From an uncultured Ruminococcus sp. (GTDB taxonomy: Bacteria; Bacillota_A; Clostridia; Oscillospirales; Acutalibacteraceae): DNA of 42,374 bases. The stretch lies in NCBI GenBank assembly GCA_902798605.1, contig CADBXH010000028.1:1-42374 (forward strand). The letters run 5' to 3'. How positions within the stretch are numbered: the stretch's first letter is position 1; each line of letters opens with the position of its first letter. Below the pieces are notes generated by a model. It searched no databases, was not told the origin of the DNA, and worked only from the letters and a program-made list of their open reading frames with translations. Positions 1 to 42,374 of the stretch are shown piece by piece. Position numbers and translations under genes: made by a program.

Positions 1-150
1 GATACTCAGGCTAAGTCGGCAACGTGACGTTGGTCGCGGCGGCGACACCGCAATTCGAGAAGAAAAGTCTGTAATATCGGCGAACTCGAATTCCCGACAG
101 TTACCGACTGTTCTAATTAAATTAACCAATTCCCCCTCTCTTTAATATAT
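1..150. other. Left edge without a supported gene
   Basis: I see no supportable gene here. Forward frame 1 closes at a TGA at 25-27, so the first 27 bases could be the tail of a gene outside the window. Forward frame 2 stays open to about 148 but gives an Arg/Ser-rich sequence that I do not recognise. Nothing in it resembles an RNA gene. Confidence 0.4.
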
Positions 151-161
151 TTTCCTATCTG

Positions 162-192
162 CAGGCAGGCCATAAAAACTATGGTCTGCCTG
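162..192. other. Hairpin in the 5' leader of the LRR gene
   Basis: CAGGCAGGCCAT and ATGGTCTGCCTG form a 12-bp stem with one G-T pair around a 7-nt A-rich loop, 29 bases before the start codon of the BspA-like gene. No T-run follows on the plus strand, so it is not a standard intrinsic terminator. It could stabilise the mRNA leader or end an upstream transcript. Confidence 0.5.
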
Positions 193-220
193 AACAACAA
201 TAACTGAAAGAAGGATAATT

Positions 221-886
221 ATGAAAAAGCTCATCAGTATGTTACTCGCAATAGTTCTCGCGACGGGGGTATACACAGCGATCCCGTTCGCGGTCAACGC
301 GGCAGAAATAAAGCCCGGATCAAACGACTCTCAGAGCGGCACAACGGGCGACTGCACTTGGATTCTTGACGATAACGGCACGCTTACGATAAGCGGCAAC
401 GGCGCGATGGCTGATTACCGCGACAGTGGCCCGTGGTGTAATTTATCCGTACCCGTCAAAAGCGTAGTATTTGAAAAAGGCGTGACGTACATCGGCAATG
501 ATTCGTTTGAAGACTGCAAAACGCTCGAAAGCGTAACGTTCTCAGACACGATAACAAAAATCGGCGATCGCGCGTTCCAGTCCTGCACAGCGCTTGAAAG
601 CATAGAGATCCCCGGCAACATAAAGAGCTTCGGAAGATTTACGTTCGCAACCAACAAGGGGCTTAAAACCGTTGTTATAGATAACGGAGTACAGGACCTC
701 GGTTACGGAGCGTTCGAGGGCGACAGAAATCTTGAAAAAATCACGATCCCCGCGAGCGTGACAAACATCGATATGTCTACTCTCGGCGAGGACGGAAATG
801 TCACCATTTACGGTTACAAGGGCAGCGATGCCGAACGGTACGCCGATTTCTGGTATATCCCGTTCGTAGATATTTCGGAAAACTGA
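221..886 (+). CDS. Secreted BspA-like leucine-rich repeat protein
   Basis: The 221-aa product starts with a clear signal peptide (MKK, hydrophobic core, cleavage near VNAAE at residues 26-29), so it is exported. Residues 45-65 hold the W-x-L-DDNGTLTISG entry motif common at the start of BspA-like domains. About five LRR_5-type repeats follow at residues 80-195, with phrases such as IGDRAFQSC and LESIEIPG. The family mediates surface adhesion or carbohydrate contact in gut bacteria; the ligand is unknown here. No LPxTG, dockerin or membrane anchor is visible, and the protein is short for the family. An AAGGA Shine-Dalgarno precedes the ATG. It is probably monocistronic, with a hairpin terminator directly downstream. 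Confidence 0.85.
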   Translation: MKKLISMLLAIVLATGVYTAIPFAVNAAEIKPGSNDSQSGTTGDCTWILDDNGTLTISGNGAMADYRDSGPWCNLSVPVKSVVFEKGVTYIGNDSFEDCKTLESVTFSDTITKIGDRAFQSCTALESIEIPGNIKSFGRFTFATNKGLKTVVIDNGVQDLGYGAFEGDRNLEKITIPASVTNIDMSTLGEDGNVTIYGYKGSDAERYADFWYIPFVDISEN

Positions 887-898
887 TCATATACAGCA

Positions 899-934
899 AA
901 GGTTGCTGACCTGACGGCCGGCAGCCTTTTTTAT
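899..934 (+). terminator. Intrinsic terminator after the LRR gene
   Basis: AAGGTTGCTG pairs with CGGCAGCCTT (two G-T pairs) around a short loop, and the stem runs straight into a T-run. It lies 13 bases after the LRR stop codon. Confidence 0.75.
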
Positions 935-965
935 TTATTCAATACAACGAAACGCGCATAAACAC

Positions 966-994
966 TTGACTTAAAGCCGATGTTGAGTTAAAAT
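966..994 (+). promoter_or_regulatory. Sigma-A type promoter for the MBOAT-DHHW pair
   Basis: TTGACT (966-971) and TAAAAT (989-994) are separated by 17 bp, 37 bases before the TTG start of the acyltransferase gene. Confidence 0.6.
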
Positions 995-1030
995 ATTTCC
1001 GTATGTAATAAAGCAACGGGAGGGTATGAC

Positions 1031-2425
1031 TTGGTTTTTTCAAGCCTTGTGTTTATATTTGCCTACTTGGTAATAACACTATTTATATACTACATAACCC
1101 CGCGAAAATTCAGAAATATATTTTTATTCATTGCTAACCTCGTATTCTACGGTTGGGGCGAACCAAAGCTCGTAGTTTTGATGGTGATAAACATCGCCTT
1201 CAACTACCTCGGCGGCTTTTTGGTGGACAAGTTCAGGCACGATCAAAAGAAAAAGAAGCTGTTTTTGATTCTGACCATCATACTTGACATCGGCATTTTG
1301 GCGGTGTTCAAGTACACGGGTATGTTTGTGGAGACTATCAACGCGCTTGCTCCGTTCAACATTCCCGATCCCGAGCTCAGTCTGCCGATCGGTATCAGCT
1401 TTTACACCTTCCAGACGATGAGCTATGTTATCGACGTATACCGCGACGACGCGCCTGTTTCCAAGAGCTTTATCGGTTTCGGAACCTATGTGGCGCTGTT
1501 CCCGCAGCTTATCGCCGGACCGATCGTCCGCTACCGCGACGTAGCCTATCAGCTCGATCACCGCAGAGAAACGCTCGACCGCTTTACAAAGGGTGTAAAG
1601 CTGTTCGCCGTGGGCTTGGGCAAAAAGGTACTTATCGCCAACCAAATGGGCGCGCTCACGACCGCGATGTTTGAACACACCGAAGAAAACGGCGTTGCGG
1701 GAACGTGGATAGGTATCCTTGCCTTTGCGTTCCAGATTTATTTTGACTTTTCCGGTTATTCAGATATGGCGTGCGGACTCGGCAATATGTTCGGTTTTGA
1801 GTTCCTCAAGAACTTTAACTATCCATATATATCAAAATCCATAACCGATTTTTGGCGCAGGTGGCACATCTCATTGTCGACTTGGTTCAAGGAATATGTT
1901 TACATCCCGCTCGGCGGTAACCGCAAGGGCGTCGCGCGGCAGATCCTAAACCTGCTTATCGTGTGGGGCTTAACAGGTCTTTGGCACGGAGCGTCGTACA
2001 ACTTCATCTTCTGGGGCTTGTACTACGGAATCCTGCTGATTATCGAAAAGTTCGTGCTCAAGCGTTTTCTCGATAAGCTTCCCTTGGTCATTCAGCACCT
2101 CTACACCATTATCATCGTGCTGATCGGTTGGGGACTGTTCTACTTTACCGATGTTAACCAGCTCTTCGCGTTTATGGGAGATCTGTTCAACTTCAATAAC
2201 GGCGCGTTCAGCGAGAGCTCGCTCAATCTGACGCTCAGCTATCTGCCGCTGCTTGTCGTTGCGGGTATCGCCAGCACTCCGCTCGCTGCGAAGCTTTACG
2301 GCAAGGTCGCGGACAAAAAATATATCTGGATCGCAGAAACTCTGTTTGTCGGAATAGTTCTCATCATCAGCACCGCAAGCCTTGTAAACCAGAGCTACAA
2401 TCCTTTCTTGTATTTTAGGTTCTAA
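1031..2425 (+). CDS. MBOAT-family O-acyltransferase (AlgI/DltB-like)
   Basis: This 464-aa polytopic membrane protein has the MBOAT signatures. WRRWHISLSTWFKEYVYIPL lies at about residues 276-295, and GLWHGASYNFIFWGL contains the presumed catalytic His at about residue 319. AlgI/PatA/DltB relatives carry acyl groups, usually acetyl, across the membrane for transfer to an extracellular polymer. About ten hydrophobic segments are visible. The start is TTG, chosen because a GGGAGGG Shine-Dalgarno sits just upstream and the nearby ATG at 1026 is in another frame. The next gene encodes the DHHW partner typical of such pairs, so O-acetylation of a cell-surface glycan is likely. The substrate is unknown. 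Confidence 0.9.
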   Translation: MVFSSLVFIFAYLVITLFIYYITPRKFRNIFLFIANLVFYGWGEPKLVVLMVINIAFNYLGGFLVDKFRHDQKKKKLFLILTIILDIGILAVFKYTGMFVETINALAPFNIPDPELSLPIGISFYTFQTMSYVIDVYRDDAPVSKSFIGFGTYVALFPQLIAGPIVRYRDVAYQLDHRRETLDRFTKGVKLFAVGLGKKVLIANQMGALTTAMFEHTEENGVAGTWIGILAFAFQIYFDFSGYSDMACGLGNMFGFEFLKNFNYPYISKSITDFWRRWHISLSTWFKEYVYIPLGGNRKGVARQILNLLIVWGLTGLWHGASYNFIFWGLYYGILLIIEKFVLKRFLDKLPLVIQHLYTIIIVLIGWGLFYFTDVNQLFAFMGDLFNFNNGAFSESSLNLTLSYLPLLVVAGIASTPLAAKLYGKVADKKYIWIAETLFVGIVLIISTASLVNQSYNPFLYFRF

Positions 2426-2492
2426 TCGCTAATTATCTGCAACGGCGGTTCATTGTTTCCGCGTGTAACAACAAAATTTCTATGGTGATCAA

Positions 2493-3707
2493 ATGGAAAA
2501 TAAAAAGAATCCGATGGAGTCATCGGAAAAACTTTATAAAGAGTCTGAGCCAAAGCCGAATACAAAATGCGGCAAGCTTCGTTTTGCTCCCGCTGTCGTA
2601 TTTGTTTTCATAATATTTGCGCTTGCGATTTGGTTTGTTGTAAACCCGAAATTGGATTACAGTTCTGCAGAAAAACGCTATCTTCAGGATTTTCCCGAGG
2701 CAAAAGTAGACACCGTGCTCAGCGGTGAATTCGGCGCTGATTTTGAAACGTACTTCGCGGATCATTTTCCTGCAAGACAAACTTGGGTCGGCTTGAACGC
2801 CTACTATAATCTCGCTACAGGCATTAACGGTCAAAACGGGGTCTATAACTGTGCCGACGGCTATCTTATCAATAAACCGGTGGCAAAAGAGAATAACATC
2901 AAAAGGAATGTCGGCGCGTTAACAGGCCTAAAAAGTAAAATCGGGAATACCCCGATGACCGTTATGTTCGCTCCGTCAACCGGATATGTCGCAAATGATA
3001 AGCTCCCGATGATCCACGACAGCTACAATGACGATCAATATTTTGACGAGTCGGCAAAGACACTCTCAAACAACGGCGTTGATTTTGTTGATCTGCGGGA
3101 CACCTTTAAGCAGAAGTACGCGGATGGTGAGCAGCTCTACTATCGCACCGACCACCACTGGACAACCCTGGGCGCGTACGAGGCGTATGTAAAGCTCTGC
3201 GAGCAGCTTAAAATCCAACCGGCGTCAAAGGATACATTTAAAATCGAAAGCTACGATGGCTTTTACGGTACGACTTATTCCACGAGCGGCTTTTGGCTGA
3301 CAGACCCCGACTCGATTCAGGTTTATAATAACCCGAAAAACACCGAGAAAAATATCACCTTAAAAATCGTTGAGGGTCAAAAAGAGGAAGTATACCACTC
3401 GATGTATTTTTATAATCACCTCAACGAGGATGACAAGTATCCGGTTTTCATAGACGGCAACCACGCCTATACCGAGATATGCAATTCAAACGCAAAGGGT
3501 GGAACGGTACTGCTGATCAAGGACAGCTTCAGCCATTGCCTTGCGCCGTTCTTAGCCGAGAATTACAGCCGCATTATCCTTATAGACCCGCGTTACTATA
3601 AGCTCAGCGTGTCAAAGCTTGTAGCAGAAACAAAGCCCGAACACGTTATCGCGCTTTACGGTATTGATAATATCGCTACAGACACCGATATTGTTTGGCT
3701 GCAGTAA
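2493..3707 (+). CDS. DHHW-family protein, AlgJ/AlgX-like partner of MBOAT
   Basis: This 404-aa protein has one N-terminal transmembrane anchor (residues about 31-50), after a polar cytoplasmic start, and a large extracytoplasmic domain. YRTDHHWTTLGAY at about residues 216-228 holds the D-H-H-W signature. LLIKDSFSHCLAPFLAENY at about residues 342-360 resembles the nucleophile block of SGNH-like acetyltransferase domains. In alginate and related systems such proteins take the acetyl group passed over by the MBOAT protein and place it on the polymer. It lies 67 bases after the MBOAT gene on the same strand and ends at an intrinsic terminator, so the two form a two-gene operon. Confidence 0.88.
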   Translation: MENKKNPMESSEKLYKESEPKPNTKCGKLRFAPAVVFVFIIFALAIWFVVNPKLDYSSAEKRYLQDFPEAKVDTVLSGEFGADFETYFADHFPARQTWVGLNAYYNLATGINGQNGVYNCADGYLINKPVAKENNIKRNVGALTGLKSKIGNTPMTVMFAPSTGYVANDKLPMIHDSYNDDQYFDESAKTLSNNGVDFVDLRDTFKQKYADGEQLYYRTDHHWTTLGAYEAYVKLCEQLKIQPASKDTFKIESYDGFYGTTYSTSGFWLTDPDSIQVYNNPKNTEKNITLKIVEGQKEEVYHSMYFYNHLNEDDKYPVFIDGNHAYTEICNSNAKGGTVLLIKDSFSHCLAPFLAENYSRIILIDPRYYKLSVSKLVAETKPEHVIALYGIDNIATDTDIVWLQ

Positions 3708-3713
3708 AAATAT

Positions 3714-3757
3714 AACACCGTACAGATTTTTATGCAAAGTCTGCGCGGTGTTTTTGT
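3714..3757 (+). terminator. Intrinsic terminator after the DHHW gene
   Basis: The stem ACACCG...CGGTGT, with an internal CAGA/TCTG pairing, is followed by TTTTTG. It starts about 7 bases after the stop codon. Confidence 0.7.
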
Positions 3758-3776
3758 ATTTAAATACAATACCCTC

Positions 3777-3805
3777 TTGACAGACTAATAGTCATTAGTT
3801 ATAAT
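3777..3805 (+). promoter_or_regulatory. Consensus sigma-A promoter of the TetR operon
   Basis: TTGACA (3777-3782) and TATAAT (3800-3805) are perfect hexamers 17 bp apart. They are embedded in the twin palindromes described at 3785-3827, so a bound regulator would block RNA polymerase. Confidence 0.85.
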
Positions 3806-3827
3806 AAAACTAATGACTATTAGTTTT
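3785..3827. promoter_or_regulatory. Twin palindromic operator, probably for the adjacent TetR regulator
   Basis: CTAATAGTCATTAG (3785-3798) and CTAATGACTATTAG (3810-3823) are exact reverse complements. Each is itself a palindrome of CTAAT/ATTAG arms around a 4-base centre. The second extends to 22 bp (3806-3827, arms AAAACTAAT/ATTAGTTTT). Their centres are 25 bp apart and the -10 box lies between them. The position, 18 bases before the tetR start, suggests autoregulation by the product of the next gene. Confidence 0.8.
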
Positions 3828-3844
3828 TTGCTTAGGAGGTATTT

Positions 3845-4432
3845 ATGACAACAAGAGATAAAATACTTAATGAAGCTCTGACATTATTTGCTGATAGGGG
3901 ATATGACGGAACGAGCGTGGAAGAAATCGCCGAGAAGGTCGGGATAAAAGCGCCGTCGCTTTACAATCATTTCAAGGGCAAAGAGGATATTTTGAACGCG
4001 CTGATAGATATGACCGAAGCGCGTTATGAGGAATTCTTCGGCTCGGACAGGCATTTCGGCAAGCTGCCCGAAAGCAAGGAAGAATTTATACAAACGGCGA
4101 TGCAAAAGATTTCTTTTACCATGAACGATCCGATGATCCGCAAAATGCGTAAATTTCTTGTGCGCGAGCAATTCAGGAGCGAACGCTTTGCGGAGATCAC
4201 CACGAAGCATCAGCTCTATGGTATCCAAGGAATGTACACCAAGATCATCGAAGGTATGATGAGCGAGGGTCTGTTCAAGGAGGATGACCCCGAGCTGCTC
4301 GCGACCGAGGTGACTGCGCCTGTCGCTCTTTGGATCGCAAAAGCCGACAGGCAGCCGCAATGCGCACAGGAAAGTATGGAAAATATCGAAAGGCATATCC
4401 GTCATTTTTGCGACGCGTATATGAGTGAATAA
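3845..4432 (+). CDS. TetR/AcrR-family transcriptional regulator
   Basis: This 195-aa protein has the N-terminal TetR helix-turn-helix: DKILNEALTLFADRGYDGTS, then VEEIAEKVGIKAPSLYNHFK at residues 25-44. The rest is a helical ligand-binding domain with no residues that identify its ligand. A strong AGGAGG precedes the ATG. It is first in a run that continues with VOC, FMN-reductase, YjdF-like and GNAT genes, so it probably derepresses them in response to a small toxic or aromatic compound. That role is inferred from neighbours only. The promoter and palindromic operator lie immediately upstream. Confidence 0.92.
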   Translation: MTTRDKILNEALTLFADRGYDGTSVEEIAEKVGIKAPSLYNHFKGKEDILNALIDMTEARYEEFFGSDRHFGKLPESKEEFIQTAMQKISFTMNDPMIRKMRKFLVREQFRSERFAEITTKHQLYGIQGMYTKIIEGMMSEGLFKEDDPELLATEVTAPVALWIAKADRQPQCAQESMENIERHIRHFCDAYMSE

Positions 4433-4447
4433 AATTGGAGGTAAGCT

Positions 4448-4867
4448 ATGCGATTAGACGGCTTTGGATTACTGGTAAATGATATGGGCAGAATGATACG
4501 TTTTTACAGGGACGTGCTCGGCTTTGAAATCAAAGAGGCTGAGGACACGAAAAATGTGTATCTTGTCAAGGATGGGACACTTTTTTTGCTCTACGGCAGA
4601 AAAGACTTTGAAAAAATGACAAGCCGAAAATACAGCTACACGAGCGGTCTTAACGGCCATTTTGAGCTGGCGCTGTATGTCGATACCTTTGATGAGGTCG
4701 ACGCATCCTTCAAAACGGCTGTTAAAAACGGCGCTGAACCGGTAATGGAACCGACTACCGAGCCTTGGGGACAGCGCACCTGTTATATCGCCGATCCCGA
4801 AGGCAATTTGATAGAAATCGGCTCATGGGATAAGCCGTATGAAATAAAAGATCAAGACAATCTTTGA
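4448..4867 (+). CDS. VOC (glyoxalase/bleomycin-resistance) superfamily protein
   Basis: The 139-aa product fits one VOC module pair: MRLDGFGLLVNDMGRMIRFY at the start, RDVLGFEI at residues 21-28, and a second half ending AEPVMEPTTEPWGQRTCYIA then DPEGNLIEIG at about 117-126. Such proteins bind a divalent metal or sequester small molecules, and many act in detoxification or ring cleavage. The terminal Glu of NLIEIG matches a typical metal ligand. It lies 15 bases after tetR with its own GGAGG site, which indicates co-transcription. The substrate is unknown. Confidence 0.88.
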   Translation: MRLDGFGLLVNDMGRMIRFYRDVLGFEIKEAEDTKNVYLVKDGTLFLLYGRKDFEKMTSRKYSYTSGLNGHFELALYVDTFDEVDASFKTAVKNGAEPVMEPTTEPWGQRTCYIADPEGNLIEIGSWDKPYEIKDQDNL

Positions 4868-4890
4868 TATGGCTTTGAGAGGAGAAGATT

Positions 4891-5577
4891 ATGAAAATCT
4901 TAGTATTAAACGGAAGTCCCAAAAGGGATAAAAGCGATACCATGCACATCACCCGTGCCTTTCTCGACGGGATGAATGAGGTCGCGGAAAACGATGTGCA
5001 TACAATCAATGTAATTGATAAGCATATCGAATACTGTACAGGCTGTTTTGCCTGTATGCGTAACGGCGGAGATTGTGTCCACCACGATGATATGCGTGAA
5101 ATTCTCGAGGAGATACTCGACAGCGATCTGCTGATTTGGAGCTATCCGCTCTACTGCTACGGAATGCCCGCGCCGCTCAAGGCTCTGCTCGACCGAACCT
5201 TGCCGCTGTCATCTATGGCGATGCAAAAGGTCGGCGACCGCTATGAGCATGTCGGTCAAGCGGATTTTTCTCATTTGAAATATGTGATGATCTGCGGCTG
5301 TGGCTTCCCGAACAGCAAGCACAATTTTGAGCCTGCCGTAATGCAGTTTATCCGGTGTTTCCCGAATGAGCACACAATGATCACCGTCCCCGAAAGCCCG
5401 ATGTTCAACGCGCCCGAAGCGGCGGTCGTCACCGAGCCGCGCCTTGCGCTGATAAGAAAAGCCGGCAAGGAGTACGCAGAAAACGGTTCGATTGGCGAGG
5501 AATTGTTAAAAGAGATCGCTTCGCCGATGATCCCCGAGGAGCAGTATGCTCAAATCGTCAATGGAACAGTCAACTGA
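4891..5577 (+). CDS. NADPH-dependent FMN reductase / flavodoxin-like oxidoreductase
   Basis: This 228-aa protein opens with MKILVLNGSPKRDKSDTMHI, the phosphate-binding loop of the flavodoxin-like FMN reductase fold (GSP at residues 8-10). YCTGCFACMRNGGDCVHHDD (from about residue 48) is the Cys-x2-Cys segment seen in iron-sulfur-flavoprotein-like relatives. SYPLYCYGMPAPLKALLDR at about residues 88-106 is the usual FMN and dimer segment. It likely reduces quinones, azo or nitro compounds with NAD(P)H. It follows the VOC gene with a GAGGAG-type site, and its 3' end overlaps the YjdF-like gene, so the genes are translationally linked. Confidence 0.88.
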   Translation: MKILVLNGSPKRDKSDTMHITRAFLDGMNEVAENDVHTINVIDKHIEYCTGCFACMRNGGDCVHHDDMREILEEILDSDLLIWSYPLYCYGMPAPLKALLDRTLPLSSMAMQKVGDRYEHVGQADFSHLKYVMICGCGFPNSKHNFEPAVMQFIRCFPNEHTMITVPESPMFNAPEAAVVTEPRLALIRKAGKEYAENGSIGEELLKEIASPMIPEEQYAQIVNGTVN

Positions 5578-5980
5578 AGCAAAGCTGACGGTTTACTTTG
5601 ACGAGCCGTTTTGGGTGGGCGTGTTTGAGGAGCTGGACGGCAAAAAGCTCTCGGTATGCAGGGTGGTATTCGGTGCGGAACCGACCGACGCTCAGATCTA
5701 CGCCTTTATACTTAGATATTTCAATCACCTGCGATTCAGCCCGCCTGTCAAAACAGAGAACAAGCAAAGGGCAGATAACCCGAAACGCCGTCAGCGAAAC
5801 GCGCATAAACAGCTTGAAAGATCAGGCGTTGGCACCAAGTCACAACAAGCGCTGCAAAAGCAGTATGAAGAAAACAAGCTCGAGCGAAAGCAAAAATCCC
5901 GCGAGCAGAAAGAAGCCGAAAAACAGCGACAATTTGAGATGAAACAGCAAAAACGAAAGGAAAAACACAGAGGACATTAG
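5546..5980 (+). CDS. YjdF-family protein (DUF2992-like)
   Basis: The product is 144 aa from the ATG at 5546, or 139 aa from the ATG at 5561. The N-terminal part, KLTVYFDEPFWVGVFEELDG and its continuation to about residue 70, matches the YjdF family as I remember it. The C-terminal half is a highly charged Lys/Arg/Glu/Gln helix, also usual for the family. A GAGGAG site at 5536-5541 favours 5546, although the core alignment begins nearer 5561. It overlaps the oxidoreductase stop codon by 32 bases. YjdF genes elsewhere are linked to a riboswitch sensing azaaromatic compounds. No such RNA is visible here; the TetR operator would replace it. Confidence 0.8.
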   Translation: MLKSSMEQSTEAKLTVYFDEPFWVGVFEELDGKKLSVCRVVFGAEPTDAQIYAFILRYFNHLRFSPPVKTENKQRADNPKRRQRNAHKQLERSGVGTKSQQALQKQYEENKLERKQKSREQKEAEKQRQFEMKQQKRKEKHRGH

Positions 5981-5982
5981 AG

Positions 5983-6489
5983 ATGATACAATTAAGACCA
6001 TACGAACCCTGCGACGCCGATACCATAATTTCATGGATCGGCGACGAGGTCGCTTTCCGAAAATGGTGTGCAGATAGATATGAAACCTATCCGATCACAG
6101 CAGACGATATGAACCGGCAATATGACGCAGCGGATCATGACCGCTTCTTTCCGATGACGGCTTATGATGAAAACGGTATTGTCGGACATTTGATCCTGCG
6201 TTATACGGATGAAGAAAAGCAGATACTTAGATTCGGATTCATTATCATAGACAGCAAAAGGCGCGGTCGGGGCGTCGGAAAACAAATGCTGGGATCGGCG
6301 ATCCGATATGCGTTTGAGTGCTTAGGAGCAGAGAAAATCACGCTGGGCGTATTTGAGAACAATCCGTCCGCATACCGCTGCTACCGCTCTGTCGGGTTCC
6401 GTGAAAGCGAAACGGATAAGGCTGAATATTGCCATTTTTATGATGAGGAATGGAAATGCCTTGAAATGGAATTATGGCGAACTTCATAA
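5983..6489 (+). CDS. GNAT-family N-acetyltransferase
   Basis: The 168-aa product has a complete GNAT fold: MIQLRPYEPCDADTIISWI start, FGFIIIDSKRRGRGVGKQML (acetyl-CoA pyrophosphate loop R-x-x-G-x-G at about residues 93-98), then LGAEKITLGVFENNPSAYRC and YRSVGFRE (residues 128-135), the usual end of the domain. It resembles RimJ/RimL-type enzymes that acetylate amines or protein N-termini. The acceptor is unknown. It starts 3 bases after the YjdF-like stop codon, so it belongs to the same operon. Confidence 0.88.
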   Translation: MIQLRPYEPCDADTIISWIGDEVAFRKWCADRYETYPITADDMNRQYDAADHDRFFPMTAYDENGIVGHLILRYTDEEKQILRFGFIIIDSKRRGRGVGKQMLGSAIRYAFECLGAEKITLGVFENNPSAYRCYRSVGFRESETDKAEYCHFYDEEWKCLEMELWRTS

Positions 6490-6612
6490 CAATCATCAGG
6501 ATATTGTGCAGCCTCGCGCTGCTGTTCTGCACGCCTCTGTCGCTGCCGTTTTATGCGTTATACACAGCCGCCGGATTATCCGATATCTTTGACGGACTTA
6601 TCGCGCGGAAAA
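6474..6612 (+). pseudogene. 5' fragment of a CDP-alcohol phosphatidyltransferase gene
   Basis: From the ATG at 6474 the frame reads MANFITIIRILCSLALLFCT, a second hydrophobic stretch, then SDIFDGLIARKTD, the first half of the CDP-alcohol phosphotransferase signature D-x2-DG-x2-AR. The remaining G-x3-D-x3-D part and the rest of the roughly 200-aa enzyme are absent. Instead the DNA joins a fragment of an unrelated gene at about 6607-6614. The start overlaps the GNAT stop by 16 bases, so it was part of the operon. The open frame runs on to 6731, but that tail does not resemble the family. Confidence 0.75.
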
Positions 6613-6708
6613 CTGACCGTTATGGAAAGCGGCGAGCATTGGTTCCATACGGACGAGCAAATGCGCTTTTTGGACGATTGGATAAAAACCGCTTGTATTC
6701 GGGAATGA
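6604..6708 (+). pseudogene. 3' fragment of an alpha/beta-hydrolase gene
   Basis: In a frame different from the preceding fragment, the DNA reads RGKLTVMESGEHWFHTDEQM followed by RFLDDWIKTACIRE and a TGA at 6706-6708. This resembles the C-terminal end of small alpha/beta hydrolases, where the G-x-H motif carries the catalytic His and HTDEQMxFLDxWI forms the last helix. No nucleophile elbow or N-terminal part is present. The shared bases GGAAAACT at the joint fit a deletion between short direct repeats, or a wrong assembly join. Confidence 0.65.
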
Positions 6709-6796
6709 CACGCATCGTATCATCAATGTGACGGAGCGGTTCTTTTCTTTTTTTCGCCTGTCTGTTACTTTAGAAGCACGAAAGGACAGATGCAAA

Positions 6797-7462
6797 ATGA
6801 AAGCGAAAAGAGTTTTATTTATCGGAGCAGGCTTGCTTGCCGCGTTTGTGTTGTGGACGTTTTTGATTATCAATGTCGATGTCCAGAACATCGGGCAGCA
6901 GGGAACTGCGATCGGCTTTGCTGAGTTCAACACTTGGTTTCAGGGGCTGACAGGAGTGCATATGCGGCTGTACACAGTCACGGACTGGCTGGGACTTGTT
7001 CCGATAGCGGTTTGTATGGGGTTCGGAATACTCGGACTGGTTCAGTTAATTAAACGCCGAAGCTTATTCAAGGTCGACCGTGACATTTTGTTATTGGGAA
7101 TTTATTATATTCTGGTGATTTTCGGCTATCTGATTTTTGAAATGATACCGATCAACTACCGCCCGATCCCGATAGACGGATATATGGAGGCTTCCTATCC
7201 GTCCTCAACAACGCTTTTGGTGTTATCGGTAATGCCGACATTGTTATTTCAGATCAACAGAAGATGTAAAAGTAAAATCATAAAATGGATAACGCTTGTA
7301 TCGGCAGTTTTGTTTTCGCTTTTTATGGTGATCGGCAGGCTGATCGCGGGCGTTTACTGGGCTACGGATATAATCGGTTCGGTGCTGCTGAGCTTTGGAC
7401 TGTTTGCGCTTTATTGTGCCGCAGTCCTATATACAGACAAGAGGAACAAAAATGGAATTTAA
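6797..7462 (+). CDS. PAP2-superfamily membrane protein with altered catalytic motifs
   Basis: The 222-aa protein has about six transmembrane segments. Three regions align with PAP2 phosphatase motifs: EMIPINYRP (residues about 114-122), YPSSTT (133-138) and GRLIAGVYWATD (about 181-192). In classical enzymes these read K-x6-RP, PSGH and SR-x5-H-x3-D; here the Lys and both His positions are not Lys or His. It may be a non-catalytic relative or a divergent subfamily. I chose ATG 6797 (AAAGGA upstream) because an earlier in-frame start at 6728 adds a sequence without family resemblance. The next gene overlaps its end by 11 bases. Confidence 0.75.
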   Translation: MKAKRVLFIGAGLLAAFVLWTFLIINVDVQNIGQQGTAIGFAEFNTWFQGLTGVHMRLYTVTDWLGLVPIAVCMGFGILGLVQLIKRRSLFKVDRDILLLGIYYILVIFGYLIFEMIPINYRPIPIDGYMEASYPSSTTLLVLSVMPTLLFQINRRCKSKIIKWITLVSAVLFSLFMVIGRLIAGVYWATDIIGSVLLSFGLFALYCAAVLYTDKRNKNGI

Positions 7463-8063
7463 CGAAAAATTGCAGGAGCTTAGAAAAACAAAAGGGCTCA
7501 CTCAGGAGGAGCTTGCCAAGGAGCTGTATGTTTCGAGAACGGCGATATCAAAATGGGAATCGGGACGGGGTTATCCCAATATTGATTCCTTAAAAGAAAT
7601 ATCGCGTTATTTCGGAGTGACGATCGACGAGCTGATCTGCCCCGACGAGATAATCACCGCGGCGGAAAACGAAAAGCGCGAAGCAATAAACAAATACACC
7701 GCGCTTATCTGCGGTTTGCTCGATATTTTGACAGCGCTGCTGCTGTTTTTGCCATTATTCGGCAATGGTGAAAGCTCGACCGCAGTGCCGATGTTCGGCT
7801 TGACCGAAACGGCTTTGTGGATCGTCACAGTGTATGCGGCGGTTATTGGGCTAACGGTATTGAACGGGATCTGCGCGGTTATCATCAGCCGCTTTGATAA
7901 ACCGATATGGAACAAACACCGTATCGTCACAGGCGCGGTGTTATCCGTTATCGCCGTGTTATTGTTTATCATCACAAGGCAGCCGTACGCGGGGATAATG
8001 TGTTTTACGTTATTGATGATCAAAGGATTTTTGATGATCAGGGGTGGCGCAAATGGAAAATAA
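7452..8063 (+). CDS. XRE-family HTH regulator with membrane C-terminus
   Basis: This 203-aa protein has an N-terminal Cro/CI-type HTH: EKLQELRKTKGLTQEELAKE and SRTAISKWESGRGYPNIDSL at residues 5-50, then YFGVTIDELI. After a linker come about four hydrophobic helices (residues about 80-200). It is therefore a membrane-tethered DNA-binding protein, a layout common in Firmicutes. The ATG at 7452 lies within the end of the PAP2-like gene, so the two are translationally coupled. Its DNA target is unknown; the local operon is the simplest guess. Confidence 0.88.
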   Translation: MEFNEKLQELRKTKGLTQEELAKELYVSRTAISKWESGRGYPNIDSLKEISRYFGVTIDELICPDEIITAAENEKREAINKYTALICGLLDILTALLLFLPLFGNGESSTAVPMFGLTETALWIVTVYAAVIGLTVLNGICAVIISRFDKPIWNKHRIVTGAVLSVIAVLLFIITRQPYAGIMCFTLLMIKGFLMIRGGANGK

Positions 8064-8931
8064 ACAGGTTTTATTCAAAAATTACACGGAACTCGATTAC
8101 AACGCGGTCTGCGATTTTTTGATTGAGCTGAACCGCGGCGACAACCGTCATATCAACTGGAACTGGGCGCGGCTCGAGTGGATGTGGGAGCACCCGGAAT
8201 TTGACAAGAGCGCAAAAAGCTTGATTGGGCTTTGGCTCGATAACGAAAGAATCGTCGGTGCGGCGATCTACGATATGTATTTCGGTGAAGCCTTTTGCGG
8301 TGCTTTTCCGGAATACAGCGATCTTTATCCTGAGATCCTTGACTACGCATACAGAGAACTAAAGGACGAGAACGGTCTCGGTGTTTCGATTTGCGACGAT
8401 AACACGGCTCAGATCAAGGCGGCTCAGGCGCAGGGCTTTGCAAAGGCGGAACAGACGGAAACCATTATGAGCATAGAGCTCGGCGGTGCATTACCGGTAA
8501 AACTACCGGACGGATACCGCTTTGCCGAGCTTGACCCGGAAAAAGAAGCGTATGCGTTCCAATGGCTGCTGTGGCAGAGCTTTGACCACGGAACGGACAA
8601 GTCGGAATTTGAACAAGCGGAAGATATCATACCGCAGATCCGCATGCACTTTGATCCTTATCTTAGTGTCGCGGCGGTCGATTAACGCGGAGAATATGTC
8701 GCCTACTGCTGTGTGTGGTATCATCCCAAGACGGACTATGCCTATATCGAGCCTGTCTGCACAGTCCCCGGTCATCGCGACAAAGGCTTGGCAAAAGCCG
8801 TTGTTTATGAAGCGCTGAACCGTGCAAAAACGCTTGGAGCAAAGAAAGCCTATGTCATTTCCGATACAGCGTTTTACGATAGGTTAGGTTTTAAAAAAGA
8901 CAGGCATTTTACGTTTTATTGGAAGGTGTAA
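8053..8931 (+). pseudogene. GNAT-family acetyltransferase interrupted by one in-frame TAA
   Basis: The frame begins MENKQVLFKNYTELDYNAVC at the ATG 8053 (AGGGG site upstream; a GTG at 8044 is possible). It reads through an N-terminal GNAT-like half to AAVD, meets TAA at 8683-8685, and continues in the same frame with RGEYVAYCCVWYHPKTDYAY. The second half holds EPVCTVPGHRDKGLAKAVV (acetyl-CoA loop) and FYDRLGFKKDRHFTFYWKV at the end. Without the stop it would be one 292-residue protein of normal GNAT structure. Either this is a recent nonsense mutation, a base error, or two separate polypeptides. No frameshift is needed. Confidence 0.8.
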
Positions 8932-8933
8932 GT

Positions 8934-9464
8934 ATGGAAAAAATTTCGGTAAACGGTATCGAATACAAAATTATAAAGCTGCTCGGCAAGGGCAAGGGCG
9001 GCTATTCCTATCTTGCCGAACGCGAGGGCAAGCAAGTAGTATTAAAACAGATACACCACGAGCCGTGCGATTACTATACCTTCGGCAATAAAATCGAAGC
9101 GGAGAGAAACGATTATCAGCGCTTGCTGAACGCGAAAATCCGAATCCCGAAGATGCTCGATATCGATATGGAAAATGAGCGTATAGTCAAGGAGTACATC
9201 AACGGCGAAACTATTTTTGAAATGGTCAAAAATGATGTTTCGGTTGAAGCTTATCTTCCGCAGGTGCGAGAGATGGCGCAGCTTGCGAAAAACACCGGGC
9301 TGAATATCGACTACTTCCCGACAAACTTTGTCGTACAAAACGATTTGCTCTATTACATCGACTACGAGTGCAACGAGTATATGGACGAGTGGAGCTTTGA
9401 GAATTGGGGCATAAAGTACTGGTCAAAAACGCCTGAGTTTGAAGAGTATTTAAAACAGCATTGA
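8934..9464 (+). CDS. Small protein kinase-like protein
   Basis: The 176-aa protein resembles the short kinase folds of the RIO/Bud32/lipopolysaccharide-kinase type. GKGKGGYSYL (residues 18-27) is a glycine-rich loop and VVLKQI carries the likely nucleotide-binding Lys38. EYINGETIFEMV is a hinge-like segment. NIDYFPTNFVVQ (from about residue 127) resembles the catalytic D-x4-N loop, and YYIDYECNEY supplies a metal-binding Asp-like residue. The fold is minimal, and the substrate could be a protein, sugar or antibiotic. It starts 2 bases after the GNAT gene with AAGGTG as ribosome site, so it is last in the operon. A terminator lies downstream, but its T-run serves the opposite strand. Confidence 0.75.
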   Translation: MEKISVNGIEYKIIKLLGKGKGGYSYLAEREGKQVVLKQIHHEPCDYYTFGNKIEAERNDYQRLLNAKIRIPKMLDIDMENERIVKEYINGETIFEMVKNDVSVEAYLPQVREMAQLAKNTGLNIDYFPTNFVVQNDLLYYIDYECNEYMDEWSFENWGIKYWSKTPEFEEYLKQH

Positions 9465-9465
9465 G

Positions 9466-9494
9466 CAAAAAAGCGGACAGCCTGAGCTGTCCGC
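9466..9494 (-). terminator. Intrinsic terminator of the GH13 gene
   Basis: GCGGACAG/CTGTCCGC form a perfect 8-bp stem with a 6-nt loop. On the minus strand it is followed by a run of six T, 17 bases after the GH13 stop codon. It may partly end the plus-strand operon too, although its plus-strand T-run is weak. Confidence 0.85.
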
Positions 9495-9511
9495 CTTGTT
9501 GTATAAAATAT

Positions 9512-11044
9512 TTATATTGTTTCTATCATCAAAAAGCTCTGCGGCTGCATATGTATTTTGCCGTCCTTTATTTCTGCCGAGCCGAGCTTGTAGATAACGT
9601 CGCCGTCATACCTTGTTTTGATCTCAAAGTCGCGGTCAAGCGGATTGAAGTACATAACAAGTGATCCTCTGCGGTAGGCAAACGGGACTTTTCCGGGCTC
9701 GAGCATAAACTCAAGCTCGCCGTTGCCTCTTAGGTCGGGGTACTTGTGTCTGAGCGTTATCAGGTCGGTAACTACCCTGTAAATGCTGTCGGGGTCATCC
9801 TTTTGATTCTCTACCGTCGGCGCGTCCGCGCTTTTGTCAACGGGGAGATACGGCTCGTCGCTCTCGGAAAAACCGAGGTTTTTGCCGCTGTTCCACTGCA
9901 TCGGAGTGCGCGAGCCCGTGCGAGAGAATCCGCCCTCTTTGCTGACTAAATCAGCCTGATAGCGCATACCGAGCTCGTCGCCGTAATAGAGGAACGGCAC
10001 GCCCGGCATCGTAAAGATGAACGCGTTGACAAGCTTTATCGCCTGCTTGTCAAGATACGCGGTAACGCGCGGCATATCGTGGTTGTTTGTCATAAACGAG
10101 ATATAGCCGTTTTCCTTTGTCATATTGTAGTTAGGCAGGTATTCGTCGGCAAACGCCTTGATATTGCCCTTGCCGTTTTTGTTGAACACCGCCTGATCGC
10201 CCCATTCGCCGTAGCGGAACAGCCTGCTGTAGCCGTTTCCGTAGTGGTCAAGGTAGAAATCCATATGGAATCCGCCGTTGTTGATAGCGCGCTGAGGATT
10301 GCACCATTCCGCGACCATAGCAGCCTCGGGGTATTCCCTGTCAAGCATATCCCTAACGCCGCGCCAGATTTTGGCTGTGGCGACTTTTTGCTCGTCGTTT
10401 TTAACAAGCGAATCCGCCATATCGACGCGGAAGCCGTCAGCGCCCTTGTCAAGCCAAAAGCGCATAATGTCCTTTATCGCTTCTACCGTCTTTTGGCAGT
10501 CGGGGTGATCGCACGGAAGCTGCCATTCGGGGTGGGTGATGTCATAAAAGCCGTAGTTCAGCGCGGGCTGCGAGCTGAAATAATTCACCATATAGTTGCC
10601 GTTTCGCTCACATATCCCGCACATCATTCTGTATTCGGGCGGAGCGTCCCATACGGTCTTTGTAAATATGTAGCGGTTAGAAAGCTCGTTTTCCGCTGCC
10701 TTTTTTGCTTCCGTAAACCACGGGTGAGTGTCGGATGTGTGGCCGGGAACAAGGTCGAGCAAAATCTTTATTCCCCTCGCGTGAGCCTCGTCAAAAAGCT
10801 CAACCAAGTCCTCGTTCGTTCCGTAGCGCGGGGCAACGCGCTTGTAGTCGCGAACATCATAACCCGCGTCCATAAACGGAGAATCATAAACGGGATTGAG
10901 CCAGATTGCGTTACAGCCGAGGTTCTTGACGTAATCGAGCTTTTGGATTATTCCCTGCAAATCGCCGATACCGTCGCCGTTTGAATCGTAAAAGCTCTGC
11001 GGATAGATCTCATAAAATACTGCGTCGTTAAGCCAGTTAGGCAT
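9512..11044 (-). CDS. GH13 alpha-glucosidase / oligo-1,6-glucosidase type
   Basis: This 510-aa cytoplasmic enzyme has no signal peptide. It starts MPNWLNDAVFYEIYPQSFYD and has all GH13 motifs: DLVPGHTS (region I), GADGFRVDMAD with nucleophile Asp208, VAEWCNP with acid/base Glu246, and MTNNHD with Asp323. A C-terminal beta domain follows. Length and the early DSNGDGIGDLQGI segment fit intracellular GH13 enzymes that split alpha-1,4 or alpha-1,6 glucosides taken up by the cell. The exact linkage cannot be read from this sequence. It is a single gene with its own promoter and terminator, and its leader carries the hairpin array at 11063-11208. Confidence 0.92.
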   Translation of the reverse strand: MPNWLNDAVFYEIYPQSFYDSNGDGIGDLQGIIQKLDYVKNLGCNAIWLNPVYDSPFMDAGYDVRDYKRVAPRYGTNEDLVELFDEAHARGIKILLDLVPGHTSDTHPWFTEAKKAAENELSNRYIFTKTVWDAPPEYRMMCGICERNGNYMVNYFSSQPALNYGFYDITHPEWQLPCDHPDCQKTVEAIKDIMRFWLDKGADGFRVDMADSLVKNDEQKVATAKIWRGVRDMLDREYPEAAMVAEWCNPQRAINNGGFHMDFYLDHYGNGYSRLFRYGEWGDQAVFNKNGKGNIKAFADEYLPNYNMTKENGYISFMTNNHDMPRVTAYLDKQAIKLVNAFIFTMPGVPFLYYGDELGMRYQADLVSKEGGFSRTGSRTPMQWNSGKNLGFSESDEPYLPVDKSADAPTVENQKDDPDSIYRVVTDLITLRHKYPDLRGNGELEFMLEPGKVPFAYRRGSLVMYFNPLDRDFEIKTRYDGDVIYKLGSAEIKDGKIHMQPQSFLMIETI

Positions 11045-11062
11045 AAAACCACCCTTTCATTT

Positions 11063-11208
11063 CAAGTTAAAATTTTGCTTTGCAAAAGTTAAGATATGCT
11101 TCGCAAAGTTAAAATTTCGCTGAGCGAAAGTGAACGGTTAAACTCTTCACGGCGACAGCCTCTTAACTTGAACGAAGTGCGATCTTAACGGCGAAGCTCC
11201 TTAACTTA
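11063..11208 (-). repeat. Hairpin array in the 5' leader of the GH13 gene (array A)
   Basis: Read on the minus strand, short hairpins alternate with GTTAAG boxes (AAGTTAAGGAGCTTCGCCGT, then GTTAAGATCGCACTTCGTTC, AAGTTAAGAGGC). After the middle the boxes become CTTAAC/TTTAAC, as in TTTCGCTCAGCGAAATTTTA and CTTTTGCAAAGCAAAATTTT. The two halves could pair with each other. The array ends 18 bases before the GH13 start codon. It matches in order and orientation the array upstream of metA at 35303-35475. Confidence 0.8.
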
Positions 11209-11237
11209 AATATAACACTATTGACTGGATTTGGCAA
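11209..11237 (-). promoter_or_regulatory. Probable promoter of the GH13 gene
   Basis: On the minus strand TTGCCA (11237-11232) and TATATT (11214-11209) are 17 bp apart, directly before the hairpin array. The transcript would begin with the array as its 5' leader. Confidence 0.55.
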
Positions 11238-11259
11238 TATAATTCCCAATAAAAATCAC

Positions 11260-11288
11260 TTGCGAAAAAGTATTTTTCGGCATACTAT
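11260..11288 (+). promoter_or_regulatory. Probable promoter of the MecA-like gene
   Basis: TTGCGA (11260-11265) and TACTAT (11283-11288) are 17 bp apart, 33 bases before the proposed TTG start. It is back to back with the GH13 promoter. Confidence 0.55.
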
Positions 11289-11321
11289 GGAATTAGCAGT
11301 TTATTTTTGGAGGACGACGCT

Positions 11322-11873
11322 TTGACTGTTAACAAGCTGAGTGAAAACCGCGTGCTTATCGTGCTGTGCGAGCAGGATATCGCCGATAACGCGCTCGGTA
11401 AAGAGGGAATAGATTTTGACAACGGCGCGGCGCGGTCGCGCGTGATTTGGCTGACGCGCAGGGCGTGCAAAAGCTCGGGGATAGACACGGGCGGCAAGCG
11501 CGTTAATATCGAGGCTCTGCCGCTCGAAAAAAGCTGTTACCTGCTCGTGACCGTGGGAGCGGTCAAGCGGTACAGGCTGAAAAACTCAAACAGCGGATGC
11601 TGCTTTTGCCTCGGCGGCAGCACGGCGTTTTTGAACGCCGTCGAACAGCTTTACAGGCGGAACATCTGCTGCCGCAACAATTCCGCCTATAAGCTTAACA
11701 ACAATTATTATTTGGTTTTTGATTACCCTACGCTTCCCCAAAGCCTGAGCAATATCCTGCTCGAATACGGCAGAAAACTGAGCGGAAAATTCGCCGCCGC
11801 ACGTATCAAAGAAACCGCCAAGCCGATCTGTGAGCGCAACGCCGTGGAGGGAATTGGGAAATGGTTAGTATAG
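11322..11873 (+). CDS. MecA-like adaptor protein
   Basis: The 183-aa protein begins MTVNKLSENRVLIVLCEQDI, very like the N-terminal substrate-binding domain of MecA/YpbH, including the DFDNGAARS-type acidic turn. The C-terminal part, NNNYYLVFDYPTLPQSLSNI then LLEYGRKL, resembles the ClpC-binding domain. MecA adaptors hand substrates to the ClpC-ClpP protease. It is shorter than Bacillus MecA and has an unusual Cys cluster (SGCCFCLGG and RRNICCRN). I chose TTG 11322 because GGAGGA ends 7 bases before it; an earlier TTG at 11307 overlaps that site. Confidence 0.75.
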   Translation: MTVNKLSENRVLIVLCEQDIADNALGKEGIDFDNGAARSRVIWLTRRACKSSGIDTGGKRVNIEALPLEKSCYLLVTVGAVKRYRLKNSNSGCCFCLGGSTAFLNAVEQLYRRNICCRNNSAYKLNNNYYLVFDYPTLPQSLSNILLEYGRKLSGKFAAARIKETAKPICERNAVEGIGKWLV

Positions 11874-11894
11874 CAAGCATTTCCTTAACGCAGT

Positions 11895-11957
11895 TTAAAG
11901 GCTCCCCCGCGTGCGGGGGAGCTGGCACGGCTCCAAAGAGCCGTGACTGAGGGGGCA
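11895..11957 (+). repeat. Palindromic intergenic repeat, copy R1
   Basis: GGCTCCCCCGCGTGCGGGGG pairs within itself, and is followed by AGCTGGCACGGCTCC...GAGCCGTGACTGAGGGGGC, a second hairpin. The pattern (C5/G5 hairpin, TGGCACGGC, GCCGTGAC, GAGGGGG) recurs at 12011-12084 (inverted) and 13340-13403. It is a dispersed REP/MITE-like element. Confidence 0.8.
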
Positions 11958-12010
11958 TAGCTTTCCTCTTGCGGGATTTTTCCTTTGCGAACGGGGCATT
12001 ATCGGCTAGC

Positions 12011-12084
12011 CCGCCCCCTCCGTCACCGCCAACAAGTTGTCGGCGACACCTCCCCCGTAACAAGTGACGGGGGAGGCTTTAAAC
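12011..12084 (-). repeat. Palindromic intergenic repeat, copy R2 (inverted)
   Basis: Read on the minus strand it starts TTTAAAGCCTCCCCCGTCAC, then GGGGGAGGTGTCGCC and GGCGGTGACGGAGGGGGCGG. It is the inverted counterpart of R1, 53 bases away. The pair lies between two convergent genes, the MecA-like gene and the minus-strand gene at 12106-12537. Confidence 0.8.
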
Positions 12085-12105
12085 ATTAAACTCTAAACTC
12101 TAAAT

Positions 12106-12537
12106 TTACAAAAACGCCCTCATCTCTTTGATGTGCTCCTCCTCGGTGTCGAGCATCTTTTTGGCAAGCAGGGTCACATTTCGGTCGTTGCGGTCGTAAT
12201 CGCGCAGATGTTGAACCATTTTGTTGACTCCCATGGTATTGCCCTTGATCATCATCTCGGCGGCGTGGGAGGGAGAAGGGTCGCGGCGCAGGTCTCTCTG
12301 CGACGCGATTTTTGTCATTGTTTTTGCTACGGGGCTGATATGCTGCGCTTCCGCACCGCGGCTGCGAAGCATGGTGTTTGCCACATGGTAGATTTTTCCG
12401 TAGCGCACAAGCTGCTCGCACAATACGCTGTCGACAGCCGCGCTGTTTTTTACGCCCTTGCGCACGTTTTTGATTCCGTGACACCCCATCTCGGCGTTTT
12501 GAAGAATGTAATTCAGCATTTCTACATCATTGATCAT
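12106..12537 (-). CDS. Conserved helical protein of unknown function
   Basis: This 143-aa protein is predicted almost wholly helical: MINDVEMLNYILQNAEMGCH at the start, then a middle part with PSPSHAAEMMIKGNTMGVNK (from about residue 87) and a charged last helix TEEEHIKEMRAFL. I remember similar Clostridial proteins with an SPSHxAEMMIxGxTMG block, and the layout suggests a ferritin-like four-helix bundle. I cannot name its function or a metal site. AGAGGTGAT precedes the ATG. It is a single minus-strand gene; R2 lies 22 bases past its stop codon. Confidence 0.75.
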   Translation of the reverse strand: MINDVEMLNYILQNAEMGCHGIKNVRKGVKNSAAVDSVLCEQLVRYGKIYHVANTMLRSRGAEAQHISPVAKTMTKIASQRDLRRDPSPSHAAEMMIKGNTMGVNKMVQHLRDYDRNDRNVTLLAKKMLDTEEEHIKEMRAFL

Positions 12538-12612
12538 AAAATCACCTCTGGTTTTATGATTGGAAAAATTATTAAAAATATTCAGTTGAAATCAAATGAT
12601 TAATTGTGATAT

Positions 12613-12640
12613 AATAAAATGGCAGCCGCAAGGGCTGCCA
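12613..12640 (-). terminator. Intrinsic terminator of pduL
   Basis: TGGCAGCC/GGCTGCCA form an 8-bp stem with a 5-nt loop. On the minus strand it is followed by ATTTTATT. It lies 34 bases past the pduL stop codon. Confidence 0.75.
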
Positions 12641-12673
12641 CTACATTATTCGTTTTCAGTTGTCGATTATCAA

Positions 12674-13243
12674 TTAAACGATTATCTCTCCGTCAACTGT
12701 GCCTGCAAGGCCTGCGGCGTTGCTTTCGTCGGTGTCAACGTGCATCGCGGGAGCGTATTTGGGAGATACTCTTACAACCACATCACCAAAGATAGTCTCT
12801 CTGCCTGTGCCTATACCGACCTTGGCTGATACTACCTGCTGATCCTTGAGTCCGAACTCCTCGGCAGTTTTGGGATCGAGGTGGATATGTCTTTTTGCGG
12901 CGATAACGCCCTGAGCTATCTCGACCTCACCCTTGGGGCCTACGAGCTTGCAGCCGGGTGTACCCTGAACAGCGCCCGACTCTCTTACGGGAGCTGTGAT
13001 ACCGAGCTTGCGCGCGTCTGTGAGCGAAACCTCGACCTGATCATCGGGCCTTTCGGGACCGAGGATAGACATCGTCATCTCGCCTCTGGGGCCTACGACT
13101 GTGACCTTCTCAAAGCAGGCGAACTGACCGGGCTGAGAAAGATCCTTTTTGTTTGTGAGCTGATAACCCTCGCCGTAGAGCGCGTCGAGCGTAGCTCTTG
13201 TAACGTGAACGTGATGCGCGGAAGTTTCTACCATAATTTTCAT
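12674..13243 (-). CDS. pduL: Phosphate propanoyltransferase / phosphotransacetylase, PduL type
   Basis: This 189-aa protein shows the two beta-barrel halves of PduL. His-rich metal-binding motifs are SAHHVHV (residues 8-14), AAKRHIHLD (about 114-122) and APAMHVDTDE (about 164-173). GPRGEMTMSILGPERPDDQV and LVGPKGEVEIAQGVIAAKRH are family hallmarks. The enzyme interconverts acyl-CoA and acyl phosphate (acetyl or propanoyl). No shell proteins or encapsulation peptide are present, so it is probably a housekeeping cytosolic phosphotransacetylase rather than a microcompartment enzyme. It has its own promoter and terminator. Confidence 0.9.
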   Translation of the reverse strand: MKIMVETSAHHVHVTRATLDALYGEGYQLTNKKDLSQPGQFACFEKVTVVGPRGEMTMSILGPERPDDQVEVSLTDARKLGITAPVRESGAVQGTPGCKLVGPKGEVEIAQGVIAAKRHIHLDPKTAEEFGLKDQQVVSAKVGIGTGRETIFGDVVVRVSPKYAPAMHVDTDESNAAGLAGTVDGEIIV

Positions 13244-13294
13244 AATTTATTACCACCATTCATTTTTATTATCGCTTAGCGATTCATTATTTCT

Positions 13295-13323
13295 ATTTTA
13301 CTACTAATCAGGACAGATTTCAA
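13295..13323 (-). promoter_or_regulatory. Promoter of pduL
   Basis: On the minus strand TTGAAA (13323-13318) and TAAAAT (13300-13295) are 17 bp apart, 52 bases before the pduL ATG. A small ATCGC/GCGAT hairpin lies in the leader at 13271-13283. Confidence 0.6.
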
Positions 13324-13339
13324 CCTTTTTAAAACATTT

Positions 13340-13403
13340 AAAGCATCCCCCGTCACTTGTTACAGGGGATGTGGCACGGCGTTTGCGCCGTGACGGAGGG
13401 GGC
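13340..13403 (+). repeat. Palindromic intergenic repeat, copy R3
   Basis: GCATCCCCCGTCACTTGTTA then CAGGGGATGTGGCACGGCG and GCGCCGTGACGGAGGGGGC follow the same two-hairpin plan as R1 and R2. The CCCCCGTCACTTGTTAC segment is shared exactly with R2. It lies between the divergent pduL and uracil-DNA glycosylase genes. Confidence 0.8.
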
Positions 13404-13462
13404 AAACGCTGTTTGTTGCGCCGACCTTTCCAAAACAACAAAAAGTAAAGTGAGGAAACAAA

Positions 13463-14035
13463 ATGTACAATACTTGGGAAGAATTAAAGTCAGCCTGCCA
13501 AAATTGCAGAAAATGCGAGCTGTGCGAGACAAGAACGAACGTAGTCGTCGGGGTGGGCAACCCCGAGGCGGAGGTTATGTTTATCGGCGAAGGCCCCGGA
13601 GAAAACGAGGATTTGCAGGGCGAGCCGTTCGTGGGCAGAGCGGGTAAGCTGCTCGACAAAATGCTCACCGCCGTTGACCTTGACCGCAACAAGAATATTT
13701 ACATAGCAAATATCGTTAAGTGCCGCCCGCCCAAAAACCGCGACCCCAAGCCCGAGGAGCAGGAGCTTTGCATTGAATGGCTGCGCGACCAAGTCCGCCT
13801 TATCAGACCAAAGATAATCGTATGCTTGGGCAGGATCGCCGCCGGCAGGATCATAAAGTCCGATATAAAAATCACCAAGGAGCACGGTATCTGGTTCGAG
13901 AAAAACGGCATACTTATGATGGCTATGCTCCATCCCGCAGCCATCCTCCGCGACCCGCGCCGCAAGCCCGACGCGTTTGACGATTTTTTGAAGCTCAGAG
14001 AAAAAATCAACGAGGTCTGTGAGCACACTTATTAG
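13463..14035 (+). CDS. Family-4 uracil-DNA glycosylase
   Basis: The 190-aa protein has the Fe-S type UDG layout. [11 protein letters not shown] carries the first Cys pair, [20 protein letters not shown] (residues 38-57) is the active-site motif, and [18 protein letters not shown] supplies the second Cys pair, 16 residues apart. [11 protein letters not shown] near residue 155 is the DNA-intercalation loop. It removes uracil from DNA at the start of base-excision repair and usually binds a 4Fe-4S cluster. GTGAGGAAAC precedes the ATG. It appears to be a single gene. Confidence 0.92.
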
Positions 14036-14054
14036 AGTTGAGAGTTAATTGATT

Positions 14055-14190
14055 TTACCGCTGTTTTTATGTGGGGTTACCTCTGTGATGACAGCGGTAT
14101 TTGATGATAATAGACAGTTTGAAATATCAAGGAATAGAAAAAGTTAATTGAGTGGCACCGCGGGCGGTAGAACCTGCTGTGTTTTTTGTG
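14055..14190 (+). ncRNA. T-box-like leader element without an adjacent target gene
   Basis: AGTGGCACCGCGGG at 14151-14164 closely fits the T-box core (GGTGGnACCGCG). CACCGCGGG can pair with CCTGCTGTG to form a terminator stem directly before TTTTTT (14182-14187), as expected for a T-box terminator/antiterminator switch. Upstream, ACCGCTGT (14057-14064) and ACAGCGGT (14091-14098) form a stem, shorter than a classical Stem I. TGGC would pair with a tRNA end GCCA, meaning a G discriminator as in tRNA-Asp or tRNA-Asn. I could not fix the specifier codon. No biosynthetic or tRNA-synthetase gene follows within 500 bases. Confidence 0.5.
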
Positions 14191-14194
14191 TTAT

Positions 14195-14760
14195 AGAGAA
14201 TACAGAGTTGTTTTTTATCCCCCCTAATAAAACGGATAAAAACACTGTGATAAAATTGTTACAACAAAAGAGAGAGATACAATAGACAATAATTAATATC
14301 GGTCTACGCAGAATGGGTTTGTTAAGGAGGTGAAAATCTTACTGGGACGTTATTATAACTGGAAATGAGCCGTTTTCTTCAAAAGGGAATCGATGTAACG
14401 GAACATCTTGACAGTGGTATAAGCAGCGAGGCGATTATGTATCAACTGCTACTATGACTACCTCAATAAAACACTATTCAAATGGTAAATGAACGATACA
14501 GATTGCTTTACAACACAGTGCAGATTAAGTTTGCGATAGTATATGACATAATTAGATAGAGTATCAGGACGCACGGAACCCCAATCTAAAATACTACGTG
14601 GCATCGAGAAAGATAATGTGATTTTGAAAGCAGGTGAATGTTATGAATGATTGAAATTTAATAGTTAATTGAATAATGCTTTTGAAAATGAGGATTTGTT
14701 TTCAAAGTAGATAGATCTCAAATAAATGGATGAAATTTTTATAAATATAAAATAGAGGAG
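14195..14760. other. AT-rich gene-free stretch with only short broken frames
   Basis: No gene can be supported. A strong AAGGAGGTG at 14324-14332 leads only into a 12-codon frame from GTG, whose TGA overlaps an ATG opening a 30-codon frame (MSRFLQKGIDVTEHLDSGIS...). Another short frame ends ...YYDYLNKTLFKW. These look like remains of a decayed gene, but I recognise no family. CTTTTGAAAA/TTTTCAAAG (14679-14707) is an inverted repeat 60 bases before the lipoprotein gene. Confidence 0.5.
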
Positions 14761-14766
14761 GAAACT

Positions 14767-15849
14767 ATGAAAAAAATAATATCTTTGATACTGGTTTTGG
14801 CGTTTTGCGTATTATTCTGCGCATGTGGCACTAAAAGCTCTTCAACAAAAGAATCCCAAACTAATAGTAGTCAAAATAGTAACAGCATAACAAGGGATAG
14901 TTTATCTGAAAGAGCAAGAAAAGAAGCTGCGCAAACGTTAGGTTGTGACGAGAGTTTATTGCTTGACTCGGAAAATAATAAAACAGGTGATTATATTTTT
15001 GAATTAAAAGATGAAGGAAAAATGTATGATGAAATAAAAGTATGTAGTCTGAAATATGATTCTTCAAAAAATGATTTTTCATCGGAAGTTACTACAAAAA
15101 GAAAACTACATCCGACTGGTATATGGGGCAATTCGCTAGAAATTATTAGTTCACAAAATGGTATTGTAAACATTGCTAACTATAGTCTAGGTTCTAATTC
15201 ATATACCATGAAATATAATAGTTATCAAATATGTGCAGTTGAAAAGAATGATTATGATGAAACGGTAGTTGGGGAAAGTCTTGGGGATGAAGATAGCACA
15301 AATTCTTATTTTCCGTACGATTATTATGTTTTAGAAGCAATAGGTTCAAATGGGAGTTTATATGCATTTGATCAACATACGTTATATTATACAAAATTTA
15401 AACCTGCTCAATCTTTGTACTCTTCTGGGGGCCTAAATAAAGAGGCATTGGAGTCAAATACAACGGAAGGTTTAAAAGAGTATCTTAACGGAAGAGGCAA
15501 ATTATACGGGATGTATGATGAAGAATATAAAGGAGATGTTTCCGAAACAATAGTGGTACCGAAAGATGTTGTTGGAAAAACTGTTCCGGAAGCGATAAAG
15601 TACCTTCAAAGTATTGGTTTTGGTGAAATGGAAAAGTATTATGAAAAACCTGAAGTAGTTGATGATATATTTTGTGAAAACAATTCCGATTTTAGCGGTA
15701 GTCCCATAAGCGTAATAGGCTATCGGTTTGATAAGGGTTCAAATTTAATACTATTTAATCACGATGAACATTCTTCTGATAATGATTCTGAGGATGAAGA
15801 TGAAAATTCAGACGAAGAAGAGGATGAATATGTAGATGTTTTTGATTGA
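14767..15849 (+). CDS. Putative lipoprotein with a PASTA-like domain and acidic tail
   Basis: The 360-aa product starts MKKIISLILVLAFCVLFCAC, a signal peptide with a probable lipidated Cys20. A Ser/Asn-rich linker follows, then an unrecognised domain (residues about 45-240). Residues about 265-310, VVPKDVVGKTVPEAIKYLQS and onward, resemble one PASTA domain. The last 30 residues are almost only Asp, Glu and Ser. Codon use is visibly more AT-rich than that of all neighbours, which suggests recent transfer. An AGGAGG site precedes the ATG. It has no obvious operon partners. The domain plan recalls the kinase-linked lipoprotein at 38201-39184. Confidence 0.7.
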   Translation: MKKIISLILVLAFCVLFCACGTKSSSTKESQTNSSQNSNSITRDSLSERARKEAAQTLGCDESLLLDSENNKTGDYIFELKDEGKMYDEIKVCSLKYDSSKNDFSSEVTTKRKLHPTGIWGNSLEIISSQNGIVNIANYSLGSNSYTMKYNSYQICAVEKNDYDETVVGESLGDEDSTNSYFPYDYYVLEAIGSNGSLYAFDQHTLYYTKFKPAQSLYSSGGLNKEALESNTTEGLKEYLNGRGKLYGMYDEEYKGDVSETIVVPKDVVGKTVPEAIKYLQSIGFGEMEKYYEKPEVVDDIFCENNSDFSGSPISVIGYRFDKGSNLILFNHDEHSSDNDSEDEDENSDEEEDEYVDVFD

Positions 15850-15893
15850 TAATTGTTTTTAAAACGAAAACTGAGGTTGTTCAATGTAAATTG

Positions 15894-15925
15894 AGGGGCG
15901 AGCATTGCACGTCCCTATATTTTTT
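15894..15925 (+). terminator. Probable terminator after the AT-rich lipoprotein gene
   Basis: AGGGGCG pairs with CGTCCCT (G-T pairs allowed) around a 9-nt loop, followed by ATATTTTTT. The stem resembles half of the GTAGGGGCGGAC repeat seen elsewhere in the window. Confidence 0.6.
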
Positions 15926-15951
15926 CTACAGTTTTCAACTCTATTTTCCTC

Positions 15952-15980
15952 TTGTATTCTCACCGCTTTTGTGCTATAAT
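15952..15980 (+). promoter_or_regulatory. Promoter of aspS-gatCAB
   Basis: TTGTAT (15952-15957) and TATAAT (15975-15980) are 17 bp apart, 55 bases before the aspS start codon. Confidence 0.65.
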
Positions 15981-16034
15981 ACTTTAGAATGGGTAAAAAT
16001 ATCAATGCACACTAACTTGAAAGGACAGTTTTTG

Positions 16035-17674
16035 ATGATAAAACCAAATGTTTACCGTACCGTAAGCTGCGGTGAGTTGAGAGAAGAAAACATCGGACAG
16101 CAGGTCAAGGTTGCCGGCTGGGTAGAGAACATCCGCGATCACGGCGGCGTTATGTTCCTCGATATCCGTGATGAATACGGAGTTTTGCAGGTTGTTGTTC
16201 ACAATGACGAGCTGCTCAAAAATATCAACAAGGAGTGTACCGTCACCCTCAGCGGCGAGGTCGTTAAGCGTGATGAGGACACTATAAATAAAAAGATCGC
16301 AACGGGCTTGGTTGAGGTCCACACCGACGATATCAAGGTGCTCGGCAAGTGCAAAAACGCGCTTCCGTTTGAGGTGGCTACTTCGACAAATACATCAGAG
16401 GACGTAAGGCTCAAGTACCGTTACCTCGACCTCAGAAATCCCAAGGTGCACAACAATATCCTGCTCCGCTCAAAAGTCATTTCCTTCCTGCGTGACAAAA
16501 TGCAGGAGCTCGGCTTTACCGAGATCAACACACCGATACTTTCCGCTTCGTCACCCGAGGGCGCGCGCGACTATCTGATCCCCAGCCGCAGGCACAAGGG
16601 CAAGTTCTACGCTCTGCCGCAGGCTCCGCAGATCTTCAAGCAGCTCCTTATGGTGTCGGGCTTCGATAAATACTTCCAGATCGCTCCCTGCTTCCGCGAC
16701 CGGCGAGTTCTATCAGCTCGACTACGAGATGGCGTTTGCCACTCAGGAGGATGTATTTGATATCGCCGAGCAGGTGCTCTACGAGGTATTCACAAAGTTC
16801 AGTAACAAAGAGGTTTCTAAGCCTCCGTTTGCGCGTATTCCCTTTGAAGAGGCTATGGTCAAGTACGGCACCGACAAGCCCGACCTCAGAAATCCGCTTA
16901 TCATCAAAGAGATCAGCGATATGTTTGTAGAGACCGACTTTGCTCCCTTCCGCAAAAAGTGCGTTCGTTCGATCAACGTACCCGGCGCCGCGGCGCAGAG
17001 CAAAAAGTGGTTCAAGCGTATGGAGGAGTTCGCGCTCTCCATCGGTATGAAGGGCTTGGGCTATGTCAAGGTAAACGAGGATATGACCTTTGACGGTCCT
17101 ATCGATAAGTTCTTAAAGCCCGGCGACCGCGAGGAGCTCATCGAGCGCAATTCATCAAAGGCGGGCCCTCAAGCTGATCGATGAGAGCAAGTTTGAGCTC
17201 TGCTTCATTGTTGACTTCCCGATGTACGAGCGCGACGACGACGGCAAGGTAATATTTACGCACAATCCCTTCTCAATGCCCCAGGGCGGCTTGGACGCTC
17301 TGCTCAACAAGGATCCCGAGGAGGTTTTGGCGTACCAGTATGACATCGTCTGCAACGGCGTAGAGCTTTCTTCGGGCGCTGTCAGAAACCACGATATTGA
17401 GATAATGAAAAAGGCGTTCGAGATCGCGGGTTATTCCGAGGACGACCTCAAGGCTAAGTTCACGGCGCTCTACAACGCGTTCCAGTACGGCGCTCCGCCT
17501 CACGCGGGTATGGCTCCCGGCGTTGACCGTATGATAATGCTCCTCACCGATGAGGAAAATATCCGCGAGGTAATCGCGTTCCCGATGAACTCCAACGCTC
17601 AGGACGTGCTCCTCGGCGCGCCGAACGAGGTAACCGAGCAGCAGCTCCGTGAGGTTCATGTTAAGTTAAGATAA
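16035..17674 (+). pseudogene. aspS: Aspartyl-tRNA synthetase gene with two internal deletions
   Basis: The frame starts MIKPNVYRTVSCGELREENI at ATG 16035 and has the N-terminal OB-fold (VKVAGWVENIRDHGGVMFLD), the class II catalytic core and motif 3 ([12 protein letters not shown]). The frame breaks twice. At about 16700, IAPCFRD should continue through the EDARADRSPGEF-type motif 2 stretch but jumps to GEFYQLDYEMAF, a loss of about 26 bases. At about 17165, ERNSSKAG jumps to [12 protein letters not shown], a loss of roughly 100 bases. Since the enzyme is essential and the rest is intact and well conserved, assembly collapse is likelier than a dead gene. It charges tRNA-Asp and, with GatCAB, may feed Asn-tRNA. 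Confidence 0.9.
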
Positions 17675-17678
17675 AATT

Positions 17679-17712
17679 GTAGGGGCGGACCCGCGTGTCC
17701 GCCCGTTTTTAT
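17679..17712. repeat. GTAGGGGCGGAC palindromic repeat, copy G1
   Basis: GTAGGGGCGGACCCGCGTGT then CCGCCCG: the arms GGGCGGAC/GTCCGCCC form a hairpin, followed by TTTTT. It lies between aspS and gatC. Copies occur at 24408-24436 and twice at 42144-42221. Confidence 0.8.
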
Positions 17713-17737
17713 AAAAACTTCCGAAAGGATGAAAATT

Positions 17738-18016
17738 ATGGTAACAAGAGAAGACGTAGAAAACATCGCCCTGCTTTCAAAGCTTTTTGTTCCCGAAGAG
17801 GAGCTTGACGGGCTTACGCAGTCAATGCAGGAGATAGTCGACTTTGCGGATACTATCAACAACGCTCCCGCAAGCGACGAGGGCTTTGACAACATCAACA
17901 ACCTCTCAAACGTGTTCCGCGAGGACGAGGTCGTGGAGTCTTACCCGAGCACGGAGATACTCAAAAACGCTCCCGAGCAGGCAGAGGATCACTTCCTCGT
18001 GCGCAACAGAGAATAA
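17738..18016 (+). CDS. gatC: Asp/Glu-tRNA amidotransferase subunit C
   Basis: The 92-aa protein (MVTREDVENIALLSKLFVPE...) has the GatC pattern: an N-terminal helix with VENIALLSKL, then QEIVDFADTINN and a C-terminal FREDEV...NAPEQAEDHFLV tail. GatC stabilises the GatA-GatB complex that converts Asp-tRNA-Asn or Glu-tRNA-Gln into the amide form. I favour ATG 17738 because AAAGGA ends 9 bases before it; an earlier in-frame ATG at 17729 overlaps that site. It is followed 12 bases later by gatA. Confidence 0.93.
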   Translation: MVTREDVENIALLSKLFVPEEELDGLTQSMQEIVDFADTINNAPASDEGFDNINNLSNVFREDEVVESYPSTEILKNAPEQAEDHFLVRNRE

Positions 18017-18028
18017 GGCGGTGTAAGA

Positions 18029-19452
18029 ATGGGTTCTATTGCAAAAATTCACGATATGCTCGTCACAAAGCAGGTCTCCTGCGCCGAGCTCACAAAGAGC
18101 TATCTTGATGAGATCGAAAAATCAAACGGAGAGCTTAACGCTTATGTTAACGTAACTGCCGATGAGGCGATCAAAACCGCCGAAGCGGTCGATAAAAAGC
18201 TTGCCGCGGGAGAAGAAATCGGTATGCTCGAGGGCGTTCCGATGACGCTCAAGGATAATATTTCAACAAAGGGTTCACAGGCTACAAGCCGATTTATAAC
18301 GCCACCGTCTGGGAGCTTTTGCAGGCGCAGAACGCGGTTATGCTTGGCAAAACCAATATGGACGAGTTCGCAATGGGTTCATCCTGCGAGACCTCATATT
18401 TCGGCGGAGCGGCTAACCCTTTTGATACAAATCACGTTGCGGGCGGAAGCTCGGGCGGCGTAGCAAGTGCGGTCGGCGGAAACATCGCGGCTTACGGACT
18501 CGGTTCGGACACGGGCGGATCTATCCGCCAGCCCGCGTCATTCTGCGGAGTTGTAGGCTTAAAGCCCACCTACGGCGCGGTGTCGCGTTACGGACTTATC
18601 GCCTACGCGAGCTCGCTCGACCAGATCGGTCCTATAACCAAGAGCGTAGAGGACGCGTCACTCGTCTTTGACGCTATCAATAAGCAGGACAAGCGCGACT
18701 CTACCTCAAAGGGCGGCAGCGCGACCTTTGACACGCTCGATAACGACATCAAGGGTATGAAGATCGGTATCGCACGCGAGTACCTTGACGGCGTCCGCGA
18801 CGACGTAAAAGAGGCTGTGCTTGCCGCGGCAAAGGTTTACGAGTCGCTCGGAGCCGAGATCGTCTACTTTGATCTGCCTATCCTCAAATTCGCCCTTCCC
18901 GTATACTACATCATCGCCTGTGCCGAGGCTTCATCTAACCTCGGCCGTTATGACGGAATCCGTTACGGCTACAAGACCGAGCACTATAACGGCACTCACG
19001 ATATGATCTGCCGCACACGTTCCGAGGGTTTCGGCGAGGAAGTAAAGAGGAGGATTCTCCTCGGCACATACGTGCTCTCCGCAGGTTACTATGACGCCTA
19101 CTACAAAAAGGCGCAGAACCTCAGAGGAACGATCATCAGCGCGTTCAACAAGGCGTTTGAGAGCTGTGATGTTATCCTCGCGCCCACAGTGCCCATGACC
19201 GCGTTTGAAAAGGGCAACGCTATCAGCGACCCGATAGAAACATATCTCACCGATATTTGCACCGTTCCCGTCAATATCGCGGGACTCCCGGGCGTTTCGA
19301 TCCCCTGCGGCTTCAACGCAAAGGGTATGCCAATCGGTATGCAGCTTATCGGCAAGAGCTTCGGCGAGGCAGAGATATTAAATGCCGCCTACAAATACCA
19401 GCAGGCGGCTCCCGATAAATTTATGGATACAAAGTGGGGTGTTAAGCTGTGA
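18029..19452 (+). pseudogene. gatA: Asp/Glu-tRNA amidotransferase subunit A gene with one internal deletion
   Basis: The first frame gives MGSIAKIHDMLVTKQVSCAE through MTLKDNISTKG with the catalytic Lys. At about 18280 it breaks and resumes in another frame as YKPIYNATVWELLQAQNAVM. The missing piece corresponds to the TCASKMLE-type segment of GatA, about 28 bases. The rest is complete: GGSSGGVASAVGG and GSDTGGSIRQPASFCG carry the Ser-cisSer-Lys amidase site. As with aspS, an essential gene with one clean gap suggests an assembly or sequencing loss, to be settled by resequencing. Its stop overlaps the gatB start. Confidence 0.9.
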
Positions 19453-20801
19453 AATATGAGTTAGTTTCGGGTTTTGAGACCCACATTGAGCTCTGCCCCG
19501 TGTGCATCGGACTTCCCGGCACGCTCCCCGTGCTCAATAGGGAAGTAGTCCGCTTTGCGATAAAGGCGGGTCTTGCTGTTCACGGCGAGATCGCAGAAAT
19601 CGCGAAAATGGACAGAAAAAACTACTGCTACCCCGACCTATCAAAGGCGTACCAGATCAGCCAGCTTTACGCTCCGCTTATCATCGGCGGCTATGTTGAG
19701 CTTTCTAACGGCAGAAAAATCAGGCTCCACCATATCCACATCGAGGAGGACGCGGGAAAGCTTATCCACCAGCACGGTGATACCTACGTTGACTACAACC
19801 GCGGCGGCGTTCCGCTTATCGAGATCGTTTCCGAGCCTGACATCCGCTCGATCGACGAGGCGAGGGAGTATGTTGAAAAGCTCCAGCAGGTAATGCGCGC
19901 AATCGGAGTTTCAGACTGCAAAATGCAAGAGGGCTCAATGCGCTGTGATGTAAATATCTCAGTCCGTCCCGAGGGAACCGAGGAATTCGGTACCCGTACC
20001 GAGATCAAAAATATGAACTCGATCAACAACATAGCAAAGGCTATGGAGTACGAGTATGACAGACAGGTCGATTTGATTGAGAGCGGCGGAAAAGTAATTC
20101 AGGAGACATTGCGTTATGACGACGCAACCGGAACGACTTCTTCTATGAGAAGCAAAGAGGACGCGCACGATTACCGTTACTTCCGCGACCCCGACCTTGT
20201 TACTATCAACATCTCCCGCGAGGAGGTAGAGGAGCTCCGCGCCGAGCTTCCCGAGCTTCCCGCCGACAGATACAGAAGATATACCGAAGAGCTCGGACTT
20301 CCCGAAAAGGACGCGGCGCTGCTCACCAAGTACAGACGTATCAGCGAGTATTTTGACGAGGCTTGCGACGGTGTAAAATCACCCAAGACCGTGTCAAACT
20401 TTATCATCGGTCAGATCTTCCGCAGGACAGAGACCGAGGCTGACAAGGAAGTATTTGACGTAGCGGTCAAGCCAAAGCACCTCAACGAGCTTGTAAAGCT
20501 GCTTGACAGCGGCAAGATCCGCAACAACCTTGCAAAATCAACGCTTGAAAAAATGCTTGACTCCGGCAAGGGCGCGCTTGAATTCATCAGCGAGAGCGAT
20601 ATGGGCGGACTTGACGAAAACGCTCTAAATGAGCTCTGCAAAAACGCTGTCGAGGGCAACCCAAAGGCTGTCGACGACTACAAAAACGGCAAGGAAAAGG
20701 CTATCAAAGCGCTTGTCGGCAACGTTATGAAAAACAGCCGCGGCAAGGCGGACGCTGTTTTGGCAGAAAGCAAGATCAAGGATATCATCAGTAATTTATA
20801 A
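19449..20801 (+). CDS. gatB: Asp/Glu-tRNA amidotransferase subunit B, with a shortened N-terminus
   Basis: This 450-aa protein starts at GTG 19449 (overlapping the gatA TGA) and ends in the normal tail domain that recognises the tRNA elbow (KAIKALVGNVMKNSRGKADA). MDRKNYCYPDLSKAYQISQ and RGGVPLIEIVSEPDIRS are GatB hallmarks for ammonia use and ATP-dependent activation. HIEL at residues 12-15 is followed at once by CPVCIGLPG. Family members I remember have about 22 more residues here (ATKTKIFCGCST-type), including the first Cys pair of a zinc site. The loss is in frame. It fits the pattern of gaps in aspS and gatA. Confidence 0.9.
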   Translation: MKYELVSGFETHIELCPVCIGLPGTLPVLNREVVRFAIKAGLAVHGEIAEIAKMDRKNYCYPDLSKAYQISQLYAPLIIGGYVELSNGRKIRLHHIHIEEDAGKLIHQHGDTYVDYNRGGVPLIEIVSEPDIRSIDEAREYVEKLQQVMRAIGVSDCKMQEGSMRCDVNISVRPEGTEEFGTRTEIKNMNSINNIAKAMEYEYDRQVDLIESGGKVIQETLRYDDATGTTSSMRSKEDAHDYRYFRDPDLVTINISREEVEELRAELPELPADRYRRYTEELGLPEKDAALLTKYRRISEYFDEACDGVKSPKTVSNFIIGQIFRRTETEADKEVFDVAVKPKHLNELVKLLDSGKIRNNLAKSTLEKMLDSGKGALEFISESDMGGLDENALNELCKNAVEGNPKAVDDYKNGKEKAIKALVGNVMKNSRGKADAVLAESKIKDIISNL

Positions 20802-20810
20802 ACCAAACAA

Positions 20811-20836
20811 ATGCGGGCGTGCTTAGCGCGCCCGTT
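20811..20836 (+). terminator. Hairpin after gatB, probable terminator
   Basis: CGGGCGTGC pairs with GCGCGCCCG (one G-T pair) around a TTA loop. The following TTGTTA is only a weak T-run, so read-through into the zinc-ribbon gene is possible. Confidence 0.55.
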
Positions 20837-20862
20837 GTTAGTAATATGAATAGAGGTAGTTT

Positions 20863-21642
20863 ATGATTTGTCCGAATTGCGGAAGAACAGTATATGACGG
20901 AGAGAGTTCCTGCGCTTACTGCGGAACAGATCTGCGCGCGATCATGCGGAATAATTATAACAGAAATCAAGGCGCGCGTTATAATTCGGCTCAACCGCCC
21001 CAAAAGGTCAGGACGGTCGCCGACAAGGTGATCATGGTACTGCTGATGCTTTTGACGGCGTTTAACGCGGTTATACCCCTTTTTGAGTGGGTGAAGATCA
21101 CTATTATAGATAAGTATCCTATCTTAAAGGATGTTCCGTTAGTGCCCGACGCTATCAAAAATTCCGAGAGCGGAAGCATATTCAAGTTTATACAACTGCT
21201 CGAGGATTTCCAAAAAACCACGGGAGCACAAATCAATAATATAGTACAAAAATATGATTTTTTAGATTTGTTAAAAAGCAATCTCACCGATTTAAATGTG
21301 CAGGTTGCTCGTATAGTGATACTACTGAAAGTTTTTGCAGGGGGTATGATAACCTCAATGGTGTTTGCGGGCGTAATGATAATCCTCGCGCTGTGCTTTA
21401 AGTACAAAGCAGCCTGCATATTATCATTTGTTTCCGCGGCATTTATGTTTGCCTCATCACTCGGCTTTTATATTGTTATGAGCGGTATCCCGGCGGAAAA
21501 CGGACTGACTGCTATGACTTCGTGGCCGGTATTTTCGATGATACTGTCGGTAGCGCTTGTGTTTATGACGGTGATCGCGCTTGTGATAGTAAGCCGCGCC
21601 AAAAAGAAACGCCTTACGGCAAACTCATATTATCATATGTAA
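20863..21642 (+). CDS. Zinc-ribbon membrane protein of unknown function
   Basis: The 259-aa protein opens with a zinc ribbon, MICPNCGRTVYDGESSCAYC (Cys-x2-Cys twice), then a flexible basic linker. About four transmembrane helices follow (residues about 55-75, 150-170, 180-205 and 225-248), with a roughly 70-residue soluble loop between the first two. The zinc ribbon faces the cytoplasm. I do not recognise a characterised family. Such ribbon-plus-membrane proteins are common in Clostridia. It lies after gatB, separated by a weak terminator-like hairpin, and converges on the aromatic operon. Confidence 0.75.
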   Translation: MICPNCGRTVYDGESSCAYCGTDLRAIMRNNYNRNQGARYNSAQPPQKVRTVADKVIMVLLMLLTAFNAVIPLFEWVKITIIDKYPILKDVPLVPDAIKNSESGSIFKFIQLLEDFQKTTGAQINNIVQKYDFLDLLKSNLTDLNVQVARIVILLKVFAGGMITSMVFAGVMIILALCFKYKAACILSFVSAAFMFASSLGFYIVMSGIPAENGLTAMTSWPVFSMILSVALVFMTVIALVIVSRAKKKRLTANSYYHM

Positions 21643-21645
21643 TCA

Positions 21646-21684
21646 AAAACGGTAACGACATCAAACGTCGCTACCGCTTTTTTT
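21646..21684. terminator. Bidirectional terminator between convergent genes
   Basis: CGGTAACGAC pairs with GTCGCTACCG around ATCAAAC. Eight or more T follow on the plus strand and five T on the minus strand. It overlaps the last codons of the chorismate mutase gene. Confidence 0.85.
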
Positions 21685-21948
21685 TCTGCGTATGTATTCT
21701 TCCTGAAGAGCTCGTGACAGTGACATTATCTCTTCAAAAAGCATTCTTGAGTACAGGTAATACTTGCCGCCCTTTTTTTGTACCGCGTTCAAAATTTCCT
21801 CCTCGCGCTGTACGTTAAGGATCGGAACGTTATTTTCGTATTTGTATTCCGCAACTTCCTTTGAACAATCCATCCTGCGCTTGAACAGCTCGATTATCTG
21901 GTCATCAATGCTGTCGATTTCCGCTCTTATCTCGCAAATATCCCTCAT
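21661..21948 (-). CDS. Chorismate mutase, AroQ type
   Basis: The 95-aa all-helical protein reads MRDICEIRAEIDSIDDQIIE, LFKRRMDCSKEVAEYK, VPILNVQREEEILNAV and MLFEEIMSLSRALQEEYIRR. This is the three-helix AroQ fold with conserved Arg, Lys and Gln/Glu active-site residues (IR near residue 8, R25, K30, R48-E). It converts chorismate to prephenate, the substrate of the TyrA encoded in the same operon. It is last in the aro operon, and its ATG overlaps the aroC stop (ATGA). It lacks a fused prephenate dehydratase domain. Confidence 0.92.
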   Translation of the reverse strand: MRDICEIRAEIDSIDDQIIELFKRRMDCSKEVAEYKYENNVPILNVQREEEILNAVQKKGGKYYLYSRMLFEEIMSLSRALQEEYIRRKKSGSDV

Positions 21949-23033
21949 ATTTCCTCCTGAATAATATTAATCAACGCAATTGCCGCCGCCGCTTCAATAA
22001 CAGGAACGGCCCTCGGAACGATGCAAGGGTCGTGTCTGCCCTTTATCTCAAGCTCGGTGTTTTCGCGGCTTTGCAAATCAACCGTTTTTTGCTTTTGCGC
22101 TATCGAAGGCGTGGGCTTTATCGCCGCCCTGAAAACAACCGGCATACCGTCAGTTATTCCGCCCAAGATACCGCCGCAGTTGTTTGTTTCGGTAACGACC
22201 CTGCCGTTTTCCATACGGAACGGATCGTTGTTCTGCGAGCCTCTCATTTTTGACGCTTCAAAGCCCGCGCCCGCGCCGAACTCAACGCCCTTTACCGCAG
22301 GGATAGCGAAAACCGCCTTGGCGATAACGCCCTCAACGCCGTCAAACATCGGCGCTCCAAAGCCCGCTTCAACGCCTGTTATCGCACATTCAATAACGCC
22401 GCCTACGCTGTCGAGCTCGGCTTTTGCGGAGTCTACTTCATTTCGCATAGCCTGCTCAATGTCAGGGTTTATCAGCGCGAAGGACGAGGCGCTGAGCCTG
22501 TCCATAAGCTCATTTGAAACAGAAACCGGGTCGAATCTATCATCACTGACGCCGCCTATGCTCGCGATATGGGCGGCTATTCTTATGCCTTTTTTTTCAA
22601 GCAGCTGTCTGCAAACTGCGCCCGCGAAAACTATCGGAGCGGTGATCCTGCCCGAAAAATGGCCGCCGCCGCGGATATCATTCGCGCCCTTGTATTTGAC
22701 AAACGCCGCGTAGTCGCTGTGACCGGGGCGCGGAGTCGTGAGCAAGCCGCCGTAATCCGTTGATCGGGTGTTGGTGTTCTCAATCACGGCGCAGAGCGGA
22801 GCGCCCGTCAGCGTGTCGTCGAGCATACCCGAAAGAATTTTCGGAGTGTCGCTCTCCTTGCGCGGAGTCGCGGTCTTGTCCCTGCCGGGTGCGCGGCGCG
22901 CCATTTGAGCGTAAACCTGCTCCAAATCAATTTTTTCACCTGCGGGGAGCCCGTCTATCACAACGCCGATGCCGTTGCCATGGCTTTCTCCGAATACGGA
23001 TATTTTGATTTTGTCTCCGAAAGTTGATGACAT
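21945..23033 (-). CDS. aroC: Chorismate synthase
   Basis: This 362-aa enzyme is full length: MSSTFGDKIKISVFGESHGN at the start (GESHG motif), PRPGHSDYAAFVKYKGANDI and RGGGHFSGRITA in the FMN site, and MRGSQNNDPF plus TNNCGGILGGITDGMPV near the C-terminus. It forms chorismate from EPSP using reduced FMN. A GAAGGA site precedes the start. The sequence around its ATG is duplicated 69 bases upstream, at the end of aroA. Confidence 0.95.
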   Translation of the reverse strand: MSSTFGDKIKISVFGESHGNGIGVVIDGLPAGEKIDLEQVYAQMARRAPGRDKTATPRKESDTPKILSGMLDDTLTGAPLCAVIENTNTRSTDYGGLLTTPRPGHSDYAAFVKYKGANDIRGGGHFSGRITAPIVFAGAVCRQLLEKKGIRIAAHIASIGGVSDDRFDPVSVSNELMDRLSASSFALINPDIEQAMRNEVDSAKAELDSVGGVIECAITGVEAGFGAPMFDGVEGVIAKAVFAIPAVKGVEFGAGAGFEASKMRGSQNNDPFRMENGRVVTETNNCGGILGGITDGMPVVFRAAIKPTPSIAQKQKTVDLQSRENTELEIKGRHDPCIVPRAVPVIEAAAAIALINIIQEEI

Positions 23034-23109
23034 ATTTATTCCTTCTTTTCTGTCATTAAAAAGTTTTGACCCGCCGTTTACAAAACATTATGTTGATGAC
23101 ATATTTATT
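23023..23109 (-). repeat. 18-bp direct repeat duplicating the aroC start region
   Basis: The 18-mer AATAAATATGTCATCAAC (minus strand) occurs at 23040-23023, spanning the aroC start codon, and exactly again at 23109-23092, just after the aroA stop codon. The spacing is 69 bases. Confidence 0.95.
23088..23102 (-). other. Four-codon minicistron MSST upstream of aroC
   Basis: In the upstream copy of the repeat, ATG TCA TCA ACA TAA encodes MSST and stops, repeating exactly the first four residues of AroC. It begins 5 bases after the aroA stop codon. It could be a decoy start or a coupling device, or simply a duplication scar. Only a weak AAGAG precedes it. Confidence 0.5.
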
Positions 23110-24379
23110 ACTCTTGATCCAAAATTTCTGATTTTCCGCCGACCGAATTATAATCATTAAAAAATTCCGGATAGCTTTTGTTGACGCTGAGCGCGTCGGT
23201 GCAGATTATCGGTTTTTGCGCGCCTGCCGCGCAGACCGCCGCGGACATCACTATTCTGTGGTCGTTAAAGCCCTTTGCCGTGCCTCCGATAAGCTTTTCA
23301 CTTCCCGTGATTTCAAGTCCGTCGGGTAGCTCAACAGCGTTTCCGCCGAGCGAATTGATGAGCGCCGCGGTGGATTTAAGCCTGTCGCTTTCCTTTATTC
23401 TAAGCCTTTCGGCGTTGATAATCTTGGTCGTGCCCTCGGCAAACGAGGCGCAGACCGCCAGCGCCGGCACAAGGTCCGGTATCTGCGAGGCGTTGATCTC
23501 AATCGCGCTGAGCTTGCTCTTTTTTACCGTCGCCGAATCCGCTTCCTGAATGACTTCCGCGCCGAATTCACGCAGAAGCTCGGCGATTTTTCTGTCGCCC
23601 TGCTTGGAGTCGGTGTTCAGGTTATTTACGGTGATTTCTCCGTTTATCGCGCCCGAAACAAGGAAAAACGCCGCCTGCGACCAGTCGCCGTCGGTTTTGT
23701 AATCGGACGGGATGTAGTGCTGGCTTCCCCTGACGTGCCAGCCCGTGTCGGTAACGTCTACCTCGATCCCGAACTTTTCCATTGTGCGGATCGTCATATT
23801 AATGTACCCCGCGCTCTGGATGGGAGAGGTCAGGATAATATCACTGTCGCCCCTGAGCAGCGGAAGCGCGAACAGCAAGCCCGAGATAAACTGCGAGCTT
23901 ATGTTGCCGGAAACTTTAAACACTCCCGCTTTTAGCTTGCCGCCGATTTTGAGCGGCAAACCGTTATTGCTGTCAAGAGTAACACCCTTGTCCGGCAGGA
24001 TGTCGTTGTACAGCCCTATCGGGCGCGTAACAAGACTGCCGCTTCCGGTAAATTCTGCGTCAATACCGCCTGCCGCGGCAACGGGGATCAAAAACCTAAG
24101 CGTGCTGCCGCTTTCGATGCAGTCAAGCGTTGCGGACTTGTTCTTAAAAATGTCCGTTCCGTCAACGGTCAGAATGTCTTTATCGATGATTGTTTTCGCA
24201 CCCAGCGCCTCAACGCAGCCGATAGTCGCCTTAATGTCGTTTGACAGAGCGACCGGTGTGATCGTGCACACACCGCCCGACAGTGCCGCGCAGATTATAG
24301 CGCGGTGAACATCGCTCTTTGACGGCGGCGCGGTGATCGTGCCGCTTGGGGTGTAGGGTGAATATTTTACGTTTGGCAT
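23108..24379 (-). CDS. aroA: 3-phosphoshikimate 1-carboxyvinyltransferase (EPSP synthase)
   Basis: From ATG 24379 the 423-aa protein begins MPNVKYSPYTPSGTITAPPS and KSDVHRAIICAAL, the shikimate-phosphate site. ESGSTLRFLIPVAA holds the conserved SGST block, and RIKESDRLKSTAALINSLGG and FNDHRIVMSAAV complete the inverse alpha/beta barrel. It joins PEP to shikimate 3-phosphate. An in-frame ATG at 24391 exists, but GAGGAT lies between the two and ends 5 bases before 24379, so 24379 is preferred. A palindromic repeat sits between aroB and aroA. Confidence 0.94.
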   Translation of the reverse strand: MPNVKYSPYTPSGTITAPPSKSDVHRAIICAALSGGVCTITPVALSNDIKATIGCVEALGAKTIIDKDILTVDGTDIFKNKSATLDCIESGSTLRFLIPVAAAGGIDAEFTGSGSLVTRPIGLYNDILPDKGVTLDSNNGLPLKIGGKLKAGVFKVSGNISSQFISGLLFALPLLRGDSDIILTSPIQSAGYINMTIRTMEKFGIEVDVTDTGWHVRGSQHYIPSDYKTDGDWSQAAFFLVSGAINGEITVNNLNTDSKQGDRKIAELLREFGAEVIQEADSATVKKSKLSAIEINASQIPDLVPALAVCASFAEGTTKIINAERLRIKESDRLKSTAALINSLGGNAVELPDGLEITGSEKLIGGTAKGFNDHRIVMSAAVCAAGAQKPIICTDALSVNKSYPEFFNDYNSVGGKSEILDQE

Positions 24380-24407
24380 AGTTATCCTCATAGTTTGTTT
24401 TGATATT

Positions 24408-24436
24408 GTAGGGGTAGACCTATGTGTCCGCCCTAC
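24408..24436. repeat. GTAGGGG palindromic repeat, copy G2 (diverged)
   Basis: GTAGGGGTAGACCTATGTGT then CCGCCCTAC: the same plan as the copy at 17679, but its arms have become GTAGGG/CCCTAC. It lies inside the aro operon between aroB and aroA, with no T-run on the operon's strand, so it need not terminate transcription. Confidence 0.7.
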
Positions 24437-24457
24437 GAAAAAATATAATTAGTTTTA

Positions 24458-25504
24458 CTATGAAATAAAAGATTCAAGCTTATCAAACTCTATCTTTTCT
24501 GTAAAGCTTTCGCCGATTTTGCTCAGCAAAACAAGGTTTATGCTGTTGCCGGCGGATTTTTTATCGTTCTTAGCGGCGTCGGCGATCTGTGCAAAGCTTA
24601 TGCTTGTAGTGGTCGGCAGATCGTATTTTTTACAAAGCGTGATTATCCTGTCGGATGTTCCGGGCTCTGTAATACCGTTCTTTTCACCCGCCTTCGCAAT
24701 CAGTACCATACCGATCGCGACAGCCATTCCGTGGGTGATTTGGCTGAACCCGTTCAGCTTTTCTATCGCGTGGCCGAGCGTGTGGCCGAAATTAAGCAGC
24801 ATACGCTCGCCTTTTTCGCGCTCGTCGCGGCTTACAACGTCGCGTTTTATTTTTACGCAGGTCTCGATCACGCTTTCTATATGATCGAGAACATCGTTTT
24901 TCTCCAAAAATTCAAACAGCTCCGCGTCCTTGATACAGCCGTATTTTATGACCTCGCCCATACCGTCAATGATAAAATCATCGGGCAGGGTCTTTAGCGC
25001 ATCGGGGTCGATCAAAACCGCGATCGGCTGGTGAAATGCGCCGACAAGGTTCTTGCCCTGCGGCAGATCAACTCCGGTTTTGCCGCCTACGGATGAATCG
25101 ACCTGAGCCAAAAGAGAGGTGGGTATCTGGATGAAATCTATCCCGCGCAGGTAAGTAGCCGCCGCAAAGCCTGCCATATCTCCGCAGACTCCGCCGCCCA
25201 GCGCGATGATAATATCCCTGCGCGTCATCGAGAAGTCCGCGAGAGAATCGTAAATATCCTTGATCGTGCCGAGGTGCTTGCTCCGCTCGCCTGCGTCAAA
25301 AATAAACGCGTTGACCTCAAATCCGGACTTTTTAAGCGAAGAAACAACGGCGTCAAGGTACAGCGGCGCGACATTCGTGTCGCTTACAACGGTGATTTTT
25401 TGAGCGGAAGTCAGCTTTTTTGCGTACTCTCCGCAATCGCCGATTATCCCGCGCTCAATAAAAATATCGTATGGTTTGCCAGTGCTGACGTGTACGGTTT
25501 TCAT
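24458..25504 (-). CDS. aroB: 3-dehydroquinate synthase
   Basis: The 348-aa enzyme begins MKTVHVSTGKPYDIFIERGI and has the NAD and metal motifs SVVSxx-type hinge, DFSMTRRDIIIALGGGVCGD, AATYLRGIDFIQIPTSLLAQ, VDSSVGGKTGVDLPQGKNLV and MLLNFGHTLGHAIE with metal-binding His residues. It turns DAHP into 3-dehydroquinate. A 24-codon upstream extension is open, but the family start and the position one base after the tyrA stop codon favour ATG 25504. Confidence 0.95.
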   Translation of the reverse strand: MKTVHVSTGKPYDIFIERGIIGDCGEYAKKLTSAQKITVVSDTNVAPLYLDAVVSSLKKSGFEVNAFIFDAGERSKHLGTIKDIYDSLADFSMTRRDIIIALGGGVCGDMAGFAAATYLRGIDFIQIPTSLLAQVDSSVGGKTGVDLPQGKNLVGAFHQPIAVLIDPDALKTLPDDFIIDGMGEVIKYGCIKDAELFEFLEKNDVLDHIESVIETCVKIKRDVVSRDEREKGERMLLNFGHTLGHAIEKLNGFSQITHGMAVAIGMVLIAKAGEKNGITEPGTSDRIITLCKKYDLPTTTSISFAQIADAAKNDKKSAGNSINLVLLSKIGESFTEKIEFDKLESFIS

Positions 25505-25505
25505 C

Positions 25506-26336
25506 TTATTCTCCCAAATACTGCTTGATGTAGTGACCTTTCTCGAGCAGGTCTTCAAGCGTTTGCTTGTCCTCATTTTCTATAGCGTTTTTGATGCTTG
25601 TGATGTTGTTTATAAGTATATCGAGCTCCTGAGTGAGCGGTTCGCGATTCTCCAAAAACAGCTCTGTCCATAGCTTTGAATTGATGTTGGCAACGCGCGA
25701 CACATCGCGGTAGCTTCCTGCCGAAAAGCCTACGTGATTCGGGCAGCACGGGCTGAGCACATAGGCGCACGCCAAAACGTGCGGAAGCTGAGAGGTGAAC
25801 GCTATCATCCTGTCGTGCTCCTCGGGAGAGGTTACTTTTATCTGACCGAAGCCGATCGACAGCGCCAGATCGGCGAGCGTTTGAACGTATTCGGGGTCGG
25901 CTCCGCAGGGGGTTATGATAAAGCTCGCACCCTCAAAAAGCTCCGCCTCGGATACCTCATAGCCGTTTTTCTCCTTGCCCGCCATTGGGTGGCTGCCGAC
26001 AAAAATAAAACCGAATTCTTCCGAGAGCTTTTTAAGCTGTGGGCAGATAGCGCGCTTTATTCCCGACGAATCGGTCACAAGCGTTCCTTTTTTTATATAT
26101 TGACCGTATTCCTTTATAAAATCAACGCACGCCTGCGGATACATACAAAGGAAGATAACATCCGCTTCATTAAGCGTTTCCTTTGTTCCGATAGAGTCGA
26201 TCGAGCCGTCTTTGAGCGCCTGTTCGGCAACGGCGGGAGTGCGGTTGATTCCCATAACGGTGTGGTCGGTGTGCTTTTTTATCGCCTTGCAAAAGCTGCC
26301 GCCGATGATTCCTAAACCAATAACTGCGATTTTCAT
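25506..26336 (-). CDS. tyrA: Prephenate dehydrogenase
   Basis: The 276-aa protein begins MKIAVIGLGIIGGSFCKAIK, an NAD(P)-binding Rossmann motif G-x-G-x2-G. GSHPMAGKEKNGYEVSEAEL holds the conserved HPMAG block, and SQLPHVLACAYVLSP the substrate-binding His. The C-terminal part is the helical dimer domain. It oxidises prephenate to 4-hydroxyphenylpyruvate for tyrosine. No ACT domain is fused, so feedback control by tyrosine is not evident. The start was chosen by the AAGAGGAAT site and the Rossmann motif. Confidence 0.93.
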   Translation of the reverse strand: MKIAVIGLGIIGGSFCKAIKKHTDHTVMGINRTPAVAEQALKDGSIDSIGTKETLNEADVIFLCMYPQACVDFIKEYGQYIKKGTLVTDSSGIKRAICPQLKKLSEEFGFIFVGSHPMAGKEKNGYEVSEAELFEGASFIITPCGADPEYVQTLADLALSIGFGQIKVTSPEEHDRMIAFTSQLPHVLACAYVLSPCCPNHVGFSAGSYRDVSRVANINSKLWTELFLENREPLTQELDILINNITSIKNAIENEDKQTLEDLLEKGHYIKQYLGE

Positions 26337-26389
26337 ATTATTCCTCTTAAAAATTGATAGTACTATTTTACCATTTTCAGCCGATTTAA

Positions 26390-26911
26390 TCAAGTGTGTT
26401 GTTTGTTGCTGAGCCGTACCGCGTCCATTACCGCAAATGCGGTTTTCAGCGGGGTGGACTGTCCCTTAACGGTGATGTCCGCCGCGGCTCTGTACAGCGG
26501 AAGCCGCTTTTCATAAAGCTCCTTCATCGCCTCGTCTTTGTCGGGTCGCTGCAGCAGCGGACGCTTTTTGTCGTTGCGGAGTCTGTACTTTATTGTTTCC
26601 AAGTCGACGTCGAGCAAAACGACAGTGTCGCTTTTCTTGAATACCTCAACGTTGCGCTCAAAGGTCAGCGCTCCGCCGCCGGATGCGATTATCAGATTTT
26701 TTTCTTTGCTGAGTTCAATGCAAGCCTCGTGCTCCATATCGCGGAAGCCCTGCTCTCCGTACTTTTCAAAGATCTCAGACACGCGCATACCCGCTTTTTC
26801 TTCAATATAATGATCCATATCGACATATTTTTTGCCGGTCTTGCGCGCGACATTATTGCCGACGGTTGATTTTCCGCAGCCCATAAAGCCGCATAAAACT
26901 ATATTGTTCAT
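26390..26911 (-). CDS. aroK: Shikimate kinase
   Basis: The 173-aa protein has the P-loop GFMGCGKST (residues 8-16), DMDHYIEEKAGMRVSEIFEK for shikimate and Mg binding, FRDMEHEACIEL, SGGGALT (about residues 77-83) and the lid KKRPLLQRP. It phosphorylates shikimate with ATP. It starts 4 bases after the aroE stop codon, with an AGGTAA site overlapping that end, so the two are translationally coupled. Confidence 0.95.
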   Translation of the reverse strand: MNNIVLCGFMGCGKSTVGNNVARKTGKKYVDMDHYIEEKAGMRVSEIFEKYGEQGFRDMEHEACIELSKEKNLIIASGGGALTFERNVEVFKKSDTVVLLDVDLETIKYRLRNDKKRPLLQRPDKDEAMKELYEKRLPLYRAAADITVKGQSTPLKTAFAVMDAVRLSNKQHT

Positions 26912-26915
26912 ATTT

Positions 26916-27758
26916 TTACCTGTTTAATAGTTCTTTTGACGCTTCAATACAGAGCTTGTCAATATCTTTTTCGTCAAAGCTTTTGCCGTGCCAGATCTCC
27001 TGAGCCACAGCAGCCTGCCAAACGAGCATCGACATTCCGCCGACCGCTTTTGAGCCGTTTGCCTTCGCGCGCTTTACCAAAGCGGTCTCGAGGGGGTTAT
27101 AGATCGCGTCATAAACTGCCGCGCACCGTCCCACGGCGCACGGAACGATCGGTATATCGTCAACATTGGGGTACATTCCGACGGGCGTCGCGTTTATCAG
27201 CACGTCAACATTGCCTACGATCTGGTTCATCAGCCCGAAGCTCACCTTTGCGTCAGGTATCTTTTTTGTGATGTCAAGGCACAAAAGCCCTGCCTTGCAA
27301 ACGCTTTCGGGGCGCACGGCGAACTCGAACTCGAGCCCTTTTTTGGCTATTTCATACGCCATTGTGCGCGCAACTCCGCCGCAGCCCAAGATCATTATTC
27401 TGCCCTTGAGCTCAATACCGGCCATTTCGAGCGCCTTCAAAAATCCGTCGGGGTCGGTGGTGTAGCCCTTGGATTTTCCGTTTTTTATCGCGACGGTGTT
27501 GACGCTGCCGTACATCTCCGCCTTTGGATCGATCTCGTCAAGGTACTTTATGATGTTCTGTTTGTGCGGTATCGTCACATTAAAGCCGTCCAGTTTAGAG
27601 AGGGTATTTTTAAAATCCTCTCCCAAATTCTCGGGCGCGACATCGATTTTTGTATAATCGGCGTCGATTTGCGCCAGTTCAAAAAGCCGCTTGTGAATAA
27701 ACGGCGACATAGTGTGTCCTATCGGATGACCGATAACCGCAAAATGTTGTGTGTCCAT
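26916..27758 (-). CDS. aroE: Shikimate dehydrogenase
   Basis: This 280-aa protein begins MDTQHFAVIGHPIGHTMSPF with the shikimate-binding S-x-S-equivalent TMSP. GFNVTIPHKQNIIKYLDEID holds the catalytic Lys, and GRIMILGCGGVARTMAYEIA the NADP-binding loop. INATPVGMYPN and GGMSMLVWQAAVAQEIWHG complete the family. It reduces 3-dehydroshikimate to shikimate. It is first in the operon. The genes for DAHP synthase and dehydroquinate dehydratase are not in the window. GGAGG precedes the ATG. Confidence 0.95.
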   Translation of the reverse strand: MDTQHFAVIGHPIGHTMSPFIHKRLFELAQIDADYTKIDVAPENLGEDFKNTLSKLDGFNVTIPHKQNIIKYLDEIDPKAEMYGSVNTVAIKNGKSKGYTTDPDGFLKALEMAGIELKGRIMILGCGGVARTMAYEIAKKGLEFEFAVRPESVCKAGLLCLDITKKIPDAKVSFGLMNQIVGNVDVLINATPVGMYPNVDDIPIVPCAVGRCAAVYDAIYNPLETALVKRAKANGSKAVGGMSMLVWQAAVAQEIWHGKSFDEKDIDKLCIEASKELLNR

Positions 27759-27885
27759 AGCAATTCCTCCGTATATGTCGATGATTTTGTGAGAGCATAT
27801 TACACAAAATCAGCTATTCATTTTTGGTTATAATGACATTTATTTATGCAAAACCTAAAAACTTTAAGAAATTTCCATTTTCGTA

Positions 27886-27914
27886 TTGACAAAGACAGTA
27901 AATATCAATAATAT
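27886..27914 (+). promoter_or_regulatory. Promoter of acpP
   Basis: TTGACA (27886-27891) and TAATAT (27909-27914) are 17 bp apart, 99 bases before the acpP ATG. Confidence 0.7.
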
Positions 27915-27921
27915 TTAAGTA

Positions 27922-27935
27922 GCAAATTTATTTGC
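27922..27935. promoter_or_regulatory. Small palindrome at the acpP transcription start
   Basis: GCAAAT and ATTTGC flank a 2-base centre, 7 bases after the -10 box. The position suits a repressor site. It does not match any operator I can name with confidence. Confidence 0.4.
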
Positions 27936-28013
27936 AACAAAACCATTGTAGCATAAAAATAGTGCTCTTGTCTACAACATAAGGAGTGCAATTTAACTTA
28001 GGGAGGAATTATA

Positions 28014-28241
28014 ATGGTATTAGAAAAAGTAAAGGCTATCCTTGCAGAGCAGTTTGACGTAGAAGAGGATAAGATCACAGTTGACACAGATCTCCAGGAG
28101 GATCTCGGCGCAGATTCACTCGACGTAGTAGATCTTCTTATGTCTATTGAGGACGAGTTTGAGGTTGAGGTTCCCGACGAGGAAATCGAAAACATCAAGA
28201 CAGTAGGCGCTCTCGTATCTTACATCGAGGCCAACTCATAA
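28014..28241 (+). CDS. acpP: Acyl carrier protein
   Basis: The 75-aa acidic protein is a full-length ACP: MVLEKVKAILAEQFDVEEDK, then LQEDLGADSLDVVDLLMSIE with Ser35 in the DSL motif, the site for the 4'-phosphopantetheine arm. It carries growing acyl chains in fatty acid synthesis. GGGAGGA precedes the ATG. It has its own promoter and a strong terminator, so it is monocistronic here, away from other fab genes. Confidence 0.96.
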   Translation: MVLEKVKAILAEQFDVEEDKITVDTDLQEDLGADSLDVVDLLMSIEDEFEVEVPDEEIENIKTVGALVSYIEANS

Positions 28242-28259
28242 TCAAATCGTAATTAAACT

Positions 28260-28290
28260 GAGGACGGTCAGCCGTCCTCTTTTTATTTTT
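28260..28290 (+). terminator. Intrinsic terminator of acpP
   Basis: GAGGACGG/CCGTCCTC form a perfect 8-bp stem with a TCAG loop, followed by TTTTTATTTTT. Confidence 0.92.
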
Positions 28291-28339
28291 GCAAAATATA
28301 TTAACTCCGCTGTTTTGAGTTTATGCTTTCCGCCGGCAC

Positions 28340-28368
28340 TTGAAAAGAGAACCGGGCTGTGATACAAT
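28340..28368 (+). promoter_or_regulatory. Promoter of the second TetR gene
   Basis: TTGAAA (28340-28345) and TACAAT (28363-28368) are 17 bp apart, 30 bases before the ATG at 28398. Confidence 0.65.
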
Positions 28369-28397
28369 ATAATAAAGATTCAACTTTGAGGTGGGGT

Positions 28398-28955
28398 ATG
28401 ACATCACTTACAAAGGGCGCGATCAAACAGTCGTTTTTAAAGCTGCTCAATCAAAAGCCTCTGAGCAAAATAACCGTAAAAGAAATTGCGGAGGAATGCA
28501 AAATCAACCGCAATTCGTTTTATTATCACTACAACGATATTCCGTCGCTTGTTGAAGAAATTTTAAACGAGCAGATCGACGAGATCGTATCCCTCGGTTC
28601 GGACGCGTCGATTTATGAGAGCATTTTAACCGGAATCGACTTTGCGCTCCAAAACAAAAAAGCTGCAATGCACATCTACAACTCCGTAAATAAGGAGATG
28701 TTTGAGCTGTATATAAACCGAGTGGCACAGCGCACAGTTGACGGATATATGGAGCTCGCCGCAAAAAAATACAATATCTGCGACAGGGACAAAGAGGTCG
28801 TTACAATGTACTATAAATCGCTTATTGTGGGATTTGTGTTCAATTGGCTCAGCAACGGGATGAGCAACGACCTGACCGGTGACCTAAAGCGGATTTGCAA
28901 GCTGTTTGAGGGCAATACCGAGCTTGTTTTGCAAAAGTGCGAAAAAAACAAATAA
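28398..28955 (+). CDS. TetR/AcrR-family regulator beside the MMPL transporter
   Basis: From ATG 28398 the 185-aa product begins MTSLTKGAIKQSFLKLLNQK, then ITVKEIAEECKINRNSFYYH (residues 24-43), a TetR helix-turn-helix of the DhaS-like type. The C-terminal part is a helical domain ending in charged residues. GAGGTGGGG ends just before the ATG. The frame is open from 28359, but those codons overlap the promoter's -10 region, so 28398 is preferred. It probably represses the MMPL and YhgE-like genes downstream. This is inferred from adjacency and the inverted repeats at 29073-29115. Confidence 0.88.
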   Translation: MTSLTKGAIKQSFLKLLNQKPLSKITVKEIAEECKINRNSFYYHYNDIPSLVEEILNEQIDEIVSLGSDASIYESILTGIDFALQNKKAAMHIYNSVNKEMFELYINRVAQRTVDGYMELAAKKYNICDRDKEVVTMYYKSLIVGFVFNWLSNGMSNDLTGDLKRICKLFEGNTELVLQKCEKNK

Positions 28956-28963
28956 TAAATTGA

Positions 28964-28993
28964 GCTGTTGCGTAATAACGCAACGGCTTTTTT
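28964..28993 (+). terminator. Intrinsic terminator after the second TetR gene
   Basis: GCTGTTGCG/CGCAACGGC form a 9-bp stem (one G-T pair) with a 6-nt loop, followed by six T. Confidence 0.88.
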
Positions 28994-29072
28994 GTTATGC
29001 CGGGTATTTCACATGGCATTATTTTTTATTCCCGAGTTAGACTAAACTAACACGATACATAAATAATGCTTC

Positions 29073-29115
29073 TTATTTGTCGCAAATCATTAGACAAATT
29101 AAGATAAATGTCTAA
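29073..29115. promoter_or_regulatory. Overlapping inverted repeats, putative operator/promoter of the MMPL operon
   Basis: TTAGACA (29090-29096) and TGTCTAA (29109-29115) form an exact 7-bp inverted repeat with a 12-bp spacer. TTATTTGTC (29073-29081) and GACAAATTAA (29093-29102) form a second, imperfect one sharing the GACA box. A possible -35 TTGTCG (29077) and -10 TAAGAT (29100) with 17-bp spacing fall inside them. The promoter match is weak; the symmetry is clear. Confidence 0.5.
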
Positions 29116-29209
29116 AAACCAGGCACTTTATGGAATATGTCTATTTATCATTATTCTTAAAAGGAATAAAATTAAAGATGGAATAATCTATTGAAAGGAG
29201 TGCGCTTGA

Positions 29210-31285
29210 ATGAAATTCGGAAAAGCGGTTGTAAAATGCAGGATCGTTATTCTTATTGTTTCTGCGGTGCTGCTTATTGCCGCGTTTTTTGGAATGATTA
29301 ACACAAGGGTTAATTACGATATGCTCAACTATTTGCCCGACAGCCTTGATACTGTAAAGGGTCAACAATATATGCTTGAGGACTTTAACAAGGGCGCGTT
29401 TTCATTTTTAATTTTTGAAAATGTCGACAAAAAAGACATTGTAAAAACAGAGGATAAAATAAAAAAGGTAGACCACGTCGCTACGGTTTTGTGGTATGAC
29501 GATTTGGCGGATGAGTCAATTCCGATGCAGATTCTGCCTGATAAGGTTTACGACGCCTTTAACAAGGGCGACGACACGCTTATGGCAGTGTTCTTCGACA
29601 GCTCAAGTTCCTCGGATGAGACCATGAACGCCATAACCGAAATCAGAAAAATCGCGGGCGATCAATGCCTTGTATCCGGAATTTCGGCAATGGTAACGGA
29701 TCTGCGTGATTTGTGCGAGAGAGAAGAAGCGCTCTACGTCGCAATCGCCGTAATTTTGGCGGTAATAGCGATGATAGTATTTTTAGACAACTGGATCATC
29801 CCGTTTATATTTTTGGCGAGTATCGGAGTTGCGATTATGTTCAACCTCGGCTCAAATGTATTTATGGGGGAGATATCATACATAACCAAGGCTCTGTCGG
29901 CGGTGCTTCAGCTGGCGGTAACTATGGATTACTCAATATTCCTGTGGCACAGCTACGGCGAACAAAAGCAAAAGTATTCCGACAATAAAGAAGCTATGGC
30001 GGTCGCTATAAAAGAAACCGTAACCTCGGTGCTCGGAAGCTCGATCACGACCGTAGCCGGATTCATAGCGCTGTGCTTTATGACCTTTACGCTCGGCAAG
30101 GACTTGGGAATTGTAATGGCAAAGGGCGTGCTGCTCGGAGTTTTGGGCTGCGTAACGATCCTGCCCGCTATGATTTTGCTGCTCGACAAACCGCTTACAA
30201 AAACAATGCACCGCTCGCTGATTCCCTCAACCAAAAAGCTCGCAAAGGGGATCGTAAAGATTTTTCCGGTATTCTTGATTCTTTTTGCGGTGATCGCGTT
30301 TCCGGCTTACTACGGCTACTCACAGACGAACAATGAGGTTTACTACGATCTCTCGCGCAGCCTTCCGAAGGATATGTCAAACGTAGTTGCAAACACAAAG
30401 CTCAAGGAAGAGTTCGGAATGGGCAATACCCATATGGTGCTTGTAAATTCTCAGCTGGATTCCAAAACCAAGCGAAAAATGACAGAAGAGTTTAATAAGG
30501 TTGACGGAATCAAGCTCTCGCTCGGACTCGACAGCATTGTCGGCCCGATGATACCCGAGGAGATGGTTCCCGAATCGGTCAAGGGCGTTTTGAGAAGCGA
30601 CCGCTGGGAGATGATAATCCTCAGCTCAGAATACAAAACCGCGACCGAAGAAATGGGCGAGCAGATTTCTCAGCTGAACGATATAATCAAAAAAAACGAT
30701 CCCGACGGATTGCTTGTCGGCGAGGCGGCGTGTACAAACGATCTAATAAACATAACCTCGGTCGATTTTGCAACGGTAAACGCAATATCGATCATCGCGA
30801 TATTCTTCATAATAATGATCGTGGAAAGGAGCATAAGTCTTCCGTTGATTTTGGTTGCGGTAATTGAGCTCGCAATATTCATCAACCTCGGGCTTCCGCA
30901 TTATCTCGGTGAGAACTTACCGTTTATCGCGCCGATTTGTATAAGCACGATCCAGCTCGGCGCAACAGTTGACTACGCGATATTGATGACCACGCGCTAC
31001 AAAAAGGAGCGGTCTCTCGGCAACGATAAAAAAACCGCTGTCGCTACCGCGCTCGAAACATCAATACCATCAATTATCGTCAGCGCTATGGGGCTGTTCG
31101 CTGCGACAGTCGGTGTGGCGATTTACTCCGATGTCGATATGATCGGCTCACTGTGCGCGCTTATGGCAAGGGGCGCTATAATCAGTATGTTCTGTGTAAT
31201 ACTGATTCTTCCGGCGATGTTTATGCTGTTTGACAAGTTCATCGGCGTAACAACGCTCGGGTTCAGACCAAAAAAGAAAAACTGA
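29210..31285 (+). CDS. MMPL/RND-family transporter
   Basis: The 691-aa protein has the RND plan in duplicate: an N-terminal helix, an extracytoplasmic domain (residues about 33-170), six helices, then a second loop (about 385-530) and six more helices. LQLAVTMDYSIFLWHSYGEQ and IQLGATVDYAILMTTRYKKE carry the Asp of the proton relay in helices 4 and 10. MMPL proteins export lipids, siderophores or drugs in actinobacteria; YdfJ/YdgH-like proteins occur in Firmicutes. The substrate is unknown. A GAAAGGAG site precedes the ATG. The YhgE-like gene follows after 32 bases, indicating one operon under the TetR regulator. Confidence 0.92.
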   Translation: MKFGKAVVKCRIVILIVSAVLLIAAFFGMINTRVNYDMLNYLPDSLDTVKGQQYMLEDFNKGAFSFLIFENVDKKDIVKTEDKIKKVDHVATVLWYDDLADESIPMQILPDKVYDAFNKGDDTLMAVFFDSSSSSDETMNAITEIRKIAGDQCLVSGISAMVTDLRDLCEREEALYVAIAVILAVIAMIVFLDNWIIPFIFLASIGVAIMFNLGSNVFMGEISYITKALSAVLQLAVTMDYSIFLWHSYGEQKQKYSDNKEAMAVAIKETVTSVLGSSITTVAGFIALCFMTFTLGKDLGIVMAKGVLLGVLGCVTILPAMILLLDKPLTKTMHRSLIPSTKKLAKGIVKIFPVFLILFAVIAFPAYYGYSQTNNEVYYDLSRSLPKDMSNVVANTKLKEEFGMGNTHMVLVNSQLDSKTKRKMTEEFNKVDGIKLSLGLDSIVGPMIPEEMVPESVKGVLRSDRWEMIILSSEYKTATEEMGEQISQLNDIIKKNDPDGLLVGEAACTNDLINITSVDFATVNAISIIAIFFIIMIVERSISLPLILVAVIELAIFINLGLPHYLGENLPFIAPICISTIQLGATVDYAILMTTRYKKERSLGNDKKTAVATALETSIPSIIVSAMGLFAATVGVAIYSDVDMIGSLCALMARGAIISMFCVILILPAMFMLFDKFIGVTTLGFRPKKKN

Positions 31286-31317
31286 GAATTGATAAATAAT
31301 TTACGGAGGTAAGTTTT

Positions 31318-33690
31318 ATGAATAAAATTAAAAAGATAATGCCCAAGGCTTTATCGGCGCTTTTAAGCCTTATTATTATTTGCAGCAGCGTAGCGGTTGC
31401 GTCATACTCGGCGGGAGCGGAAAGCACCGGCGCCGCGGTTCAAAAGAACGAGCAAAAGGCAGAGAAAAAAACCGATGCAAAAGCAACCAAAGAAAAAGCA
31501 AAAAGCGGACTGAGCAAAAGCGAAACAGTCTATGTAATTGCCAAGGCGAACGGTGAACCCAAAAAGGTGATTGTCAGCAACTGGATCAAAAATCCCGGCA
31601 AGGCGCAGAAGATAGTGGACATAACAAACCTCAAAAATATCGAGAACCTCAAAGGCGACGAATCTTACAGTATAAACGAGAACAAGGCGCACGAATGGGA
31701 CGCCAAGGGAAATGATATTTACTATCAGGGAGAGGGCACAACCGAGCTTCCCGTTGGTGTAAGCGTCAGCTACAAATTAAACGGCGCGCCGATCACTCCC
31801 GAACAGCTCGCGGGCAAAAGCGGAAAAGTCACAATGCACTTTGACTACACAAACCGCAAGTTTGAGACGGTAAAAATCAACGGCAAACCCGAAAAAATAT
31901 ATGTTCCTTTTGTAATGCTCACCGGTATGCTTCTCGACAACGAAAAATTCAAAAATGTTGAGATCACAAACGGCAAGGTAATCAACGACGGAAACCATAC
32001 ATATGTTGCCGGATTTGCTATGCCCGGTCTGCAGGAGAGCCTCGGAATCAGCAAAAAAGATTTTGAGCTTCCTTCCTCCGTAGAAATCACCGCGGACGCA
32101 ACAAATTTTGAGCTCAGCACAACACTGACTATAGCTACAAACGAGGTGTTCTCGGGCATTGATTCCTCAAAGGCGGAGGGCAAGGTGAACGAGCTCGAAA
32201 AATCCGTAAATCAGCTCGCCGACGCCGCTAAAAAGCTCTCTGACGGAACATCACAGCTTTATCTTGGTGTGGGAACTCTGCTCAATAAATCAGGCGAGCT
32301 CGTAGACGGAGTAAACCGCCTTAACCAAGGAGCTCAGCAGCTCGACAACGGTACATTATCACTCAAAAACGGAGCCTCAAAGCTCAGCGACGGAACCGAA
32401 TCGCTCGACAGCGGAATCGGCAAGGCTGACAGCGGCGCAGGTGACCTTAATAACGGAGCCGGCGAGTTGTCGGACGGCGCTTATTCGCTCGACAGCGGTG
32501 TAGCTAAGCTTCAGGGATATATCGCTCAGCTCAAAGGCGGACTTGGAACGATCTCGTCCAACAGCACCAAGCTCAACGCCGGCGCTAAGCAAGTGTTTAA
32601 TTCTCTTCTTGACGCGGCAAACAGTCAAATAGCCGCTTCGGGAGTTACAGCTCCGACCCTCACGATTGATAACTTTGATACAGTGCTTCAAAATTTGATT
32701 GACTCAATGAGCAAAGAAAACGCGGAAAAACTCGCGTACGATACTGCCTACAAAACAGTTTCTTCCACGGTAAACAGCCAGCGCGACGTGATTGCGGCTG
32801 CGGTTGAGGCGAACATCAGAAAACAGGTAACCGAGGGCGTGCTTGCCGCGGCAGGGCTTTCGATGTCTGCCGACGAATACGACTCGGCGGTTGCCGCGGG
32901 TTCGATCCCGGACGAAACAGTGGCGCAAATCAGCGCGCAGATCGGTGCTCAGATGAGCGGTATGCAGGGCACGATCGACTCAAAAACAGACGAAAAAATC
33001 GAGCAGCTGATCGAAGAAAATATGAACAGCGATCAGGTCAAGGCGCAAATCGCCGACGGCGTTGCAAAAGCAGACGCCGGCAGACAGTCGCTGATCGCGT
33101 TAAAGAAGCAGCTTGACAGCTATAATGAGTTCTATAATGGGGTTCTCAGCTACACTGCCGGTGTTGACCGGGCAAACACAGGCGCTCAGCAGATCTTAAG
33201 CGGAACCAACGACCTCAAAAACGGTTCAAGCTCTCTTGCGAACGGAGCTTACGCGCTCAAAAACGGTACAAATGAGTTAAAGAACGGCACATCTCAGCTC
33301 AAAAGCGGTTCGGAGCAGCTCAAAGACGGAGCGAACGCGATTAACAGCGGAGCGGGTGAACTGAAAAACGGCGCGGGTCAGCTCAGAGACGGACTCGGTC
33401 AGCTCAGTGGTTCGATGCCGTCTTTGGTTGCCGGCGTAAATCAGCTCAACAACGGCGCAATGCAGCTCGATCAGGGTATGAAGAAGTTCAAAACCGACGG
33501 CATTGACAAAATCAAAAAGGCGATCGACAGCGACCTCAAGCCTGTCGCGCAAAGACTTAAAGAGATCAAGCGCGTTTCCGATAGCTACAATACTTACAGC
33601 GGAGCCGCAAAAGGCACCGACAGCAAGGTGAACTTTATCTTTAAGACCGACGGCATAAATACAAAAGACGACTCGGATTCGGAAGAATAA
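31318..33690 (+). CDS. Large secreted YhgE/Pip-like coiled-coil protein
   Basis: The 790-aa protein has a signal peptide (MNKIKKIMPKALSALLSLII, cleavage near residues 35-37), a Lys/Ala-rich linker and a beta-rich domain (about 65-285). Two long helical regions (about 290-400 and 620-730) follow, built from 7-residue steps such as LKNGTNELKNGTSQLKSGSE. These L-x-x-G-x-x-x-L steps are those of YhgE/Pip family coiled coils. A helical region of a different kind lies between them. Unlike YhgE, no C-terminal membrane domain is present; the end is acidic (KDDSDSEE). A periplasm-like partner that spans the wall space for the MMPL pump is the simplest reading. Confidence 0.78.
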   Translation: MNKIKKIMPKALSALLSLIIICSSVAVASYSAGAESTGAAVQKNEQKAEKKTDAKATKEKAKSGLSKSETVYVIAKANGEPKKVIVSNWIKNPGKAQKIVDITNLKNIENLKGDESYSINENKAHEWDAKGNDIYYQGEGTTELPVGVSVSYKLNGAPITPEQLAGKSGKVTMHFDYTNRKFETVKINGKPEKIYVPFVMLTGMLLDNEKFKNVEITNGKVINDGNHTYVAGFAMPGLQESLGISKKDFELPSSVEITADATNFELSTTLTIATNEVFSGIDSSKAEGKVNELEKSVNQLADAAKKLSDGTSQLYLGVGTLLNKSGELVDGVNRLNQGAQQLDNGTLSLKNGASKLSDGTESLDSGIGKADSGAGDLNNGAGELSDGAYSLDSGVAKLQGYIAQLKGGLGTISSNSTKLNAGAKQVFNSLLDAANSQIAASGVTAPTLTIDNFDTVLQNLIDSMSKENAEKLAYDTAYKTVSSTVNSQRDVIAAAVEANIRKQVTEGVLAAAGLSMSADEYDSAVAAGSIPDETVAQISAQIGAQMSGMQGTIDSKTDEKIEQLIEENMNSDQVKAQIADGVAKADAGRQSLIALKKQLDSYNEFYNGVLSYTAGVDRANTGAQQILSGTNDLKNGSSSLANGAYALKNGTNELKNGTSQLKSGSEQLKDGANAINSGAGELKNGAGQLRDGLGQLSGSMPSLVAGVNQLNNGAMQLDQGMKKFKTDGIDKIKKAIDSDLKPVAQRLKEIKRVSDSYNTYSGAAKGTDSKVNFIFKTDGINTKDDSDSEE

Positions 33691-33729
33691 ATAAGATATA
33701 ATAGTTGATTTTAGATTATCATTTAGCAG

Positions 33730-33755
33730 CGGCGACCCTTGCGGTCGCCGTTTTT
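33730..33755 (+). terminator. Intrinsic terminator of the MMPL operon
   Basis: CGGCGACC/GGTCGCCG form a perfect 8-bp stem with a 5-nt loop, followed by TTTTT. Confidence 0.92.
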
Positions 33756-33834
33756 CCGTTAAGGCAAAGGCGCCTCATTTTTTGCAATGTCAAAAAACAA
33801 CCATTAAACTCTCAACTCTAAGCTCTAATTGTAA

Positions 33835-33862
33835 TTGACAAAACTTTTATTTATAGTATAAT
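33835..33862 (+). promoter_or_regulatory. Promoter of proS
   Basis: TTGACA (33835-33840) and TATAAT (33857-33862) are perfect hexamers 16 bp apart, 39 bases before the proS start. Confidence 0.8.
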
Positions 33863-33901
33863 AGAAATGTTACGATAAAAACTCATTTTGGAGGAATATA
33901 T

Positions 33902-35300
33902 ATGGCAGACAATAAAAAAATGGTCGAGGCTATAACAAGCCGCGACGAGGACTTTGCAAAGTGGTATACCGACATTGTAAAAAAGGCGGAGCTTGTAGAT
34001 TACTCCGGCGTTAAGGGCTGTATGGTCATCCGCCCTTACGGTTACGCTATCTGGGAGAATATGCAGGCGGATATGGACAGGCGCTTTAAGGAGACGGGTC
34101 ACGAGAACGTCTATATGCCGATGTTCATCCCCGAAAGCCTGCTCCAAAAGGAAAAGGATCACGTTGAGGGCTTTGCTCCCGAGTGCGCGTGGGTAACCAT
34201 AGGCGGTCAGGAAAAGCTCACCGAGCGCCTCGCCGTCCGTCCTACACACCTACCGCGATCTGCCAAAGCTGTATAACCAGTGGTGCAGCGTTGTAAGATG
34301 GGAAAAAACCACCCGTCCGTTCCTGCGCACCTCAGAGTTCTTGTGGCAGGAGGGTCACACAATGCATGCCACCGCCGAGGAGGCCAAGGAAGAGACACTC
34401 AAAATGCTCAAGGTATACAGCGATTTTTACACCGAGACCCTCGCTATCCCCGCGGTCATCGGTCAAAAGACCGAAAAAGAAAAGTTCGCGGGAGCAGAGG
34501 CTACATATACTATCGAGCCGATGATGCACAATGGCGTCGCTTTGCAGGGCGGAACCTCGCACTACTTCGGCGACGGCTTTGCAAAGAGCTTCGGCATCAC
34601 CTACGCGGGCAAGGACAACAAGCTCCACCACCCGCACCAGACCTCATGGGGAACCTCTACCCGTATGATCGGCGCGCTTATTATGGTTCACAGCGATGAC
34701 GACGGACTTGTTCTGCCGCCCAAGATCGCGCCTATCCAGGTGGCTATCATCCCGATCGCCCAGCACAAGGAGGGCGTTCTTGACAAGGCTTACGAGCTAA
34801 AAGCAGAGCTTGAGCAGAGCTTCAGAGTAAAGCTTGACGATTCCGATCACGCTCCGGGCTGGAAGTTCTCGGAGTACGAGATGAAGGGCGTGCCCGTAAG
34901 AGTAGAGATCGGACCCAAGGATATTGAAAAGAACCAGTGCGTAGTAGTTCGCCGCGACACCCGCGAAAAGACGTTTGTTCAGCTCGATCTGCTGACAGAG
35001 TATATCGAAAACCTGCTTGTCGTTATCCATCAGGATATGTACAACCGCGCGCTTAAGAATACACAGGAAAAGACCTTCACAGCCACAAGCTACGAGGAGT
35101 TCCTTGACATCGCGGCAAACAAGCCCGGATTTATCAAGGCTATGTGGTGCGGCGACAGCGAGTGCGAGGACAAGATCAAGGACGAAACAGGCGGCGTAAA
35201 GAGCAGATGCATCCCCTTTGAGGAGGAGCACCTCGCCGACACCTGCGTATGCTGCGGCAAGCCCGCCAAGCATATGGTGTTCTGGGGAAAACAGTATTAA
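33902..35300 (+). pseudogene. proS: Prolyl-tRNA synthetase gene with one internal deletion
   Basis: The first frame gives [20 protein letters not shown] through [12 protein letters not shown]. The frame breaks at about 34245 and resumes as [20 protein letters not shown]. The missing segment is the conserved SETLFCEHYANI-type stretch after motif 1, about 40 bases. Downstream all is normal: [20 protein letters not shown] (motif 2), then the anticodon-binding domain and a Cys-rich tail with CGDSECEDK and CVCCGK, ending in Tyr as in eukaryote-like ProRS. It attaches Pro to tRNA-Pro and is essential, so the gap is more likely an assembly loss than a dead gene. GGAGGA precedes the ATG. Confidence 0.9.
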
Positions 35301-35302
35301 TT

Positions 35303-35475
35303 GAGTTAAGATTGGACTTCGTCCAAGTTAAGAGGCTTGCGCCGTTAAGATTACACTTCGTGCAAGTTAAGAGACTTCGTCGTAAAAAGCTTTGCGCAGC
35401 AAATCTTCACTTTCGCGCAGCGAAACCTTAACTTGCGACAGAAATCTTAACTTTTGCGAAGCAAAATCTTCACTA
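35303..35475 (+). repeat. Hairpin array in the 5' leader of metA (array B)
   Basis: Short hairpins with TTCG loops alternate with GTTAAG boxes: GTTAAGATTGGACTTCGTCC, AAGTTAAGAGGCTTGCGCC, GTTAAGATTACACTTCGTGC. In the second half the boxes become CTTAAC/CTTCAC, as in TTCACTTTCGCGCAGCGAAA and CTTAACTTTTGCGAAGCAAA. The array ends 21 bases before metA, just upstream of its AAAGGAGAG site. It matches the array in the GH13 leader in order and in orientation relative to the gene. Confidence 0.85.
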
Positions 35476-35496
35476 TTTCAGAAAGGAGAGAGCGGT

Positions 35497-36441
35497 ATGC
35501 CGATCAAGGTACAGAGTAATTTACCCGCGATAAAAGTTCTTGAAAGCGAGAACATCTTTGTCATGCCCGACGAAGTCGCGCTAAAGCAGGACATCCGTCC
35601 GCTTAAAATTTTGATACTCAACCTAATGCCTACAAAAATCACGACCGAGACCCAGCTTCTCAGGCTGCTCGGCAATACACCGCTGCAAATTGACATCACG
35701 CTTTTGCAGACGGCGTCGCATACCTCAAAAAACACCTCTCCTCATCATCTTACCACCTTTTACAAGACGTTTGACGAGATCAGCGAGGATACCTTTGACG
35801 GTATGATAATCACCGGCGCGCCCGTTGAACAGCTCGAATTTGAAGAGGTCGACTACTGGGACGAGCTGTGCGAGATCATGGAGTGGTCAAAGCACAACGT
35901 CTATTCGACCTTTCACATTTGCTGGGGCGCTCAGGCGGCGCTCTATTATCACTACGGAATAAAAAAGCTCCCGCTCGGAGAAAAGCTCAGCGGCGTTTAT
36001 AAGCACAAGGTGCTCAACCCGTTCCATCCGCTGATGCGCGGCTTTGACGACGAGTTTTTGATCCCTCATTCGCGCTATACAACGATCAGCCTCGACGATA
36101 TCAAAAAGAATCCCGGGCTCGAGCTTCTTGCGGTCAGCCGAATGGCAGGCCCCTCGGTCATCTGCAACAAGACCGGCAGACAGGTGTTTGTCACCGGTCA
36201 CGCCGAGTACGACCGCGAGACGCTCGCCAACGAGTATTACCGCGACGAGAACAAGGGTATCGACCCCAAGATCCCGTTCAACTACTTTCCGAACGACGAC
36301 GCGTCGCTCACCCCGCCGATGGTATGGCGCAGCAACGCGACCCTGCTTTACACAAACTGGCTCAACTATTTCGTATATCAGGCAACGCCGTACGACCTTA
36401 AGGAGCTGTTTGTAAAGTACCCGAGAAAACCGAAAAAATAG
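35497..36441 (+). CDS. metA: Homoserine O-acyltransferase, predicted O-acetyl type
   Basis: The 314-aa protein begins [20 protein letters not shown] and aligns residue for residue with the MetA family. [14 protein letters not shown] has nucleophile Cys142, and VTGHAEYD has His235 and Glu237. [16 protein letters not shown] places Glu at 111, the residue known to favour acetyl-CoA (Bacillus type) over succinyl-CoA, which goes with Gly in E. coli. It should therefore make O-acetylhomoserine for methionine. AAAGGAGAGAG precedes the ATG. The leader contains array B. No SAM riboswitch is visible upstream, and metA may also be read from the proS promoter. Confidence 0.93.
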
Positions 36442-36461
36442 TAACACAGTCACAAAAAAAT

Positions 36462-36491
36462 CAGCGCTTGCGTAACCGCAGGCGCTGTTTT
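36462..36491. terminator. Bidirectional terminator between metA and the HTH gene
   Basis: CAGCGCTTGCG pairs with CGCAGGCGCTG around TAAC. TTTTCT follows on the plus strand and a run of seven T on the minus strand, so it can end both convergent genes. Confidence 0.85.
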
Positions 36492-36494
36492 CTG

Positions 36495-36926
36495 TCATTC
36501 CAAAGGAGTATGGTTAAATTCCTCGAGCTTGAAGTTCGTTTTAATGATCGGGATTTTGTTTTCAAGCGAAAACAGGATGATCGAATCGCGGGTGTCCCTC
36601 GCGTACAGCGGCGCATAGCCGCTTTTTTTGAGCATTTGCTGAGCCTCGTCAACGTTTAGCCCGAGCCCGAAGCAAACCATTATGACCTTGTCGCGAGAGA
36701 TATGTTTAGTCGTACCGTTTATTATCTCATAGGCGTAGGTTCGGCTGAGCCCCGATCTTTTTACAACATCCTTTTTCTCGACCTTCTTTTTCACCATAAA
36801 ATAGTTTATTATATCGCGCATATCGCCAAAGAAGATCTCGCTGTCGCATTTTTCAAAATAATCATCGACAGTATCGCTGCTTTTCAATACTTTTAGTAAA
36901 TCGTCTGTGCTCTTTTTCATTTTCAT
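36495..36926 (-). CDS. HTH protein divergent from the kinase-like gene
   Basis: The 143-aa protein has an N-terminal extension, then a Cro/CI-like HTH at about residues 45-105 (KKDVVKRSGLSRTYAYEIIN, then HISRDKVIMVCFGLGLN). It ends with VDEAQQMLKKSGYAPLYARD and DSIILFSLENK. The GYAPLYARDxRD block resembles small HTH proteins that, as I remember, often lie beside bacterial Ser/Thr kinase genes in Clostridia. The target is unknown; the shared 66-bp region with the kinase-like gene is the natural candidate. An AAGGAAG site precedes the ATG. Confidence 0.8.
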   Translation of the reverse strand: MKMKKSTDDLLKVLKSSDTVDDYFEKCDSEIFFGDMRDIINYFMVKKKVEKKDVVKRSGLSRTYAYEIINGTTKHISRDKVIMVCFGLGLNVDEAQQMLKKSGYAPLYARDTRDSIILFSLENKIPIIKTNFKLEEFNHTPLE

Positions 36927-36992
36927 CTTCCTTTTTTTAGAATTTAATGGTATTATACATATAGTTTATCAATTATTTATCAAGAGGTCAAT

Positions 36993-38060
36993 ATGCAGTC
37001 GGATAATACTTGGCTCTGGAATTATACCGTTTTAAGCTCAATACATAAAAACGTCGATTTAGTGCGTAATAATCACAACGGTCAGCTTATGATAAGGCGT
37101 ATCTCCGCGGCTGACAGTTATTTTGTTATGCGTGCGATTGCGGATATCCGCCACCCGAACCTTATGGCGGTTTACGACTGCGCTATCAGCGACGGATTAT
37201 GTATCAGCCTTTGTGAGTTTATCAACGGCAACACGCTTGACTATTATTTGGAAACCCAAGGCTTGTTTTCCGTGACCGCGGCAAAGAATATCCTTGTACA
37301 GGTGTGCGATGGGCTTTCGGCGCTTCACCAATATGATTTGGTTCACCGCGATATCAAGCCCGAAAACATTATGATAAGTAACAGCGGCGAGGTAAAGATA
37401 ATTGACTACAGCATTACCCGCTCAATAAAACCAAATATGAGTAAAGATACCGAGGTGCTCGGAACGGCAGGATACGCATCTCCCGAACAGTTCGGATTTA
37501 AACAGACGAGCGCCAAGGCGGATATTTACGCCTGCGGTGTGTTGCTAAATGTTCTTTTGACGGGCAAGCTGCCGAATGAGCAGATGTATCAGGGCGCGCT
37601 GACAGCGGTTATTGAGCAGTGCATAGAAATCGACGAAAACAAGCGCTTTGACTCAGTTGAAGAACTGAAAATGATATTGCAGGGCAAGAAGGTAAACCGC
37701 CGCAGAACCTTTCAGCCGCTCCCGGGATTCAGGAGCAGGCATGTATTCCCGAAAATCATAACGGTGTTTTTCTTTATAATTTGGTTTTTGCTGTTGCTGA
37801 TTTATATTAACGGTATTCCTTTGTTTGCCGAATATGAGCTGAAAAATAAAATCCGGCAGGGAATACTCTGCGCTGATTTAATGCTGTTTTGGTCGGCTTT
37901 TCCGTATTTTCTCTTTGGCGATGTTTTCAGATTGTCGGAAAAAATCAACCCCAATAACCCCCAAAACGGTAAATATGTGCTTAAAATCCTCGGCACGATA
38001 AGCATAGTGCTCGGTTTTGTGCTCTTGATCATTGGAAATGAGATTACAAAAACAATGTAA
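36993..38060 (+). CDS. Membrane Ser/Thr protein kinase-like protein with a degenerate N-lobe
   Basis: The 355-aa protein has a Hanks-type C-lobe: DLVHRDIKPENIMISNSGEV with catalytic Asp120 and Asn125, Asp138 in IIDYS (DFG replaced by DYS), and LGTAGYASPEQFG as the activation segment end. The N-lobe is unusual: no glycine-rich loop is visible at residues 10-25, and the VAIK-like position reads MIRRI with Arg. Three hydrophobic helices follow (about 250-272, 295-312 and 328-350), anchoring it in the membrane with little outside the cell. AAGAGGTC precedes the ATG. A lipoprotein with sensor-like domains follows, so it may be the signal input. Confidence 0.85.
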   Translation: MQSDNTWLWNYTVLSSIHKNVDLVRNNHNGQLMIRRISAADSYFVMRAIADIRHPNLMAVYDCAISDGLCISLCEFINGNTLDYYLETQGLFSVTAAKNILVQVCDGLSALHQYDLVHRDIKPENIMISNSGEVKIIDYSITRSIKPNMSKDTEVLGTAGYASPEQFGFKQTSAKADIYACGVLLNVLLTGKLPNEQMYQGALTAVIEQCIEIDENKRFDSVEELKMILQGKKVNRRRTFQPLPGFRSRHVFPKIITVFFFIIWFLLLLIYINGIPLFAEYELKNKIRQGILCADLMLFWSAFPYFLFGDVFRLSEKINPNNPQNGKYVLKILGTISIVLGFVLLIIGNEITKTM

Positions 38061-38116
38061 TATAATTATATCATAAGAGAATTGAATATTTGTCTGCTGC
38101 CGGCAGACCAAAAAAA

Positions 38117-38157
38117 AGGGTAACCGTGTATTATAAATACAAAGGTTACTCTTTTTT
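38117..38157 (+). terminator. Probable terminator after the kinase-like gene
   Basis: GGGTAACC pairs with GGTTACTC (one mismatch) around an 18-nt loop, extended by A/T pairs and followed by TTTTTT. The long loop makes it weaker than the others. Confidence 0.65.
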
Positions 38158-38200
38158 GAGTACACAAAAAATAAAAACTATTTGAAAAGGAGATTGAATT

Positions 38201-39184
38201 ATGAGTATTAAAAAAATCATTTCGCTTATATTGGCGGGGATAATTGCGGCGACCTCACTATTTGCGCTCAGCGGTTGCGGCAAAGAATCTGAACCGGAGT
38301 CGGAGTCATCTTCCAAAGTTGAAGAAACAACCGAAGCGCCAAAGGAACTGACAATTTCAATTTCAAAGGCGGACGCTCTTGCGATGGGATATGAAAAATT
38401 ATACGAGACGCTCGCAGAAGCAGGATTTACTAATGCTGATTACTCCGGATTAGAGGATTTGACATCGAGTACGGATAAAAACAACGGCAAAATCGCAAGC
38501 ATTACCATTGACGGAAAAGATACTTTTGAAAAAGGCGTAAAAGTAATGTCAAATGCGAAAATAATGATTAATTACCATTCCGTAAAGCAAGCAGACATAC
38601 CTTTTGATATAGCTATGAAAAGGCATGATGAAGGAGGATTAAGCGAGTTTAATTATGAGGATGTAATTACTCAGTTCAAAAAAGAGGGATTTACAAATAT
38701 TAGTACAAGGACTGTGGAAGATGATTCGGAAACCGAAAACACAGTTAAAGAAATCTCTGTGGACGGCAAGAATATTAGTGATTCCTACGAGTCATTATTC
38801 CCGATCGATGCTAAAGTTGTAATTACATACTACACAAAAAAAGCCGAAGAAAGTAAAGCCGAAAGTCAAGCGGAGAGTAAGGTCGAAAGCAGTGATACTG
38901 ACAGTAAATCCGAAGATAGCGGAAGTGTAACACCCTCGTTTAAGGAAACAATGGATAGCTATGAGGCTTTCTTTGACGAGTATGTAGAGTTTATGAAAAA
39001 GTACAAAGAAAATCCATCTGATTTACAATTAATTTCAGATTACACCGAATACATGAAAAAGTATACTGAGACAACGGAAAAGCTAAATAGTGTTGATGAA
39101 GATAGCTTGACAGTAGCTGATTCATTGTATTATACTGAGGTTATGGCAAGAATATCAAAAAAACTTGCAGAGGTCAGTCAGTGA
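38201..39184 (+). CDS. Lipoprotein with two PASTA-like repeats and a DUF6591-like domain
   Basis: The 327-aa protein has a lipobox ALSGC with Cys26, so it is anchored outside the membrane. Two related segments follow (residues about 48-125 and 130-210). Each has a helix then a beta hairpin: LAMGYEKLYETLAEAGFTNA and DVITQFKKEGFTNISTRT, resembling divergent PASTA units. A Ser/Glu/Lys-rich linker leads to a helical C-terminal domain, SYEAFFDEYVEFMKKYKENP, which resembles DUF6591 proteins as I remember them. It lies between the kinase-like gene and the PH-like gene, suggesting an external sensor or wall-binding partner. Confidence 0.78.
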   Translation: MSIKKIISLILAGIIAATSLFALSGCGKESEPESESSSKVEETTEAPKELTISISKADALAMGYEKLYETLAEAGFTNADYSGLEDLTSSTDKNNGKIASITIDGKDTFEKGVKVMSNAKIMINYHSVKQADIPFDIAMKRHDEGGLSEFNYEDVITQFKKEGFTNISTRTVEDDSETENTVKEISVDGKNISDSYESLFPIDAKVVITYYTKKAEESKAESQAESKVESSDTDSKSEDSGSVTPSFKETMDSYEAFFDEYVEFMKKYKENPSDLQLISDYTEYMKKYTETTEKLNSVDEDSLTVADSLYYTEVMARISKKLAEVSQ

Positions 39185-39217
39185 AAAAATAGTTAATCGG
39201 AGAAGGAGTGTTTTATT

Positions 39218-39592
39218 ATTGATTTTAATAACGGAACCTTTGTTAAATTAAGACAGGTCAATCCGCAAGACGGCTTTAATATGGTTAACGGCTTGCTGAT
39301 TCAAGGTGAAACGGTCTTGTCGTCATACAGAGGTATCCGCGACTATGTTGTATTCACCAACAAGCGTGTTATTTCCGTAAACGTGCAGGGTATGACGGGA
39401 AAAAAGAAAGACTATACTTCTTTGCCGTACGCAAAAATAACGGCGTTTTCCGTTGAAACCGCGGGCGTATTAGACCTTGACGCTGAGTTGGATTTATGGT
39501 TCAGCGGATTGGGACATGTTCGCTTTGAGTTTGCCGGTCACTGCGATATTGTGCAGATCGGTCAGCTTATCGCTTCTTTCGCGTTAAGATAA
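39218..39592 (+). CDS. PH-domain-like protein, apparent ATT start
   Basis: From the ATT at 39218 the 124-aa product reads (M)DFNNGTFVKLRQVNPQDGF and on through LLIQGETVLSSYRGIRDYVV, FTNKRVISVNVQGMTGKKKD, YTSLPYAKITAFSVE and LWFSGLGHVRFEF. This is a bacterial PH-like beta fold. Homologues I remember begin MDFNN, so the coding region extends upstream of the first ATG at 39281. No ATG, GTG or TTG is in frame there. AAGGAG (39203-39208) is 9 bases before ATT 39218 and 6 before ATT 39215. ATT is a rare but known initiation codon (as in E. coli infC), and a base error is the alternative. The role is unknown; the gene follows the lipoprotein closely. Confidence 0.78.
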   Translation: MDFNNGTFVKLRQVNPQDGFNMVNGLLIQGETVLSSYRGIRDYVVFTNKRVISVNVQGMTGKKKDYTSLPYAKITAFSVETAGVLDLDAELDLWFSGLGHVRFEFAGHCDIVQIGQLIASFALR

Positions 39593-39609
39593 TTTAGCTT
39601 AAAAATATA

Positions 39610-39640
39610 AAGCTCGGACATTTTGTTTGTCCGGGCTTTT
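39610..39640. terminator. Bidirectional terminator between convergent genes
   Basis: AAGCTCGGACA pairs with TGTCCGGGCTT (one G-T pair) around TTTTGTT, with TT on the plus strand and T-rich sequence on the minus strand. Confidence 0.8.
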
Positions 39641-39648
39641 AAATTTAT

Positions 39649-40545
39649 CTATTTGATTTCCGTGATCTCCGTCTGTGCGTGTCCGCCGTCGTCCTCGTAG
39701 ACCTTCAAATGATAGCGGTATTCCTTGCCGTTGTCCGTGATAGTAAAGTCGGTCTCGCCGTATTTTTGCGCTTTGACGGTAACGATACCGTCCTTGCCCG
39801 ATTCCGTAACGCTGATCTGCGCTATGCTTTCGTCATCGGACGCGGCGACGGCGCTTTGGGAGAGCTTGGGTTCATCAGGCAGAAAAACGCTTGCTGACAT
39901 ATCTACCTGCGGAGTGAGTACCGCAATGATAATGACTATCGCCAGCGGCACAAAGAAGCCGAGCAGCTTTTGCGCTATGTTTGAAGTGAAGGCGTATAAA
40001 TAAAGCAGCACTTGCAGCAGGCAGAAAATTGCCGTGACAAGCTGCAGCGGAAAATGCTTGAATGTAAAGCTGAACGAGCTTGCGGATACATACGCCAGAT
40101 ACACCAGCATTGGCGATAGAATGAGCAGGCTCAGCCAGTTTTTCTTTTTGATATACCAGCCCGCGAGCGCCATCGGGAAGGTGAGCAGCGTCCAGATGAA
40201 CCAGTATTTGTAGTAGCCGAACAACTGCCAGCCTAAATCGGAAAACGGCACCTGTATCAAATAGATCAGCGGTTGGCTGATAAGGAAAAACACAAAGGTT
40301 TTAAATGCCGATTCAAGCGGCTTTTTGCAGTTTGACATAATGATTATCGCGAAGAATATCCACGCCTCAAACGTAGTGCCCATTCTGTTGAACGAGGTTT
40401 CCAAAAACACCGGAAATATCAAAAAAACGCTTGTGACCACCGCTGTTGCCACGGCAAAGATGATGACTACCGGCCAGCTCATATTGAGTCCGCCGAAGAG
40501 CTTGTCGGTAAACCGGCGTAGGATGTTGTCTTTTTTAGCTTCCAT
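39649..40545 (-). CDS. Polytopic membrane protein of unknown function
   Basis: The 298-aa protein has a short basic cytoplasmic start (MEAKKDNILRRFTDKLFGGL), about eight hydrophobic helices between residues 23 and 210, then an extracytoplasmic C-terminal domain of about 80 residues. That domain (QISVTESGKDGIVTVKAQKY, FTITDNGKEYRYHLKVYED) reads like a small beta-sandwich. I do not recognise the family. An AAGGAG site precedes the ATG. It has its own promoter, back to back with that of pncB. Confidence 0.72.
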   Translation of the reverse strand: MEAKKDNILRRFTDKLFGGLNMSWPVVIIFAVATAVVTSVFLIFPVFLETSFNRMGTTFEAWIFFAIIIMSNCKKPLESAFKTFVFFLISQPLIYLIQVPFSDLGWQLFGYYKYWFIWTLLTFPMALAGWYIKKKNWLSLLILSPMLVYLAYVSASSFSFTFKHFPLQLVTAIFCLLQVLLYLYAFTSNIAQKLLGFFVPLAIVIIIAVLTPQVDMSASVFLPDEPKLSQSAVAASDDESIAQISVTESGKDGIVTVKAQKYGETDFTITDNGKEYRYHLKVYEDDGGHAQTEITEIK

Positions 40546-40574
40546 AAAATTTCTCCTTACTTTTTTATTTTATG

Positions 40575-40604
40575 ATTATATAACGCAAGCAGGGGTTTTG
40601 TCAA
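40575..40604 (-). promoter_or_regulatory. Promoter of the minus-strand membrane protein gene
   Basis: On the minus strand TTGACA (40604-40599) and TATAAT (40580-40575) are perfect hexamers 18 bp apart, 29 bases before the ATG. Confidence 0.75.
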
Positions 40605-40614
40605 TCGCAATTTG

Positions 40615-40643
40615 TTGACAAACCGATGACATACTGATAAAAT
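40615..40643 (+). promoter_or_regulatory. Promoter of pncB
   Basis: TTGACA (40615-40620) and TAAAAT (40638-40643) are 17 bp apart. The two divergent -35 boxes form an inverted repeat TTTGTCAA-10-TTGACAAA (40597-40622), which could also serve as an operator. Confidence 0.7.
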
Positions 40644-40688
40644 GTTTTTATATGAATGACTGATAAATCAAATGACCGGAGGCGTGTT

Positions 40689-42131
40689 ATGAAAAAAGAA
40701 AATATGGCTATGCTGTGCGACTTTTATGAGTTCACAATGTCGAACGGCTTTTTTAAAAACGGCTTTTACAAGCGCAGCGTCTACTTTGATGTGTTCTTCC
40801 GCAAGGTTCCCGACAACGGCGGATTCGCCATCGCCGCGGGTCTGGAGCAGGTCATCGACTATATCAAGGAGCTGCACTTTGACGATGAGGATATAGAATA
40901 TCTGCGCTCAAAGGGGATTTTTGACGAGGAGTTTTTGGCGTATCTCAAAGACTTTAAGTTCAGCGGCGACATCTACGCCGTTCCCGAGGGAACGCCCGTG
41001 TTCCCCAACGAGCCGATAATGACCGTCAAGGCGCCCGCTATCGAAGCGCAGCTTATCGAGACCTTTGTGCTGCTGACCCTCAACCACCAGACCCTTATCG
41101 CCACCAAGGCGAACAGGATAGTCCGCGCGGCTCAGGGCAGAGCGGTACTGGAATTCGGCTCGCGCAGGGCTCAGGGAGCAAGCGGAGCGGTTTTAGGCGC
41201 TCGTGCGGCGTATATCGGCGGTTGCAAGGGTACAGCCTGCACCATCACCGACGAACTCTACGGCGTGCCCGCGGGCGGTACAATGGCTCATTCGTGGGTG
41301 CAGATGTTCGACAGCGAGTATGACGCGTTCAAGACCTACTGCGAGCTTTATCCGGACAATCCCACTCTCCTTGTCGATACCTACAACACTCTAAAAAGCG
41401 GAATTCCCAACGCGATCAAGGTTTTTAAAGAGGTGCTTCTGCCGCAGGGCAAAACAAAATGTGCTATCAGGCTCGATTCGGGCGATATCTCGTACCTTTC
41501 AAAAAAGGCGCGTAAAATGCTCGACGCCGCCGGACTAACCGACTGCAAGATAACCGCGTCAAACGCGCTCGATGAAAAGCTCATACGCGACCTTATGATG
41601 CAGGGCGCTCAGATAGATACCTTCGGCGTGGGCGAGAGGCTTATCACCTCGTCAAGCTCGCCTGTTTTCGGCGGCGTGTATAAGCTCGTCGCGGTAGAGA
41701 ACGCCACGGGCGACATCGAGCCCAAAATCAAGGTCAGCGAGAACACAGCGAAGATAACCAACCCCCACTTCAAAAAGCTCTACCGCTACTACGACCGCGA
41801 GAGCGGCAAGGCGCTCGCTGACGAGCTCTGCGTTTATGACGAGTTTGTTGACGACACAAAGCCGCACACGATCTTTGACCCCAACGCCACATGGAAAACA
41901 AAAACCCTCACCGATTTTACGGCAAGGGAATTGCTTGTTAAGGTGTTTGAAAACGGCGAGTGCGTCTACGACTGCCCAAGCATAGAAGAGATCGCCGCCT
42001 ATTGCCGCGACCAGCTCGACCTGCTCTGGGACGAGGTAAAACGATTTGAAAACCCGCACGACTATTATGTCGATTTGTCAAAGAAGCTTTATGAGATAAA
42101 GAATATTCTTTTGAGTGTATACGGGTTGTAA
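40689..42131 (+). CDS. pncB: Nicotinate phosphoribosyltransferase
   Basis: From ATG 40689 the 480-aa enzyme begins MKKENMAMLCDFYEFTMSNG and holds EFGSRRAQGASGAVLGARAA (from about residue 154), GGTMAHSWVQMFDSEYDAF with the presumed phosphorylated His, RLDSGDISYLSKKARKML, ASNALDEKLI and DTFGVGERLITSSSSPVFGG for PRPP binding. It makes nicotinate mononucleotide in NAD salvage. An in-frame start at 40656 exists, but CCGGAGG ends 9 bases before 40689 and the family start fits there. It is monocistronic, with palindromic repeats downstream. Confidence 0.94.
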   Translation: MKKENMAMLCDFYEFTMSNGFFKNGFYKRSVYFDVFFRKVPDNGGFAIAAGLEQVIDYIKELHFDDEDIEYLRSKGIFDEEFLAYLKDFKFSGDIYAVPEGTPVFPNEPIMTVKAPAIEAQLIETFVLLTLNHQTLIATKANRIVRAAQGRAVLEFGSRRAQGASGAVLGARAAYIGGCKGTACTITDELYGVPAGGTMAHSWVQMFDSEYDAFKTYCELYPDNPTLLVDTYNTLKSGIPNAIKVFKEVLLPQGKTKCAIRLDSGDISYLSKKARKMLDAAGLTDCKITASNALDEKLIRDLMMQGAQIDTFGVGERLITSSSSPVFGGVYKLVAVENATGDIEPKIKVSENTAKITNPHFKKLYRYYDRESGKALADELCVYDEFVDDTKPHTIFDPNATWKTKTLTDFTARELLVKVFENGECVYDCPSIEEIAAYCRDQLDLLWDEVKRFENPHDYYVDLSKKLYEIKNILLSVYGL

Positions 42132-42143
42132 TCAGCTATAAAT

Positions 42144-42221
42144 GTAGGGGCGGACCCGTGTGTCCGCCCGTTTTTATGCAAAGTTTTGTTTTAGCGGGCG
42201 GACACATGGGTCCGCCCCTAC
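42144..42221. repeat. Inverted pair of GTAGGGGCGGAC repeats, copies G3 and G4
   Basis: G3 (42144-42170) reads GTAGGGGCGGACCCGTGTGT then CCGCCCG. G4 (42194-42221) is the same element on the opposite strand. Each forms its own hairpin, and the two can pair over about 27 bp around a 23-base T-rich spacer. They lie between convergent genes, pncB and the partial gene at the edge, and may terminate both. Confidence 0.85.
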
Positions 42222-42229
42222 GAAAAAGA

Positions 42230-42374
42230 TTAAATGTATTCCAAACTCTCTGTATCAAGCAGCGCTGTCCTCAGCGCCGGCTTGCACAGGGGGATTTTTT
42301 TGCCTTCTTTTATGAACAGCGGTATCTCGTTGAGCTCGACGTCAACGTAGTGAACGCCTTTTTTTAGCTTTTGC
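42230..42374 (-). CDS. 3' end of a probable GH31-family glycosidase gene (cut by the window)
   Basis: Only the last 47 codons are present: ...KLKKGVHYVDVELNEIPLFI then KEGKKIPLCKPALRTALLDT and a short tail with TAA at 42232-42230. The block E-I-P-L-F-I-K-x-G-K-x-I-P-L matches the beta-domain strand found near the end of GH31 alpha-glucosidases and alpha-xylosidases (usually VPLFVRxGxIIPL). The catalytic part lies outside the window, so activity cannot be judged. Confidence 0.6.
   Translation of the reverse strand, partial: QKLKKGVHYVDVELNEIPLFIKEGKKIPLCKPALRTALLDTESLEYI

Follow-up and report, generated by a model that had tools for sequence, protein, structure and literature searches.

The arrays A and B of the window (the whole stretch of 42,374 nt from an uncultured Ruminococcus sp.) are probably two copies of a non-coding, dispersed multi-hairpin element of REP/MITE-like type, whose conserved property is the formation of DNA hairpins. 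Similar elements were found to be spread through the intergenic spaces of gut Clostridia; hence, A and B are not a dedicated regulator of the GH13 and metA genes. The features concerned were as follows.

9512..11044, minus strand: GH13 (alpha-amylase family) gene, 3' of array A
11063..11208, minus strand: array A, the whole element in the GH13 leader, comprising GTTAAG-type units (three clear, the fourth degenerate) and then three or four CTTAAC-type units
11073..11087, minus strand: array A hairpin TTTTGC-AAA-GCAAAA, at a position common to array B
11115..11129, minus strand: array A hairpin TTTCGC-TCA-GCGAAA, at a position common to array B, with a terminator-like score
11209..11237, minus strand: GH13 promoter (TTGCCA, 17 nt, TATATT, with TG preceding TATATT)
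34341..35300, plus strand: C-terminal part of proS (prolyl-tRNA synthetase)
35303..35475, plus strand: array B, the whole element in the proS-metA spacer
35305..35381, plus strand: forward half of array B, four units, each a GTTAAGA box and a hairpin
35312-35326, 35334-35343, 35351-35365 and 35373-35381, plus strand: forward-half hairpins of array B
35391..35473, plus strand: inverted half of array B, boxes TCTTCAC / CTTAAC / CTTAAC / TCTTCAC
35391-35403 (GCA loop), 35411-35425 (GCA), 35433-35444 (degenerate) and 35452-35466 (GAA), plus strand: inverted-half hairpins of array B
35497..36441, plus strand: metA (homoserine O-succinyltransferase), 3' of array B

The four motifs quoted in the original prediction were found in both arrays, in the order and on the strand given there, and the change from GTTAAG to CTTAAC boxes in mid-array was confirmed. 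The ends, placed about 20 bases before the start codon, were located 18 nt (A) and 21 nt (B) from the ATG. Unit 3 of array B (GTTAAGATTACACTTCGTGCAA) was one base off the predicted consensus, and forward unit 4 of array A was degenerate. Both arrays consisted of up to four box-and-hairpin units opposite up to four inverted units. A full-length MAFFT alignment showed A and B to be homologous end to end, the first unit of B being missing in A. Their local score was 139, when 500 Markov shuffles of B gave a mean of 18.1 and a maximum of 36, and the stretches repeated between them were 46, 42 and 37 nt long (87%, 83% and 89%, respectively). No third box cluster was present within the window. Modelling predicted that the whole array folds into a closed multi-hairpin, with significant but modest z values of -3.2 as DNA and -2.5 as RNA for array A, and -3.1 and -2.6, respectively, for array B.

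Further, elements of the same plan were found in other genomes, mostly drafts. The unit was a 7-nt box (TCTTAAC/TCTTCAC in the window, AATTCAT or ATTTCAT elsewhere) followed by a short hairpin of free stem sequence. the ATTTCAT class occurred in 49/325 genomes of the order. The boxes and polarity of the window were unlike those of the CAATTCAT class; the A/B, CAATTCAT and ATTTCAT classes were joined into one hairpin-array superfamily by their unit plan and not by alignable sequence. The loci studied, 63 for the CAATTCAT class (60 regions and three metA loci) and 20 regions plus 12 further loci for the ATTTCAT class, were a non-random choice from the listed exact three-box matches.

A mobile leader element or a regulatory RNA family had originally been suggested. 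The mobile part was supported by homologous copies at unrelated loci, by relatives whose sites lack the array and by the dozens of loci with sister elements, while the part concerning an RNA leader was not. Apart from A and B, copies alike at unlinked sites were also present within G107, G147 and G653: four copy pairs within the G107 genome were 80-86% alike over 190-207 nt, and six copies in G653 stood behind six tRNA genes. The gaps with sister CAATTCAT elements were tandem in 37 cases, convergent in 13 and divergent in 3 (n=53), which spoke against a leader. Nor was the expected sense orientation consistent, the element centre running with the tandem neighbour genes in 8/17 cases and against them in 9/17, as read by eye with directions assigned from a MAFFT alignment of the centre, which is weakly conserved.

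The placement was of the REP type, that is, extragenic, multi-copy and in tandem or convergent gaps. Arrays lay inside a called ORF in 5/57 cases, where the gene calls came from a simple search for the longest ORFs, which sometimes placed start codons too far upstream. The CAATTCAT class tended to avoid divergent gaps (3/53 vs 35/172, p = 0.011), although array A itself is located in one. A stop codon lay 12-16 nt from the first box for 17/53 neighbours and a start codon for 2/32; with the same cut-off of 33 nt for both, the counts were 29/53 and 12/32, so that the bias towards stop codons was moderate. In one class, elements often adjoined the 3' ends of tRNA genes.

These features resemble REPs and REPINs. 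According to PMC3733652 and PMC3116915, those are short palindromes with a short conserved box, inverted and in many copies, which lie outside genes, close to 3' ends and where the flanking genes are tandem or convergent. It is nevertheless very unlikely that the arrays are REP/REPIN elements proper, moved by a RAYT (REP-associated Y1 tyrosine transposase). Such an origin would agree with the inverted arrangement of palindromes and their conserved short box, with the intergenic position between tandem and convergent genes (as for REPs in PMC3733652) and with the compensatory changes, which PMC3116915 reports for REPINs too. In contrast, the boxes were TCTTAAC/TCTTCAC, AATTCAT and ATTTCAT, with no GTAG or CGTC tag, stem sequences were unconserved, elements commonly had up to eight hairpins, and the loops were C-GNA-G. 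A Y1_Tnp match was absent from 4/10 heavy carriers (G082, G109, G151, G152; these drafts may be incomplete) and present in 6/10, compared with 74/151 other genus genomes (p = 0.53). The Y1 transposase was rejected as the mobiliser, as it showed no association with heavy carriers.

Bacterial MITEs and modular repeats, of which the pneumococcal BOX elements are an example, are likewise small, non-coding, multi-copy and modular, with inverted halves. Unlike these, the halves here are hairpin arrays, and neither a target duplication nor an autonomous parent was found. The array-free sites of relatives were too diverged to define a target-site duplication. No transposase or autonomous copy was detected, and no array-flanked transposase was noticed in passing.

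Array A started directly after the -10 box of a GH13 promoter that was recognisable by eye in 13/14 relatives; therefore, it is probably transcribed as part of the GH13 leader, and it may have a role as RNA. Around array B, the proS stop codon lay 4 nt 5' of the first box, and no promoter-like or terminator-like site was found at 35200-35500. Arrays A and B are not conserved leaders of GH13 and metA. The window class was present in 0/14 GH13 leaders of relatives, though the promoter was kept, and in 0/29 readable proS-metA spacers. Of the latter, three held a sister class and the remaining ones other repeats or little. The three sister elements may reflect chance or a hot spot, and they would also fit a role at metA.

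A regulatory RNA leader, in which the transcribed array adopts a closed multi-hairpin fold and governs translation or termination of GH13 and metA, was considered unlikely. The promoter in front of array A, the start codons 18-21 nt past both arrays, an RNA folding z of about -2.5, the ability of the box halves to pair mutually and the sister element in the metA spacer of three relatives would suit it, as would one terminator-like hairpin in array A (11129-11115; one found vs 0.3 expected). On the other hand, the window class was absent from orthologous leaders, 13/53 sister-element gaps were convergent, G.T pairs were rare, and the 35200-35500 region lacked signals. The window gave no Rfam match at the gathering score, and the five sister loci gave just two sub-threshold matches to eukaryotic families, both outside the arrays. 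A metA riboswitch was rejected because Rfam gave no match.

The stems and loops pointed to DNA. In the 63 chosen loci of the CAATTCAT class, 285/304 hairpins were perfect (70 stems). Its three-nt loops (n=222), read on the box strand, were GNA in 145 cases and TNC in one, and 203 were closed by C-G; the GNA background was 292/3142 (p = 7e-82). In the ATTTCAT class, the 83 three-nt loops included 54 GNA and one TNC; against the DNA-hairpin reading, only 119/156 units of this class were perfect, and its 466 pair cells comprised 407 Watson-Crick, 13 G.T, 8 A.C and 38 other. In the test of stem covariation, none of the 12 pair positions had fewer Watson-Crick pairs than the highest count among 500 shuffles, and two positions tied with it. 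The compensatory stem changes named originally as a check were present as covariation; as evidence for RNA they did not hold. The G.T pair occupied 11/830 CAATTCAT cells, compared with G.U in 39/502 cells of 24 tRNAs (p = 5e-9), so the stems of this class did not show the G.U tolerance of RNA. Since G.T was rare and C-GNA-G loops are typical of stable DNA hairpins, the covariation points to the DNA level. In the window, GNA made up 7/9 three-nt loops (12/16 with G129 and G149, TNC 0), although 1/3 in array A alone. Three forward hairpins of array B had TTC loops, equal to GAA on the box/CTTAAC strand, and one had a 4-nt loop.

C-GNA-G loops on short stems are also found in the early-promoter hairpins of phage N4, which, according to PMC4496689, have three-nt loops that start with G at the 5' side, end with A at the 3' side and are closed by C-G. 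There, their stability is given as strand-specific and their extrusion as occurring under supercoiling, at -0.035 superhelical density, and as dependent on the closing C-G and on both of these loop bases. In contrast to N4, the present arrays are tandem and inverted, reside in a bacterial chromosome and have no known vRNAP, and their extrusion is a proposal.

Quasi-palindrome correction needs no selection to produce double changes, leaves no excess of G.T pairs and makes stems turn over fast, and perfect DNA hairpins could arise by such mutational correction without selection. It was regarded as improbable that the arrays are neutral tandems of heptamer boxes, with hairpins that arise and stay perfect by replication template switching and have neither mobility nor function. 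Pure box tandems do exist, namely (TCTTCAC)n in G321, G508 and others and (AATTCAT)n in G145, and the correction would fit the double changes, the missing G.T excess and the stem turnover. However, such an origin leaves unexplained the head-to-head arrangement of the units, the centre of 62-66 nt (25/39 elements), similar copies at unlinked sites, the GNA bias with its strand polarity and the tRNA 3'-end placement.

For the dispersed DNA-hairpin element, we infer that DNA structure is what selection or a mobilising enzyme recognises. Supercoiling of the DNA would extrude the hairpins, or they would form while a strand is single during replication, and they may act as the substrate of a putative trans-acting nuclease or transposase. 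The element would have inserted into the proS-metA spacer and, at GH13, between the -10 box and the ribosome-binding site, which would make it look like a leader of both genes. A bolder proposal, made tentatively and with less than even confidence, is an undescribed mobile-DNA superfamily of Oscillospirales. In it, a putative structure-reading enzyme would recognise C-GNA-G mini-hairpins that are strand-specific, extruded by supercoiling, free in stem sequence and set in an ordered array, and would insert this array next to stop codons or, in one class, immediately after tRNA genes.

If hairpin shape and not sequence is read in the DNA, common gut bacteria would carry a natural collection of extrudable hairpins that vary in their stems and favour one type of loop, and cruciform extrusion in living chromosomes would become directly testable. 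Strong stem covariation 5' of genes, usually a sign of structured RNA, can come from the DNA level, and G.U scarcity together with C-GNA-G loops helps to separate the two.

Exact window motifs gave 0 matches in genome contigs and 0 in viral contigs. Three CTTAAC boxes matched in 52/161 genus genomes; the listed matches were, by eye, mostly coding-like or simple repeats, with hairpin arrays in G129 only and a two-hairpin piece in G149. No further arrays were seen by eye with two CTTMAC boxes in ten relatives, and three TCTTMAC boxes matched in 16/398 family genomes with no hairpin array among the matches listed. The integron attC core is GTTRRRY; the likeness of GTTAAG/CTTAAC to it was discarded, as one position was mismatched and the other classes failed too. 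In viral contigs, three CTTAAC boxes marked at least 120 stretches, of which 80 were retained as loci. A relaxed hairpin-chain finder, which detected L310 but missed the degenerate arrays of the window and was therefore weak as a negative, gave 0 chains in 80 metA loci and three in the 80 viral loci, all resembling short direct repeats. Additionally, 13 CAATTCATG stretches were observed in viral contigs, and palindromes starting with GTAG were seen beside the arrays in the window and in G129.

Based on an end-to-end alignment, the two arrays of the window were confirmed to be homologous, the local alignment score being 139 against a shuffle maximum of 36 (500 shuffles). The first unit of array B was missing from array A.

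11208-11063, minus strand: array A, on the side of the gene for a GH13 alpha-amylase-family enzyme, ending 18 nt before the start codon
35303-35475, plus strand: array B, on the side of metA (homoserine O-succinyltransferase), ending 21 nt before the start codon

These distances agreed with the roughly 20 bases of the original prediction, and its quoted motifs were present in both arrays in the quoted order, as was the change from GTTAAG boxes (short conserved linkers) in the first half to CTTAAC in the second. In each first-half unit, a short hairpin came after the box GTTAAGA. Second-half units were inverted, with the hairpin preceding CTTAAC (variant TCTTCAC), thus each array had at most four units on one side and at most four inverted ones opposite them. 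No third box cluster was found within the window.

Array B occupied the whole interval from the proS stop codon to the metA ribosome-binding site. The -10 box of a promoter (TTGCCA, 17 nt, TATATT) directly preceded array A, which was therefore probably transcribed; this promoter was recognisable by eye in 13 of 14 relatives, G091 being the deviating genome. The proS gene (33902-35300) was broken into two frames near 34240-34260, where a short piece was apparently missing, as an assembly error or a true lesion. About 700 bases (14036-14766) ahead of the gene at 14767 contained no 80-aa ORF, and the G+C content over 14001-16000 was 33%.

By its metA relatives, the window fell near Ruminococcus bromii, with a top protein identity of 86% (Ruminococcaceae bacterium P7). 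Of 30 fetched metA loci of the genus, 29 had readable spacers, and none of these contained a GTTAAG-class array. Three (G097, G152 and G075) carried a sister element of the same plan with other boxes (the CAATTCAT class), several held other repeats, and others were plain, 22-74 nt long (e.g., P7, G129, G089 and RUG13738); the spacer of R. bromii YE282 was array-free too. The GH13 leaders of 14 relatives likewise held no array, its place being taken by a short leader in G129, a GTAG-starting palindrome in G098 and a heptamer repeat in G088. With the array class absent from all these spacers and leaders, the proposed leader or regulatory RNA family was not upheld. The array is not a conserved leader; both spots accept insertions of varied repeats, and array A is an insertion into a leader. 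That the metA spacer was struck by two classes of one superfamily may be more than chance. One GTAG-starting REP-like repeat occupied both the G098 leader and a gap within the G129 array; in the window, REP-like GTAGGGGCGGAC...GTCCGCCC palindromes with a GTAG start (17669-17720, 24408-24433 and 42134-42221) formed a separate family.

Arrays of the sister class, with the box CAATTCATG, were revealed by the metA spacers and by a control in which one search pattern was read backwards and which gave a strong signal in some genomes. A three-box pattern matched in 19 of 161 genus genomes, a few matches resembling coding sequence or simple repeats, and at least six matches were found in each of ten (G047, G075, G082, G097, G107, G109, G140, G147, G151 and G152). 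A stricter pattern matched in 11 of 398 genomes at the family level, G335 apparently through a simple repeat. The full element measured about 220 bp (212-280, n=8 measured) and comprised four units, a centre (62-66 nt in 25 of 39 elements with facing halves) and four inverted units. Half arrays occurred too, and the half order was reversed, like in the window, in G047 and G121. Thirteen IMG/VR contig stretches (L362-L374) also held CAATTCATG arrays, one 5.1-kb contig having four matches; these were possibly host DNA binned as viral. The box heptamers TCTTCAC and AATTCAT were also met as hairpin-free pure tandems (G321:C7:17898-17967, G508:C10 and G145:C55:8123-8171), which suggests a heptamer backbone as the basis for array growth.

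The placement of CAATTCAT arrays was assessed from the 53 stop and 32 start codons lying within 200 nt. Within 33 nt, 29/53 stops and 12/32 starts were counted, hence the overall stop-codon bias was moderate, and the stronger sign was a sharp peak 12-16 nt from the outermost box, with 17 stops against 2 starts. At this spacing the outer hairpin starts at the stop codon. An array running from there to just short of the next ribosome-binding site looks like a leader, which explains the appearance of array B. The arrays lay in 37 tandem, 13 convergent and 3 divergent gaps, versus 104, 33 and 35 among other gaps of at least 20 nt; divergent gaps were depleted (p = 0.011; convergent, p = 0.44). An alternative ORF call for 57 arrays gave 36, 11 and 3, with 5 within a called ORF and 2 undetermined. 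A constant sense orientation was not borne out, since the centres, read by eye, ran with the tandem genes in 8 cases and against them in 9. The leader reading is likely a side effect of insertion.

Perfect hairpins were formed by 285 of 304 CAATTCAT units from 63 chosen loci (70 distinct stems), compared to 3% of random equal-length stretches. Compensatory base changes were evident in 131 distinct hairpins of 9, 11 and 13 nt, where a single pair position showed up to four Watson-Crick types. At ten of 12 pair positions the Watson-Crick count was above the highest value from 500 shuffles, and at the other two it equalled that value; the margin was narrow (59 vs 56) at two outer or loop-closing positions because the pair there hardly varies. 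Read on the box strand, the 222 three-nucleotide loops of these units included 145 GNA and one TNC, with C-G closure in 203. Outside arrays, GNA was found in 292/3142 perfect hairpins of 80 clostridial loci and in 165/1581 within array loci, these background stems having at least four pairs and the array stems also three. In the window, 7/9 such loops were GNA (B 6/6, A 1/3); together with G129 and G149 (the latter read by eye) 12/16 were GNA and none TNC on the box strand, a loop preference that links arrays A and B with the sister classes despite their differing boxes.

A further class was searched for with the box ATTTCAT. Matches occurred in 49 of 325 genomes of the order, against 2 for the backward control, and at least one (G607) resembled coincidence. 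Facing halves of up to four units each had the polarity of the window arrays. Over 32 loci, 119/156 units were perfect (41 stems), and the 83 three-nucleotide loops included 54 GNA and one TNC, 77 being C-G closed. Pairing was looser than in the CAATTCAT class (407/466 Watson-Crick cells; G.T 13, A.C 8, other 38). Fifteen of 36 arrays, from ten genomes, lay within 300 nt of a tRNA/tmRNA gene, compared to 0/73 CAATTCAT arrays (p = 5e-9 if each array is taken to be independent; G653 alone contributed six of the 15).

The 15 ATTTCAT arrays near tRNA/tmRNA genes, all on the 3' side: loci L467, L474-L476, L479-L481, L483-L486, L492, L495, L496, L498

Six of seven fetched G653 copies stood behind six different tRNA genes; no tRNA was found in the fetched stretch of the seventh (L482). 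A terminator-like hairpin was identical letter for letter in five copies and thus seems to be part of the element.

The level at which pairing is conserved was judged from mismatches. The 190 distinct CAATTCAT units had 11 G.T, 6 A.C and 14 other mismatches in 830 cells, while 24 tRNAs from the fetched loci had G.U in 39/502 cells (p = 5e-9); only this share was fairly comparable, because ARAGORN gives no A.C pairs. According to PMC4496689, hairpin extrusion at phage N4 promoters requires C-G closure and loop G and A, takes place at a superhelical density of -0.035 and differs between the strands; the stability of GNA mini-hairpins is credited to Yoshizawa et al. in a passage of PMC6479982. 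Scarce G.T pairs and N4-like loops make DNA hairpin formation the likelier conserved property. G.T avoidance would be expected as well if palindromes were corrected by template switching. Rfam gave no match at gathering score within the window, and at five sister loci the arrays had no match.

We concluded that the arrays are a new form of dispersed palindromic element, which occurs in at least three box classes and is marked by an unusual signature of DNA hairpins. No such arrays were described in titles or abstracts among the matches listed from the open-licence PMC literature; the nearest described systems, as outlined in excerpts of PMC3733652 and PMC3116915, were REPs and REPINs. Y1_Tnp transposases showed no association with the elements (p = 0.53). 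In G107, four pairs of copies from different loci had 80-86% similarity across 190-207 nt, with both relative orientations represented; for two G147 copies the figure was 87% over 195 nt. One spacer, which from the adjoining protein ends we take to be purH-purD, held an element at the same place in G075, G109 and G147 and a remnant in G085, hence some insertions were old and shared. It was 13-37 nt long in 19 of 28 readable loci and held other sequence in five; no target duplication was readable there. The three species' elements had different stems and the remnant was decayed (L392, L401, L403 and L399), which makes this spacer a ready-made site for studying stem turnover.
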